Source of the DNA: Nematostella vectensis
Lineage: Eukaryota > Cnidaria > Anthozoa > Actiniaria > Edwardsiidae
Reading direction: 5' to 3'
DNA: 64,000 nucleotides
Assembly: GCF_932526225.1 (NCBI RefSeq)
Contig: NC_064046.1
Span: 5,443,306 to 5,507,305 of the forward strand
Positions 1 to 64,000 of this stretch are shown one piece after another (the first letter of the stretch is position 1; each line of letters begins with the position of its first letter). Both the position numbers and the translations under genes were made by a program. Below the pieces are notes generated by a model. It saw only the letters and a program-made list of their open reading frames with translations. It did no database searches and was not told the DNA's origin.

Positions 1-120
1 GAGATTCCAGGTTCGAGTGCTCTCAGGGTCGCTGATTTTTGCCTCGTTCTTTTGAATCGGCGATTTGCGTCTGCCAACGTGATGTACTAAGTTCGAAATA
101 CTATGTCAACATCGGCCTTG

Positions 121-131
121 TGGCCCAATGG
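121..131 (+). promoter_or_regulatory. RNA polymerase III A box (reference copy)
   Basis: TGGCCCAATGG fits the tRNA A-box consensus TRGYNNARNNG at every fixed position. It spans tRNA nucleotides 8-19. Copies with C13 changed to A still fit; A8, T9, T10 or A18 variants break a fixed position. Confidence 0.9.
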
Positions 132-164
132 ATAAGGCGCCTGACTACGGATCAGGAGATTCCA

Positions 165-175
165 GGTTCGAGTCC
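165..175 (+). promoter_or_regulatory. RNA polymerase III B box (reference copy)
   Basis: GGTTCGAGTCC matches the B-box consensus GGTTCGANTCC exactly. It is the TFIIIC binding site within the T arm. Copies reading GGTTAGAGTCG or GGTTAAAGTCC elsewhere in the array have lost it. Confidence 0.9.
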
Positions 176-186
176 TGGCAGGGTCG

Positions 187-268
187 CTGATTTTTGCCAC
201 GTTCTTTTGAATCGGCGATTTGCGTCTGCCAACGTGATGTACTAAGTTCGAAATACTACGTCAACGTC
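187..268 (+). repeat. Reference 82-bp spacer
   Basis: This is the commonest intergenic unit. It opens with the terminator, has a pyrimidine-rich part, a conserved core GCGTCTGCCAACGTGATGTA and an AT-rich end whose last bases read GTCAACGTC or GTCAACATC before the gene. The 111-bp spacer shares both ends but carries about 29 more bases in the middle (CTATCCTGATCCTTGGCATA and following). I recognise no known element in either spacer. Confidence 0.85.
191..195 (+). terminator. Pol III T-run terminator (reference copy)
   Basis: Five Ts begin four bases after G73 (CTGATTTTT). Nearly every copy carries this run at the same distance. In 156-bp monomers it is seven Ts, or six after the GAATTTTTT variant; at 6681 and related copies it reads GCATATTTTT. 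The leader CTGA is kept even after pseudo-copies. Confidence 0.85.
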
Positions 269-682
269 GGCCTTGTGGCCCAATGGATAAGGCGCCTGAC
301 TACGGATCAGGAGATTCCAGGTTCTAGTCCTGGCAGGGTCGCTGATTTTTGCCTACTTCTTTTGAATCGCCGAATTGCGTCTGCCAACGTAATGTACTAT
401 ATTCGAAATTCTACGTCAACATCGGCCTTGAGGCCCAATGGATAAGGCGCCTGACTACGGATCAGGAGATTCTAGGTTCGATTCCTTGCAGGATCGCTGA
501 TTTTTGCTTCCTTCTTCTTAATCGTGATAATTTTGTTTGCTGTTCGTCTTTTCTATGATGTAGTGTATAATTTTCCTTATTCGAGTCCCGGCAGGGTCCA
601 TGTCTTTGCATAATATTTGATGTTAACGCTATTTGTTTCACGCGAGGTGATTTACTTATTCCAAAATTACAACATTAATCTC

Positions 683-813
683 AGCCCTGTGGCCCAATAT
701 AAACGACGCCTGACTACGGATCAGGAGATTCAGTAACATCAGCCCTATGGCCCAATGGATAAGTCGCCTGAATAGGGATCAGGAGATTCGAGGTTAAAGT
801 CCTGGCAGGGTCT
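683..813 (+). pseudogene. Relic block 1: two tRNA relics and their 3' remnant
   Basis: Reference for the 37 blocks. After gene 424 a spacer leads to a 3' remnant at 575-599 (TTCGAGT loop, CCCGG, CAGGGTC). A diverged spacer follows, then a 5' remnant at 683-731 that stops after the variable region; its D loop reads AATATAAAC, so G18/G19 are gone. Ten bases on lies a full-length degenerate copy at 741-813: A1, loop ATAGGGA (anticodon AGG), T loop TTAAAGT, U73. The remnants break off at similar points, suggesting two old monomers fused by deletion. This first copy has CAGTAAC where all others have CCGTAAC. Confidence 0.85.
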
Positions 814-924
814 CTGATTTTTGCTTCCTTCTTCTCTATCCTGATCCTTGGCATAATAATTTTACTCCTGGCGATTTGCGTCTGGCAATGTGACGTACTA
901 AGTTTGAGATACTACTTTAACGTC

Positions 925-2268
925 GGCCTTGTGGCCCAATGGATAAGGCGCCTGACTACGGATCAGGAGATTCCAGGTTCGAGTCCTGGCAGGGTCTCTG
1001 ATTTTTGCTTCCTTCTTTTCTATCCTGATCCTTGGCATAAAAATTTTACTCCTGGCGATTTGCGTCTGCCAATGGGACGTACTAAGTTCGAGAATTTACT
1101 TCAACGTCGGCCTTGTGGCCCAATGGATAAGGCGCCTGACCTCGGATCAGGAGATTCCAGGTTCGAGTGCTGGCAGGGTCGCTGATTTTTGCCTCGTTCT
1201 TTTGAATCGGCGATTTGCGTCTGCCAACGTGATGTACTAAGTTCAAAATACTATGTCAACATCGGCCTTGTGGCCCAATGGATAAGGCGCCTGACTACGG
1301 ATCAGGAGATTCCAGGTTCGAGTCCTGGCAGGGTCGCTGATTTTTGCCACGTTCTTTTGAATCGGCGATTTGCGTCTGCCAACGTGATGTACTAAGTTCG
1401 AAATACTATGTCAACGTCGGCCTTGTGGCCCAATGGATAAGGCGCCTGACCTCGGATCAGGAGATTCCAGGTTCGAGTCCTGGCAGGGTCCCTGATTTTT
1501 GCCTCGTTCTTTTGAATCGGCGATTTGCGTCTGCCAGCGTGATGTACTAAGTTCGAAATACTACGTCAACGTCGGCCTTGTGGCCCAATGGATAAGGCGC
1601 CTGACTACGGATCAGGAGATTCCAGGTTCGAGTCCTGGCAGGGTCGCTGATTTTTGACTCCTTCTTTTGAATCGGCGAATTGCGTCTGCCAACGTAATGT
1701 ACTATATTCCAAATTCTACGTCAACATCGGCCTTGAGGCCCAATGGATAAGGCGCCTGACTACGGATCAGGAGATTCCAGGTTCGAGTCCTGGCAGGGTC
1801 GCTGATTTTTTTACTCGTTCTTTTGAATCGGCGATTTGCGTCTGCCAACGTGATGTACTAAGTTCGAAATACTATGTCAACATCGGCCTTGTGGCTCAAT
1901 GGATAAGGCGCCTGACTAAGGATCAGGAGATTCCAGGTTCGAGTCCTGGCAGGGTCGCTGATTTTTTTACTCGTTCTTTTGAATCGGCGATTTGCTTCTA
2001 CCAACGTGATGTACTAAGTTCGAAATACTATGTCAACGTCGGCCTTGTGGCCCAATGGATATGGCGTCTGACTACGGATCAGGAGATTCCAGGTTCGAGT
2101 CCTGGCAGGGTCGCTGATTTTTGCCTCCTTCTTTTGAATCGGCGAATTGCGTCTGCCAACGTAATGTACTAAAATCGAAATACTACGTCAACATCGGCCT
2201 TGTGGCCCAATGGATAAGGCGCCTGACTACGGATCAGGAGATTCTAGGTTCGAGTCCTGGCAGGATCG
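925..2268 (+). tRNA. Domain 1: nine tRNA-Arg copies
   Basis: Starts: 925 (ACG, U73), 1109 (TCG with C33, G53-G61 mismatch), 1264 (plain), 1419 (TCG with C33, C73), 1574 (plain), 1729 (A8), 1885 (AAG, also T12), 2041 (T22, T27), 2196 (A70). The first two are 184-bp monomers; 1729 to 1885 and 1885 to 2041 are 156-bp monomers. Genes 1419 to 2196 recur with the same order at 22799-23576 (offset 21,380) and 38248-39025. The plain copies at 1264 and 1574 are the ones I would expect to be functional. Confidence 0.93.
1885..1957 (+). tRNA. tRNA with Arg body and AAG (Leu-type) anticodon
   Basis: Representative of 17 such copies (1885, 4808, 10154, 15287, 21337, 23265, 25878, 36786, 38714, 41327, 48917, 51840, 54772, 56079, 56729, 59119, 61337). 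The loop is CTAAGGA, anticodon at 1918-1920; all else including A20 is arginine-like. Arginyl-tRNA synthetases generally read C35, which is lost here. Leucine tRNAs have a long variable arm, which this lacks. Either it is uncharged or it is misread; the former seems likelier. Confidence 0.85.
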
Positions 2269-2454
2269 CTGATTTTTGCTTCCTTCTTCTTAATCGTGAT
2301 AATTTTGTTTGCTGTTCGTCTTTTCTATGATGTAGTGTATAATTTTCCTTATTCGAGTCCCGGCAGGGTCCATGTCTTTGCATAATATTTGATGTTAACG
2401 CTATTTGTTTCACGCGAGGTGATTTACTTATTCCAAAATTACAACATTAATCTC

Positions 2455-2585
2455 AGCCCTGTGGCCCAATATAAACGACGCCTGACTACGGATCAGGAGA
2501 TTCCGTAACATCAGCCCTATGGCCCAATGGATAAGTCGCCTGAATAGGGATCAGGAGATTCGAGGTTAAAGTCCTGGCAGGGTCT
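2455..2585 (+). pseudogene. Relic block 2
   Basis: 3' remnant 2347-2371, 5' remnant 2455-2503, full-length degenerate copy 2513-2585 with loop ATAGGGA and T loop TTAAAGT. The next terminator reads CTGATGTTTG, shortening the T run. Confidence 0.85.
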
Positions 2586-2696
2586 CTGATGTTTGCTTCC
2601 TTCTTCTCTTTCCTGATCCTTGGCATAGTAATTTTACTCCTGGCGATTTGCGTCTGGCAATGTGACGTACTAAGTTCGAGATACTACTTTAACGTC

Positions 2697-3574
2697 GGCC
2701 TTGTGGCCAAATGGATAAGGCGCCTGACTACGGATCAGGAGATTCCAGGTTCGAGTCCTGGCAGGGTCTCTGATTTTTGCTTCCTTCTTTTCTATCCTGA
2801 TCCTTGGCATAAAAATTTTACTCCTGGCGATTTGCGTCTGCCAATGGGACGTACTAAGTTCGAGAATTTACTTCAACGTCGGCCTTGTGGCCCAGTGGAT
2901 AAGGCGCCTGACCTCGGATCAGGAGATTCCAGGTTCGAGTGCTGGCAGGGTCGCTGATTTTTGCCTCGTTCTTTTGAATCGGCGATTTGCGTCTGCCAAC
3001 GTGATGTACTAAGTTCGAAATACTATGTCAACATCGGCCTTGTGGCCCAATGGATAAGGCGCCTGACTACGGATCAGGAGATTCCAGGTTCGAGTCCTGG
3101 CATGGTCGCTGAATTTTTTACTCGTTCTTTTGAATCGACGATTTGCGTCTGCCAACGTGATGTACTAAGTTCGAAATACTATGTCAACGTCGGCCTTGTG
3201 GCCAAATGGATAAGGCGCCTGACTACGGATCAGGAGATTCCAGGTTCGAGTCCTGGCAGGGTCGCTGATTTTTGCCACGTTCTTTTGAATCGGCGATTTG
3301 CGTCTGCCAACGTGATGTACTAAGTTCGAAATACTACGTCAACGTCGGCCTTGTGGCCCAATGGATAAGGCGCCTGACTACGGATCAGGAGATTCCAGGT
3401 TCGAGTCCTGGCAGGGTCGCTGATTTTTGCCTACTTCTTTTGAATCGCCGAATTGCGTCTGCCAACGTAATGTACTATATTCGAAATTCTACGTCAACAT
3501 CGGCCTTGAGGCCCAATGGATAAGGCGCCTGACTACGGATCAGGAGATTCTAGGTTCGATTCCTTGCAGGATCG
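2697..3574 (+). tRNA. Domain 2: six tRNA-Arg copies
   Basis: Starts: 2697 (A13, U73), 2881 (G15, TCG with C33, G61), 3036 (U68, so a U5-U68 mismatch in the acceptor), 3192 (A13), 3347 (plain), 3502 (A8, A70, T stem CTAGG/CCTTG). This six-gene order is the prototype of domains 9, 15, 18, 24 and 27. Gene 3036 is followed by GAATTTTTT instead of GATTTTTTT. Confidence 0.93.
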
Positions 3575-3760
3575 CTGATTTTTGCTTCCTTCTTCTTAAT
3601 CGTGATAATTTTGTTTGCTGTTCGTCTTTTCTATGATGTAGTGTATAATTTTCCTTATTCGAGTCCCGGCAGGGTCCATGTCTTTGCATAATATTTGATG
3701 TTAACGCTATTTGTTTCACGCGAGGTGATTTACTTATTCCAAAATTACAACATTAATCTC

Positions 3761-3891
3761 AGCCCTGTGGCCCAATATAAACGACGCCTGACTACGGATC
3801 AGGAGATTCCGTAACATCAGCCCTATGGCCCAATGGATAAGTCGCCTGAATAGGGATCAGGAGATTCGAGGTTAAAGTCCTGGCAGGGTCT
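3761..3891 (+). pseudogene. Relic block 3
   Basis: 3' remnant 3653-3677, 5' remnant 3761-3809, degenerate copy 3819-3891 (TTAAAGT). The following spacer has CCTTGACATAA where most have CCTTGGCATAA, a marker shared with blocks 5, 13 and 22. Confidence 0.85.
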
Positions 3892-5876
3892 CTGATTTTT
3901 GCTTCCTTCTTCTCTATCCTGATCCTTGACATAATAATTTTACTCCTGGCGATTTGCGTCTGGCAATGTGACGTACTAAGTTTGAGATACTACTTTAACG
4001 TCGGCCTTGTGGCCCAATGGATAAGGCGCCTGACTACGGATCAGGAGATTCCAGGTTCGAGTCCTGGCAGGGTCTCTGATTTTTGCTTCCTTCTTTTCTA
4101 TCCTGATCCTTGGCATAAAAATTTTACTCCTGGCGATTTGCGTCTGCCAATGGGACGTACTAAGTTCGAGAATTTACTTCAACCACGGCCTTGTGGCCCA
4201 ATGGATAAGGCGCCTGACCTCGGATCAGGAGATTCCAGGTTCGAGTGCTGGCAGGGTCTCTGACTTTTGCCTCGTTCTTTTGAATCGACGATTTGCGTCT
4301 GCCAACGTGATGTACTAAGTTCGAAATACTATGTCAACGTCGGCCTTGTGGCCCAATGGATAAGGCGCCTGACCTCGGATCAGGAGATTCCAGGTTCGAG
4401 TCCTGGCAGGGTCCCTGATTTTTGCCTCGTTCTTTTGAATCGGCGATTTGCGTCTGCCAGCGTGATGTACTAAGTTCGAAATACTACGTCAACGTCGGCC
4501 TTGTGGCCCAATGGATAAGGCGCCTGACTACGGATCAGGAGATTCCAGGTTCGAGTCCTGGCAGGGTCGCTGATTTTTGACTCCTTCTTTTGAATCGGCG
4601 AATTGCGTCTGCCAACGTAATGTACTATATTCCAAATTCTACGTCAACATCGGCCTTGAGGCCCAATGGATAAGGCGCCTGACTACGGATCAGGAGATTC
4701 CAGGTTCGAGTCCTGGCAGGGTCGCTGATTTTTTTACTCGTTCTTTTGAATCGGCGATTTGCGTCTGCCAACGTGATGTACTAAGTTCGAAATACTATGT
4801 CAACATCGGCCTTGTGGCCCAATGGATAAGGCGCCTGACTAAGGATCAGGAGATTCCAGGTTCGAGTCCTGGCAGGGTCGCTGATTTTTTTACTCGTTCT
4901 TTTGAATCGGCGATTTGCTTCTGCCAACGTGATGTACTAAGTTCGAAATACTATGTCAACGTCGGCCTTGTGGCCCAATGGATATGGCGTCTGACTACGG
5001 ATCAGGAGATTCCAGGTTCGAGTCCTGGCAGGGTCGCTGATTTTTGCCTCCTTCTTTTGAATCGGCGAATTGCGTCTGCCAACGTAATGTACTAAAATCG
5101 GCCTTGTGGCCCAATGGATAAGGCGCCTGACTACGGATCAGGAGATTCCAGGTTCGAGTCCTGGCAGGGTCGCTGATTTTTTTACTCGTTCTTTTGAATC
5201 GGCGATTTGCGTCTGCCAACGTGATGTACTAAGTTCGAAATACTATGTCAACGTCGGCCTTGTGGCCCAATGGATATGGCGTCTGACTACGGATCAGGAG
5301 ATTCCAGGTTCGAGTCCTGGCAGGGTCGCTGATTTTTGCCTCGTTCTTTTGAATCGGCGATTTGCGTCTGCCAACGTGATGTACTAAGTTCGAAATACTA
5401 CGTCAACGTCGGCCTTGTGGCCCAATGGATAAGGCGCCTGACTACGGATCAGGAGATTCCAGGTTCGAGTCCTGGCAGGGTCGCTGATTTTTGCCTCCTT
5501 CTTTTGAATCGCCGAATTGCGTCTGCCAACGTAATGTACTATATTCGAAATTCTACGTCAACATCGGCCTTGTGGCCCAATGGATAAGGCGCCTGACCTC
5601 GGATCAGGAGATTCCAGGTTCGAGTCCTGGCAGGGTCGCTGATTTTTGCCTCGTTCTTTTGAATCGGCGATTTGCGTCTGCCAACGTGATGTACTAAGTT
5701 CGAAATACTATGTCAACATCGGCCTTGTGGCCCAATGGATAAGGCGCCTGACTACGGATCAGGAGATTCCAGGTTCGAGTCCTGGCATGGTCGCTGATTT
5801 TTTTACTCGTTCTTTTGAATCGACGATTTGCGTCTGCCAACGTGATGTACTAAGTTCGAAATACTATGTCAACGTC

Positions 5877-5949
5877 GGCCTTGTGGCCAAATGGATAAGG
5901 CGCCTGACTACAGATCAGGAGATTCCAGGTTCGAGTCCTGGCAGGGTCG
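5877..5949 (+). tRNA. tRNA with Arg body and ACA (Cys-type) anticodon
   Basis: Loop CTACAGA, anticodon 5910-5912, plus A13. Five copies exist: 5877, 11223, 15754, 26947 and 42396. Each time the next gene is the ATG variant. G36 is lost but C35 kept. Confidence 0.85.
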
Positions 5950-6031
5950 CTGATTTTTGCCTCGTTCTTTTGAATCGGCGATTTGCGTCTGCCAACGTGA
6001 TGTACTAAGTTTGAAATACTACGTCAACGTC

Positions 6032-6104
6032 GGCCTTGTGGCCCAATGGATAAGGCGCCTGACTATGGATCAGGAGATTCCAGGTTCGAGTCCTGGCAGG
6101 GTCT
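6032..6104 (+). tRNA. tRNA with Arg body and AUG (His-type) anticodon
   Basis: Loop CTATGGA, anticodon 6065-6067, U73. Copies: 6032, 11378, 15909, 27102 and 42551. Histidine tRNAs carry an extra G-1, for which nothing speaks here. One C-to-T change from ACG explains it. Confidence 0.85.
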
Positions 6105-7248
6105 CTGATTTTTGCTTCCTTCTTTTCTATCCTGATCCTTGGCATAAAAATTTTACTCCTGGCGATTTGCGTCTGCCAATGGGACGTACTAAGTTCGAGA
6201 ATTTACTTCAATGTCGGCCTTGTGGCCCAATGGATAAGGCGCCTGACCTCGGATCAGGAGATTCCAATTTCGAGTGCTGGCAGGGTCGCTGATTTTTGCC
6301 TCGTTCTTTTGAATCGGCGATTTGCGTCTGCCAACGTGATGTACTAAGTTCGAAATACTATGTCGTCGTCGGCCTTGTGGCCAAATGGATAAGGCGCCTG
6401 ACTACGGATCAGGAGATTCCAGGTTCGGGTCCTGGCAGGGTCGCTGATTTTTGCCTCCTTCTTTTGAATCAGCGAATTGCGTCTGCCAACGTAATGTACT
6501 AAGCTTGAAATACTATGTCAACGTCGGCCTTGTGGCCCAATGGATAAGGCGTCTGACTACGGATCAGGAGATTCCAGGTTCGAGTCCTGGCAGGGTCGCT
6601 GATTTGTGCCTCCTTCTTTTGAATCGGCGAATTGCGTCTGCCAACGTAATGTACTCAAATCGAAATACTACGTCAAGATCGGCCTTGTGGCCCAATGGAT
6701 AAGGCGCCTGACTACGGATCAGGAGATTCCAGGTTCGAGTCCTGGCAGGGTCGCATATTTTTGTCTCGTTCTTTTGAATCGGCGATTTGGGTCTGCCAAC
6801 GTGATGTACTAAGTTCGAAATAATACGTCAACGTCGGACTTCTGGCCCAATGGATAAGGCGCCTGACCACGGATCAAGAGATTCCAGGTTCGAGTCCTGG
6901 CAGGGTAGCTGATTTTTGCCTCCTTCTTTTGAATCGGCAAATTGCGTCTGCCAACGTATATTACTAAGTTCGAAATACTACGTCGACATCGGCCCTGTTG
7001 CCCAGTGGATAAGGCGCCTGACTACGGATCAGGAGATTCTAGGTTCGATTCCTGGCAGGATCGCTGATTTTTGCTTCCTTCTTCTTAATCGTGATAATTT
7101 TGTTTGCTGTTCTCCTTTATATGATGTAGTGTATAATTTTCCTTATTCGAGTCCCGGCAGGGTCCCTGTCTTTGCATAATATTTGATGTCAACGCTATTT
7201 GTTTCACGCGAGGTGATTTACTTATTCCAAAATTACAACATTAATCTC

Positions 7249-7379
7249 AGCCCTGTGGCCCAATATAAACGACGCCTGACTACGGATCAGGAGATTCCGT
7301 AACATCAGCCCTATGGCCCAATGGATAAGTCGCCTGAATAGGGATCAGGAGATTCGAGGTTAGAGTCCTGGCAGGGTCT
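7249..7379 (+). pseudogene. Relic block 4 (short subtype)
   Basis: 3' remnant 7141-7165, 5' remnant 7249-7297, degenerate copy 7307-7379. This subtype is one base shorter upstream (TTCTCCTTTATATG), has GGGTCCCTGTC after the remnant and T loop TTAGAGT. It follows the 6991-type closing gene each time. Confidence 0.85.
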
Positions 7380-7490
7380 CTGATTTTTTCTTCCTTCTTT
7401 TCTATCCTGATCCTTGGCATAATAATTTTACTCCTGGCGATTTGCGTCTGGCAATGTGACGTACTAAGTTCGAAATAATACTTTAACGTC

Positions 7491-8920
7491 GGCCCTATGG
7501 CCCAATGGATAAGTCGCCTGACTACGGATCAGGAGATTCGAGGTTAGAGTCGTGGCAGGGTCTCTGATTTTTACTTCCTTCTTTTCTATCCTGATCCTTG
7601 GCATAATAATTTTACTCATGGCGATTTGCGTCTAGCAATGTGACGTACTAAGTTCGAAATACTACTTCAACGTCGGCCTTGTGGCCAAATGGATAAGGCG
7701 CCTGACTACGGATCAGGAGATTCGAGGTTAGAGTCGTGGCAGGGTCTCTGATTTTTGCTTCCTTCTTTTCTATCCTGATCCTTGGCATAATAATTTTACT
7801 CCTGGCGATTTGCGTCTGCCAATGGGACGTACTAAGTTCGAGAATTTACTTCAACTTCGGCCTTGTGGCCCAATGGATAAGGCGCCTGACCTCGGATCAG
7901 GAGATTCCAGGTTCGAGTCCTGGCAGGGTCGCTGATTTTTGCCTCGTTCTTTTGAATCGGCGATTTGCGTCTGCCAACGTGATGTACTAAGTTCGAAATA
8001 CTATGTCAACGTCGGCCTTGTGGCCCAATAGATAAGGCGCCTGACTACGGATCAGGAGATTCCAGGTTCGAGTCCTGGCAGGGTCTCTGATTTTTGCTTC
8101 CTTCTTTTCTATCCTGATCCTTGGCATAACAATTTTACTTCTGCCGATTTGCGTCTAGCAATGTCACGTCCTAAGTTCGAAATACTACTTCAACGTCGGC
8201 CTTGTGGCCCAATGGATAAGGCGCCTGACTACGGATCAGGAGATTCGAGGTTAGAGTCGTGGCAGGGTCTCTGATTTTTACTTCCATCTTTTATATCCTG
8301 ATCCTTGGCATAAAAATTTTACTGCTGGTGATTTGCGTCTGCCAATGGGACGTACTAAGTTCGAGAATTTACTTCAACGTCGGCCTTGTGGCCCAATGGA
8401 TAAGGCGCCTGACCTCGGATCAGGAGATTCCAGGTTCGAGTCCTGGCAGGGTCGCTGATTTTTGCCTCGTTCTTTTGAATCGGCGATTTGCGTCTGCCAA
8501 CGTGATGTACTAAGTTCGAAATACTATGTCAACGTCGGCCTTGTGGCCCAATAGATAAGGCGCCTGACTACGGATCAGGAGATTCCAGGTTCGAGTCCTG
8601 GCAGGGTCGCTGATTTTTTTACTCGTTCTTTTGAATCGGCGATTTGCGTCTGCCAACGTGATGTACTAAGTTCGAAATACTATGTCAACGTCGGCCTTGT
8701 GGCCCAATGGATAAGGCGTCTGACTACGGATCAGGAGATTCCAGGTTCGAGTCCTGGCAGGGTCGCTGATTTTTGCCACGTTCTTTTGAATCGGCGATTT
8801 GCGTCTGCCAACGTGATGTACTAAGTTCGAAATTCTACGTCAACATCGGCCTTGAGGCCCAATGGATAAGGCGCCTGACTACGGATCAGGAGATTCTAGG
8901 TTCGATTCCTTGCAGGATCG
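7491..8920 (+). tRNA. Domain 4: nine tRNA-Arg copies
   Basis: Starts: 7491 (5' end GGCCCTA, T arm CGAGG/TTAGAGT/CGTGG, U73), 7675 (A13, same T-arm damage), 7859 (TCG C33), 8014 (A18, U73), 8198 (T-arm damage), 8382 (TCG C33), 8537 (A18), 8693 (T27), 8848 (A8, A70). No copy here is fully plain. Copies 7491, 7675 and 8198 have no recognisable B box. The same order recurs at 17368 and 32817, apart from the closing gene. Confidence 0.9.
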
Positions 8921-9106
8921 CTGATTTTTGCTTCCTTCTTCTTAATCGTGATAATTTTGTTTGCTGTTCGTCTTTTCTATGATGTAGTGTATAATTTTCC
9001 TTATTCGAGTCCCGGCAGGGTCCATGTCTTTGCATAATATTTGATGTTAACGCTATTTGTTTCACGCGAGGTGATTTACTTATTCCAAAATTACAACATT
9101 AATCTC

Positions 9107-9237
9107 AGCCCTGTGGCCCAATATAAACGACGCCTGACTACGGATCAGGAGATTCCGTAACATCAGCCCTATGGCCCAATGGATAAGTCGCCTGAATAGG
9201 GATCAGGAGATTCGAGGTTAAAGTCCTGGCAGGGTCT
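9107..9237 (+). pseudogene. Relic block 5
   Basis: 3' remnant 8999-9023, 5' remnant 9107-9155, degenerate copy 9165-9237 (TTAAAGT). Confidence 0.85.
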
Positions 9238-9348
9238 CTGATTTTTGCTTCCTTCTTCTCTATCCTGATCCTTGACATAATAATTTTACTCCTGGCGATT
9301 TGCGTCTGGCAATGTGACGTACTAAGTTTGAGATACTACTTTAACGTC

Positions 9349-12300
9349 GGCCTTGTGGCCCAATGGATAAGGCGCCTGACTACGGATCAGGAGATTCCAG
9401 GTTCGAGTCCTGGCAGGGTCTCTGATTTTTGCTTCCTTCTTTTCTATCCTGATCCTTGGCATAAAAATTTTACTCCTGGCGATTTGCGTCTGCCAATGGG
9501 ACGTACTAAGTTCGAGAATTTACTTCAACCACGGCCTTGTGGCCCAATGGATAAGGCGCCTGACCTCGGATCAGGAGATTCCAGGTTAAAGTGCTGGCAG
9601 GGTCTCTGACTTTTGCCTCGTTCTTTTGAATCGACGATTTGCGTCTGCCAACGTGATGTACTAAGTTCGAAATACTATGTCAAAGTCGGCCTTGTGGCCC
9701 AATGGATAAGGCGCCTGACCTCGGATCAGGAGATTCCAGGTTCGAGTCCTGGCAGGGTCCCTGATTTTTGCCTCGTTCTTTTGAATCGGCGATTTGCGTC
9801 TGCCAGCGTGATGTACTAAGTTCGAAATACTACGTCAACGTCGGCCTTGTGGCCCAATGGATAAGGCGCCTGACTACGGATCAGGAGATTCCAGGTTCGA
9901 GTCCTGGCAGGGTCGCTGATTTTTGACTCCTTCTTTTGAATCGGCGAATTGCGTCTGCCAACGTAATGTACTATATTCCAAATTCTACGTCAACATCGGC
10001 CTTGAGGCCCAATGGATAAGGCGCATGACTACGGATCAGGAGATTCCAGGTTCGAGTCCTGGCAGGGTCGCTGATTTTTTTACTCGTTCTTTTGAATCGG
10101 CGATTTGCGTCTGCCAACGTGATGTACTAAGTTCGAAATACTATGTCAACATCGGCCTTGTGGCCCAATGGATAAGGCGCCTGACTAAGGATCAGGAGAT
10201 TCCAGGTTCGAGTCCTGGCAGGGTCGCTGATTTTTTTACTCGTTCTTTTGAATCGGCGATTTGCTTCTGCCAACGTGATGTACTAAGTTCGAAATACTAT
10301 GTCAACGTCGGCCTTGTGGCCCAATGGATATGGCGTCTGACTACGGATCAGGAGATTCCAGGTTCGAGTCCTGGCAGGGTCGCTGATTTTTGCCTCCTTC
10401 TTTTGAATCGGCGAATTGCGTCTGCCAACGTAATGTACTAAAATCGGCCTTGTGGCCCAATGGATAAGGCGCCTGACTACGGATCAGGAGATTCCAGGTT
10501 CGAGTCCTGGCAGGGTCGCTGATTTTTTTACTCGTTCTTTTGAATCGGCGATTTGCTTCTGCCAACGTGATGTACTAAGTTCGAAATACTATGTCAACGT
10601 CGGCCTTGTGGCCCAATGGATATGGCGTCTGACTACGGATCAGGAGATTCCAGGTTCGAGTCCTGGCAGGGTCGCTGATTTTTGCCTCGTTCTTTTGAAT
10701 CGGCGATTTGCGTCTGCCAACGTGATGTACTAAGTTCGAAATACTACGTCAACGTCGGCCTTGTGGCCCAATGGATAAGGCGCCTGACTACGGATCAGGA
10801 GATTCCAGGTTCGAGTCCTGGCAGGGTCGCTGATTTTTGCCTACTTCTTTTGAATCGCCGAATTGCGTCTGCCAACGTAATGTACTATATTCGAAATTCT
10901 ACGTCAACATCGGCCTTGTGGCCCAATGGATAAGGCGCCTGACCTCGGATCAGGAGATTCCAGGTTCGAGTCCTGGCAGGGTCGCTGATTTTTGCCTCGT
11001 TCTTTTGAATCGGCGATTTGCGTCTGCCAACGTGATGTACTAAGTTCGAAATACTATGTCAACATCGGCCTTGTGGCCCAATGGATAAGGCGCCTGACTA
11101 CGGATCAGGATATTCCAGGTTCGAGTCCTGGCATGGTCGCTGATTTTTTTACTCGTTCTTTTGAATCGACGATTTGCGTCTGCCAACGTGATGTACTAAG
11201 TTCGAAATACTATGTCAACGTCGGCCTTGTGGCCAAATGGATAAGGCGCCTGACTACAGATCAGGAGATTCCAGGTTCGAGTCCTGGCAGGGTCGCTGAT
11301 TTTTGCCTCGTTCTTTTGAATCGGCGATTTGCGTCTGCCAACGTGATGTACTAAGTTCGAAATACTACGTCAACGTCGGCCTTGTGGCCCAATGGATAAG
11401 GCGCCTGACTATGGATCAGGAGATTCCAGGTTCGAGTCCTGGCAGGGTCTCTGATTTTTGCTTCCTTCTTTTCTATCCTGATCCTTGGCATAAAAATTTT
11501 ACTCCTGGCGATTTGCGTCTGCCAATGGGACGTACTAAGTTCGAGAATTTACTTCAATGTCGGCCTTGTGGCCCAATGGATAAGGCGCCTGACCTCGGAT
11601 CAGGAGATTCCAATTTCGAGTGCTGGCAGGGTCGCTGATTTTTGCCTCGTTCTTTTGAATCGGCGATTTGCGTCTGCCAACGTGATGTACTAAGTTCGAA
11701 ATACTATGTCGACGTCGGCCTTGTGGCCAAATGGATAAGGCGCCTGACTACGGATCAGGAGATTCCAGGTTCGGGTCCTGGCAGGGTCGCTGATTTTTGC
11801 CTCCTTCTTTTGAATCGGCGAATTGCGTCTGCCAACGTAATGTACTAAGCTTGAAATACTATGTCAACGTCGGCCTTGTGGCCCAATGGATAAGGCGTCT
11901 GACTACGGATCAGGAGATTCCAGGTTCGAGTCCTGGCAGGGTCGCTGATTTGTGCCTCCTTCTTTTGAATCGGCGAATTGCGTCTGCCAACGTAATGTAC
12001 TCAAATCGAAATACTACGTCAAGATCGGCTTTGTGGCCCAATGGATAAGGCGCCTGACTACGGATCAGGAGATTCCAGGTTCGAGTCCTGGCAGGGTCGC
12101 TGATTTTTGTCTCGTTCTTTTGAATCGGCGATTTGGGTCTGCCAACGTGATGTACTAAGTTCGAAATAATACGTCAACGTCGGACTTCTGGCCCAATGGA
12201 TAAGGCGCCTGACCACGGATCAAGAGATTCCAGGTTCGAGTCCTGGCAGGGTAGCTGATTTTTGCCTCCTTCTTTTGAATCGGCAAATTGCGTCTGCCAA

Positions 12301-12409
12301 CGTATATTACTAAGTTCGAAATACTACGTCGACATCGGCCCTGTTGCCCAGTGGATAAGGCGCCTGACTACGGATCAGGAGATTCTAGGTTCGATTCCTG
12401 GCAGGATCG
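9349..12409 (+). tRNA. Domain 5: twenty tRNA-Arg copies
   Basis: Copy of domain 3 at offset 5,346. Starts: 9349, 9533 (TCG C33; T loop TTAAAGT), 9688 (TCG C33), 9843 (plain), 9998 (A8, anticodon-stem CATGA mismatch), 10154 (AAG), 10310, 10446 (plain, short spacer), 10602, 10757 (plain), 10912 (TCG C33), 11067 (U68, variable region ATATT), 11223 (ACA), 11378 (ATG), 11562 (TCG C33), 11717 (A13, G58), 11872, 12027 (U4, otherwise plain), 12182 (ACG C33), 12337 (A70). Differences from domain 3 are scattered single bases. Confidence 0.93.
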
Positions 12410-12594
12410 CTGATTTTTGCTTCCTTCTTCTTAATCGTGATAATTTTGTTTGCTGTTCTCCTTTATATGATGTAGTGTATAATTTTCCTTATTCGAGTCC
12501 CGGCAGGGTCCCTGTCTTTGCATAATATTTGATGTCAACGCTATTTGTTTCACGCGAGGTGATTTACTTATTCCAAAATTACAACATTAACCTC

Positions 12595-12725
12595 AGCCCT
12601 GTGGCCCAATATAAACGACGCCTGACTACGGATCAGGAGATTCCGTAACATCAGCCCTATGGCCCAATGGATAAGTCGCCTGAATAGGGATCAGGAGATT
12701 CGAGGTTAGAGTCCTGGCAGGGTCT
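12595..12725 (+). pseudogene. Relic block 6 (short subtype)
   Basis: 3' remnant 12487-12511, 5' remnant 12595-12643, degenerate copy 12653-12725 (TTAGAGT). Upstream reads ATTAACCTC instead of ATTAATCTC, a marker shared with blocks 8, 14, 17 and 23. Confidence 0.85.
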
Positions 12726-12836
12726 CTGATTTTTTCTTCCTTCTTTTCTATCCTGATCCTTGGCATAATAATTTTACTCCTGGCGATTTGCGTCTGGCAA
12801 TGTGACGTACTAAGTTCGAAATAATACTTTAACGTC

Positions 12837-14053
12837 GGCCCTATGGCCCAATGGATAAGTCGCCTGACTACGGATCAGGAGATTCGAGGTTAGAGTCGTG
12901 GCAGGGTCTCTGATTTTTACTTCCTTCTTTTCTATCCTGATCCTTGGCATAATAATTTTACTCATGGCGATTTGCGTCTAGCAATGTGACGTACTAAGTT
13001 CGAAATACTACTTCAACGTCGGCCTTGTGGCCCAATGGATAAGGCGCCTGACTACGGATCAGGAGATTCGAGGTTAGAGTCGTGGCAGGGTCTCTGATTT
13101 TTGCTTCCTTCTTTTCTATCCTGATCCTTGGCATAATAATTTTACTCATGGCGATTTGCGTCTAGCAATGTGACGTACTAAGTTCGAAATACTACTTCAA
13201 CGTCGGCCTTGTGGCCCAATGGATAAGGCGCCTGACCTCGGATCAGGAGATTCCAGGTTCGAGTGCTGGCAGGGTCGCTGATTTTTGCCTTGTTCTTTTG
13301 AATCGACGATTTGCGTCTGCCAACGTGATGTACTAAGTTCGAAATACTATGTCAACGTCGGCCTTGTGGCCCAATGGATAAGGCGCCTGACCTCGGATCA
13401 GGAGATTCCAGGTTCGAGTCCTGGCAGGGTCGCTGATTTTTGCCTCGTTCTTTTGAATCGGCGATTTGCGTCTGCCAACGTGATGTACTAAGTTTGAAAT
13501 ACTATGTCAACATCGGCCTTGTGGCCCAATGGATAAGGCGCCTGACTACGGATCAGGAGATTCCAGGTTCGAGTCCTGGCATGGTCGCTGATTTTTTTAC
13601 TCGTTCTTTTGAATCGACGATTTGCGTCTGTCAACGTGATGTACTAAGTTCGAAATACTATGTCAACGTCGGCCTTGTGGCCAAATGGATAAGGCGCCTG
13701 ACTACGGATCAGGAGATTCCAGGTTCCAGTCCTGGCAGGGTCGCTGATTTTTGCCACGTTCTTTTGAATCGGCGATTTGCGTCTGCCAACGTGATGTACT
13801 AAGTTCGAAATACTACGTCAACGTCGGCCTTGTGGCCCAATGGATAAGGCGCCTGACTACGGATCAGGAGATTCCAGGTTCGAGTCCTGGCAGGGTCGCT
13901 GATTTTTGCCTACTTCTTTTGAATCGCTGAATTGCGTCTGCCAACGTAATGTACTATATTCGAAATTCTACGTCAACATCGGCCTTGAGGCCCAATGGAT
14001 AAGGCGCCTGACTACGGATCAGGAGATTCTAGGTTCGATTCCTTGCAGGATCG
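12837..14053 (+). tRNA. Domain 6: eight tRNA-Arg copies
   Basis: Starts: 12837 and 13021 (both with the TTAGAGT T-arm damage, U73), 13205 (TCG C33, G61), 13360 (TCG C33), 13515 (U68), 13671 (A13, T loop TTCCAGT), 13826 (plain), 13981 (A8, A70). Genes 13205 to 13826 recur at 31386 and 46835. The run 13205 to about 15443 recurs at offset 33,630. Confidence 0.92.
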
Positions 14054-14239
14054 CTGATTTTTGCTTCCTTCTTCTTAATCGTGATAATTTTGTTTGCTGT
14101 TCGTCTTTTCTATGATGTAGTGTATAATTTTCCTTATTCGAGTCCCGGCAGGGTCCATGTCTTTGCATAATATTTGATGTTAACGCTATTTGTTTCACGC
14201 GAGGTGATTTACTTATTCCAAAATTACAACATTAATCTC

Positions 14240-14370
14240 AGCCCTGTGGCCCAATATAAACGACGCCTGACTACGGATCAGGAGATTCCGTAACATCAGC
14301 CCTATGGCCCAATGGATAAGTCGCCTGAATAGGGATCAGGAGATTCGAGGTTAAAGTCCTGGCAGGGTCT
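14240..14370 (+). pseudogene. Relic block 7
   Basis: 3' remnant 14132-14156, 5' remnant 14240-14288, degenerate copy 14298-14370 (TTAAAGT). Confidence 0.85.
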
Positions 14371-14481
14371 CTGATTTTTGCTTCCTTCTTCTCTATCCTG
14401 ATCCTTGGCATAATAATTTTACTCCTGGCGATTTGCGTCTGGCAATGTGACGTACTAAGTTTGAGATACTACTTTAACGTC

Positions 14482-16940
14482 GGCCTTGTGGCCCAATGGA
14501 TAAGGCGCCTGACTACGGATCAGGAGATTCCAGGTTCGAGTCCTGGCAGGGTCTCTGATTTTTGCTTCCTTCTTTTCTATCCTGATCCTTGGCATAAAAA
14601 TTTTACTCCTGGCGATTTGCGTCTGCCAATGGGATGTACTAAGTTCGAGAATTTACTTCAACCACGGCCTTGTGGCCCAATGGATAAGGCGCCTGACCTC
14701 GGATCAGGAGATTCCAGGTTCGAGTGCTGGCAGGGTCGCTGATTTTTGCCTTGTTCTTTTGAATCGACGATTTGCGTCTGCCAACGTGATGTACTAAGTT
14801 CGAAATACTATGTCAACGTCGGCCTTGTGGCCCAATGGATAAGGCGCCTGACCTCGGATCAGGAGATTCCAGGTTCGAGTCCTGGCAGGGTCCCTGATTT
14901 TTGCCTCGTTCTTTTGAATCGGCGATTTGCGTCTGCCAGCGTGATGTACTAAGTTCGAAATACTACGTCAACGTCGGCCTTGTGGCCCAATGGATAAGGC
15001 GCCTGACTACGGATCAGGAGATTCCAGGTTCGAGTCCTGGCAGGGTCGCTGATTTTTGACTCCTTCTTTTGAATCGGCGAATTGCGTCTGCCAACGTAAT
15101 GTACTATATTCCAAATTCTACGTCAACATCGGCCTTGAGGCCCAATGGATAAGGCGCCTGACTACGGATCAGGAGATTCTAGGTTCGAGTCCTGGCAGGG
15201 TCGCTGATTTTTTTACTCGTTCTTTTGAATCGGCGATTTGCGTCTGCCAACGTGATGTACTAAGTTCGAAATACTATGTCAACATCGGCCTTGTGGCCCA
15301 ATGGATAAGGCGCCTGACTAAGGATCAGGAGATTCCAGGTTCGAGTCCTGGCAGGGTCGCTGATTTTTTTACTCGTTCATTTGAATCGGCGATTTGCTTC
15401 TGCCAACGTGATGTACTAAGTTCGAAATACTATGTCAACGTCGGCCTTGTGGCCCAATAGATAAGGCGCCTGACTACGGATCAGGAGATTCCAGGTTCGA
15501 GTCCTGGCAGGGTCGCTGATTTTTGACTCGTTCTTTTGAATCGGCGATTTGCGTCTGCCAACGTGATGTACTAAGTTCGAAATACTATGTCAACATCGGC
15601 CTTGTGGCCCAATGGATAAGGCGCCTGACTACGGATCAGGAGATTCCAGGTTCGAGTCCTGGCATGGTCGCTGATTTTTTTACTCGTTCTTTTGAATCGA
15701 CGATTTGCGTCTGCCAACGTGATGTACTAAGTTCGAAATACTATGTCAACGTCGGCCTTGTGGCCAAATGAATAAGGCGCCTGACTACAGATCAGGAGAT
15801 TCCAGGTTCGAGTCCTGGCAGGGTCGCTGATTTTTGCCTCGTTCTTTTGAATCGGCGATTTGCGTCTGCCAACGTGATGTACTAAGTTTGAAATACTACG
15901 TCAACGTCGGCCTTGTGGCCCAATGGATAAGGCGCCTGACTATGGATCAGGAGATTCCAGGTTCGAGTCCTGGCAGGGTCTCTGATTTTTGCTTCCTTCT
16001 TTTCTATCCTGATCCTTGGCATAAAAATTTTACTCCTGGCGATTTGCGTCTGCCAATGGGACGTACTAAGTTCGAGAATTTACTTCAATGTCGGCCTTGT
16101 GGCCCAATGGATAAGGCGCCTGACCTCGGATCAGGAGATTCCAATTTCGAGTGCTGGCAGGGTCGCTGATTTTTGCCTCGTTCTTTTGAATCGGCGATTT
16201 GCGTCTGCCAACGTGATGTACTAAGTTCGAAATACTATGTCGTCGTCGGCCTTGTGGCCAAATGGATAAGGCGCCTGACTACGGATCAGGAGATTCCAGG
16301 TTCGGGTCCTGGCAGGGTCGCTGATTTTTGCCTCCTTCTTTTGAATCAGCGAATTGCGTCTGCCAACGTAATGTACTAAGCTTGAAATACTATGTCAACG
16401 TCGGCCTTGTGGCCCAATGGATAAGGCGTCTGACTACGGATCAGGAGATTCCAGGTTCGAGTCCTGGCAGGGTCGCTGATTTGTGCCTCCTTCTTTTGAA
16501 TCGGCGAATTGCGTCTGCCAACGTAATGTACTCAAATCGAAATACTACGTCAAGATCGGCCTTGTGGCCCAATGGATAAGGCGCCTGACTACGGATCAGG
16601 AGATTCCAGGTTCGAGTCCTGGCAGGGTCGCATATTTTTGTCTCGTTCTTTTGAATCGGCGATTTGGGTCTGCCAACGTGATGTACTAAGTTCGAAATAA
16701 TACGTCAACGTCGGACTTCTGGCCCAATGGATAAGGCGCCTGACCACGGATCAAGAGATTCCAGGTTCGAGTCCTGGCAGGGTAGCTGATTTTTGCCTCC
16801 TTCTTTTGAATCGGCAAATTGCGTCTGCCAACGTATATTACTAAGTTCGAAATACTACGTCGACATCGGCCCTGTTGCCCAGTGGATAAGGCGCCTGACT
16901 ACGGATCAGGAGATTCTAGGTTCGATTCCTGGCAGGATCG
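14482..16940 (+). tRNA. Domain 7: sixteen tRNA-Arg copies
   Basis: Starts: 14482 (U73), 14666 (TCG C33, G61), 14821 (TCG C33, C73), 14976 (plain), 15131 (A8), 15287 (AAG), 15443 (A18), 15598 (U68), 15754 (ACA, A13, A19), 15909 (ATG, U73), 16093 (TCG C33), 16248 (A13, G58), 16403 (T27), 16558 (plain), 16713 (ACG C33), 16868 (A70). Compared with domain 3, the stretch between the AAG gene and the U68 gene is shorter by four monomers. Gene 15443 sits at that joint, so the loss probably occurred by exchange between tRNA bodies. Confidence 0.92.
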
Positions 16941-17125
16941 CTGATTTTTGCTTCCTTCTTCTTAATCGTGATAATTTTGTTTGCTGTTCTCCTTTATATG
17001 ATGTAGTGTATAATTTTCCTTATTCGAGTCCCGGCAGGGTCCCTGTCTTTGCATAATATTTGATGTCAACGCTATTTGTTTCACGCGAGGTGATTTACTT
17101 ATTCCAAAATTACAACATTAACCTC

Positions 17126-17256
17126 AGCCCTGTGGCCCAATATAAACGACGCCTGACTACGGATCAGGAGATTCCGTAACATCAGCCCTATGGCCCAATG
17201 GATAAGTCGCCTGAATAGGGATCAGGAGATTCGAGGTTAGAGTCCTGGCAGGGTCT
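17126..17256 (+). pseudogene. Relic block 8 (short subtype)
   Basis: 3' remnant 17018-17042, 5' remnant 17126-17174, degenerate copy 17184-17256 (TTAGAGT). Confidence 0.85.
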
Positions 17257-17367
17257 CTGATTTTTTCTTCCTTCTTTTCTATCCTGATCCTTGGCATAAT
17301 AATTTTACTCCTGGCGATTTGCGTCTGGCAATGTGACGTACTAAGTTCGAAATAATACTTTAACGTC

Positions 17368-18797
17368 GGCCCTATGGCCCAATGGATAAGTCGCCTGACT
17401 ACGGATCAGGAGATTCGAGGTTAGAGTCGTGGCAGGGTCTCTGATTTTTACTTCCTTCTTTTCTATCCTGATCCTTGGCATAATAATTTTACTCATGGCG
17501 ATTTGCGTCTAGCAATGTGACGTACTAAGTTCGAAATACTACTTCAACGTCGGCCTTGTGGCCCAATGGATAAGGCGCCTGACTACGGATCAGGAGATTC
17601 GAGGTTAGAGTCGTGGCAGGGTCTCTGATTTTTGCTTCCTTCTTTTCTATCCTGATCCTTGGCATAATAATTTTACTCCTGGCGATTTGCGTCTGCCAAT
17701 GGGACGTACTAAGTTCGAGAATTTACTTCAACTTCGGCCTTGTGGCCCAATGGATAAGGCGCCTGACCTCGGATCAGGAGATTCCAGGTTCGAGTCCTGG
17801 CAGGGTCGCTGATTTTTGCCTCGTTCTTTTGAATCGGCGATTTGCGTCTGCCAACGTGATGTACTAAGTTCGAAATACTATGTCAACGTCGGCCTTGTGG
17901 CCCAATAGATAAGGCGCCTGACTACGGATCAGGAGATTCCAGGTTCGAGTCCTGGCAGGGTCTCTGATTTTTGCTTCCTTCTTTTCTATCCTGATCCTTG
18001 GCATAACAATTTTACTTCTGCCGATTTGCGTCTAGCAATGTCACGTCCTAAGTTCGAAATACTACTTCAACGTCGGCCTTGTGGCCCAATGGATAAGGCG
18101 CCTGACTACGGATCAGGAGATTCGAGGTTAGAGTCGTGGCAGGGTCTCTGATTTTTACTTCCATCTTTTATATCCTGATCCTTGGCATAAAAATTTTACT
18201 GCTGGTGATTTGCGTCTGCCAATGGGACGTACTAAGTTCGAGAATTTACTTCAACGTCGGCCTTGTGGCCCAATGGATAAGGCGCCTGACCTCGGATCAG
18301 GAGATTCCAGGTTCGAGTCCTGGCAGGGTCGCTGATTTTTGCCTCGTTCTTTTGAATCGGCGATTTGCGTCTGCCAACGTGATGTACTAAGTTCGAAATA
18401 CTATGTCAACGTCGGCCTTGTGGCCCAATAGATAAGGCGCCTGACTTCGGATCAGGAGATTCCAGGTTGGAGTCCTGGCAGGGTCGCTGATTTTTTTACT
18501 CGTTCTTTTGAATCGGCGATTTGCGTCTGCCAACGTGATGTACTAAGTTCGAAATACTATGTCAACGTCGGCCTTGTGGCCCAATGGATAAGGCGTCTGA
18601 CTACGGATCAGGAGATTCCAGGTTCGAGTCCTGGCAGGGTCGCTGATTTTTGCCTCCATCTTTTGAATCGGCGAATTGCGTCTGCCAACGTAATGTACTA
18701 AAATCGGAATACTACGTCAACATCGGCCTTGTTGCCCAATGGATAAGGCGCCTGACTACGGATCAGGAGATTCTAGGTTCGATTCCTGGCAGGATCG
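17368..18797 (+). tRNA. Domain 8: nine tRNA-Arg copies
   Basis: Starts: 17368, 17552 (T-arm damage), 17736 (TCG C33), 17891 (A18, U73), 18075 (T-arm damage), 18259 (TCG C33), 18414 (TCG with U33, A18, T loop TTGGAGT), 18570 (T27), 18725 (T9, A70). Same order as domain 4 at offset 9,877 up to 18570. Gene 18414 is the only copy in the window with a canonical CTTCGGA loop; its counterpart at 33863 has ACG. Confidence 0.9.
18414..18486 (+). tRNA. tRNA-Arg(UCG) with normal U33, single copy
   Basis: Loop CTTCGGA gives anticodon TCG at 18447-18449 behind U33, unlike the 62 TCG copies with C33. Two other changes (A18, T loop TTGGAGT) make its function doubtful. The twin at 33863 keeps ACG, so this is one A-to-T change after the duplication. 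ACG-to-UCG keeps arginine identity. Confidence 0.85.
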
Positions 18798-18983
18798 CTG
18801 ATTTTTGCTTCCTTCTTCTTAATCGTGATAATTTTGTTTGCTGTTCGTCTTTTCTATGATGTAGTGTATAATTTTCCTTATTCGAGTCCCGGCAGGGTCC
18901 ATGTCTTTGCATAATATTTGATGTTAACGCTATTTGTTTCACGCGAGGTGATTTACTTATTCCAAAATTACAACATTAATCTC

Positions 18984-19114
18984 AGCCCTGTGGCCCAATA
19001 TAAACGACGCCTGACTACGGATCAGGAGATTCCGTAACATCAGCCCTATGGCCCAATGGATAAGTCGCCTGAATAGGGATCAGGAGATTCGAGGTTAAAG
19101 TCCTGGCAGGGTCT
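18984..19114 (+). pseudogene. Relic block 9
   Basis: 3' remnant 18876-18900, 5' remnant 18984-19032, degenerate copy 19042-19114 (TTAAAGT). Confidence 0.85.
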
Positions 19115-19225
19115 CTGATTTTTGCTTCCTTCTTCTCTTTCCTGATCCTTGGCATAATAATTTTACTCCTGGCGATTTGCGTCTGCCAATGTGACGTACT
19201 AAGTTCGAGATACTACTTTAACGTC

Positions 19226-20103
19226 GGCCTTGTGGCCAAATGGATAAGGCGCCTGACTACGGATCAGGAGATTCCAGGTTCGAGTCCTGGCAGGGTCTCT
19301 GATTTTTGCTTCCTTCTTTTCTATCCTGATCCTTGGCATAAAAATTTTACTCCTGGCGATTTGCGTCTGCCAATGGGACGTACTAAGTTCGAGAATTTAC
19401 TTCAACGTCGGCCTTGTGGCCCAATGGATAAGGCGCCTGACCTCGGATCAGGAGATTCCAGGTTCGAGTGCTCTCAGGGTCGCTGATTTTTGCCTCGTTC
19501 TTTTGAATCGGCGATTTGCGTCTGCCAACGTGATGTACTAAGTTCGAAATACTATGTCAACATCGGCCTTGTGGCCCAATGGATAAGGCGCCTGACTACG
19601 GATCAGGAGATTCCAGGTTCGAGTCCTGGCATGGTCGCTGATTTTTTTACTCGTTCTTTTGAATCGACGATTTGCGTCTGCCAACGTGATGTACTAAGTT
19701 CGAAATACTATGTCAACGTCGGCCTTGTGGCCAAATGGATAAGGCGCCTGACTACGGATCAGGAGATTCCAGGTTCGAGTCCTGGCAGGGTCGCTGATTT
19801 TTGCCACGTTCTTTTGAATCGGCGATTTGCGTCTGCCAACGTGATGTACTAAGTTCGAAATACTACGTCAACGTCGGCCTTGTGGCCCAATGGATAAGGC
19901 GCCTGACTACGGATCAGGAGATTCCAGGTTCGAGTCCTGGCAGGGTCGCTGATTTTTGCCTACTTCTTTTGAATCGCCGAATTGCGTCTGCCAACGTAAT
20001 GTACTATATTCGAAATTCTACGTCAACATCGGCCTTGAGGCCCAATGGATAAGGCGCCTGACTACGGATCAGGAGATTCTAGGTTCGATTCCTTGCAGGA
20101 TCG
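19226..20103 (+). tRNA. Domain 9: six tRNA-Arg copies
   Basis: Starts: 19226 (A13, U73), 19410 (TCG C33, T stem GCTCT), 19565 (U68), 19721 (A13), 19876 (plain), 20031 (A8, A70). Gene 19410 carries the same T-stem lesion as the partial gene at base 1. Confidence 0.92.
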
Positions 20104-20289
20104 CTGATTTTTGCTTCCTTCTTCTTAATCGTGATAATTTTGTTTGCTGTTCGTCTTTTCTATGATGTAGTGTATAATTTTCCTTATTCGAGTCCCGGCA
20201 GGGTCCATGTCTTTGCATAATATTTGATGTTAACGCTATTTGTTTCACGCGAGGTGATTTACTTATTCCAAAATTACAACATTAATCTC

Positions 20290-20420
20290 AGCCCTGTGGC
20301 CCAATATAAACGACGCCTGACTACGGATCAGGAGATTCCGTAACATCAGCCCTATGGCCCAATGGATAAGTCGCCTGAATAGGGATCAGGAGATTCGAGG
20401 TTAAAGTCCTGGCAGGGTCT
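20290..20420 (+). pseudogene. Relic block 10
   Basis: 3' remnant 20182-20206, 5' remnant 20290-20338, degenerate copy 20348-20420 (TTAAAGT). Confidence 0.85.
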
Positions 20421-20531
20421 CTGATTTTTGCTTCCTTCTTCTCTATCCTGATCCTTGGCATAATAATTTTACTCCTGGCGATTTGCGTCTGGCAATGTGA
20501 CGTACTAAGTTTGAGATACTACTTTAACGTC

Positions 20532-21720
20532 GGCCTTGTGGCCCAATGGATAAGGCGCCTGACTACGGATCAGGAGATTCCAGGTTCGAGTCCTGGCAGG
20601 GTCTCTGATTTTTGCTTCCTTCTTTTCTATCCTGATCCTTGGCATAAAAATTTTACTCCTGGCGATTTGCGTCTGCCAATGGGACGTACTAAGTTCGAGA
20701 ATTTACTTCAACCACGGCCTTGTGGCCCAATGGATAAGGCGCCTGACTACGGATCAGGAGATTCCAGGTTCGAGTGCTGGCAGGGTCGCTGATTTTTGCC
20801 TCGTTCTTTTGAATCGACGATTTGCGTCTGCCAACGTGATGTACTAAGTTCGAAATACTATGTCAACGTCGGCCTTGTGGCCCAATGGATAAGGCGCCTG
20901 ACCTCGGATCAGGAGATTCCAGGTTCGAGTCCTGGCAGGGTCCCTGATTTTTGCCTCGTTCTTTTGAATCGGCGATTTGCGTCTGCCAGCGTGATGTACT
21001 AAGTTCGAAATACTACGTCAACGTCGGCCTTGTGGCCCAATGGATAAGGCGCCTGACTACGGATCAGGAGATTCCAGGTTCGAGTCCTGGCAGGGTCGCT
21101 GATTTTTGACTCCTTCTTTTGAATCGGCGAATTGCGTCTGCCAACGTAATGTACTATATTCCAAATTCTACGTCAACATCGGCCTTGAGGCCCAATGGAT
21201 AAGGCGCCTGACTACGGATCAGGAGATTCCAGGTTCGAGTCCTGGCAGGGTCGCTGATTTTTTTACTCGTTCTTTTGAATCGGCGATTTGCGTCTGCCAA
21301 CGTGATGTACTAAGTTCGAAATACTATGTCAACATCGGCCTTGTGGCCCAATGGATAAGGCGCCTGACGAAGGATCAGGAGATTCCAGGTTCGAGTCCTG
21401 GCAGGGTCGCTGATTTTTTTACTCGTTCTTTTGAATCGGCGATTTGCTTCTGCCAACGTGATGTACTAAGTTCGAAATACTATGTCAACGTCGGCCTTGT
21501 GGCCCAATGGATATGGCGTCTGACTACGGATCAGGAGATTCCAGGTTCGAGTCCTGGCAGGGTCGCTGATTTTTGCCTCCTTCTTTTGAATCGGCGAATT
21601 GCGTCTGCCAACGTAATGTACTAAAATCGAAATACTACGTCAACATCGGCCTTGTGGCCCAATGGATAAGGCGCCTGACTACGGATCAGGAGATTCTAGG
21701 TTCGAGTCCTGGCAGGATCG
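20532..21720 (+). tRNA. Domain 10: eight tRNA-Arg copies
   Basis: Starts: 20532 (U73), 20716 (ACG although its neighbours of this class have TCG; G61), 20871 (TCG C33, C73), 21026 (plain), 21181 (A8), 21337 (AAG preceded by G33), 21493 (T22), 21648 (A70). The twin of 21337 at 36786 has the normal U33, so G33 arose after the 15.4-kb duplication. Confidence 0.92.
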
Positions 21721-21906
21721 CTGATTTTTGCTTCCTTCTTCTTAATCGTGATAATTTTGTTTGCTGTTCGTCTTTTCTATGATGTAGTGTATAATTTTCC
21801 TTATTCGAGTCCCGGCAGGGTCCATGTCTTTGCATAATATTTGATGTTAACGCTATTTGTTTCACGCGAGGTGATTTACTTATTCCAAAATTACAACATT
21901 AATCTC

Positions 21907-22037
21907 AGCCCTGTGGCCCAATATAAACGACGCCTGACTACGGATCAGGAGATTCCGTAACATCAGCCCTATGGCCCAATGGATAAGTCGCCTGAATAGG
22001 GATCAGGAGATTCGAGGTTAAAGTCCTGGCAGGGTCT
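21907..22037 (+). pseudogene. Relic block 11
   Basis: 3' remnant 21799-21823, 5' remnant 21907-21955, degenerate copy 21965-22037 (TTAAAGT). The spacer after it has GGCATAGTAA, shared with blocks 2, 12, 20 and 21. Confidence 0.85.
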
Positions 22038-22148
22038 CTGATTTTTGCTTCCTTCTTCTCTTTCCTGATCCTTGGCATAGTAATTTTACTCCTGGCGATT
22101 TGCGTCTGGCAATTTGACGTACTAAGTTCGAAATACTACTTTAACGTC

Positions 22149-23648
22149 GGCCTTGTGGCCAAATGGATAAGGCGCCTGACTACGGATCAGGAGATTCCAG
22201 GTTCGAGTCCTGGCAGGGTCTCTGATTTTTGCTTCCTTCTTTTCTATCCTGATCCTTGGCATAAAAATTTTACTCCTGGCGATTTGCGTCTGCCAATGGG
22301 ACGTACTAAGTTCGAGAATTTACTTCAACGTCGGCCTTGTGGCCCAATGGATAAGGCGCCTGACCTCGGATCAGGAGATTCCAGGTTCGAGTGCTGGCAG
22401 GGTCGCTGATTTTTGCCTCGTTCTTTTGAATCGGCGATTTGCGTCTGCCAACGTGATGTACTAAGTTCGAAATACTATGTCAACATCGGCCTTGTGGCCC
22501 AATGGATAAGGCGCCTGACTACGGATCAGGAGATTCCAGGTTCGAGTCCTGGCATGGTCGCTGAATTTTTTACTCGTTCTTTTGAATCGACGATTTGCGT
22601 CTGCCAACGTGATGTACTGAGTTCGAAATACTATGTCAACGTCGGCCTTGTGGCCAAATAGATAAGGCGCCTGACTACGGATCAGGAGATTCCAGGTTCG
22701 AGTCCTGGCAGGGTCGCTGATTTTTGCCACGTTCTTTTGAATCGGCGATTTGCGTCTGCCAACGTGATGTACTAAGTTCGAAATACTATGTCAACGTCGG
22801 CCTTGTGGCCCAATGGATAAGGCGCCTGACCTCGGATCAGGAGATTCCAGGTTCGAGTCCTGGCAGGGTCCCTGATTTTTGCCTCGTTCTTTTGAATCGG
22901 CGATTTGCGTCTGCCAGCGTGATGTACTAAGTTCGAAATACTACGTCAACGTCGGCCTTGTGGCCCAATGGATAAGGCGCCTGACTACGGATCAGGAGAT
23001 TCCAGGTTCGAGTCCTGGCAGGGTCGCTGATTTTTGACTCCTTCTTTTGAATCGGCGAATTGCGTCTGCCAACGTAATGTACTATATTCCAAATTCTACG
23101 TCAACATCGGCCTTGAGGCCCAATGGATAAGGCGCCTGACTACGGATCAGGAGATTCCAGGTTCGAGTCCTGGCAGGGTCGCTGATTTTTTTACTCGTTC
23201 TTTTGAATCGGCGATTTGCGTCTGCCAACGTGATGTACTAAGTTCGAAATACTATGTCAACATCGGCCTTGTGGCCCAATGGATAAGGCGCCTGACTAAG
23301 GATCAGGAGATTCCAGGTTCGAGTCCTGGCAGGGTCGCTGATTTTTTTACTCGTTCTTTTGAATCGGCGATTTGCTTCTACCAACGTGATGTACTAAGTT
23401 CGAAATACTATGTCAACGTCGGCCTTGTGGCCCAATGGATATGGCGTCTGACTACGGATCAGGAGATTCCAGGTTCGAGTCCTGGCAGGGTCGCTGATTT
23501 TTGCCTCCTTCTTTTGAATCGGCGAATTGCGTCTGCCAACGTAATGTACTAAAATCGAAATACTACGTCAACATCGGCCTTGTGGCCCAATGGATAAGGC
23601 GCCTGACTACGGATCAGGAGATTCTAGGTTCGAGTCCTGGCAGGATCG
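22149..23648 (+). tRNA. Domain 11: ten tRNA-Arg copies
   Basis: Starts: 22149 (A13, U73), 22333 (TCG C33, G61), 22488 (U68), 22644 (A13, A18), 22799 (TCG C33, C73), 22954 (plain), 23109 (A8), 23265 (AAG), 23421 (T22), 23576 (A70). It combines the start of a domain-2 type with the end of a domain-1 type; the join lies between 22644 and 22799. Confidence 0.92.
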
Positions 23649-23834
23649 CTGATTTTTGCTTCCTTCTTCTTAATCGTGATAATTTTGTTTGCTGTTCGTC
23701 TTTTCTATGATGTAGTGTATAATTTTCCTTATTCGAGTCCCGGCAGGGTCCATGTCTTTGCATAATATTTGATGTTAACGCTATTTGTTTCACGCGAGGT
23801 GATTTACTTATTCCAAAATTACAACATTAATCTC

Positions 23835-23965
23835 AGCCCTGTGGCCCAATATAAACGACGCCTGACTACGGATCAGGAGATTCCGTAACATCAGCCCTAT
23901 GGCCCAATGGATAAGTCGCCTGAATAGGGATCATGAGATTCGAGGTTAAAGTCCTGGCAGGGTCT
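23835..23965 (+). pseudogene. Relic block 12
   Basis: 3' remnant 23727-23751, 5' remnant 23835-23883, degenerate copy 23893-23965 (TTAAAGT). The anticodon stem is further damaged (GATCATGAG), shared only with the twin at 39342. Confidence 0.85.
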
Positions 23966-24076
23966 CTGATTTTTGCTTCCTTCTTCTCTATCCTGATCCT
24001 TGGCATAGTAATTTTACTCCTGGCGATTTGCGTCTGGCAATGTGACGTACTAAGTTCGAGATACTACTTTAACGTC

Positions 24077-24644
24077 GGCCTTGTGGCCAAATGGATAAGG
24101 CGCCTGACTACGGATCAGGAGATTCCAGGTTCGAGTCCTGGCAGGGTCTCTGATTTTTGCTTCCTTCTTTTCTATCCTGATCCTTGGCATAAAAATTTTA
24201 CTCCTGGCGATTTGCGTCTGCCAATGGGACGTACTAAGTTCGAGAATTTACTTCAACGTCGGCCTTGTGGCCCAGTGGATAAGGCGCCTGACCTCGGATC
24301 AGGAGATTCCAGGTTCGAGTCCTGGCATGGTCGCTGAATTTTTTACTCGTTCTTTTGAATCGACGATTTGCGTCTGCCAACGTGATGTACTAAGTTCGAA
24401 ATACTATGTCAACGTCGGCCTTGTGGCCAAATGGATAAGGCGCCTGACTACGGATCAGGAGATTCCAGGTTCGAGTCCTGGCAGGGTCGCTGATTTTTGC
24501 CACGTTCTTTTGAATCGGCGATTTGCGTCTGCCAACGTGATGTACTAAGTTCGAAATTCTACGTCAACATCGGCCTTGAGGCCCAATGGATAAGGCGCCT
24601 GACTACGGATCAGGAGATTCTAGGTTCGATTCCTTGCAGGATCG
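24077..24644 (+). tRNA. Domain 12: four tRNA-Arg copies
   Basis: Starts: 24077 (A13, U73), 24261 (G15, TCG C33, U68), 24417 (A13), 24572 (A8, A70). Gene 24261 joins a TCG/C33 anticodon arm to the U68 3' end usually seen one gene later. It is a clear intragenic hybrid that removed one monomer. Confidence 0.92.
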
Positions 24645-24830
24645 CTGATTTTTGCTTCCTTCTTCTTAATCGTGATAATTTTGTTTGCTGTTCGTCTTTT
24701 CTATGATGTAGTGTATAATTTTCCTTATTCGAGTCCCGGCAGGGTCCATGTCTTTGCATAATATTTGATGTTAACGCTATTTGTTTCACGCGAGGTGATT
24801 TACTTATTCCAAAATTACAACATTAATCTC

Positions 24831-24961
24831 AGCCCTGTGGCCCAATATAAACGACGCCTGACTACGGATCAGGAGATTCCGTAACATCAGCCCTATGGCC
24901 CAATGGATAAGTCGCCTGAATAGGGATCAGGAGATTCGAGGTTAAAGTCCTGGCAGGGTCT
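24831..24961 (+). pseudogene. Relic block 13
   Basis: 3' remnant 24723-24747, 5' remnant 24831-24879, degenerate copy 24889-24961 (TTAAAGT). Confidence 0.85.
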
Positions 24962-25072
24962 CTGATTTTTGCTTCCTTCTTCTCTATCCTGATCCTTGAC
25001 ATAATAATTTTACTCCTGGCGATTTGCGTCTGGCAATGTGACGTACTAAGTTTGAGATACTACTTTAACGTC

Positions 25073-28000
25073 GGCCTTGTGGCCCAATGGATAAGGCGCC
25101 TGACTACGGATCAGGAGATTCCAGGTTCGAGTCCTGGCAGGGTCTCTGATTTTTGCTTCCTTCTTTTCTATCCTGATCCTTGGCATAAAAATTTTACTCC
25201 TGCCGATTTGCGTCTGCCAATGGGACGTACTAAGTTCGAGAATTTACTTCAACCACGGCCTTGTGGCCCAATGGATAAGGCGCCTGACCTCGGATCAGGA
25301 GATTCCAGGTTCAAGTGCTGGCAGGGTCTCTGACTTTTGCCTCGTTCTTTTGAATCGACGATTTGCGTCTGCCAACGTGATGTACTAAGTTCGAAATACT
25401 ATGTCAAAGTCGGCCTTGTGGCCCAATGGATAAGGCGCCTGACCTCGGATCAGGAGATTCCAGGTTCGAGTCCTGGCAGGGTCCCTGATTTTTGCCTCGT
25501 TTTTTTGAATCGGCGATTTGCGTCTGCCAGCGTGATGTACTAAGTTCGAAATACTACGTCAACGTCGGCCTTGTGGCCCAATGGATAAGGCGCCTGACTA
25601 CGGATCAGGAGATTCCAGGTTCGAGTCCTGGCAGGGTCGCTGATTTTTGACTCCTTCTTTTGAATCGGCGAATTGCGTCTGCCAACGTAATGTACTATAT
25701 TCCAAATTCTACGTCAACATCGGCCTTGAGGCCCAATGGATAAGGCGCATGACTACGGATCAGGAGATTCCAGGTTCGAGTCCTGGCAGGGTCGCTGATT
25801 TTTTTACTCGTTCTTTTGAATCGGCGATTTGCGTCTGCCAACGTGATGTACTAAGTTCGAAATACTATGTCAACATCGGCCTTGTGGCCCAATGGATAAG
25901 GCGCCTGACTAAGGATCAGGAGATTCCAGGTTCGAGTCCTGGCAGGGTCGCTGATTTTTTTACTCGTTCTTTTGAATCGGCGATTTGCTTCTGCCAACGT
26001 GATGTACTAAGTTCGAAATACTATGTCAACGTCGGCCTTGTGGCCCAATGGATATGGCGTCTGACTACGGATCAGGAGATTCCAGGTTCGAGTCCTGGCA
26101 GGGTCGCTGATTTTTGCCTCCTTCTTTTGAATCGGCGAATTGCGTCTGCCAACGTAATGTACTAAAATCGGCCTTGTGGCCCAATGGATAAGGCGCCTGA
26201 CTACGGATCAGGAGATTCCAGGTTCGAGTCCTGGCAGGGTCGCTGATTTTTTTACTCGTTCTTTTGAATCGGCGATTTGCTTCTGCCAACATGATGTACT
26301 AAGTTCGAAATACTATGTCAACGTCGGCCTTGTGGCCCAATGGATATGGCGTCTGACTACGGATCAGGAGATTCCAGGTTCGAGTCCTGGCAGGGTCGCT
26401 GATTTTTGCCTCGTTCTTTTGAATCGGCGATTTGCGTCTGCCAACGTGATGTACTAAGTTCGAAATACTACGTCAACGTCGGCCTTGTGGCCCAATGGAT
26501 AAGGCGCCTGACTACGGATCAGGAGATTCCAGGTTCGAGTCCTGGCAGGGTCGCTGATTTTTGCCTACTTCTTTTGAATCGCCGAATTGCGTCTGCCAAC
26601 GTAATGTACTATATTCGAAATTCTACGTCAACATCGGCCTTGTGGCCCAATGGATAAGGCGCCTGACCTCGGATCAGGAGATTCCAGGTTCGAGTCCTGG
26701 CAGGGTCGCTGATTTTTGCCTCGTTCTTTTGAATCGGCGATTTGCGTCTGCCAACGTGATGTACTAAGTTCGAAATACTATGTCAACATCGGCCTTGTGG
26801 CCCAATGGATAAGGCGCCTGACTACGGATCAGGATATTCCAGGTTCGAGTCCTGGCATGGTCGCTGATTTTTTTACTCGTTCTTTTGAATCGACGATTTG
26901 CGTCTGCCAACGTGATGTACTAAGTTCGAAATACTATGTCAACGTCGGCCTTGTGGCCAAATGGATAAGGCGCCTGACTACAGATCAGGAGATTCCAGGT
27001 TCGAGTCCTGGCAGGGTCGCTGATTTTTGCCTCGTTCTTTTGAATCGGCGATTTGCGTCTGCCAACGTGATGTACTAAGTTCGAAATACTACGTCAACGT
27101 CGGCCTTGTGGCCCAATGGATAAGGCGCCTGACTATGGATCAGGAGATTCCAGGTTCGAGTCCTGGCAGGGTCTCTGATTTTTGCTTCCTTCTTTTCTAT
27201 CCTGATCCTTGGCATAAAAATTTTACTCCTGGCGATTTGCGTCTGCCAATGGGACGTACTAAGTTCGAGAATTTACTTCAATGTCGGCCTTGTGGCCCAA
27301 TGGATAAGGCGCCTGACCTCGGATCAGGAGATTCCAATTTCGAGTGCTGGCAGGGTCGCTGATTTTTGCCTCGTTCTTTTGAATCGGCGATTTGCGTCTG
27401 CCAACGTGATGTACTAAGTTCGAAATACTATGTCGACGTCGGCCTTGTGGCCAAATGGATAAGGCGCCTGACTACGGATCAGGAGATTCCAGGTTCGGGT
27501 CCTGGCAGGGTCGCTGATTTTTGCCTCCTTTTTTTGAATCGGCGAATTGCGTCTGCCAACGTAATGTACTAAGCTTGAAATACTATGTCAACGTCGGCCT
27601 TGTGGCCCAATGGATAAGGCGTCTGACTACGGATCAGGAGATTCCAGGTTCGAGTCCTGGCAGGGTCGCTGATTTGTGCCTCCTTCTTTTGAATCGGCGA
27701 ATTGCGTCTGCCAACGTAATGTACTCAAATCGAAATACTACGTCAAGATCGGCCTTGTGGCCCAATGGATAAGGCGCCTGACTACGGATCAGGAGATTCC
27801 AGGTTCGAGTCCTGGCAGGGTCGCTGATTTTTGTCTCGTTCTTTTGAATCGGCGATTTGGGTCTGCCAACGTGATGTACTAAGTTCGAAATAATACGTCA
27901 ACGTCGGACTTCTGGCCCAATGGATAAGGCGCCTGACCACGGATCAAGAGATTCCAGGTTCGAGTCCTGGCAGGGTAGCTGATTTTTGCCTCCTTCTTTT

Positions 28001-28133
28001 GAATCGGCAAATTGCGTCTGCCAACGTATATTACTAAGTTCGAAATACTACGTCGACATCGGCCCTGTTGCCCAGTGGATAAGGCGCCTGACTACGGATC
28101 AGGAGATTCTAGGTTCGATTCCTGGCAGGATCG
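25073..28133 (+). tRNA. Domain 13: twenty tRNA-Arg copies
   Basis: Domain-5 order at offset 15,724. Starts: 25073 (U73), 25257 (TCG C33; T loop TTCAAGT), 25412 (TCG C33), 25567 (plain), 25722 (A8), 25878 (AAG), 26034 (T22), 26170 (plain, short spacer), 26326 (T22), 26481 (plain), 26636 (TCG C33), 26791 (U68), 26947 (ACA), 27102 (ATG), 27286 (TCG C33), 27441 (A13, G58), 27596 (T27), 27751 (plain), 27906 (ACG C33), 28061 (A70). Confidence 0.93.
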
Positions 28134-28318
28134 CTGATTTTTGCTTCCTTCTTCTTAATCGTGATAATTTTGTTTGCTGTTCTCCTTTATATGATGTAGT
28201 GTATAATTTTCCTTATTCGAGTCCCGGCAGGGTCCCTGTCTTTGCATAATATTTGATGTCAACGCTATTTGTTTCACGCGAGGTGATTTACTTATTCCAA
28301 AATTACAACATTAACCTC

Positions 28319-28449
28319 AGCCCTGTGGCCCAATATAAACGACGCCTGACTACGGATCAGGAGATTCCGTAACATCAGCCCTATGGCCCAATGGATAAGT
28401 CGCCTGAATAGGGATCAGGAGATTCGAGGTTAGAGTCCTGGCAGGGTCT
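28319..28449 (+). pseudogene. Relic block 14 (short subtype)
   Basis: 3' remnant 28211-28235, 5' remnant 28319-28367, degenerate copy 28377-28449 (TTAGAGT). Confidence 0.85.
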
Positions 28450-28560
28450 CTGATTTTTTCTTCCTTCTTTTCTATCCTGATCCTTGGCATAATAATTTTA
28501 CTCCTGGCGATTTGCGTCTGGCAATGTGACGTACTAAGTTCGAAATAATACTTTAACGTC

Positions 28561-29467
28561 GGCCCTATGGCCCAATGGATAAGTCGCCTGACTACGGATC
28601 AGGAGATTCGAGGTTAGAGTCGTGGCAGGGTCTCTGATTTTTACTTCCTTCTTTTCTATCCTGATCCTTGGCATAATAATTTTACTCATGGCGATTTGCG
28701 TCTAGCAATGTGACGTACTAAGTTCGAAATACTACTTCAACGTCGGCTTTGTGGCCCAATGGATAAGGCGCCTGACTACGGATCAGGAGATTCGAGGTTA
28801 GAGTCGTGGCAGGGTCTCTGATTTTTGCTTCCTTCTTTTCTATCCTGATCCTTGGCATAATAATTTTACTCCTGGCGATTTGCGTCTGCCAATGGGACGT
28901 ACTAAGTTCGAGAATTTACTTCAACTTCGGCCTTGTGGCCCAATGGATAAGGCGCCTGACCTCGGATCAGGAGATTCCAGGTTCGAGTCCTGGCAGGGTC
29001 GCTGATTTTTGCCTCGTTCTTTTGAATCGGCGATTTGCGTCTGCCAACGTGATGTACTAAGTTCGAAATACTATGTCAACGTCGGCCTTGTGGCCCAATA
29101 GATAAGGCGCCTGACTACGGATCAGGAGATTCCAGGTTCGAGTCCTGGCAGGGTCGCTGATTTTTTTACTCGTTCTTTTGAATCGGCGATTTGCGTCTGC
29201 CAACGTGATGTACTAAGTTCGAAATACTATGTCAACGTCGGCCTTGTGGCCCAATGGATAAGGCGTCTGACTACGCATCAGGAGATTCCAGGTTCGAGTC
29301 CTGGCAGGGTCGCTGATTTTTGCCTCCATCTTTTGAATCGGCGAATTGCGTCTGCCAACGTAATGTACTAAAATCGGAATACTACGTCAACATCGGCCTT
29401 GTTGCCCAATGGATAAGGCGCCTGACTACGGATCAGGAGATTCTAGGTTCGATTCCTGGCAGGATCG
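28561..29467 (+). tRNA. Domain 14: six tRNA-Arg copies
   Basis: Starts: 28561 and 28745 (T-arm damage; 28745 also U4), 28929 (TCG C33), 29084 (A18), 29240 (T27, loop CTACGCA with C37), 29395 (T9, A70). It equals domain 8 minus three monomers (523 bp), with the exchange in the A18 gene. C37 in 29240 is absent from the twin at 44689. Confidence 0.91.
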
Positions 29468-29653
29468 CTGATTTTTGCTTCCTTCTTCTTAATCGTGATA
29501 ATTTTGTTTGCTGTTCGTCTTTTCTATGATGTAGTGTATAATTTTCCTTATTCGAGTCCCGGCAGGGTCCATGTCTTTGCATAATATTTGATGTTAACGC
29601 TATTTGTTTCACGCGAGGTGATTTACTTATTCCAAAATTACAACATTAATCTC

Positions 29654-29784
29654 AGCCCTGTGGCCCAATATAAACGACGCCTGACTACGGATCAGGAGAT
29701 TCCGTAACATCAGCCCTATGGCCCAATGGATAAGTCGCCTGAATAGGGATCAGGAGATTCGAGGTTAAAGTCCTGGCAGGGTCT
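29654..29784 (+). pseudogene. Relic block 15
   Basis: 3' remnant 29546-29570, 5' remnant 29654-29702, degenerate copy 29712-29784 (TTAAAGT). Confidence 0.85.
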
Positions 29785-29895
29785 CTGATTTTTGCTTCCT
29801 TCTTCTCTTTCCTGATCCTTGGCATAATAATTTTACTCCTGGCGATTTGCGTCTGGCAATGTGACGTACTAAGTTCGAGATACTACTTTAACGTC

Positions 29896-30773
29896 GGCCT
29901 TGTGGCCAAATGGATAAGGCGCCTGACTACGGATCAGGAGATTCCAGGTTCGAGTCCTGGCAGGGTCTCTGATTTTTGCTTCCTTCTTTTCTATCCTGAT
30001 CCTTGGCATAAAAATTTTACTCCTGGCGATTTGCGTCTGCCAATGGGACGTACTAAGTTCGAGAATTTACTTCAACGTCGGCCTTGTGGCCCAATGGATA
30101 AGGCGCCTGACCTCGGATCAGGAGATTCCAGGTTCGAGTGCTGGCAGGGTCGCTGATTTTTGCCTCGTTCTTTTGAATCGGCGATTTGCGTCTGCCAACG
30201 TGATGTACTAAGTTCGAAATACTATGTCAACATCGGCCTTGTGGCCCAATGGATAAGGCGCCTGACTACGGATCAGGAGATTCCAGGTTCGAGTCCTGGC
30301 ATGGTCGCTGATTTTTTTACTCGTTCTTTTGAATCGACGATTTGCGTCTGCCAACGTGATGTACTAAGTTCGAAATACTATGTCAACGTCGGCCTTGTGG
30401 CCAAATGGATAAGGCGCCTGACTACGGATCAGGAGATTCCAGGTTCGAGTCCTGGCAGGGTCGCTGAATTTTGCCACGTTCTTTTGAATCGGCGATTTGC
30501 GTCTGCCAACGTGATGTACTAAGTTCGAAATACTACGTCAACGTCGGCCTTGTGGCCCAATGGATAAGGCGCCTGACTACGGATCAGGAGATTCCAGGTT
30601 CGAGTCCTGGCAGGGTCGCTGATTTTTGCCTACTTCTTTTGAATCGCCGAATTGCGTCTGCCAACGTAATGTACTATATTCGAAATTCTACGTCAACATC
30701 GGCCTTGAGGCCCAATGGATAAGGCGCCTGACTACGGATCAGGAGATTCTAGGTTCGATTCCTTGCAGGATCG
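29896..30773 (+). tRNA. Domain 15: six tRNA-Arg copies
   Basis: Starts: 29896 (A13, U73), 30080 (TCG C33, G61), 30235 (U68), 30391 (A13; terminator GAATTTTG, only four Ts), 30546 (plain), 30701 (A8, A70). The short T run after 30391 recurs after its twin 45840. Confidence 0.92.
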
Positions 30774-30959
30774 CTGATTTTTGCTTCCTTCTTCTTAATC
30801 GTGATAATTTTGTTTGCTGTTCGTCTTTTCTATGATGTAGTGTATAATTTTCCTTATTCGAGTCCCGGCAGGGTCCATGTCTTTGCATAATATTTGATGT
30901 TAACGCTATTTGTTTCACGCGAGGTGATTTACTTATTCCAAAATTACAACATTATTCTC

Positions 30960-31090
30960 AGCCCTGTGGCCCAATATAAACGACGCCTGACTACGGATCA
31001 GGAGATTCCGTAACATCAGCCCTATGGCCCAATGGATAAGTCGCCTGAATAGGGATCAGGAGATTCGAGGTTAAAGTCCTGGCAGGGTCT
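30960..31090 (+). pseudogene. Relic block 16
   Basis: 3' remnant 30852-30876, 5' remnant 30960-31008, degenerate copy 31018-31090 (TTAAAGT). Upstream reads ATTATTCTC, unique to this block. Confidence 0.85.
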
Positions 31091-31201
31091 CTGATTTTTG
31101 CTTCCTTCTTCTCTATCCTGATCCTTGGCATAATAATTTTACTCCTGGCGATTTGCGTCTGGCAATGTGACGTACTAAGTTGGAGATACTACTTTAACGT
31201 C

Positions 31202-32389
31202 GGCCTTGTGGCCCAATGGATAAGGCGCCTGACTACGGATCAGGAGATTCCAGGTTCGAGTCCTGGCAGGGTCTCTGATTTTTGCTTCCTTCTTTTCTAT
31301 CCTGATCCTTGGCATAAAAATTTTACTCCTGGCGATTTGCGTCTGCCAATGGGATGTACTAAGTTCGAGAATTTACTTCAACCACGGCCTTGTGGCCCAA
31401 TGGATAAGGCGCCTGACCTCGGATCAGGAGATTCCAGGTTCGAGTGCTGGCAGGGTCGCTGATTTTTGCCTTGTTCTTTTGAATCGACGATTTGCGTCTG
31501 CCAACGTGATGTACTAAGTTCGAAATACTATGTCAACGTCGGCCTTGTGGCCCAATGGATAAGGCGCCTGACCTCGGATCAGGAGATTCCAGGTTCGAGT
31601 CCTGGCAGGGTCGCTGATTTTTGCCTCGTTCTTTTGAATCGGCGATTTGCGTCTGCCAACGTGATGTACTAAGTTTGAAATACTATGTCAACATCGGCCT
31701 TGTGGCCCAATGGATAAGGCGCCTGACTACGGATCAGGAGATTCCAGGTTCGAGTCCTGGCATGGTCGCTGATTTTTTTACTCGTTCTTTTGAATCGACG
31801 ATTTGCGTCTGTCAACGTGATGTACTAAGTTCGAAATACTATGTCAACGTCGGCCTTGTGGCCAAATGGATAAGGCGCCTGACTACGGATCAGGAGATTC
31901 CAGGTTCCAGTCCTGGCAGGGTCGCTGATTTTTGCCACGTTCTTTTGAATCGGCGATTTCCGTCTGCCAACGTGATGTACTAAGTTCGAAATACTACGTC
32001 AACGTCGGCCTTGTGGCCCAATGGATAAGGCGCCTGACTACGGATCAGGAGATTCCAGGTTCGAGTCCTGGCAGGGTCGCATATTTTTGTCTCGTTCTTT
32101 TGAATCGGCGATTTGGGTCTGCCAACGTGATGTACTAAGTTCGAAATAATACGTCAACGTCGGACTTCTGGCCCAATGGATAAGGCGCCTGACCACGGAT
32201 CAAGAGATTCCAGGTTCGAGTCCTGGCAGGGTAGCTGATTTTTGCCTCCTTCTTTTGAATCGGCAAATTGCGTCTGCCAACGTATATTACTAAGTTCGAA
32301 ATACTACGTCGACATCGGCCCTGTTGCCCAGTGGATAAGGCGCCTGACTACGGATCAGGAGATTCTAGGTTCGATTCCTGGCAGGATCG
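31202..32389 (+). tRNA. Domain 16: eight tRNA-Arg copies spanning the duplication joint
   Basis: Starts: 31202 (U73), 31386 (TCG C33, G61), 31541 (TCG C33), 31696 (U68), 31852 (A13, TTCCAGT), 32007 (plain, joint gene), 32162 (ACG C33), 32317 (A70). The left part to 31852 matches domain 6 and the right part from 32162 matches domain 7. The switch lies in gene 32007. Confidence 0.93.
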
Positions 32390-32574
32390 CTGATTTTTGC
32401 TTCCTTCTTCTTAATCGTGATAATTTTGTTTGCTGTTCTCCTTTATATGATGTAGTGTATAATTTTCCTTATTCGAGTCCCGGCAGGGTCCCTGTCTTTG
32501 CATAATATTTGATGTCAACGCTATTTGTTTCACGCGAGGTGATTTACTTATTCCAAAATTACAACATTAACCTC

Positions 32575-32705
32575 AGCCCTGTGGCCCAATATAAACGACG
32601 CCTGACTACGGATCAGGAGATTCCGTAACATCAGCCCTATGGCCCAATGGATAAGTCGCCTGAATAGGGATCAGGAGATTCGAGGTTAGAGTCCTGGCAG
32701 GGTCT
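32575..32705 (+). pseudogene. Relic block 17 (short subtype)
   Basis: 3' remnant 32467-32491, 5' remnant 32575-32623, degenerate copy 32633-32705 (TTAGAGT). Confidence 0.85.
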
Positions 32706-32816
32706 CTGATTTTTTCTTCCTTCTTTTCTATCCTGATCCTTGGCATAATAATTTTACTCCTGGCGATTTGCGTCTGGCAATGTGACGTACTAAGTTCGAA
32801 ATAATACTTTAACGTC

Positions 32817-34246
32817 GGCCCTATGGCCCAATGGATAAGTCGCCTGACTACGGATCAGGAGATTCGAGGTTAGAGTCGTGGCAGGGTCTCTGATTTTTAC
32901 TTCCTTCTTTTCTATCCTGATCCTTGGCATAATAATTTTACTCATGGCGATTTGCGTCTAGCAATGTGACGTACTAAGTTCGAAATACTACTTCAACGTC
33001 GGCCTTGTGGCCCAATGGATAAGGCGCCTGACTACGGATCAGGAGATTCGAGGTTAGAGTCGTGGCAGGGTCTCTGATTTTTGCTTCCTTCTTTTCTATC
33101 CTGATCCTTGGCATAAAAATTTTACTCCTGGCGATTTGCGTCTGCCAATGGGACGTACTAAGTTCGAGAATTTACTTCAACTTCGGCCTTGTGGCCCAAT
33201 GGATAAGGCGCCTGACCTCGGATCAGGAGATTCCAGGTTCGAGTCCTGGCAGGGTCGCTGATTTTTGCCTCGTTCTTTTGAATCGGCGATTTGCGTCTGC
33301 CAACGTGATGTACTAAGTTCGAAATACTATGTCAACGTCGGCCTTGTGGCCCAATAGATAAGGCGCCTGACTACGGATCAGGAGATTCCAGGTTCGAGTC
33401 CTGGCAGGGTCTCTGATTTTTGCTTCCTTCTTTTCTATCCTGATCCTTGGCATAACAATTTTACTTCTGCCGATTTGCGTCTAGCAATGTCACGTCCTAA
33501 GTTCGAAATACTACTTCAACGTCGGCCTTGTGGCCCAATGGATAAGGCGCCTGACTACGGATCAGGAGATTCGAGGTTAGAGTCGTGGCAGGGTCTCTGA
33601 TTTTTACTTCCATCTTTTATATCCTGATCCTTGGCATAAAAATTTTACTGCTGGTGATTTGCGTCTGCCAATGGGACGTACTAAGTTCGAGAATTTACTT
33701 CAACGTCGGCCTTGTGGCCCAATGGATAAGGCGCCTGACCTCGGATCAGGAGATTCCAGGTTCGAGTCCTGGCAGGGTCGCTGATTTTTGCCTCGTTCTT
33801 TTGAATCGGCGATTTGCGTCTGCCAACGTGATGTACTAAGTTCGAAATACTATGTCAACGTCGGCCTTGTGGCCCAATAGATAAGGCGCCTGACTACGGA
33901 TCAGGAGATTCCAGGTTCGAGTCCTGGCAGGGTCGCTGATTTTTTTACTCGTTCTTTTGAATCGGCGATTTGCGTCTGCCAACGTGATGTACTAAGTTCG
34001 AAATACTATGTCAACGTCGGCCTTGTGGCCCAATGGATAAGGCGTCTGACTACGGATCAGGAGATTCCAGGTTCGAGTCCTGGCAGGGTCGCTGATTTTT
34101 GCCTCCATCTTTTGAATCGGCGAATTGCGTCTGCCAACGTAATGTACTAAAATCGGAATACTACGTCAACATCGGCCTTGTTGCCCAATGGATAAGGCGC
34201 CTGACTACGGATCAGGAGATTCTAGGTTCGATTCCTGGCAGGATCG
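32817..34246 (+). tRNA. Domain 17: nine tRNA-Arg copies
   Basis: Twin of domain 8. Starts: 32817, 33001 (T-arm damage), 33185 (TCG C33), 33340 (A18), 33524 (T-arm damage), 33708 (TCG C33), 33863 (A18, ACG), 34019 (T27), 34174 (T9, A70). Confidence 0.91.
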
Positions 34247-34432
34247 CTGATTTTTGCTTCCTTCTTCTTAATCGTGATAATTTTGTTTGCTGTTCGTCTT
34301 TTCTATGATGTAGTGTATAATTTTCCTTATTCGAGTCCCGGCAGGGTCCATGTCTTTGCATAATATTTGATGTTAACGCTATTTGTTTCACGCGAGGTGA
34401 TTTACTTATTCCAAAATTACAACATTAATCTC

Positions 34433-34563
34433 AGCCCTGTGGCCCAATATAAACGACGCCTGACTACGGATCAGGAGATTCCGTAACATCAGCCCTATGG
34501 CCCAATGGATAAGTCGCCTGAATAGGGATCAGGAGATTCGAGGTTAAAGTCCTGGCAGGGTCT
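34433..34563 (+). pseudogene. Relic block 18
   Basis: 3' remnant 34325-34349, 5' remnant 34433-34481, degenerate copy 34491-34563 (TTAAAGT). Confidence 0.85.
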
Positions 34564-34674
34564 CTGATTTTTGCTTCCTTCTTCTCTTTCCTGATCCTTG
34601 GCATAATAATTTTACTCCTGGCGATTTGCGTCTGCCAATGTGACGTACTAAGTTCGAGATACTACTTTAACGTC

Positions 34675-35552
34675 GGCCTTGTGGCCAAATGGATAAGGCG
34701 CCTGACTACGGATCAGGAGATTCCAGGTTCGAGTCCTGGCAGGGTCTCTGATTTTTGCTTCCTTCTTTTCTATCCTGATCCTTGGCATAAAAATTTTACT
34801 CCTGGCGATTTGCGTCTGCCAATGGGACGTACTAAGTTCGAGAATTTACTTCAACGTCGGCCTTGTGGCCCAATGGATAAGGCGCCTGACCTCGGATCAG
34901 GAGATTCCAGGTTCGAGTGCTCTCAGGGTCGCTGATTTTTGCCTCGTTCTTTTGAATCGGCGATTTGCGTCTGCCAACGTGATGTACTAAGTTCGAAATA
35001 CTATGTCAACATCGGCCTTGTGGCCCAATGGATAAGGCGCCTGACTACGGATCAGGAGATTCCAGGTTCGAGTCCTGGCATGGTCGCTGATTTTTTTACT
35101 CGTTCTTTTGAATCGACGATTTGCGTCTGCCAACGTGATGTACTAAGTTCGAAATACTATGTCAACGTCGGCCTTGTGGCCAAATGGATAAGGCGCCTGA
35201 CTACGGATCAGGAGATTCCAGGTTCGAGTCCTGGCAGGGTCGCTGATTTTTGCCACGTTCTTTTGAATCGGCGATTTGCGTCTGCCAACGTGATGTACTA
35301 AGTTCGAAATACTACGTCAACGTCGGCCTTGTGGCCCAATGGATAAGGCGCCTGACTACGGATCAGGAGATTCCAGGTTCGAGTCCTGGCAGGGTCGCTG
35401 ATTTTTGCCTACTTCTTTTGAATCGCCGAATTGCGTCTGCCAACGTAATGTACTATATTCGAAATTCTACGTCAACATCGGCCTTGAGGCCCAATGGATA
35501 AGGCGCCTGACTACGGATCAGGAGATTCTAGGTTCGATTCCTTGCAGGATCG
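34675..35552 (+). tRNA. Domain 18: six tRNA-Arg copies
   Basis: Twin of domain 9. Starts: 34675 (A13, U73), 34859 (TCG C33, T stem GCTCT), 35014 (U68), 35170 (A13), 35325 (plain), 35480 (A8, A70). Confidence 0.92.
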
Positions 35553-35738
35553 CTGATTTTTGCTTCCTTCTTCTTAATCGTGATAATTTTGTTTGCTGTT
35601 CGTCTTTTCTATGATGTAGTGTATAATTTTCCTTATTCGAGTCCCGGCAGGGTCCATGTCTTTGCATAATATTTGATGTTAACGCTATTTGTTTCACGCG
35701 AGGTGATTTACTTATTCCAAAATTACAACATTAATCTC

Positions 35739-35869
35739 AGCCCTGTGGCCCAATATAAACGACGCCTGACTACGGATCAGGAGATTCCGTAACATCAGCC
35801 CTATGGCCCAATGGATAAGTCGCCTGAATAGGGATCAGGAGATTCGAGGTTAAAGTCCTGGCAGGGTCT
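35739..35869 (+). pseudogene. Relic block 19
   Basis: 3' remnant 35631-35655, 5' remnant 35739-35787, degenerate copy 35797-35869 (TTAAAGT). Confidence 0.85.
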
Positions 35870-35980
35870 CTGATTTTTGCTTCCTTCTTCTCTATCCTGA
35901 TCCTTGGCATAATAATTTTACTCCTGGCGATTTGCGTCTGGCAATGTGACGTACTAAGTTTGAGATACTACTTTAACGTC

Positions 35981-37169
35981 GGCCTTGTGGCCCAATGGAT
36001 AAGGCGCCTGACTACGGATCAGGAGATTCCAGGTTCGAGTCCTGGCAGGGTCTCTGATTTTTGCTTCCTTCTTTTCTATCCTGATCCTTGGCATAAAAAT
36101 TTTACTCCTGGCGATTTGCGTCTGCCAATGGGACGTACTAAGTTCGAGAATTTACTTCAACCACGGCCTTGTGGCCCAATGGATAAGGCGCCTGACTACG
36201 GATCAGGAGATTCCAGGTTCGAGTGCTGGCAGGGTCGCTGATTTTTGCCTCGTTCTTTTGAATCGACGATTTGCGTCTGCCAACGTGATGTACTAAGTTC
36301 GAAATACTATGTCAACGTCGGCCTTGTGGCCCAATGGATAAGGCGCCTGACCTCGGATCAGGAGATTCCAGGTTCGAGTCCTGGCAGGGTCCCTGATTTT
36401 TGCCTCGTTCTTTTGAATCGGCGATTTGCGTCTGCCAGCGTGATGTACTAAGTTCGAAATACTACGTCAACGTCGGCCTTGTGGCCCAATGGATAAGGCG
36501 CCTGACTACGGATCAGGAGATTCCAGGTTCGAGTCCTGGCAGGGTCGCTGATTTTTGACTCCTTCTTTTGAATCGGCGAATTGCGTCTGCCAACGTAATG
36601 TACTATATTCCAAATTCTACGTCAACATCGGCCTTGAGGCCCAATGGATAAGGCGCCTGACTACGGATCAGGAGATTCCAGGTTCGAGTCCTGGCAGGGT
36701 CGCTGATTTTTTTACTCGTTCTTTTGAATCGGCGATTTGCGTCTGCCAACGTGATGTACTAAGTTCGAAATACTATGTCAACATCGGCCTTGTGGCCCAA
36801 TGGATAAGGCGCCTGACTAAGGATCAGGAGATTCCAGGTTCGAGTCCTGGCAGGGTCGCTGATTTTTTTACTCGTTCTTTTGAATCGGCGATTTGCTTCT
36901 GCCAACGTGATGTACTAAGTTCGAAATACTATGTCAACGTCGGCCTTGTGGCCCAATGGATATGGCGTCTGACTACGGATCAGGAGATTCCAGGTTCGAG
37001 TCCTGGCAGGGTCGCTGATTTTTGCCTCCTTCTTTTGAATCGGCGAATTGCGTCTGCCAACGTAATGTACTAAAATCGAAATACTACGTCAACATCGGCC
37101 TTGTGGCCCAATGGATAAGGCGCCTGACTACGGATCAGGAGATTCTAGGTTCGAGTCCTGGCAGGATCG
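35981..37169 (+). tRNA. Domain 19: eight tRNA-Arg copies
   Basis: Twin of domain 10. Starts: 35981 (U73), 36165 (ACG, G61), 36320 (TCG C33, C73), 36475 (plain), 36630 (A8), 36786 (AAG with U33), 36942 (T22), 37097 (A70). Confidence 0.92.
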
Positions 37170-37355
37170 CTGATTTTTGCTTCCTTCTTCTTAATCGTGA
37201 TAATTTTGTTTGCTGTTCGTCTTTTCTATGATGTAGTGTATAATTTTCCTTATTCGAGTCCCGGCAGGGTCCATGTCTTTGCATAATATTTGATGTTAAC
37301 GCTATTTGTTTCACGCGAGGTGATTTACTTATTCCAAAATTACAACATTAATCTC

Positions 37356-37486
37356 AGCCCTGTGGCCCAATATAAACGACGCCTGACTACGGATCAGGAG
37401 ATTCCGTAACATCAGCCCTATGGCCCAATGGATAAGTCGCCTGAATAGGGATCAGGAGATTCGAGGTTAAAGTCCTGGCAGGGTCT
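37356..37486 (+). pseudogene. Relic block 20
   Basis: 3' remnant 37248-37272, 5' remnant 37356-37404, degenerate copy 37414-37486 (TTAAAGT). Confidence 0.85.
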
Positions 37487-37597
37487 CTGATTTTTGCTTC
37501 CTTCTTCTCTTTCCTGATCCTTGGCATAGTAATTTTACTCCTGGCGATTTGCGTCTGGCAATTTGACGTACTAAGTTCGAAATACTACTTTAACGTC

Positions 37598-39097
37598 GGC
37601 CTTGTGGCCAAATGGATAAGGCGCCTGACTACGGATCAGGAGATTCCAGGTTCGAGTCCTGGCAGGGTCTCTGATTTTTGCTTCCTTCTTTTCTATCCTG
37701 ATCCTTGGCATAAAAATTTTACTCCTGGCGATTTGCGTCTGCCAATGGGACGTACTAAGTTCGAGAATTTACTTCAACGTCGGCCTTGTGGCCCAATGGA
37801 TAAGGCGCCTGACCTCGGATCAGGAGATTCCAGGTTCGAGTGCTGGCAGGGTCGCTGATTTTTGCCTCGTTCTTTTGAATCGGCGATTTGCGTCTGCCAA
37901 CGTGATGTACTAAGTTCGAAATACTATGTCAACATCGGCCTTGTGGCCCAATGGATAAGGCGCCTGACTACGGATCAGGAGATTCCAGGTTCGAGTCCTG
38001 GCATGGTCGCTGAATTTTTTACTCGTTCTTTTGAATCGACGATTTGCGTCTGCCAACGTGATGTACTGAGTTCGAAATACTATGTCAACGTCGGCCTTGT
38101 GGCCAAATAGATAAGGCGCCTGACTACGGATCAGGAGATTCCAGGTTCGAGTCCTGGCAGGGTCGCTGATTTTTGCCACGTTCTTTTGAATCGGCGATTT
38201 GCGTCTGCCAACGTGATGTACTAAGTTCGAAATACTATGTCAACGTCGGCCTTGTGGCCCAATGGATAAGGCGCCTGACCTCGGATCAGGAGATTCCAGG
38301 TTCGAGTCCTGGCAGGGTCCCTGATTTTTGCCTCGTTCTTTTGAATCGGCGATTTGCGTCTGCCAGCGTGATGTACTAAGTTCGAAATACTACGTCAACG
38401 TCGGCCTTGTGGCCCAATGGATAAGGCGCCTGACTACGGATCAGGAGATTCCAGGTTCGAGTCCTGGCAGGGTCGCTGATTTTTGACTCCTTCTTTTGAA
38501 TCGGCGAATTGCGTCTGCCAACGTAATGTACTATATTCCAAATTCTACGTCAACATCGGCCTTGAGGCCCAATGGATAAGGCGCCTGACTACGGATCAGG
38601 AGATTCCAGGTTCGAGTCCTGGCAGGGTCGCTGATTTTTTTACTCGTTCTTTTGAATCGGCGATTTGCGTCTGCCAACGTGATGTACTAAGTTCGAAATA
38701 CTATGTCAACATCGGCCTTGTGGCCCAATGGATAAGGCGCCTGACTAAGGATCAGGAGATTCCAGGTTCGAGTCCTGGCAGGGTCGCTGATTTTTTTACT
38801 CGTTCTTTTGAATCGGCGATTTGCTTCTACCAACGTGATGTACTAAGTTCGAAATACTATGTCAACGTCGGCCTTGTGGCCCAATGGATATGGCGTCTGA
38901 CTACGGATCAGGAGATTCCAGGTTCGAGTCCTGGCAGGGTCGCTGATTTTTGCCTCCTTCTTTTGAATCGGCGAATTGCGTCTGCCAACGTAATGTACTA
39001 AAATCGAAATACTACGTCAACATCGGCCTTGTGGCCCAATGGATAAGGCGCCTGACTACGGATCAGGAGATTCTAGGTTCGAGTCCTGGCAGGATCG
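37598..39097 (+). tRNA. Domain 20: ten tRNA-Arg copies
   Basis: Twin of domain 11. Starts: 37598 (A13, U73), 37782 (TCG C33, G61), 37937 (U68), 38093 (A13, A18), 38248 (TCG C33, C73), 38403 (plain), 38558 (A8), 38714 (AAG), 38870 (T22), 39025 (A70). Confidence 0.92.
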
Positions 39098-39283
39098 CTG
39101 ATTTTTGCTTCCTTCTTCTTAATCGTGATAATTTTGTTTGCTGTTCGTCTTTTCTATGATGTAGTGTATAATTTTCCTTATTCGAGTCCCGGCAGGGTCC
39201 ATGTCTTTGCATAATATTTGATGTTAACGCTATTTGTTTCACGCGAGGTGATTTACTTATTCCAAAATTACAACATTAATCTC

Positions 39284-39414
39284 AGCCCTGTGGCCCAATA
39301 TAAACGACGCCTGACTACGGATCAGGAGATTCCGTAACATCAGCCCTATGGCCCAATGGATAAGTCGCCTGAATAGGGATCATGAGATTCGAGGTTAAAG
39401 TCCTGGCAGGGTCT
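39284..39414 (+). pseudogene. Relic block 21
   Basis: 3' remnant 39176-39200, 5' remnant 39284-39332, degenerate copy 39342-39414 (GATCATGAG stem, TTAAAGT). Confidence 0.85.
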
Positions 39415-39525
39415 CTGATTTTTGCTTCCTTCTTCTCTATCCTGATCCTTGGCATAGTAATTTTACTCCTGGCGATTTGCGTCTGGCAATGTGACGTACT
39501 AAGTTCGAGATACTACTTTAACGTC

Positions 39526-40093
39526 GGCCTTGTGGCCAAATGGATAAGGCGCCTGACTACGGATCAGGAGATTCCAGGTTCGAGTCCTGGCAGGGTCTCT
39601 GATTTTTGCTTCCTTCTTTTCTATCCTGATCCTTGGCATAAAAATTTTACTCCTGGCGATTTGCGTCTGCCAATGGGACGTACTAAGTTCGAGAATTTAC
39701 TTCAACGTCGGCCTTGTGGCCCAGTGGATAAGGCGCCTGACCTCGGATCAGGAGATTCCAGGTTCGAGTCCTGGCATGGTCGCTGAATTTTTTACTCGTT
39801 CTTTTGAATCGACGATTTGCGTCTGCCAACGTGATGTACTAAGTTCGAAATACTATGTCAACGTCGGCCTTGTGGCCAAATGGATAAGGCGCCTGACTAC
39901 GGATCAGGAGATTCCAGGTTCGAGTCCTGGCAGGGTCGCTGATTTTTGCCACGTTCTTTTGAATCGGCGATTTGCGTCTGCCAACGTGATGTACTAAGTT
40001 CGAAATTCTACGTCAACATCGGCCTTGAGGCCCAATGGATAAGGCGCCTGACTACGGATCAGGAGATTCTAGGTTCGATTCCTTGCAGGATCG
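39526..40093 (+). tRNA. Domain 21: four tRNA-Arg copies
   Basis: Twin of domain 12. Starts: 39526 (A13, U73), 39710 (hybrid: G15, TCG C33, U68), 39866 (A13), 40021 (A8, A70, behind a hybrid spacer). Confidence 0.92.
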
Positions 40094-40279
40094 CTGATTT
40101 TTGCTTCCTTCTTCTTAATCGTGATAATTTTGTTTGCTGTTCGTCTTTTCTATGATGTAGTGTATAATTTTCCTTATTCGAGTCCCGGCAGGGTCCATGT
40201 CTTTGCATAATATTTGATGTTAACGCTATTTGTTTCACGCGAGGTGATTTACTTATTCCAAAATTACAACATTAATCTC

Positions 40280-40410
40280 AGCCCTGTGGCCCAATATAAA
40301 CGACGCCTGACTACGGATCAGGAGATTCCGTAACATCAGCCCTATGGCCCAATGGATAAGTCGCCTGAATAGGGATCAGGAGATTCGAGGTTAAAGTCCT
40401 GGCAGGGTCT
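40280..40410 (+). pseudogene. Relic block 22
   Basis: 3' remnant 40172-40196, 5' remnant 40280-40328, degenerate copy 40338-40410 (TTAAAGT). Confidence 0.85.
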
Positions 40411-40521
40411 CTGATTTTTGCTTCCTTCTTCTCTATCCTGATCCTTGACATAATAATTTTACTCCTGGCGATTTGCGTCTGGCAATGTGACGTACTAAGT
40501 TTGAGATACTACTTTAACGTC

Positions 40522-43500
40522 GGCCTTGTGGCCCAATGGATAAGGCGCCTGACTACGGATCAGGAGATTCCAGGTTCGAGTCCTGGCAGGGTCTCTGATT
40601 TTTGCTTCCTTCTTTTCTATCCTGATCCTTGGCATAAAAATTTTACTCCTGGCGATTTGCGTCTGCCAATGGGACGTACTAAGTTCGAGAATTTACTTCA
40701 ACCACGGCCTTGTGGCCCAATGGATAAGGCGCCTGACCTCGGATCAGGAGATTCCAGGTTCAAGTGCTGGCAGGGTCTCTGACTTTTGCCTCGTTCTTTT
40801 GAATCGACGATTTGCGTCTGCCAACGTGATGTACTAAGTTCGAAATACTATGTCAAAGTCGGCCTTGTGGCCCAATGGATAAGGCGCCTGACCTCGGATC
40901 AGGAGATTCCAGGTTCGAGTCCTGGCAGGGTCCCTGATTTTTGCCTCGTTCTTTTGAATCGGCGATTTGCGTCTGCCAGCGTGATGTACTAAGTTCGAAA
41001 TACTATGTCAACATCGGCCTTGTGGCCCAATGGATAAGGCGCCTGACTACGGATCAGGAGATTCCAGGTTCGAGTCCTGGCAGGGTCGCTGATTTTTGAC
41101 TCCTTCTTTTGAATCGGCGAATTGCGTCTGCCAACGTAATGTACTATATTCCAAATTCTACGTCAACATCGGCCTTGAGGCCCAATGGATAAGGCGCATG
41201 ACTACGGATCAGGAGATTCCAGGTTCGAGTCCTGGCAGGGTCGCTGATTTTTTTACTCGTTCTTTTGAATCGGCGATTTGCGTCTGCCAACGTGATGTAC
41301 TAAGTTCGAAATACTATGTCAACATCGGCCTTGTGGCCCAATGGATAAGGCGCCTGACTAAGGATCAGGAGATTCCAGGTTCGAGTCCTGGCAGGGTCGC
41401 TGATTTTTTTACTCGTTCTTTTGAATCGGCGATTTGCTTCTGCCAACGTGATGTACTAAGTTCGAAATACTATGTCAACGTCGGCCTTGTGGCCCAATGG
41501 ATATGGCGTCTGACTACGGATCAGGAGATTCCAGGTTCGAGTCCTGGCAGGGTCGCTGATTTTTGCCTCCTTCTTTTGAATCGGCGAATTGCGTCTGCCA
41601 ACGTAATGTACTAAAATCGGCCTTGTGGCCCAATGGATAAGGCGCCTGACTACGGATCAGGAGATTCCAGGTTCGAGTCCTGGCAGGGTCGCTGATTTTT
41701 TTACTCGTTCTTTTGAATCGGCGATTTGCTTCTGCCAACGTGATGTACTAAGTTCGAAATACTATGTCAACGTCGGCCTTGTGGCCCAATGGATATGGCG
41801 TCTGACTACGGATCAGGAGATTCCAGGTTCGAGTCCTGGCAGGGTCGCTGATTTTTGCCTCGTTCTTTTGAATCGGCGATTTGCGTCTGCCAACGTGATG
41901 TACTAAGTTCGAAATACTACGTCAACGTCGGCCTTGTGGCCCAATGGATAAGGCGCCTGACTACGGATCAGGAGATTCCAGGTTCGAGTCCTGGCAGGGT
42001 CGCTGATTTTTGCCTACTTCTTTTGAATCGCCGAATTGCGTCTGCCAACGTAATGTACTATATTCGAAATTCTACGTCAACATCGGCCTTGTGGCCCAAT
42101 GGATAAGGCGCCTGACCTCGGATCAGGAGATTCCAGGTTCGAGTCCTGGCAGGGTCGCTGATTTTTGCCTCGTTCTTTTGAATCGGCGATTTGCGTCTGC
42201 CAACGTGATGTACTAAGTTCGAAATACTATGTCAACATCGGCCTTGTGGCCCAATGGATAAGGCGCCTGACTACGGATCAGGATATTCCAGGTTCGAGTC
42301 CTGGCATGGTCGCTGATTTTTTTACTCGTTCTTTTGAATCGACGATTTGCGTCTGCCAACGTGATGTACTAAGTTCGAAATACTATGTCAACGTCGGCCT
42401 TGTGGCCAAATGGATAAGGCGCCTGACTACAGATCAGGAGATTCCAGGTTCGAGTCCTGGCAGGGTCGCTGATTTTTGCCTCGTTCTTTTGAATCGGCGA
42501 TTTGCGTCTGCCAACGTGATGTACTAAGTTCGAAATACTACGTCAACGTCGGCCTTGTGGCCCAATGGATAAGGCGCCTGACTATGGATCAGGAGATTCC
42601 AGGTTCGAGTCCTGGCAGGGTCTCTGATTTTTGCTTCCTTCTTTTCTATCCTGATCCTTGGCATAAAAATTTTACTCCTGGCGATTTGCGTCTGCCAATG
42701 GGACGTACTAAGTTCGAGAATTTACTTCAATGTCGGCCTTGTGGCCCAATGGATAAGGCGCCTGACCTCGGATCAGGAGATTCCAATTTCGAGTGCTGGC
42801 AGGGTCGCTGATTTTTGCCTCGTTCTTTTGAATCGGCGATTTGCGTCTGCCAACGTGATGTACTAAGTTCGAAATACTATGTCGACGTCGGCCTTGTGGC
42901 CAAATGGATAAGGCGCCTGACTACGGATCAGGAGATTCCAGGTTCGGGTCCTGGCAGGGTCGCTGATTTTTGCCTCCTTCTTTTGAATCGGCGAATTGCG
43001 TCTGCCAACGTAATGTACTAAGCTTGAAATACTATGTCAACGTCGGCCTTGTGGCCCAATGGATAAGGCGTCTGACTACGGATCAGGAGATTCCAGGTTC
43101 GAGTCCTGGCAGGGTCGCTGATTTGTGCCTCCTTCTTTTGAATCGGCGAATTGCGTCTGCCAACGTAATGTACTCAAATCGAAATACTACGTCAAGATCG
43201 GCCTTGTGGCCCAATGGATAAGGCGCCTGACTACGGATCAGGAGATTCCAGGTTCGAGTCCTGGCAGGGTCGCTGATTTTTGTCTCGTTCTTTTGAATCG
43301 GCGATTTGGGTCTGCCAACGTGATGTACTAAGTTCGAAATAATACGTCAACGTCGGACTTCTGGCCCAATGGATAAGGCGCCTGACCACGGATCAAGAGA
43401 TTCCAGGTTCGAGTCCTGGCAGGGTAGCTGATTTTTGCCTCCTTCTTTTGAATCGGCAAATTGCGTCTGCCAACGTATATTACTAAGTTCGAAATACTAC

Positions 43501-43582
43501 GTCGACATCGGCCCTGTTGCCCAGTGGATAAGGCGCCTGACTACGGATCAGGAGATTCTAGGTTCGATTCCTGGCAGGATCG
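40522..43582 (+). tRNA. Domain 22: twenty tRNA-Arg copies
   Basis: Twin of domain 13. Starts: 40522 (U73), 40706 (TCG C33), 40861 (TCG C33, C73), 41016 (plain; its spacer ends TATGTCAACATC where the twin has TACGTCAACGTC), 41171 (A8), 41327 (AAG), 41483 (T22), 41619 (plain, short spacer), 41775 (T22), 41930 (plain), 42085 (TCG C33), 42240 (U68), 42396 (ACA), 42551 (ATG), 42735 (TCG C33), 42890 (A13, G58), 43045 (T27), 43200 (plain), 43355 (ACG C33), 43510 (A70). Confidence 0.93.
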
Positions 43583-43767
43583 CTGATTTTTGCTTCCTTC
43601 TTCTTAATCGTGATAATTTTGTTTGCTGTTCTCCTTTATATGATGTAGTGTATAATTTTCCTTATTCGAGTCCCGGCAGGGTCCCTGTCTTTGCATAATA
43701 TTTGATGTCAACGCTATTTGTTTCACGCGAGGTGATTTACTTATTCCAAAATTACAACATTAACCTC

Positions 43768-43898
43768 AGCCCTGTGGCCCAATATAAACGACGCCTGACT
43801 ACGGATCAGGAGATTCCGTAACATCAGCCCTATGGCCCAATGGATAAGTCGCCTGAATAGGGATCAGGAGATTCGAGGTTAGAGTCCTGGCAGGGTCT
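43768..43898 (+). pseudogene. Relic block 23 (short subtype)
   Basis: 3' remnant 43660-43684, 5' remnant 43768-43816, degenerate copy 43826-43898 (TTAGAGT). Confidence 0.85.
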
Positions 43899-44009
43899 CT
43901 GATTTTTTCTTCCTTCTTTTCTATCCTGATCCTTGGCATAATAATTTTACTCCTGGCGATTTGCGTCTGGCAATGTGACGTACTAAGTTCGAAATAATAC
44001 TTTAACGTC

Positions 44010-44916
44010 GGCCCTATGGCCCAATGGATAAGTCGCCTGACTACGGATCAGGAGATTCGAGGTTAGAGTCGTGGCAGGGTCTCTGATTTTTACTTCCTTC
44101 TTTTCTATCCTGATCCTTGGCATAATAATTTTACTCATGGCGATTTGCGTCTAGCAATGTGACGTACTAAGTTCGAAATACTACTTCAACGTCGGCTTTG
44201 TGGCCCAATGGATAAGGCGCCTGACTACGGATCAGGAGATTCGAGGTTAGAGTCGTGGCAGGGTCTCTGATTTTTGCTTCCTTCTTTTCTATCCTGATCC
44301 TTGGCATAATAATTTTACTCCTGGCGATTTGCGTCTGCCAATGGGACGTACTAAGTTCGAGAATTTACTTCAACTTCGGCCTTGTGGCCCAATGGATAAG
44401 GCGCCTGACCTCGGATCAGGAGATTCCAGGTTCGAGTCCTGGCAGGGTCGCTGATTTTTGCCTCGTTCTTTTGAATCGGCGATTTGCGTCTGCCAACGTG
44501 ATGTACTAAGTTCGAAATACTATGTCAACGTCGGCCTTGTGGCCCAATAGATAAGGCGCCTGACTACGGATCAGGAGATTCCAGGTTCGAGTCCTGGCAG
44601 GGTCGCTGATTTTTTTACTCGTTCTTTTGAATCGGCGATTTGCGTCTGCCAACGTGATGTACTAAGTTCGAAATACTATGTCAACGTCGGCCTTGTGGCC
44701 CAATGGATAAGGCGTCTGACTACGGATCAGGAGATTCCAGGTTCGAGTCCTGGCAGGGTCGCTGATTTTTGCCTCCATCTTTTGAATCGGCGAATTGCGT
44801 CTGCCAACGTAATGTACTAAAATCGGAATACTACGTCAACATCGGCCTTGTTGCCCAATGGATAAGGCGCCTGACTACGGATCAGGAGATTCTAGGTTCG
44901 ATTCCTGGCAGGATCG
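44010..44916 (+). tRNA. Domain 23: six tRNA-Arg copies
   Basis: Twin of domain 14. Starts: 44010, 44194 (T-arm damage, U4 in the latter), 44378 (TCG C33), 44533 (A18), 44689 (T27, normal G37), 44844 (T9, A70). Confidence 0.91.
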
Positions 44917-45102
44917 CTGATTTTTGCTTCCTTCTTCTTAATCGTGATAATTTTGTTTGCTGTTCGTCTTTTCTATGATGTAGTGTATAATTTTCCTTAT
45001 TCGAGTCCCGGCAGGGTCCATGTCTTTGCATAATATTTGATGTTAACGCTATTTGTTTCACGCGAGGTGATTTACTTATTCCAAAATTACAACATTAATC
45101 TC

Positions 45103-45233
45103 AGCCCTGTGGCCCAATATAAACGACGCCTGACTACGGATCAGGAGATTCCGTAACATCAGCCCTATGGCCCAATGGATAAGTCGCCTGAATAGGGATC
45201 AGGAGATTCGAGGTTAAAGTCCTGGCAGGGTCT
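45103..45233 (+). pseudogene. Relic block 24
   Basis: 3' remnant 44995-45019, 5' remnant 45103-45151, degenerate copy 45161-45233 (TTAAAGT). Confidence 0.85.
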
Positions 45234-45344
45234 CTGATTTTTGCTTCCTTCTTCTCTTTCCTGATCCTTGGCATAATAATTTTACTCCTGGCGATTTGCG
45301 TCTGGCAATGTGACGTACTAAGTTCGAGATACTACTTTAACGTC

Positions 45345-46222
45345 GGCCTTGTGGCCAAATGGATAAGGCGCCTGACTACGGATCAGGAGATTCCAGGTTC
45401 GAGTCCTGGCAGGGTCTCTGATTTTTGCTTCCTTCTTTTCTATCCTGATCCTTGGCATAAAAATTTTACTCCTGGCGATTTGCGTCTGCCAATGGGACGT
45501 ACTAAGTTCGAGAATTTACTTCAACGTCGGCCTTGTGGCCCAATGGATAAGGCGCCTGACCTCGGATCAGGAGATTCCAGGTTCGAGTGCTGGCAGGGTC
45601 GCTGATTTTTGCCTCGTTCTTTTGAATCGGCGATTTGCGTCTGCCAACGTGATGTACTAAGTTCGAAATACTATGTCAACATCGGCCTTGTGGCCCAATG
45701 GATAAGGCGCCTGACTACGGATCAGGAGATTCCAGGTTCGAGTCCTGGCATGGTCGCTGATTTTTTTACTCGTTCTTTTGAATCGACGATTTGCGTCTGC
45801 CAACGTGATGTACTAAGTTCGAAATACTATGTCAACGTCGGCCTTGTGGCCAAATGGATAAGGCGCCTGACTACGGATCAGGAGATTCCAGGTTCGAGTC
45901 CTGGCAGGGTCGCTGAATTTTGCCACGTTCTTTTGAATCGGCGATTTGCGTCTGCCAACGTGATGTACTAAGTTCGAAATACTACGTCAACGTCGGCCTT
46001 GTGGCCCAATGGATAAGGCGCCTGACTACGGATCAGGAGATTCCAGGTTCGAGTCCTGGCAGGGTCGCTGATTTTTGCCTACTTCTTTTGAATCGCCGAA
46101 TTGCGTCTGCCAACGTAATGTACTATATTCGAAATTCTACGTCAACATCGGCCTTGAGGCCCAATGGATAAGGCGCCTGACTACGGATCAGGAGATTCTA
46201 GGTTCGATTCCTTGCAGGATCG
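45345..46222 (+). tRNA. Domain 24: six tRNA-Arg copies
   Basis: Twin of domain 15. Starts: 45345 (A13, U73), 45529 (TCG C33, G61), 45684 (U68), 45840 (A13), 45995 (plain), 46150 (A8, A70). Confidence 0.92.
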
Positions 46223-46408
46223 CTGATTTTTGCTTCCTTCTTCTTAATCGTGATAATTTTGTTTGCTGTTCGTCTTTTCTATGATGTAGTGTATAATTTT
46301 CCTTATTCGAGTCCCGGCAGGGTCCATGTCTTTGCATAATATTTGATGTTAACGCTATTTGTTTCACGCGAGGTGATTTACTTATTCCAAAATTACAACA
46401 TTAATCTC

Positions 46409-46539
46409 AGCCCTGTGGCCCAATATAAACGACGCCTGACTACGGATCAGGAGATTCCGTAACATCAGCCCTATGGCCCAATGGATAAGTCGCCTGAATA
46501 GGGATCAGGAGATTCGAGGTTAAAGTCCTGGCAGGGTCT
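46409..46539 (+). pseudogene. Relic block 25
   Basis: 3' remnant 46301-46325, 5' remnant 46409-46457, degenerate copy 46467-46539 (TTAAAGT). Confidence 0.85.
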
Positions 46540-46650
46540 CTGATTTTTGCTTCCTTCTTCTCTATCCTGATCCTTGGCATAATAATTTTACTCCTGGCGA
46601 TTTGCGTCTGGCAATGTGACGTACTAAGTTGGAGATACTACTTTAACGTC

Positions 46651-47683
46651 GGCCTTGTGGCCCAATGGATAAGGCGCCTGACTACGGATCAGGAGATTCC
46701 AGGTTCGAGTCCTGGCAGGGTCTCTGATTTTTGCTTCCTTCTTTTCTATCCTGATCCTTGGCATAAAAATTTTACTCCTGGCGATTTGCGTCTGCCAATG
46801 GGATGTACTAAGTTCGAGAATTTACTTCAACCACGGCCTTGTGGCCCAATGGATAAGGCGCCTGACCTCGGATCAGGAGATTCCAGGTTCGAGTGCTGGC
46901 AGGGTCGCTGATTTTTGCCTTGTTCTTTTGAATCGACGATTTGCGTCTGCCAACGTGATGTACTAAGTTCGAAATACTATGTCAACGTCGGCCTTGTGGC
47001 CCAATGGATAAGGCGCCTGACCTCGGATCAGGAGATTCCAGGTTCGAGTCCTGGCAGGGTCGCTGATTTTTGCCTCGTTCTTTTGAATCGGCGATTTGCG
47101 TCTGCCAACGTGATGTACTAAGTTTGAAATACTATGTCAACATCGGCCTTGTGGCCCAATGGATAAGGCGCCTGACTACGGATCAGGAGATTCCAGGTTC
47201 GAGTCCTGGCATGGTCGCTGATTTTTTTACTCGTTCTTTTGAATCGACGATTTGCGTCTGTCAACGTGATGTACTAAGTTCGAAATACTATGTCAACGTC
47301 GGCCTTGTGGCCAAATGGATAAGGCGCCTGACTACGGATCAGGAGATTCCAGGTTCCAGTCCTGGCAGGGTCGCTGATTTTTGCCACGTTCTTTTGAATC
47401 GGCGATTTGCGTCTGCCAACGTGATGTACTAAGTTCGAAATACTACGTCAACGTCGGCCTTGTGGCCCAATGGATAAGGCGCCTGACTACGGATCAGGAG
47501 ATTCCAGGTTCGAGTCCTGGCAGGGTCGCTGATTTTTGCCTACTTCTTTTGAATCGCTGAATTGCGTCTGCCAACGTAATGTACTATATTCGAAATTCTA
47601 CGTCAACATCGGCCTTGAGGCCCAATGGATAAGGCGCCTGACTACGGATCAGGAGATTCTAGGTTCGATTCCTTGCAGGATCG
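46651..47683 (+). tRNA. Domain 25: seven tRNA-Arg copies, end of copy B
   Basis: Starts: 46651 (U73), 46835 (TCG C33, G61), 46990 (TCG C33), 47145 (U68), 47301 (A13, TTCCAGT), 47456 (plain, joint gene), 47611 (A8, A70). From 46835 on it also equals 13205 onward. Confidence 0.92.
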
Positions 47684-47869
47684 CTGATTTTTGCTTCCTT
47701 CTTCTTAATCGTGATAATTTTGTTTGCTGTTCGTCTTTTCTATGATGTAGTGTATAATTTTCCTTATTCGAGTCCCGGCAGGGTCCATGTCTTTGCATAA
47801 TATTTGATGTTAACGCTATTTGTTTCACGCGAGGTGATTTACTTATTCCAAAATTACAACATTAATCTC

Positions 47870-48000
47870 AGCCCTGTGGCCCAATATAAACGACGCCTGA
47901 CTACGGATCAGGAGATTCCGTAACATCAGCCCTATGGCCCAATGGATAAGTCGCCTGAATAGGGATCAGGAGATTCGAGGTTAAAGTCCTGGCAGGGTCT
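47870..48000 (+). pseudogene. Relic block 26
   Basis: 3' remnant 47762-47786, 5' remnant 47870-47918, degenerate copy 47928-48000 (TTAAAGT). Confidence 0.85.
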
Positions 48001-48111
48001 CTGATTTTTGCTTCCTTCTTCTCTATCCTGATCCTTGGCATAATAATTTTACTCCTGGCGATTTGCGTCTGGCAATGTGACGTACTAAGTTTGAGATACT
48101 ACTTTAACGTC

Positions 48112-49300
48112 GGCCTTGTGGCCCAATGGATAAGGCGCCTGACTACGGATCAGGAGATTCCAGGTTCGAGTCCTGGCAGGGTCTCTGATTTTTGCTTCCT
48201 TCTTTTCTATCCTGATCCTTGGCATAAAAATTTTACTCCTGGCGATTTGCGTCTGCCAATGGGATGTACTAAGTTCGAGAATTTACTTCAACCACGGCCT
48301 TGTGGCCCAATGGATAAGGCGCCTGACCTCGGATCAGGAGATTCCAGGTTCGAGTGCTGGCAGGGTCGCTGATTTTTGCCTTGTTCTTTTGAATCGACGA
48401 TTTGCGTCTGCCAACGTGATGTACTAAGTTCGAAATACTATGTCAACGTCGGCCTTGTGGCCCAATGGATAAGGCGCCTGACCTCGGATCAGGAGATTCC
48501 AGGTTCGAGTCCTGGCAGGGTCCCTGATTTTTGCCTCGTTCTTTTGAATCGGCGATTTGCGTCTGCCAGCGTGATGTACTAAGTTCGAAATACTACGTCA
48601 ACGTCGGCCTTGTGGCCCAATGGATAAGGCGCCTGACTACGGATCAGGAGATTCCAGGTTCGAGTCCTGGCAGGGTCGCTGATTTTTGACTCCTTCTTTT
48701 GAATCGGCGAATTGCGTCTGCCAACGTAATGTACTATATTCCAAATTCTACGTCAACATCGGCCTTGAGGCCCAATGGATAAGGCGCCTGACTACGGATC
48801 AGGAGATTCTAGGTTCGAGTCCTGGCAGGGTCGCTGATTTTTTTACTCGTTCTTTTGAATCGGCGATTTGCGTCTGCCAACGTGATGTACTAAGTTCGAA
48901 ATACTATGTCAACATCGGCCTTGTGGCCCAATGGATAAGGCGCCTGACTAAGGATCAGGAGATTCCAGGTTCGAGTCCTGGCAGGGTCGCTGATTTTTTT
49001 ACTCGTTCATTTGAATCGGCGATTTGCTTCTGCCAACGTGATGTACTAAGTTCGAAATACTATGTCAACGTCGGCCTTGTGGCCCAATGGATATGGCGTC
49101 TGACTACGGATCAGGAGATTCCAGGTTCGAGTCCTTGCAGGGTAGCTGATTTTTGCCTCCTTCTTTTGAATCGGCGAATTGCGTCTGCCAACGTAATGTA
49201 CTAAAATCGAAATACTACGTCAACATCGGCCTTGTGGTCCAATGGATAAGGCGCCTGACTACGGATCAGGAGATTCTAGGTTCGATTCCTGGCAGGATCG
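48112..49300 (+). tRNA. Domain 26: eight tRNA-Arg copies
   Basis: Starts: 48112 (U73), 48296 (TCG C33, G61), 48451 (TCG C33, C73), 48606 (plain), 48761 (A8), 48917 (AAG), 49073 (T22, T stem CCTTG, A72), 49228 (T11, A70). Copies 48112-48917 equal 14482-15287 at offset 33,630. The match ends in gene 49073/15443. Confidence 0.92.
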
Positions 49301-49486
49301 CTGATTTTTGCTTCCTTCTTCTTAATCGTGATAATTTTGTTTGCTGTTCGTCTTTTCTATGATGTAGTGTATAATTTTCCTTATTCGAGTCCCGGCAGGG
49401 TCCATGTCTTTGCATAATATTTGATTTTAACGCTATTTGTTTCACGCGAGGTGATTTACTTATTCCAAAATTACAACATTAATCTC

Positions 49487-49617
49487 AGCCCTGTGGCCCA
49501 ATATAAACGACGCCTGACTACGGATCAGGAGATTCCGTAACATCAGCCCTATGGCCCAATGGATAAGTCGCCTGAATAGGGATCAGGAGATTCGAGGTTA
49601 AAGTCCTGGCAGGGTCT
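49487..49617 (+). pseudogene. Relic block 27
   Basis: 3' remnant 49379-49403, 5' remnant 49487-49535, degenerate copy 49545-49617 (TTAAAGT). The inter-relic spacer has GATTTTAACG instead of GATGTTAACG. Confidence 0.85.
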
Positions 49618-49728
49618 CTGATTTTTGCTTCCTTCTTCTCTTTCCTGATCCTTGGCATAATAATTTTACTCCTGGCGATTTGCGTCTGGCAATGTGACGT
49701 ACTAAGTTCGAGATACTACTTTAACGTC

Positions 49729-50606
49729 GGCCTTGTGGCCAAATGGATAAGGCGCCTGACTACGGATCAGGAGATTCCAGGTTCGAGTCCTGGCAGGGTC
49801 TCTGATTTTTGCTTCCTTCTTTTCTATCCTGATCCTTGGCATAAAAATTTTACTCCTGGCGATTTGCGTCTGCCAATGGGACGTACTAAGTTCGATAATT
49901 TACTTCAACGTCGGCCTTGTGGCCCAATGGATAAGGCGCCTGACCTCGGATCAGGAGATTCCAGGTTCGAGTGCTGGCAGGGTCGCTGATTTTTGCCTCG
50001 TTCTTTTGAATCGGCGATTTGCGTCTGCCAACGTGATGTACTAAGTTCGAAATACTATGTCAACATCGGCCTTGTGGCCCAATGGATAAGGCGCCTGACT
50101 ACGGATCAGGAGATTCCAGGTTCGAGTCCTGGCATGGTCGCTGATTTTTTTACTCGTTCTTTTGAATCGACGATTTGCGTCTGCCAACGTGATGTACTAA
50201 GTTCGAAATACTATGTCAACGTCGGCCTTGTGGCCAAATGGATAAGGCGCCTGACTACGGATCAGGAGATTCCAGGTTCGAGTCCTGGCAGGGTCGCTGA
50301 TTTTTGCCACGTTCTTTTGAATCGGCGATTTGCGTCTGCCAACGTGATGTACTAAGTTCGAAATACTACGTCAACGTCGGCCTTGTGGCCCAATGGATAA
50401 GGCGCCTGACTACGGATCAGGAGATTCCAGGTTCGAGTCCTGGCAGGGTCGCTGATTTTTGCCTACTTCTTTTGAATCGCCGAATTGCGTCTGCCAACGT
50501 AATGTACTATATTCGAAATTCTACGTCAACATCGGCCTTGAGGCCCAATGGATAAGGCGCCTGACTACGGATCAGGAGATTCTAGGTTCGATTCCTTGCA
50601 GGATCG
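49729..50606 (+). tRNA. Domain 27: six tRNA-Arg copies
   Basis: Starts: 49729 (A13, U73), 49913 (TCG C33, G61), 50068 (U68), 50224 (A13), 50379 (plain), 50534 (A8, A70). Six-gene type as in domain 2. Confidence 0.92.
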
Positions 50607-50792
50607 CTGATTTTTGCTTCCTTCTTCTTAATCGTGATAATTTTGTTTGCTGTTCGTCTTTTCTATGATGTAGTGTATAATTTTCCTTATTCGAGTCCCG
50701 GCAGGGTCCATGTCTTTGCATAATATTTGATGTTAACGCTATTTGTTTCACGCGAGGTGATTTACTTATTCCAAAATTACAACATTAATCTC

Positions 50793-50923
50793 AGCCCTGT
50801 GGCCCAATATAAACGACGCCTGACTACGGATCAGGAGATTCCGTAACATCAGCCCTATGGCCCAATGGATAAGTCGCCTGAATAGGGATCAGGAGATTCG
50901 AGGTTAAAGTCCTGGCAGGGTCT
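50793..50923 (+). pseudogene. Relic block 28
   Basis: 3' remnant 50685-50709, 5' remnant 50793-50841, degenerate copy 50851-50923 (TTAAAGT). The leader before the T run reads CTTA instead of CTGA. Confidence 0.85.
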
Positions 50924-51034
50924 CTTATTTTTGCTTCCTTCTTCTCTATCCTGATCCTTGGCATAATAATTTTACTCCTGGCGATTTGCGTCTGGCAATG
51001 TGACGTACTAAGTTTGAGATACTACTTTAACGTC

Positions 51035-52825
51035 GGCCTTGTGGCCCAATGGATAAGGCGCCTGACTACGGATCAGGAGATTCCAGGTTCGAGTCCTGGC
51101 AGGGTCTCTGATTTTTGCTTCCTTCTTTTCTATCCTGATCCTTGGCATAAAAATTTTACTCCTGGCGATTTGCGTCTGCCAATGGGACGTACTAATTTCG
51201 AGAATTTACTTCAACCACGGCCTTGTGGCCCAATGGATAAGGCGCCTGACCTCGGATCAGGAGATTCCAGGTTCGAGTGCTGGCAGGGTCGCTGATTTTT
51301 GCCTCGTTCTTTTGAATCGACGATTTGCGTCTGCCAACGTGATGTACTAAGTTCGAAATACTATGTCAACGTCGGCCTTGTGGCCCAATGGATAAGGCGC
51401 CTGACCTCGGATCAGGAGATTCCAGGTTCGAGTCCTGGCAGGGTCCCTGATTTTTGCCTCGTTCTTTTGAATCGGCGATTTGCGTCTGCCAGCGTGATGT
51501 ACTAAGTTCGAAATACTACGTCCACGTCGGCCTTGTGGCCCAATGGATAAGGCGCCTGACTACGGATCAGGAGATTCCAGGTTCGAGTCCTGGCAGGGTC
51601 GCTGATTTTTGACTCCTTCTTTTGAATCGGCGAATTGCGTCTGCCAACGTAATGTACTATATTCCAAATTCTACGTCAACATTGGCCTTGAGGCCCAATG
51701 GATAAGGCGCCTGACTACGGATCAGGAGATTCCAGGTTCGAGTCCTGGCAGGGTCGCTGATTTTTTTACTCGTTCTTTTGAATCGGCGATTTGCGTCTGC
51801 CAACGTGATGTACTAAGTTCGAAATACTATGTCAACATCGGCCTTGTGGCCCAATGGATAAGGCGCCTGACTAAGGATCAGGAGATTCCAGGTTCGAGTC
51901 CTGGCAGGGTCGCTGATTTTTTTACTCGTTCTTTTGAATCGGCGATTTGCTTCTGCCAACGTGATGTACTAAGTTCGAAATACTATGTCAACGTCGGCCT
52001 TGTGGCCCAATGGATATGGCGTCTGACTACGGATCAGGAGATTCCAGGTTCGAGTCCTGGCAGGGTCGCTGATTTTTGCCTCCTTCTTTTGAATCGGCGA
52101 ATTGCGTCTGCCAACGTAATGTACTAAAATCGGCCTTGTGGCCCAATGGATAAGGCGCCTGACTACGGATCAGGAGATTCTAGGTTCGAGTCCTGGCAGG
52201 GTCGCTGATTTTTTTACTCGTTCTTTTGAATCGGCGATTTGCTTCTGCCAACGTGATGTACTAAGTTCGAAATACTATGTCAACGTCGGCCTTGTGGCCC
52301 AATGGAGATGGCGTCTGACTACGGATCAGGAGATTCCAGGTTCGAGTCCTGGCAGGGTCGCTGATTTTTGCCTCGTTCTTTTGAATCGGCGATTTGCGTC
52401 TGCCAACGTGATGTACTAAGTTCGAAATACTACGTCAACGTCGGCCTTGTGGCCCAATGGATATGGCGCCTGACTACGGATCAGGAGATTCCAGGTTCGA
52501 GTCCTGGCAGGGTCGCTGATTTTTGCCTACTTCTTTTGAATCGCCGAATTGCGTCTGCCAACGTAATGTACTATATTCGAAATTCTACGTCAACATCGGC
52601 CTTGAGGCCCGATGGATAAGGCGCCTGACTACGGATCAGGAGATTCCAGGTTCGAGTCCTGGCAGGGTCGCTGATTTTTGCCTACTTCTTTTGAATCGGC
52701 GAATTGCGTCTGCCAACGTATATTACTAAGTTCGAAATACTACGTCGACATTGGCCCTGTTGCCCAATGGATAAGGCGCCTGACTACGGATCAGGAGATT
52801 CTAGGTTCGATTCCTGGCAGGATCG
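51035..52825 (+). tRNA. Domain 28: twelve tRNA-Arg copies
   Basis: Starts: 51035 (U73), 51219 (TCG C33, G61), 51374 (TCG C33, C73), 51529 (plain), 51684 (A8), 51840 (AAG), 51996 (T22), 52132 (short spacer, T stem CTAGG), 52288 (G20a, T22), 52443 (T22), 52598 (A8, G14), 52753 (T9, A70). First of three twelve-gene domains (also 58314 and 60532, offsets 7,279 and 9,497). G14 in 52598 removes the invariant A14. Confidence 0.92.
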
Positions 52826-53010
52826 CTGATTTTTGCTTCCTTCTTCTTAATCGTGATAATTTTGTTTGCTGTTCTCCTTTATATGATGTAGTGTATAATT
52901 TTCCTTATTCGAGTCCCGGCAGGGTCCCTGTCTTTGCATAATATTTGATGTCAACGCTATTTGTTTCACGCGAGGTGATTTACTTATTCCAAAATTACAA
53001 CATCAACCTC

Positions 53011-53141
53011 AGCCCTGTGGCCCAATATAAACGACGCCTGACTACGGATCAGGAGATTCCGTAACATCAGCCCTATGGCCCAATGGATAAGTCGCCTGAA
53101 TAGGGATCAGGAGGTTCGAGGTTAGAGTCCTGGCAGGGTCT
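53011..53141 (+). pseudogene. Relic block 29 (short subtype)
   Basis: 3' remnant 52903-52927, 5' remnant 53011-53059, degenerate copy 53069-53141 (variable region AGGTT, TTAGAGT). The spacer behind it has an eight-T run, one base longer than usual, so the next monomer is 185 bp. Confidence 0.85.
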
Positions 53142-53253
53142 CTGATTTTTTCTTTCTTTTTTTTCTATCCTGATCCTTGGCATAATAATTTTACTCCTGG
53201 CGATTTGCGTCTGGCAATGTGACGTACTAAGTTCGAAATAATACTTTAACGTC

Positions 53254-54004
53254 GGCCCTATGGCCCAATGGATAAGGCGCCTGACTACGGATCAGGAGAT
53301 TCGAGGTTAGAGTCGTGGCAGGGTCTCTGATTTTTACTTCCTTCTTTTCTATCCTGATCCTTGGCATAATAATTTTACTCATGGCGATTTGCGTCTAGCA
53401 ATGTGACGTACTAAGTTCGAAATACTACTTCAACGTCGGCCTTGTGGCCCAATGGATAAGGCGCCTGACTAGGGATCAGGAGATTCGAGGTTAGAGTCGT
53501 GGCAGGGTCTCTGATTTTTACTTCCATCTTTTATATCCTGATCCTTGGCATAAAAATTTTACTGCTGGTGATTTGCGTCTGCCAATGGGACGTACTAAGT
53601 TCGAGAATTTACTTCAACGTCGGCCTTGTGTCCCAATGGATAAGGCGCCTGACCTCGGATCAGGAGATTCCAGGTTCGAGTCCTGGCAGGGTCGCTGATT
53701 TTTGCCTCGTTCTTTTGAATCGGCGATTTGCGTCTGCCAACGTGATGTACTAAGTTTGAAATACTATGTCAACGTCGGCCTTGTGGCCCAATAGATAAGG
53801 CGTCTGACTACGGATCAGGAGATTCCAGGTTCGAGTCCTGGCAGGGTCGCTGATTTTTGCCTCGTTCTTTTGAATCGGCGATTTGCGTCTGCCAACGTGA
53901 TGTACTAAAATCGGAATACTACGTCAACATCGGCCTTGTTGCCCAATGGATAAGGCGCCTGACTACGGATCAGGAGATTCTAGGTTCGATTCCTGGCAGG
54001 ATCG
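53254..54004 (+). tRNA. Domain 29: five tRNA-Arg copies
   Basis: Starts: 53254 (5' end GGCCCTA, T-arm damage), 53438 (anticodon AGG with U33, T-arm damage), 53622 (T10, TCG C33), 53777 (A18, T27), 53932 (T9, A70). No plain copy is present. Shortened relative to domain 4 by exchange in the A18 genes. Confidence 0.9.
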
Positions 54005-54190
54005 CTGATTTTTGCTTCCTTCTTCTTAATCGTGATAATTTTGTTTGCTGTTCGTCTTTTCTATGATGTAGTGTATAATTTTCCTTATTCGAGTCCCGGC
54101 AGGGTCCATGTCTTTGCATAATATTTGATGTTAACGCTATTTGTTTCACGCGAGGTGATTTACTTATTCCAAAATTACAACATTAATCTC

Positions 54191-54321
54191 AGCCCTGTGG
54201 CCCAATATAAACGACGCCTGACTACGGATCAGGAGATTCCGTAACATCAGCCCTATGGCCCAATGGATAAGTCGCCTGAATAGGGATCAGGAGATTCGAG
54301 GTTAAAGTCCTGGCAGGGTCT
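54191..54321 (+). pseudogene. Relic block 30
   Basis: 3' remnant 54083-54107, 5' remnant 54191-54239, degenerate copy 54249-54321 (TTAAAGT). Confidence 0.85.
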
Positions 54322-54432
54322 CTGATTTTTGCTTCCTTCTTCTCTTTCCTGATCCTTGGCATAATAATTTTACTCCTGGCGATTTGCGTCTGGCAATGTG
54401 ACGTACTAAGTTCGAGATACTACTTTAACGTC

Positions 54433-55310
54433 GGCCTTGTGGCCAAATGGATAAGGCGCCTGACTACGGATCAGGAGATTCCAGATTCGAGTCCTGGCAG
54501 GGTCTCTGATTTTTGCTTCCTTCTTTTCTATCCTGATCCTTGGCATAAAAATTGTACTCCTGGCGATTTGCGTCTGCCAATGGGACGTACTAAGTTCGAG
54601 AATTTACTTCAACGTCGGCCTTGTGGCCCAATGGATAAGGCGCCTGACCTCGGATCAGGAGATTCCAGGTTCGAGTCCTGGCAGGGTCGCTGATTTTTGC
54701 CTCGTTCTTTTGAATCGGCGATTTGCGTCTGCCAACGTGATGTACTAAGTTCGAAATACTATGTCAACATCGGCCTTGTGGCCCAATGGATAAGGCGCCT
54801 GACTAAGGATCAGGAGATTCCAGGTTCGAGTCCTGGCAGGGTCGCTGATTTTTTTACTCGTTCTTTTGAATCGGCGATTTGCTTCTGCCAACGTGATGTA
54901 CTAAGTTCGAAATACTATGTCAACGTCGGCCTTGTGGCCAAATGGATAAGGCGCCTGACTACGGATCAGGAGATTCCAGGTTCGAGTCCTGGCAGGGTCG
55001 CTGATTTTTGCCTCGTTCTTTTGAATCGGCGATTTGCGTCTGCCAACGTGATGTACTAAGTTCGAAATACTACGTCAACGTCGGCCTTGTGGCCCAATGG
55101 ATAAGGCGCCTGACTACGGATCAGGAGATTCCAGGTTCGAGTCCTGGCAGGGTCGCTGATTTTTGCCTACTTCTTTTGAATCGCCGAATTGCGTCTGCCA
55201 ACGTAATGTACTATATTCGAAATTCTACGTCAACATCGGCCTTGAGGCCCAATGGATAAGGCGCCTGACTACGGATCAGGAGATTCTAGGTTCGATTCCT
55301 TGCAGGATCG
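54433..55310 (+). tRNA. Domain 30: six tRNA-Arg copies
   Basis: Starts: 54433 (A13, T arm CCAGA, U73), 54617 (TCG C33), 54772 (AAG), 54928 (A13), 55083 (plain), 55238 (A8, A70). Unlike other six-gene domains, position three carries AAG instead of the U68 gene, so a patch from a domain-1 type was inserted here. Confidence 0.92.
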
Positions 55311-55496
55311 CTGATTTTTGCTTCCTTCTTCTTAATCGTGATAATTTTGTTTGCTGTTCGCCTTTTATATGATGTAGTGTATAATTTTCCTTATTCGAGT
55401 CCCGGCAGGGTCCATGTCTTTGCATAATATTTGATGTTAACGCTATTTGTTTAACGCGAGGTGATTTACTTATTCCAAAATTACAACATCAATCTC

Positions 55497-55627
55497 AGCC
55501 CTGTGGCCCAATATAAACGACGCCTGACTACGGATCAGGAGATTCCGTAACATCAGCCCTATGGCCCAATGGATAAGTCGCCTGAATAGGGATCAGGAGA
55601 TTCGAGGTTAGAGTCCTGGCAGGGTCT
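55497..55627 (+). pseudogene. Relic block 31
   Basis: 3' remnant 55389-55413, 5' remnant 55497-55545, degenerate copy 55555-55627 (TTAGAGT). It mixes traits of both subtypes (CGCCTTTTATATG upstream; TTTAACGCGAGG). Confidence 0.85.
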
Positions 55628-55738
55628 CTGATTTTTTCTTCCTTCTTTTCTATCCTGATCCTTGGCATAATAATTTTACTCCTGGCGATTTGCTTCTGTC
55701 AATGTGACGTACTAAGTTCGAAATACTACTTTAACGTC

Positions 55739-55763
55739 GGCCTTGTGGCCCAATGGATAAGGC
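55739..55763 (+). pseudogene. Truncated tRNA-Arg, first 25 nt, fused to relic-block spacer
   Basis: The gene begins normally, keeps the A box and D stem to GGC, then jumps straight into ATAATATTTGATG of a relic-block spacer. Anticodon, T arm and terminator are missing. The two parents share only GC at the joint (AAGGC|GCC and TTTGC|ATAAT). As a result two relic blocks lie almost back to back. Confidence 0.9.
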
Positions 55764-55836
55764 ATAATATTTGATGTTAACGCTATTTGTTTCACGCGAG
55801 GTGATTTACTTATTCCAAAATTACAACATTAATCTC

Positions 55837-55967
55837 AGCCCTGTGGCCCAATATAAACGACGCCTGACTACGGATCAGGAGATTCCGTAACATCAGCCCT
55901 ATGGCCCAATGGATAAGTCGCCTGAATAGGGATCAGGAGATTCGAGGTTAAAGTCCTGGCAGGGTCT
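55837..55967 (+). pseudogene. Relic block 32, lacking the 3' remnant
   Basis: 5' remnant 55837-55885, degenerate copy 55895-55967 (TTAAAGT). Its 3' remnant and the first part of the usual 244-bp stretch were lost in the fusion at 55763. Confidence 0.88.
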
Positions 55968-56078
55968 CTGATTTTTGCTTCCTTCTTCTCTATCCTGATC
56001 CTTGGCATAATAATTTTACTCCTGGCGATTTGCGTCTGGCAATGTGACGTACTAAGTTGGAGATACTACTTTAACGTC

Positions 56079-57093
56079 GGCCTTGTGGCCCAATGGATAA
56101 GGCGCCTGACTAAGGATCAGGAGATTCCAGGTTCGAGTCCTGGCAGGGTCTCTGATTTTTGCTTCCTTCTTTTCTATCCTGATCCTTGGCATAAAAATTT
56201 TACTCCTGGCGATTTGCGTCTGCCAATGGGACGTACTAAGTTCGAGAATTTACTTCAACGTCGGCCTTGTGGCCCAATGGATAAGGCGCCTGACCTCGGA
56301 TCAGGAGATTCCAGGTTCGAGTGCTGGCAGGGTCGCTGATTTTTGCCTCGTTCTTTTGAATCGACGATTTGCGTCTGCCAACGTGATGTACTAAGTTCGA
56401 AATACTATGTCAACGTCGGCCTTGTGGCCCAATGGATAAGGCGCCTGACTACGGATCAGGAGATTCCAGGTTCGAGTCCTGGCAGGGTCGCTGATTTTTG
56501 ACTCCTTCTTTTGAATCGGCGAATTGCGTCTGCCAACGTAATGTACTATATTCGAAATTCTACGTCAACATCGGCCTTGAGGCCCAATGGATAAGGCGCC
56601 TGACTACGGATCAGGAGATTCCAGGTTCGAGTCCTGGCAGGGTCGCTGATTTTTTAACTCGTTCTTTTGAATCGGCGATTTGCGTCTGCCAACGTGATGT
56701 ACTAAGTTCGAAATACTATGTCAACGTCGGCCTTGTGGCCCAATGGATAAGGCGCCTGACTAAGGATCAGGAGATTCCAGGTTCGAGTCCTGGCAGGGTC
56801 GCTGATTTTTTTACTCGTTCTTTTGAATCGGCGATTTGCTTCTGCCAACGTGATGTACTAAGTTCGAAATACTATGTCAACGTCGGCCTTGTGGCCCAAT
56901 GGATATGGAGTCTGACTACGGATCAGGAGATTCCAGGTTCGAGTCCTGGCAGGGTCGCTGATTTTTGCCTCCTTCTTTTGAATCGGCGAATTGCGTCTGC
57001 CAACGTAATGTACTAAAATCGGCCTTGTGGCCCAATGGATAAGGCGCCTGACTACGGATCAGGAGATTCTAGGTTCGATTCCTGGCAGGATCG
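56079..57093 (+). tRNA. Domain 32: seven tRNA-Arg copies
   Basis: Starts: 56079 (AAG, U73), 56263 (TCG C33, G61), 56418 (plain), 56573 (A8), 56729 (AAG), 56885 (T22, A25), 57021 (A70, short spacer). Gene 56079 is the only AAG copy that sits in front of a 111-bp spacer. Confidence 0.92.
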
Positions 57094-57279
57094 CTGATTT
57101 TTGCTTCCTTCTTCTTAATCGTGATAATTTTGTTTGCTCTTCGTCTTTTCTATGATGTAGTGTATAATTTTCCTTATTCGAGTCCCGGCAGGGTCCATGT
57201 CTTTGCATAATATTTGATGTTAACGCTATTTGTTTCACGCGAGGTGATTTACTTATTCCAAAATTACAACATTAATCTC

Positions 57280-57410
57280 AGCCCTGTGGCCCAATATAAA
57301 CGACGCCTGACTACGGATCAGGAGATTCCGTAACATCAGCCCTATGGCCCAATGGATAAGTCGCCTGAATAAGGATCAGGAGATTCGAGGTTAGAGTCCT
57401 GGCAGGGTCT
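57280..57410 (+). pseudogene. Relic block 33
   Basis: 3' remnant 57172-57196, 5' remnant 57280-57328, degenerate copy 57338-57410. Its loop is ATAAGGA (AAG) instead of ATAGGGA, with T loop TTAGAGT. Confidence 0.85.
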
Positions 57411-57521
57411 CTGATTTTTTCTTCCTTCTTTTCTATCCTGATCCTTGGCATAATAATTTTACTCCTGGCGATTTGCTTCTGTCAATGTGACGTACTATGT
57501 TCGAAATACTACTTTAACGTC

Positions 57522-57885
57522 GGCCTTGTGGCCCAATGGATAAGGCGCCTGACTACGGATCAGGAGATTCCAGGTTTGAGTCCTGGCAGGGTCGCTGATT
57601 TTTGCCTCCTTTATTTGAATCGCCGAATTGCGTCTGCCAACGTAATGTACTATATTCGAAATTCTACGTCAACATCGGCCTTGTGGCCCAATGGATAAGG
57701 CGCCTGACTACGGATCAGGAGATTCCAGGTTCGAGTCCTGGCAGGGTCGCTGATTTTTGCCTCCTTCTTTTGAATCGGCGAATTGCGTCTGCCAACGTAA
57801 TGTACTAAAATCGGCCTTGTGGCCCAATGGATAAGGCGCCTGACTACGGATCAGGAGATTCTAGGTTCGATTCCTGGCAGGATCG
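57522..57885 (+). tRNA. Domain 33: three tRNA-Arg copies
   Basis: Starts: 57522 (T loop TTTGAGT, losing C56), 57677 (plain), 57813 (A70, short spacer). This is the shortest complete domain between two blocks. Confidence 0.92.
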
Positions 57886-58071
57886 CTGATTTTTGCTTCC
57901 TTCTTCTTAATCGTGATAATTTTGTTTGCTCTTCGTCTTTTCTATGATGTAGTGTATAATTTTCCTTATTCGAGTCCCGGCATGGTCCATGTCTTTGCAT
58001 AATATTTGATGTTAACGCTATTTGTTTCACGCGAGGTGATTTACTTATTCCAAAATTACAACATTAATCTC

Positions 58072-58202
58072 AGCCCTGTGGCCCAATATAAACGACGCCT
58101 GACTACGGATCAGGAGATTCCGTAACATCAGCCCTATGGCCCAATGGATAAGTCGCCTGAATAGGGATCAGGAGATTCGAGGTTAAAGTCCTGGCAGGGT
58201 CT
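58072..58202 (+). pseudogene. Relic block 34
   Basis: 3' remnant 57964-57988 (CATGGTC instead of CAGGGTC), 5' remnant 58072-58120, degenerate copy 58130-58202 (TTAAAGT). Confidence 0.85.
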
Positions 58203-58313
58203 CTGATTTTTGCTTCCTTCTTCTCTATCCTGATCCTTGGCATAATAATTTTACTCCTGGCGATTTGCGTCTGGCAATGTGACGTACTAAGTTTGAGATA
58301 CTACTTTAACGTC

Positions 58314-60104
58314 GGCCTTGTGGCCCAATGGATAAGGCGCCTGACTACGGATCAGGAGATTCCAGGTTCGAGTCCTGGCAGGGTCTCTGATTTTTGCTTC
58401 CTTCTTTTCTATCCTGATCCTTGGCATAAAAATTTTACTCCTGGCGATTTGCGTCTGCCAATGGGACGTACTAAGTTCGAGAATTTACTTCAACGTCGGC
58501 CCTGAGGCCCAATGGATAAGGCGCCTGACCTCGGATCAGGAGATTCCAGGTTCGAGTGCTGGCAGGGTCGCTGATTTTTGCCTCGTTCTTTTGAATCGAC
58601 GATTTGCGTCTGCCCACGTGATGTACTAAGTTCGAAATACTATGTCAACGTCGGCCTTGTGGCCCAATGGATAAGGCGCCTGACCTCGGATCAGGAGATT
58701 CCAGGTTCGAGTCCTGGCAGGGTCCCTGATTTTTGCCTCGTTCTTTTGAATCGGCGATTTGCGTCTGCCAGCGTGATGTACTAAGTTCGAAATACTACGT
58801 CAACGTCGGCCTTGTGGCCCAATGGATAAGGCGCCTGACTACGGATCAGGAGATTCCAGGTTCGAGTCCTGGCAGGGTCGCTGATTTTTGACTCCTTCTT
58901 TTGAATCGGCGAATTGCGTCTGCCAACGTAATGTACTATATTCGAAATTCAACGTCAACATCGGCCTTGAGGCCCAATGGATAAGGCGCCTGACTACGGA
59001 TCAGGAGATTCCAGGTTCGAGTCCTGGCAGGGTCGCTGATTTTTTTACTCGTTCTTTTGAATCGGCGATTTGCGTCTGCCAACGTGATGTACTAAGTTCG
59101 AAATACTATGTCAACATCGGCCTTGTGGCCCAATGGATAAGGCGCCGGACTAAGGATCAGGAGATTCCAGGTTCGAGTCCTGGCAGGGTCGCTGATTTTT
59201 TTACTTGTTCTTTTGAATCGGCGATTTGCTTCTGCCAACGTGATGTACTAAGTTCGAAATACTATGTCAACGTCGGCCTTGTGGCCCAATGGATATGGCG
59301 TCTGACTACGGATCAGGAGATTCCAGGTTCGAGTCCTGGCAGGGTCGCTGATTTTTGCCTCCTTCTTTTGAATCGGCGAATTGCGTCTGCCAACGTAATG
59401 TACTAAAATCGGCCTTGTGGCCCAATGGATAAGGCGCCTGACTACGGATCAGGAGATTCCAGCTTCGAGTCCTGGCAGGGTCGCTGATTTTTTTACTCGT
59501 TCTTTTGAATCGGCGATTTGCTTCTGCCAACGTGATGTACTAAGTTCGAAATACTATGTCAACGTCGGCCTTGTGGCCCAATGGATATGGCGTCTGACTA
59601 CGGATCAGGAGATTCCAGGTTCGAGTCCTGGCAGGGTCGCTGATTTTTGCCTCGTTCTTTTGAATCGGCGATTTGCGTCTGCCAACGTGATGTACTAAGT
59701 TCGAAATACTACGTCAACGTCGGCCTTGTGGCCCAATGGATAAGGCGCCTGACTACGGATCAGGAGATTCCAGGTTCGAGTCCTGGCAGGGTCGCTGATT
59801 TTTGCCTACTTCTTTTGAATCGCCGAATTGCGTCAGCCAACGTAATGTACTATATTCGAAATTCTACGTCAACATCGGCCTTGAGGCCCAATGGATAAGG
59901 CGCCTGACTACGGATCAGGAGATTCCAGGTTCGAGTCCTGGCAGGGTCGCTGATTTTTGCCTACTTCTTTTGAATCGGCGAATTGCGTCTGCCAACGTAT
60001 ATTACTAAGTTCGAAATACTACGTCGACATCGGCCCTGTTGCCCAATGGATAAGGCGCCTGACTACGGATCAGGAGATTCTAGGTTCGATTCCTGGCAGG
60101 ATCG
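58314..60104 (+). tRNA. Domain 34: twelve tRNA-Arg copies
   Basis: Starts: 58314 (U73), 58498 (A8, C5, TCG C33, G61), 58653 (TCG C33, C73), 58808 (plain), 58963 (A8), 59119 (AAG, stem CCGGA), 59275 (T22), 59411 (C53, short spacer), 59567 (T22), 59722 (plain), 59877 (A8), 60032 (T9, A70). C53 in 59411 is shared with 61629 only, so it predates the 2,218-bp duplication. Confidence 0.92.
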
Positions 60105-60289
60105 CTGATTTTTGCTTCCTTCTTCTTAATCGTGATAATTTTGTTTGCTGTTCTCCTTTATATGATGTGGTGTATAATTTTCCTTATTCGAGTCCCGGCA
60201 GGGTCCATGTCTTTGCATAATATTTGATGTTAACGCTATTTGTTTAACGCGAGGTGATTTACTTATTCCAAAATTACAACATTAATCTC

Positions 60290-60420
60290 AGCCCTGTGGC
60301 CCAATATAAACGACGCCTGACTACGGATCAGGAGATTCCGTAACATCAGCCCTATGGCCCAATGGATAAGTCGCCTGAATAGGGATCAGGAGATTCGAGG
60401 TTAAAGTCCTGGCAGGGTCT
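60290..60420 (+). pseudogene. Relic block 35
   Basis: 3' remnant 60182-60206, 5' remnant 60290-60338, degenerate copy 60348-60420 (TTAAAGT). It is the short subtype upstream but the long subtype downstream, hence a recombinant block. Confidence 0.85.
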
Positions 60421-60531
60421 CTGATTTTTGCTTCCTTCTTCTCTATCCTGATCCTTGGCATAATAATTTTACTCCTGGCGATTTGCGTCTGGCAATGTGA
60501 CGTACTAAGTTTGAGATACTACTTTAACGTC

Positions 60532-62322
60532 GGCCTTGTGGCCCAATGGATAAGGCGAATGACTACGGATCAGGAGATTCCAGGTTCGAGTCCTGGCAGG
60601 GTCTCTGATTTTTGCTTCCTTCTTTTCTATCCTGATCCTTGGCATAAAAATTTTACTCCTGGCGATTTGCGTCTGCCAATGGGACGTACTAAGTTCGAGA
60701 ATTTACTTCAACGTCGGCCTTGTGGCCCAATGGATAAGGCGCCTGACCTCGGATCAGGAGATTCCAGGTTCGAGTGCTGGCAGGGTCGCTGATTTTTGCC
60801 TCGTTCTTTTGAATCGACGATTTGCGTCTGCCAACGTGATGTACTAAGTTCGAAATACTATGTCAACGTCGGCCTTGTGGCCCAATGGATAAGGCGCCTG
60901 ACCTCGGATCAGGAGATTCCAGGTTCGAGTCCTGGCAGGGTCCCTGATTTTTGCCTCGTTCTTTTGAATCGGCGATTTGCGTCTGCCAGCGTGATGTACT
61001 AAGTTCGAAATACTACGTCAACGTCGGCCTTGTGGCCCAATGGATAAGGCGCCTGACTACGGATCAGGAGATTCCAGGTTCGAGTCCTGGCAGGGTCGCT
61101 GATTTTTGACTCCTTCTTTTGAATCGGCGAATTGCGTCTGCCAACGTAATGTACTATATTCGAAATTCAACGTCAACATCGGCCTTGAGGCCCAATGGAT
61201 AAGGCGCCTGACTACGGATCAGGAGATTCCAGGTTCGAGTCCTGGCAGGGTCGCTGATTTTTTTACTCGTTCTTTTGAATCTTCGATTTGCGTCTGCCAA
61301 CGTGATGTACTAAGTTCGAAATACTATGTCAACATCGGCCTTGTGGCCCAATGGATAAGGCGCCTGACTAAGGATCAGGAGATTCCAGGTTCGAGTCCTG
61401 GCAGGGTCGCTGATTTTTTTACTCGTTCTTTTGAATCGGCGATTTGCTTCTGCCAACGTGATGTACTAAGTTCGAAATACTATGTCAACGTCGGCCTTGT
61501 GGCCCAATGGATATGGCGTCTGACTACGGATCAGGAGATTCCAGGTTCGAGTCCTGGCAGGGTCGCTGATTTTTGCCTCCTTCTTTTGAATCGGCGAATT
61601 GCGTCTGCCAACGTAATGTACTAAAATCGGCCTTGTGGCCCAATGGATAAGGCGCCTGACTACGGATCAGGAGATTCCAGCTTCGAGTCCTGGCAGGGTC
61701 GCTGATTTTTTTACTCGTTCTTTTGAATCGGTGATTTGCTTCTGCCAACGTGATGTACTAAGTTCGAAATACTATGTCAACGTCGGCCTTGTGGCCCAAT
61801 GGATATGGCGTCTGACTACGGATCAGGAGATTCCAGGTTCGAGTCCTGGCAGGGTCGCTGATTTTTGCCTCGTTCTTTTGAATCGGCGATTTGCGTCTGC
61901 CAACGTGATGTACTAAGTTCGAAATACTACGTCAACGTCGGCCTTGTGGCCCAATGGATAAGGCGCCTGACTACGGATCAGGAGATTCCAGGTTCGAGTC
62001 CTGGCAGGGTCGCTGATTTTTGCCTACTTCTTTTGAATCGCCGAATTGCGTCTGCCAACGTAATGTACTATATTCGAAATTCTACGTCAACATCGGCCTT
62101 GAGGCCCAATGGATAAGGCGCCTGACTACGGATCAGGAGATTCCAGGTTCGAGTCCTGGCAGGGTCGCTGATTTTTGCCTACTTCTTTTGAATCGGCGAA
62201 TTGCGTCTGCCAACGTATATTACTAAGTTCGAAATACTACGTCGACATCGGCCCTGTTGCCCAATGGATAAGGCGCCTGACTACGGATCAGGAGATTCTA
62301 GGTTCGATTCCTGGCAGGATCG
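60532..62322 (+). tRNA. Domain 35: twelve tRNA-Arg copies
   Basis: Starts: 60532 (anticodon stem AATGA, U73), 60716 (TCG C33, G61), 60871 (TCG C33, C73), 61026 (plain), 61181 (A8), 61337 (AAG), 61493 (T22), 61629 (C53, short spacer), 61785 (T22), 61940 (plain), 62095 (A8), 62250 (T9, A70). Copy of domain 34. Confidence 0.92.
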
Positions 62323-62507
62323 CTGATTTTTGCTTCCTTCTTCTTAATCGTGATAATTTTGTTTGCTGTTCTCCTTTATATGATGTAGTGTATAATTTTC
62401 CTTATTCGAGTCCCGGCAGGGTCCCTGTCTTTGCATAATATTTGATGTCAACGCTATTTGTTTTACGCGAGGTGATTTACTTATTCCAAAATTACAACAT
62501 TAACCTC

Positions 62508-62638
62508 AGCCCTGTGGCCCAATATAAACGACGCCTGACTACGGATCAGGAGATTCCGTAACATCAGCCCTATGGCCCAATGGATAAGTCGCCTGAATAG
62601 GGATCAGGAGGTTCGAGGTTAGAGTCCTGGCAGGGTCT
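62508..62638 (+). pseudogene. Relic block 36 (short subtype)
   Basis: 3' remnant 62400-62424, 5' remnant 62508-62556, degenerate copy 62566-62638 (AGGTT variable region, TTAGAGT), like block 29. Confidence 0.85.
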
Positions 62639-62749
62639 CTGATTTTTTCTTCCTTCTTTTCTATCCTGATCCTTGGCATAATAATTTTACTCCTGGCGAT
62701 TTGCGTCTGGCAATGTGACGTACTAAGTTCGAAATAATACTTTAACGTC

Positions 62750-63500
62750 GGCCCTATGGCCCAATGGATAAGGCGCCTGACTACGGATCAGGAGATTCGA
62801 GGTTAGAGTCGTGGCAGGGTCTCTGATTTTTACTTCCTTCTTTTCTATCCTGATCCTTGGCATAATAATTTTACTCATGGCGATTTGCGTCTAGCAATGT
62901 GACGTACTAAGTTCGAAATACTACTTCAACGTCGGCCTTGTGGCCCAATGGATAAGGCGCCTGACCTCGGATCAGGAGATTCGAGGTTAGAGTCGTGGCA
63001 GGGTCTCTGTTTTTTACTTCCATCTTTTATATCCTGATCCTTGGCATAAAAATTTTACTGCTGGTGATTTGCGTCTGCCAATGGGACGTACTAAGTTCGA
63101 GAATTTACTTCAACGTCGGCCTTGTGTCCCAATGGATAAGGCGCCTGACCTCGGATCAGGAGATTCCAGGTTCGAGTCCTGGCAGGGTCGCTGATTTTTG
63201 CCTCGTTCTTTTGAATCGGCGATTTGCGTCTGCCAACGTGATGTACTAAGTTCGAAATACTATGTCAACGTCGGCCTTGTGGCCCAATAGATAAGGCGTC
63301 TGACTACGGATCAGGAGATTCCAGGTTCGAGTCCTGGCAGGGTCGCTGATTTTTGCCTCCATCTTTTGAATCGGCGAATTGCGTCTGCCAACGTAATGTA
63401 CTAAAATCGGAATACTACGTCAACATCGGCCTTGTTGCCCAATGGATAAGGCGCCTGACTACGGATCAGGAGATTCTAGGTTCGATTCCTGGCAGGATCG
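62750..63500 (+). tRNA. Domain 36: five tRNA-Arg copies
   Basis: Starts: 62750 (GGCCCTA, T-arm damage), 62934 (TCG C33 with T-arm damage), 63118 (T10, TCG C33), 63273 (A18, T27), 63428 (T9, A70). Same order as domain 29; the second gene has TCG where 53438 has AGG. The terminator before 63118 is GTTTTTTA (CTGT leader). Confidence 0.9.
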
Positions 63501-63686
63501 CTGATTTTTGCTTCCTTCTTCTTAATCGTGATAATTTTGTTTGCTGTTCGTCTTTTCTATGATTTAGTGTATAATTTTCCTTATTCGAGTCCCGGCAGGG
63601 TCCATGTCTTTGCATAATATTTGATGTTAACGCTATTTGTTTCACGCGAGGTGATTTAATTATTCCAAAATTACAACATTAATCTC

Positions 63687-63817
63687 AGCCCTGTGGCCCA
63701 ATATAAACGACGCCTGACTACGGATCAGGAGATTCCGTAACATCAGCCCTATGGCCCAATGGATAAGTCGCCTGAATAGGGATCAGGAGATTCGAGGTTA
63801 AAGTCCTGGCAGGGTCT
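63687..63817 (+). pseudogene. Relic block 37
   Basis: 3' remnant 63579-63603, 5' remnant 63687-63735, degenerate copy 63745-63817 (TTAAAGT). Confidence 0.85.
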
Positions 63818-63928
63818 CTGATTTTTGCTTCCTTCTTCTCTTTCCTGATCCTTGGCATAATAATTTTACTCCTGGCGATTTGCGTCTGGCAATGTGACGT
63901 ACTAAGTTGGAGATACTACTTTAACGTC

Positions 63929-64000
63929 GGCCTTGTGGCCAAATGGATAAGGCGCCTGACTACGGATCAGGAGATTCCAGATTCGAGTCCTGGCAGGGTC
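63929..64000 (+). tRNA. tRNA-Arg(ACG) cut by the window end
   Basis: Nucleotides 1-72 of a copy with A13 and T arm CCAGA, the same pair as 54433. The discriminator base lies outside the window. The array clearly goes on. Confidence 0.9.

Follow-up and report, generated by a model that had tools for sequence, protein, structure and literature searches.

Massive arrays built from a single tRNA gene are an already known kind of locus, with the closest described systems in Nippostrongylus brasiliensis, Phytophthora infestans and Entamoeba. The tRNA VeCTRs of Nippostrongylus brasiliensis comprise close to 150 tRNA-Trp copies with a unit of ~200 bp, and the same species also has 90 copies of tRNA-Ser separated by an 80-bp spacer (PMC5765664). 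The likeness to the array analyzed here (73 + 82 bp) lies in the massive repetition of one tRNA with a short, lineage-specific spacer; the tRNA is a different one, the copies are fewer, and the accessible text of that source reports neither higher-order repeats nor copy decay. Phytophthora infestans carries 271 tRNA-Cys copies in units of 513 nt, and same-gene arrays account for about 64% of the tRNA genes in this species; the arrays were ascribed to unequal crossing-over (PMC9584435). Single-isoacceptor arrays with hundreds of copies are thus shared with the present locus; however, the monomeric arrays of P. infestans are near-identical, whereas the present array comprises 146 distinct units, falls into three length families and contains numerous defective copies. 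Near-identity of copies, a trait of those monomeric arrays that is not generally defining, is absent here, the distinct units of family A diverging on average by 4.4% in the tRNA body and 8.3% in the spacer.

In Entamoeba, tRNA genes are likewise arranged in tandem arrays, some with one tRNA per unit, namely [R-TCT] and [H-GTG]; the copies are mostly uniform within an isolate, unlike those described here, the units hold up to five genes, and in E. histolytica and E. dispar the genes of a unit are separated by short tandem repeats (PMC2652664). The human 1q23.3 tRNA repeat resembles the present array in its tandem arrangement and has a proposed boundary role, but tRNA genes make up less than 6% of its 7.3-kb unit (PMC4041453), in contrast to 47% in the family A unit here. 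The Arabidopsis SYY cluster is similarly a tandem tRNA gene repeat, with a proposed tissue-specific role, and differs in that its unit mixes Ser and Tyr genes (PMC12308677). Nematostella and teleosts possess tRNA gene clusters with fifty or more members (PMC2888827).

The premise of novelty in the initial annotation, that animal tRNA clusters usually mix isoacceptors, is therefore weakened by the single-tRNA arrays of Nippostrongylus, P. infestans and Entamoeba. The unusual part of the present array is its higher-order repeat (HOR) architecture together with its heavy decay; a search of openly licensed text returned no publication on a tRNA gene organised in higher-order repeats.

Extent and architecture of the array

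The window, i.e. the whole 64-kb stretch of DNA that was analyzed, consists over its entire length of head-to-tail copies derived from one tRNA-Arg(ACG) gene, and the array continues past both of its ends (Table 1). ARAGORN predicted 325 tRNA genes in the window, exclusively on the + strand, and five first-order Markov resamples of the window yielded none. With the anticodon arm as anchor, 395 sites were obtained on the + strand and none on the - strand, and the complete set of anchor spacings amounts to 155, 184, 156, 58, 259, 136, 258, 185 and 282 bp. As only these nine spacings occur, the array holds no transposon, other gene or foreign sequence. With 357 full copies in units of 136-282 bp on one strand, the locus is a massive single-tRNA tandem array, and the earlier claim of more than 320 tRNA-Arg copies in an unbroken, one-stranded run is borne out. 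Distinct sequences number 146 among the 394 units.

Table 1 Features of the tRNA-Arg array and their positions in the window.
Feature	Position	Strand	Remark
tRNA-Arg(ACG)-derived array, uninterrupted	1..64000	+	357 full and 37 partial units
Example family C unit	424..682	+	36 copies, 258/259 bp
tRNA 3'-half remnant (TCGAGTCCCGGCAGGGTCC) in family C spacer	581..599	+	read from sequence
58-bp partial tRNA (T arm, box B and terminator missing)	683..740	+	37 copies
Example family B unit, 184 bp	925..1108	+	89 copies
UCG-anticodon variant, C33 replacing near-universal U33	1109..1181	+	double change in 62 copies
Example family A unit, 155 bp	1264..1418	+	155/156/136-bp family, 231 copies
Intact tRNA-Arg(ACG) body, consensus sequence	1264..1336	+	42 identical copies in window; Rfam tRNA 59.3 bits
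Box A (TGGCCCAATGG) of copy at 1264..1336	1271..1281	+	identical 11-mer in 256/357 copies
Box B (GGTTCGAGTCC) of copy at 1264..1336	1315..1325	+	identical 11-mer in 227/357 copies
T5 Pol III terminator after body 1264..1336	1341..1345	+	T4 or longer in 356/357 copies
AAG-anticodon variant, body otherwise Arg-type	1885..1957	+	18 copies
Tandem duplication, period 15,448 bp	16040..47711	+	16040-32262 vs 31488-47711

The units fall into three families, A, B and C, around a common tRNA body. Family A, whose 136-bp members are a deletion form, has a spacer of 82 bp; family B carries ~29 bp of spacer absent from family A, and the spacer of family C holds what is left of the 3' half of another tRNA, the relic of a lost gene copy. 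One 58-bp partial stands behind every C unit and one more behind the 282-bp fusion unit.

These units are ordered into blocks of 0.8-3.5 kb, most commonly 1306 bp, with the usual succession C, partial, B, B and several A. None of the units in the window is most similar to the unit adjacent to it; instead, the best match lies most often 95 units or ~15.4 kb away (60 units), and this lag is the counterpart of the 15,448-bp tandem duplication. The duplicates differ by 21 mismatches in 15,097 usable bases (~99.9% identity in the core), and further matching blocks of ~3.4-5.3 kb share 97-99% identity. As in HOR satellites, multi-monomer blocks are therefore more alike than neighbouring monomers, and this, along with the large duplication, indicates growth by multi-unit blocks, which probably proceeded via unequal crossing-over between misaligned blocks.

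Integrity of the gene copies

Internal boxes A and B, a downstream oligo-T stretch and the lack of an encoded CCA constitute the layout of eukaryotic Pol III tRNA genes. Here the tRNA body is directly followed by CTGATTTTT without an encoded CCA, and the copies in positions 1-5100 score 47-63 bits against Rfam RF00005. Of the 357 copies, 356 retain a terminator of T4 or longer no more than 22 nt from the 3' end. This retention counts against a satellite-like reading of the array, although a T5 run tolerates single changes. The D arm of the array tRNA may resemble that of fungal, plant or oomycete tRNA-Arg, a likeness given no weight as evidence here.

It can be gathered from the anticodons of the full units (ACG 229, UCG 63, AGG 37, AAG 18, ACA 5 and AUG 5) that the term "single isoacceptor" used for the array in the initial annotation is correct by descent and incorrect by anticodon. 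U33 is replaced by C33 in 62 of the 63 UCG copies, and the ACG anticodon and U33 occur together in 223 of the 357 copies. Every stem pair and all eleven invariant positions are intact in 134 copies, and 110 are fully canonical tRNA-Arg(ACG) with respect to stem pairs, invariant bases and anticodon, not one of the 36 family C copies being among them. Defective forms have been amplified, comprising the 62 C33/UCG copies, the 37 AGG copies and the 36 family C copies. Owing to these anticodon changes and defects, the Leu, Pro, Cys and His calls made by ARAGORN are best understood as mutated tRNA-Arg copies and not as real isoacceptor genes.

The earlier statement that many copies keep their Pol III boxes and terminators agrees with the 191 copies in which near-consensus boxes A and B accompany a terminator of T4 or longer; it is nevertheless incomplete given the 110 canonical copies and the 101 in which canonical ACG structure, near-consensus boxes and terminator are combined. 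Judged by these features, only about one third of the copies should still be capable of yielding a normal arginine tRNA. Around 100 copies appear to retain all that is needed for a normal tRNA-Arg transcribed by Pol III, and the array may give some tRNA.

Tests for past and recent selection

Comparison of the family consensuses revealed 4 differences in 73 body sites against 24 in 82 spacer sites between A and C (p=1e-4), and 6 in 73 against 42 in 111 between B and C (p=5e-6), the spacers of family C aligning poorly to those of the other families. The far smaller number of differences in bodies than in spacers indicates that constraint or selective homogenisation acted on the bodies during the divergence of the families; gene conversion limited to the body could be an alternative source of this similarity.

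Recent mutations were assessed within family A and between recently copied blocks. The rare alleles of family A amount to 33 per 73 body sites versus 35 per 82 spacer sites (p=0.81), and 21 of the 33 body alleles fall on pair, invariant or anticodon positions, where 61.6% would be expected at random. Among the 72 distinct body sequences, which are not fully independent counts, 13 intact bodies were observed versus 10.2+/-2.6 simulated, and 29 had intact promoter boxes versus 34.0+/-3.8 simulated. In 22 recent-block comparisons, which overlap and are non-independent, the body/spacer ratio taken from trimmed BLAST alignments lay between 0.47 and 1.46, none of the deviations being significant. 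An apparent slowness of the bodies in mafft-aligned blocks was traced to misaligned block ends and rejected, the signal being absent in the trimmed BLAST alignments, and unit pairs binned by spacer distance were left out of the evidence because of regression-to-the-mean bias.

Equal rates of recent mutation in body and spacer, and harm at the level expected at random, favour satellite-like evolution over strong selection on each copy. The initial annotation had held that the sequence alone does not separate the candidate roles of the array; in part it does, the pattern of recent mutations pointing towards satellite-like evolution. The mean pairwise divergence of distinct family A units, again not fully independent, is 0.044 in the body and 0.083 in the spacer, and this ratio of 0.54 leaves room for weak ongoing selection. 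For a gene with hundreds of copies, transcription is compatible with drift in each of them, and the neutral pattern is no proof of silence. Taken together, the deep and the recent comparisons suggest functional ancestors first and per-copy neutrality later. Decay of CpG through methylation was also considered and rejected, the observed/expected CpG ratio of the spacer being 1.58 with no sign of such decay.

Competing explanations and origin

Overall, the locus is probably a formerly functional tRNA-Arg(ACG) gene array that was tandemly amplified and is now satellite-like, a reading supported by the fact that the three unit families and the partial copies account for all of the window. The old families A, B and C retained the tRNA body while their spacers diverged, the founder genes presumably being functional and selection presumably acting on a smaller set. 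Later growth took place in multi-unit blocks, mostly HORs of ~1-3.5 kb plus one 15.4-kb tandem duplication, and block copying carried intact and broken genes alike. Each copy, now one of hundreds, would be effectively free to decay, and most of the array mass would behave as satellite DNA.

Some of the same observations could be accommodated by a working high-dose tRNA-Arg(ACG) locus, its size kept for the supply of tRNA or tRNA fragments and its decayed copies tolerated as passengers. The 101 copies with intact structure, near-consensus boxes and terminator, the 42 copies equal to the consensus and the conservation of bodies between unit families would suit such a locus, and the Arabidopsis SYY cluster, silent in most tissues and active in root-cap cells, offers a precedent (PMC12308677). 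We nevertheless consider it unlikely, because recent mutations show no selection, broken variants are present at dozens of copies, and in P. infestans the number of tRNA genes follows codon use only modestly (PMC9584435). The chance seems smaller still that the array is a putative chromatin domain in which dense TFIIIC/Pol III sites serve as a boundary, a replication-fork barrier or a pericentromeric block, with selection on array-level binding instead of individual tRNAs. Both boxes and a terminator on a single strand in 191 copies would be compatible with this, and CTCF binding and a proposed boundary role are described for the tRNA tandem repeat at human 1q23.3 (PMC4041453); boxes among distinct bodies are, however, not preserved beyond chance (29 observed, 34.0 expected). 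To the same slight degree, one could envisage a large TFIIIC/Pol III chromatin domain derived from one tRNA gene, for instance in a pericentromeric position or as a replication-fork barrier, whose HORs grew via recombination at tRNA-stalled forks. Inflation during assembly, whereby false joins or merged haplotypes extended a real array of smaller size, is the most improbable of these alternatives. The 15.4-kb copies differ at only ~0.14% of sites and would be compatible with two haplotypes placed in tandem, but the 146 distinct units and many unique block orders are impossible to obtain by repeating a few reads, and inflation would change the length of the array, not its existence.

Read as a satellite-like descendant of functional genes, the array would represent a resolved case of the conversion of a tRNA gene to satellite DNA, with old constraint, recent drift and nested-block growth, and one could use it to ask at what point selection ceases to act on a multicopy Pol III gene. 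In such assemblies, tRNA gene counts may greatly overstate the number of functional genes and include spurious Leu, Pro, Cys and His isoacceptors.

A prokaryote, phage or plasmid origin was rejected. No contig of IMG/VR or GTDB matched a conserved spacer pattern exactly, none of IMG/VR matched a tRNA-body pattern, and phage and plasmid matches to 1.5 kb of the array were short, with ~77-85% identity, the annotated ones lying on tRNA genes, which indicates generic tRNA homology. An antisense Rfam match to Plastid-ycf2 5'UTR was likewise set aside as tRNA-like similarity, its score lying far under the gathering score. With regard to a hidden protein-coding function, the longest open reading frames, of 138 aa on the + strand and 75 aa on the - strand, recur with the array.

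CpG content and an irregular stretch

Across the window (1-64000), the CpG observed/expected ratio was 1.58 in the spacers, well above 1, as against 0.60 in the 73-bp tRNA bodies, and no decay by cytosine methylation was visible from this ratio in the spacers. One part of the array is irregular, and the fusion unit and short multi-unit block within it likely represent recombination breakpoints.

Coordinates of individual features in the window
Feature	Position	Remark
Irregular part of array	55238-57812	
282-bp fusion unit	55555-55836	sole one in window; inside irregular part
792-bp block	starts 57021	shortest block; inside irregular part
tRNA 3'-half remnant	581-599	in family C spacer
C33/UCG copy	1109-1181	one of 62

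Spacer remnant and anticodon variants

The remnant recurs at the equivalent position in other family C (258/259-bp) units; its T stem differs slightly (TCGAGTCCCGGCAGGGTCC), and its source was perhaps another tRNA-Arg copy, either an older or a different one. C33, replacing the near-universal U33, accompanies the UCG anticodon in every UCG copy except one. A C33/A34 form occurs in six copies, all of one other body type; it may have arisen independently or may be an intermediate.
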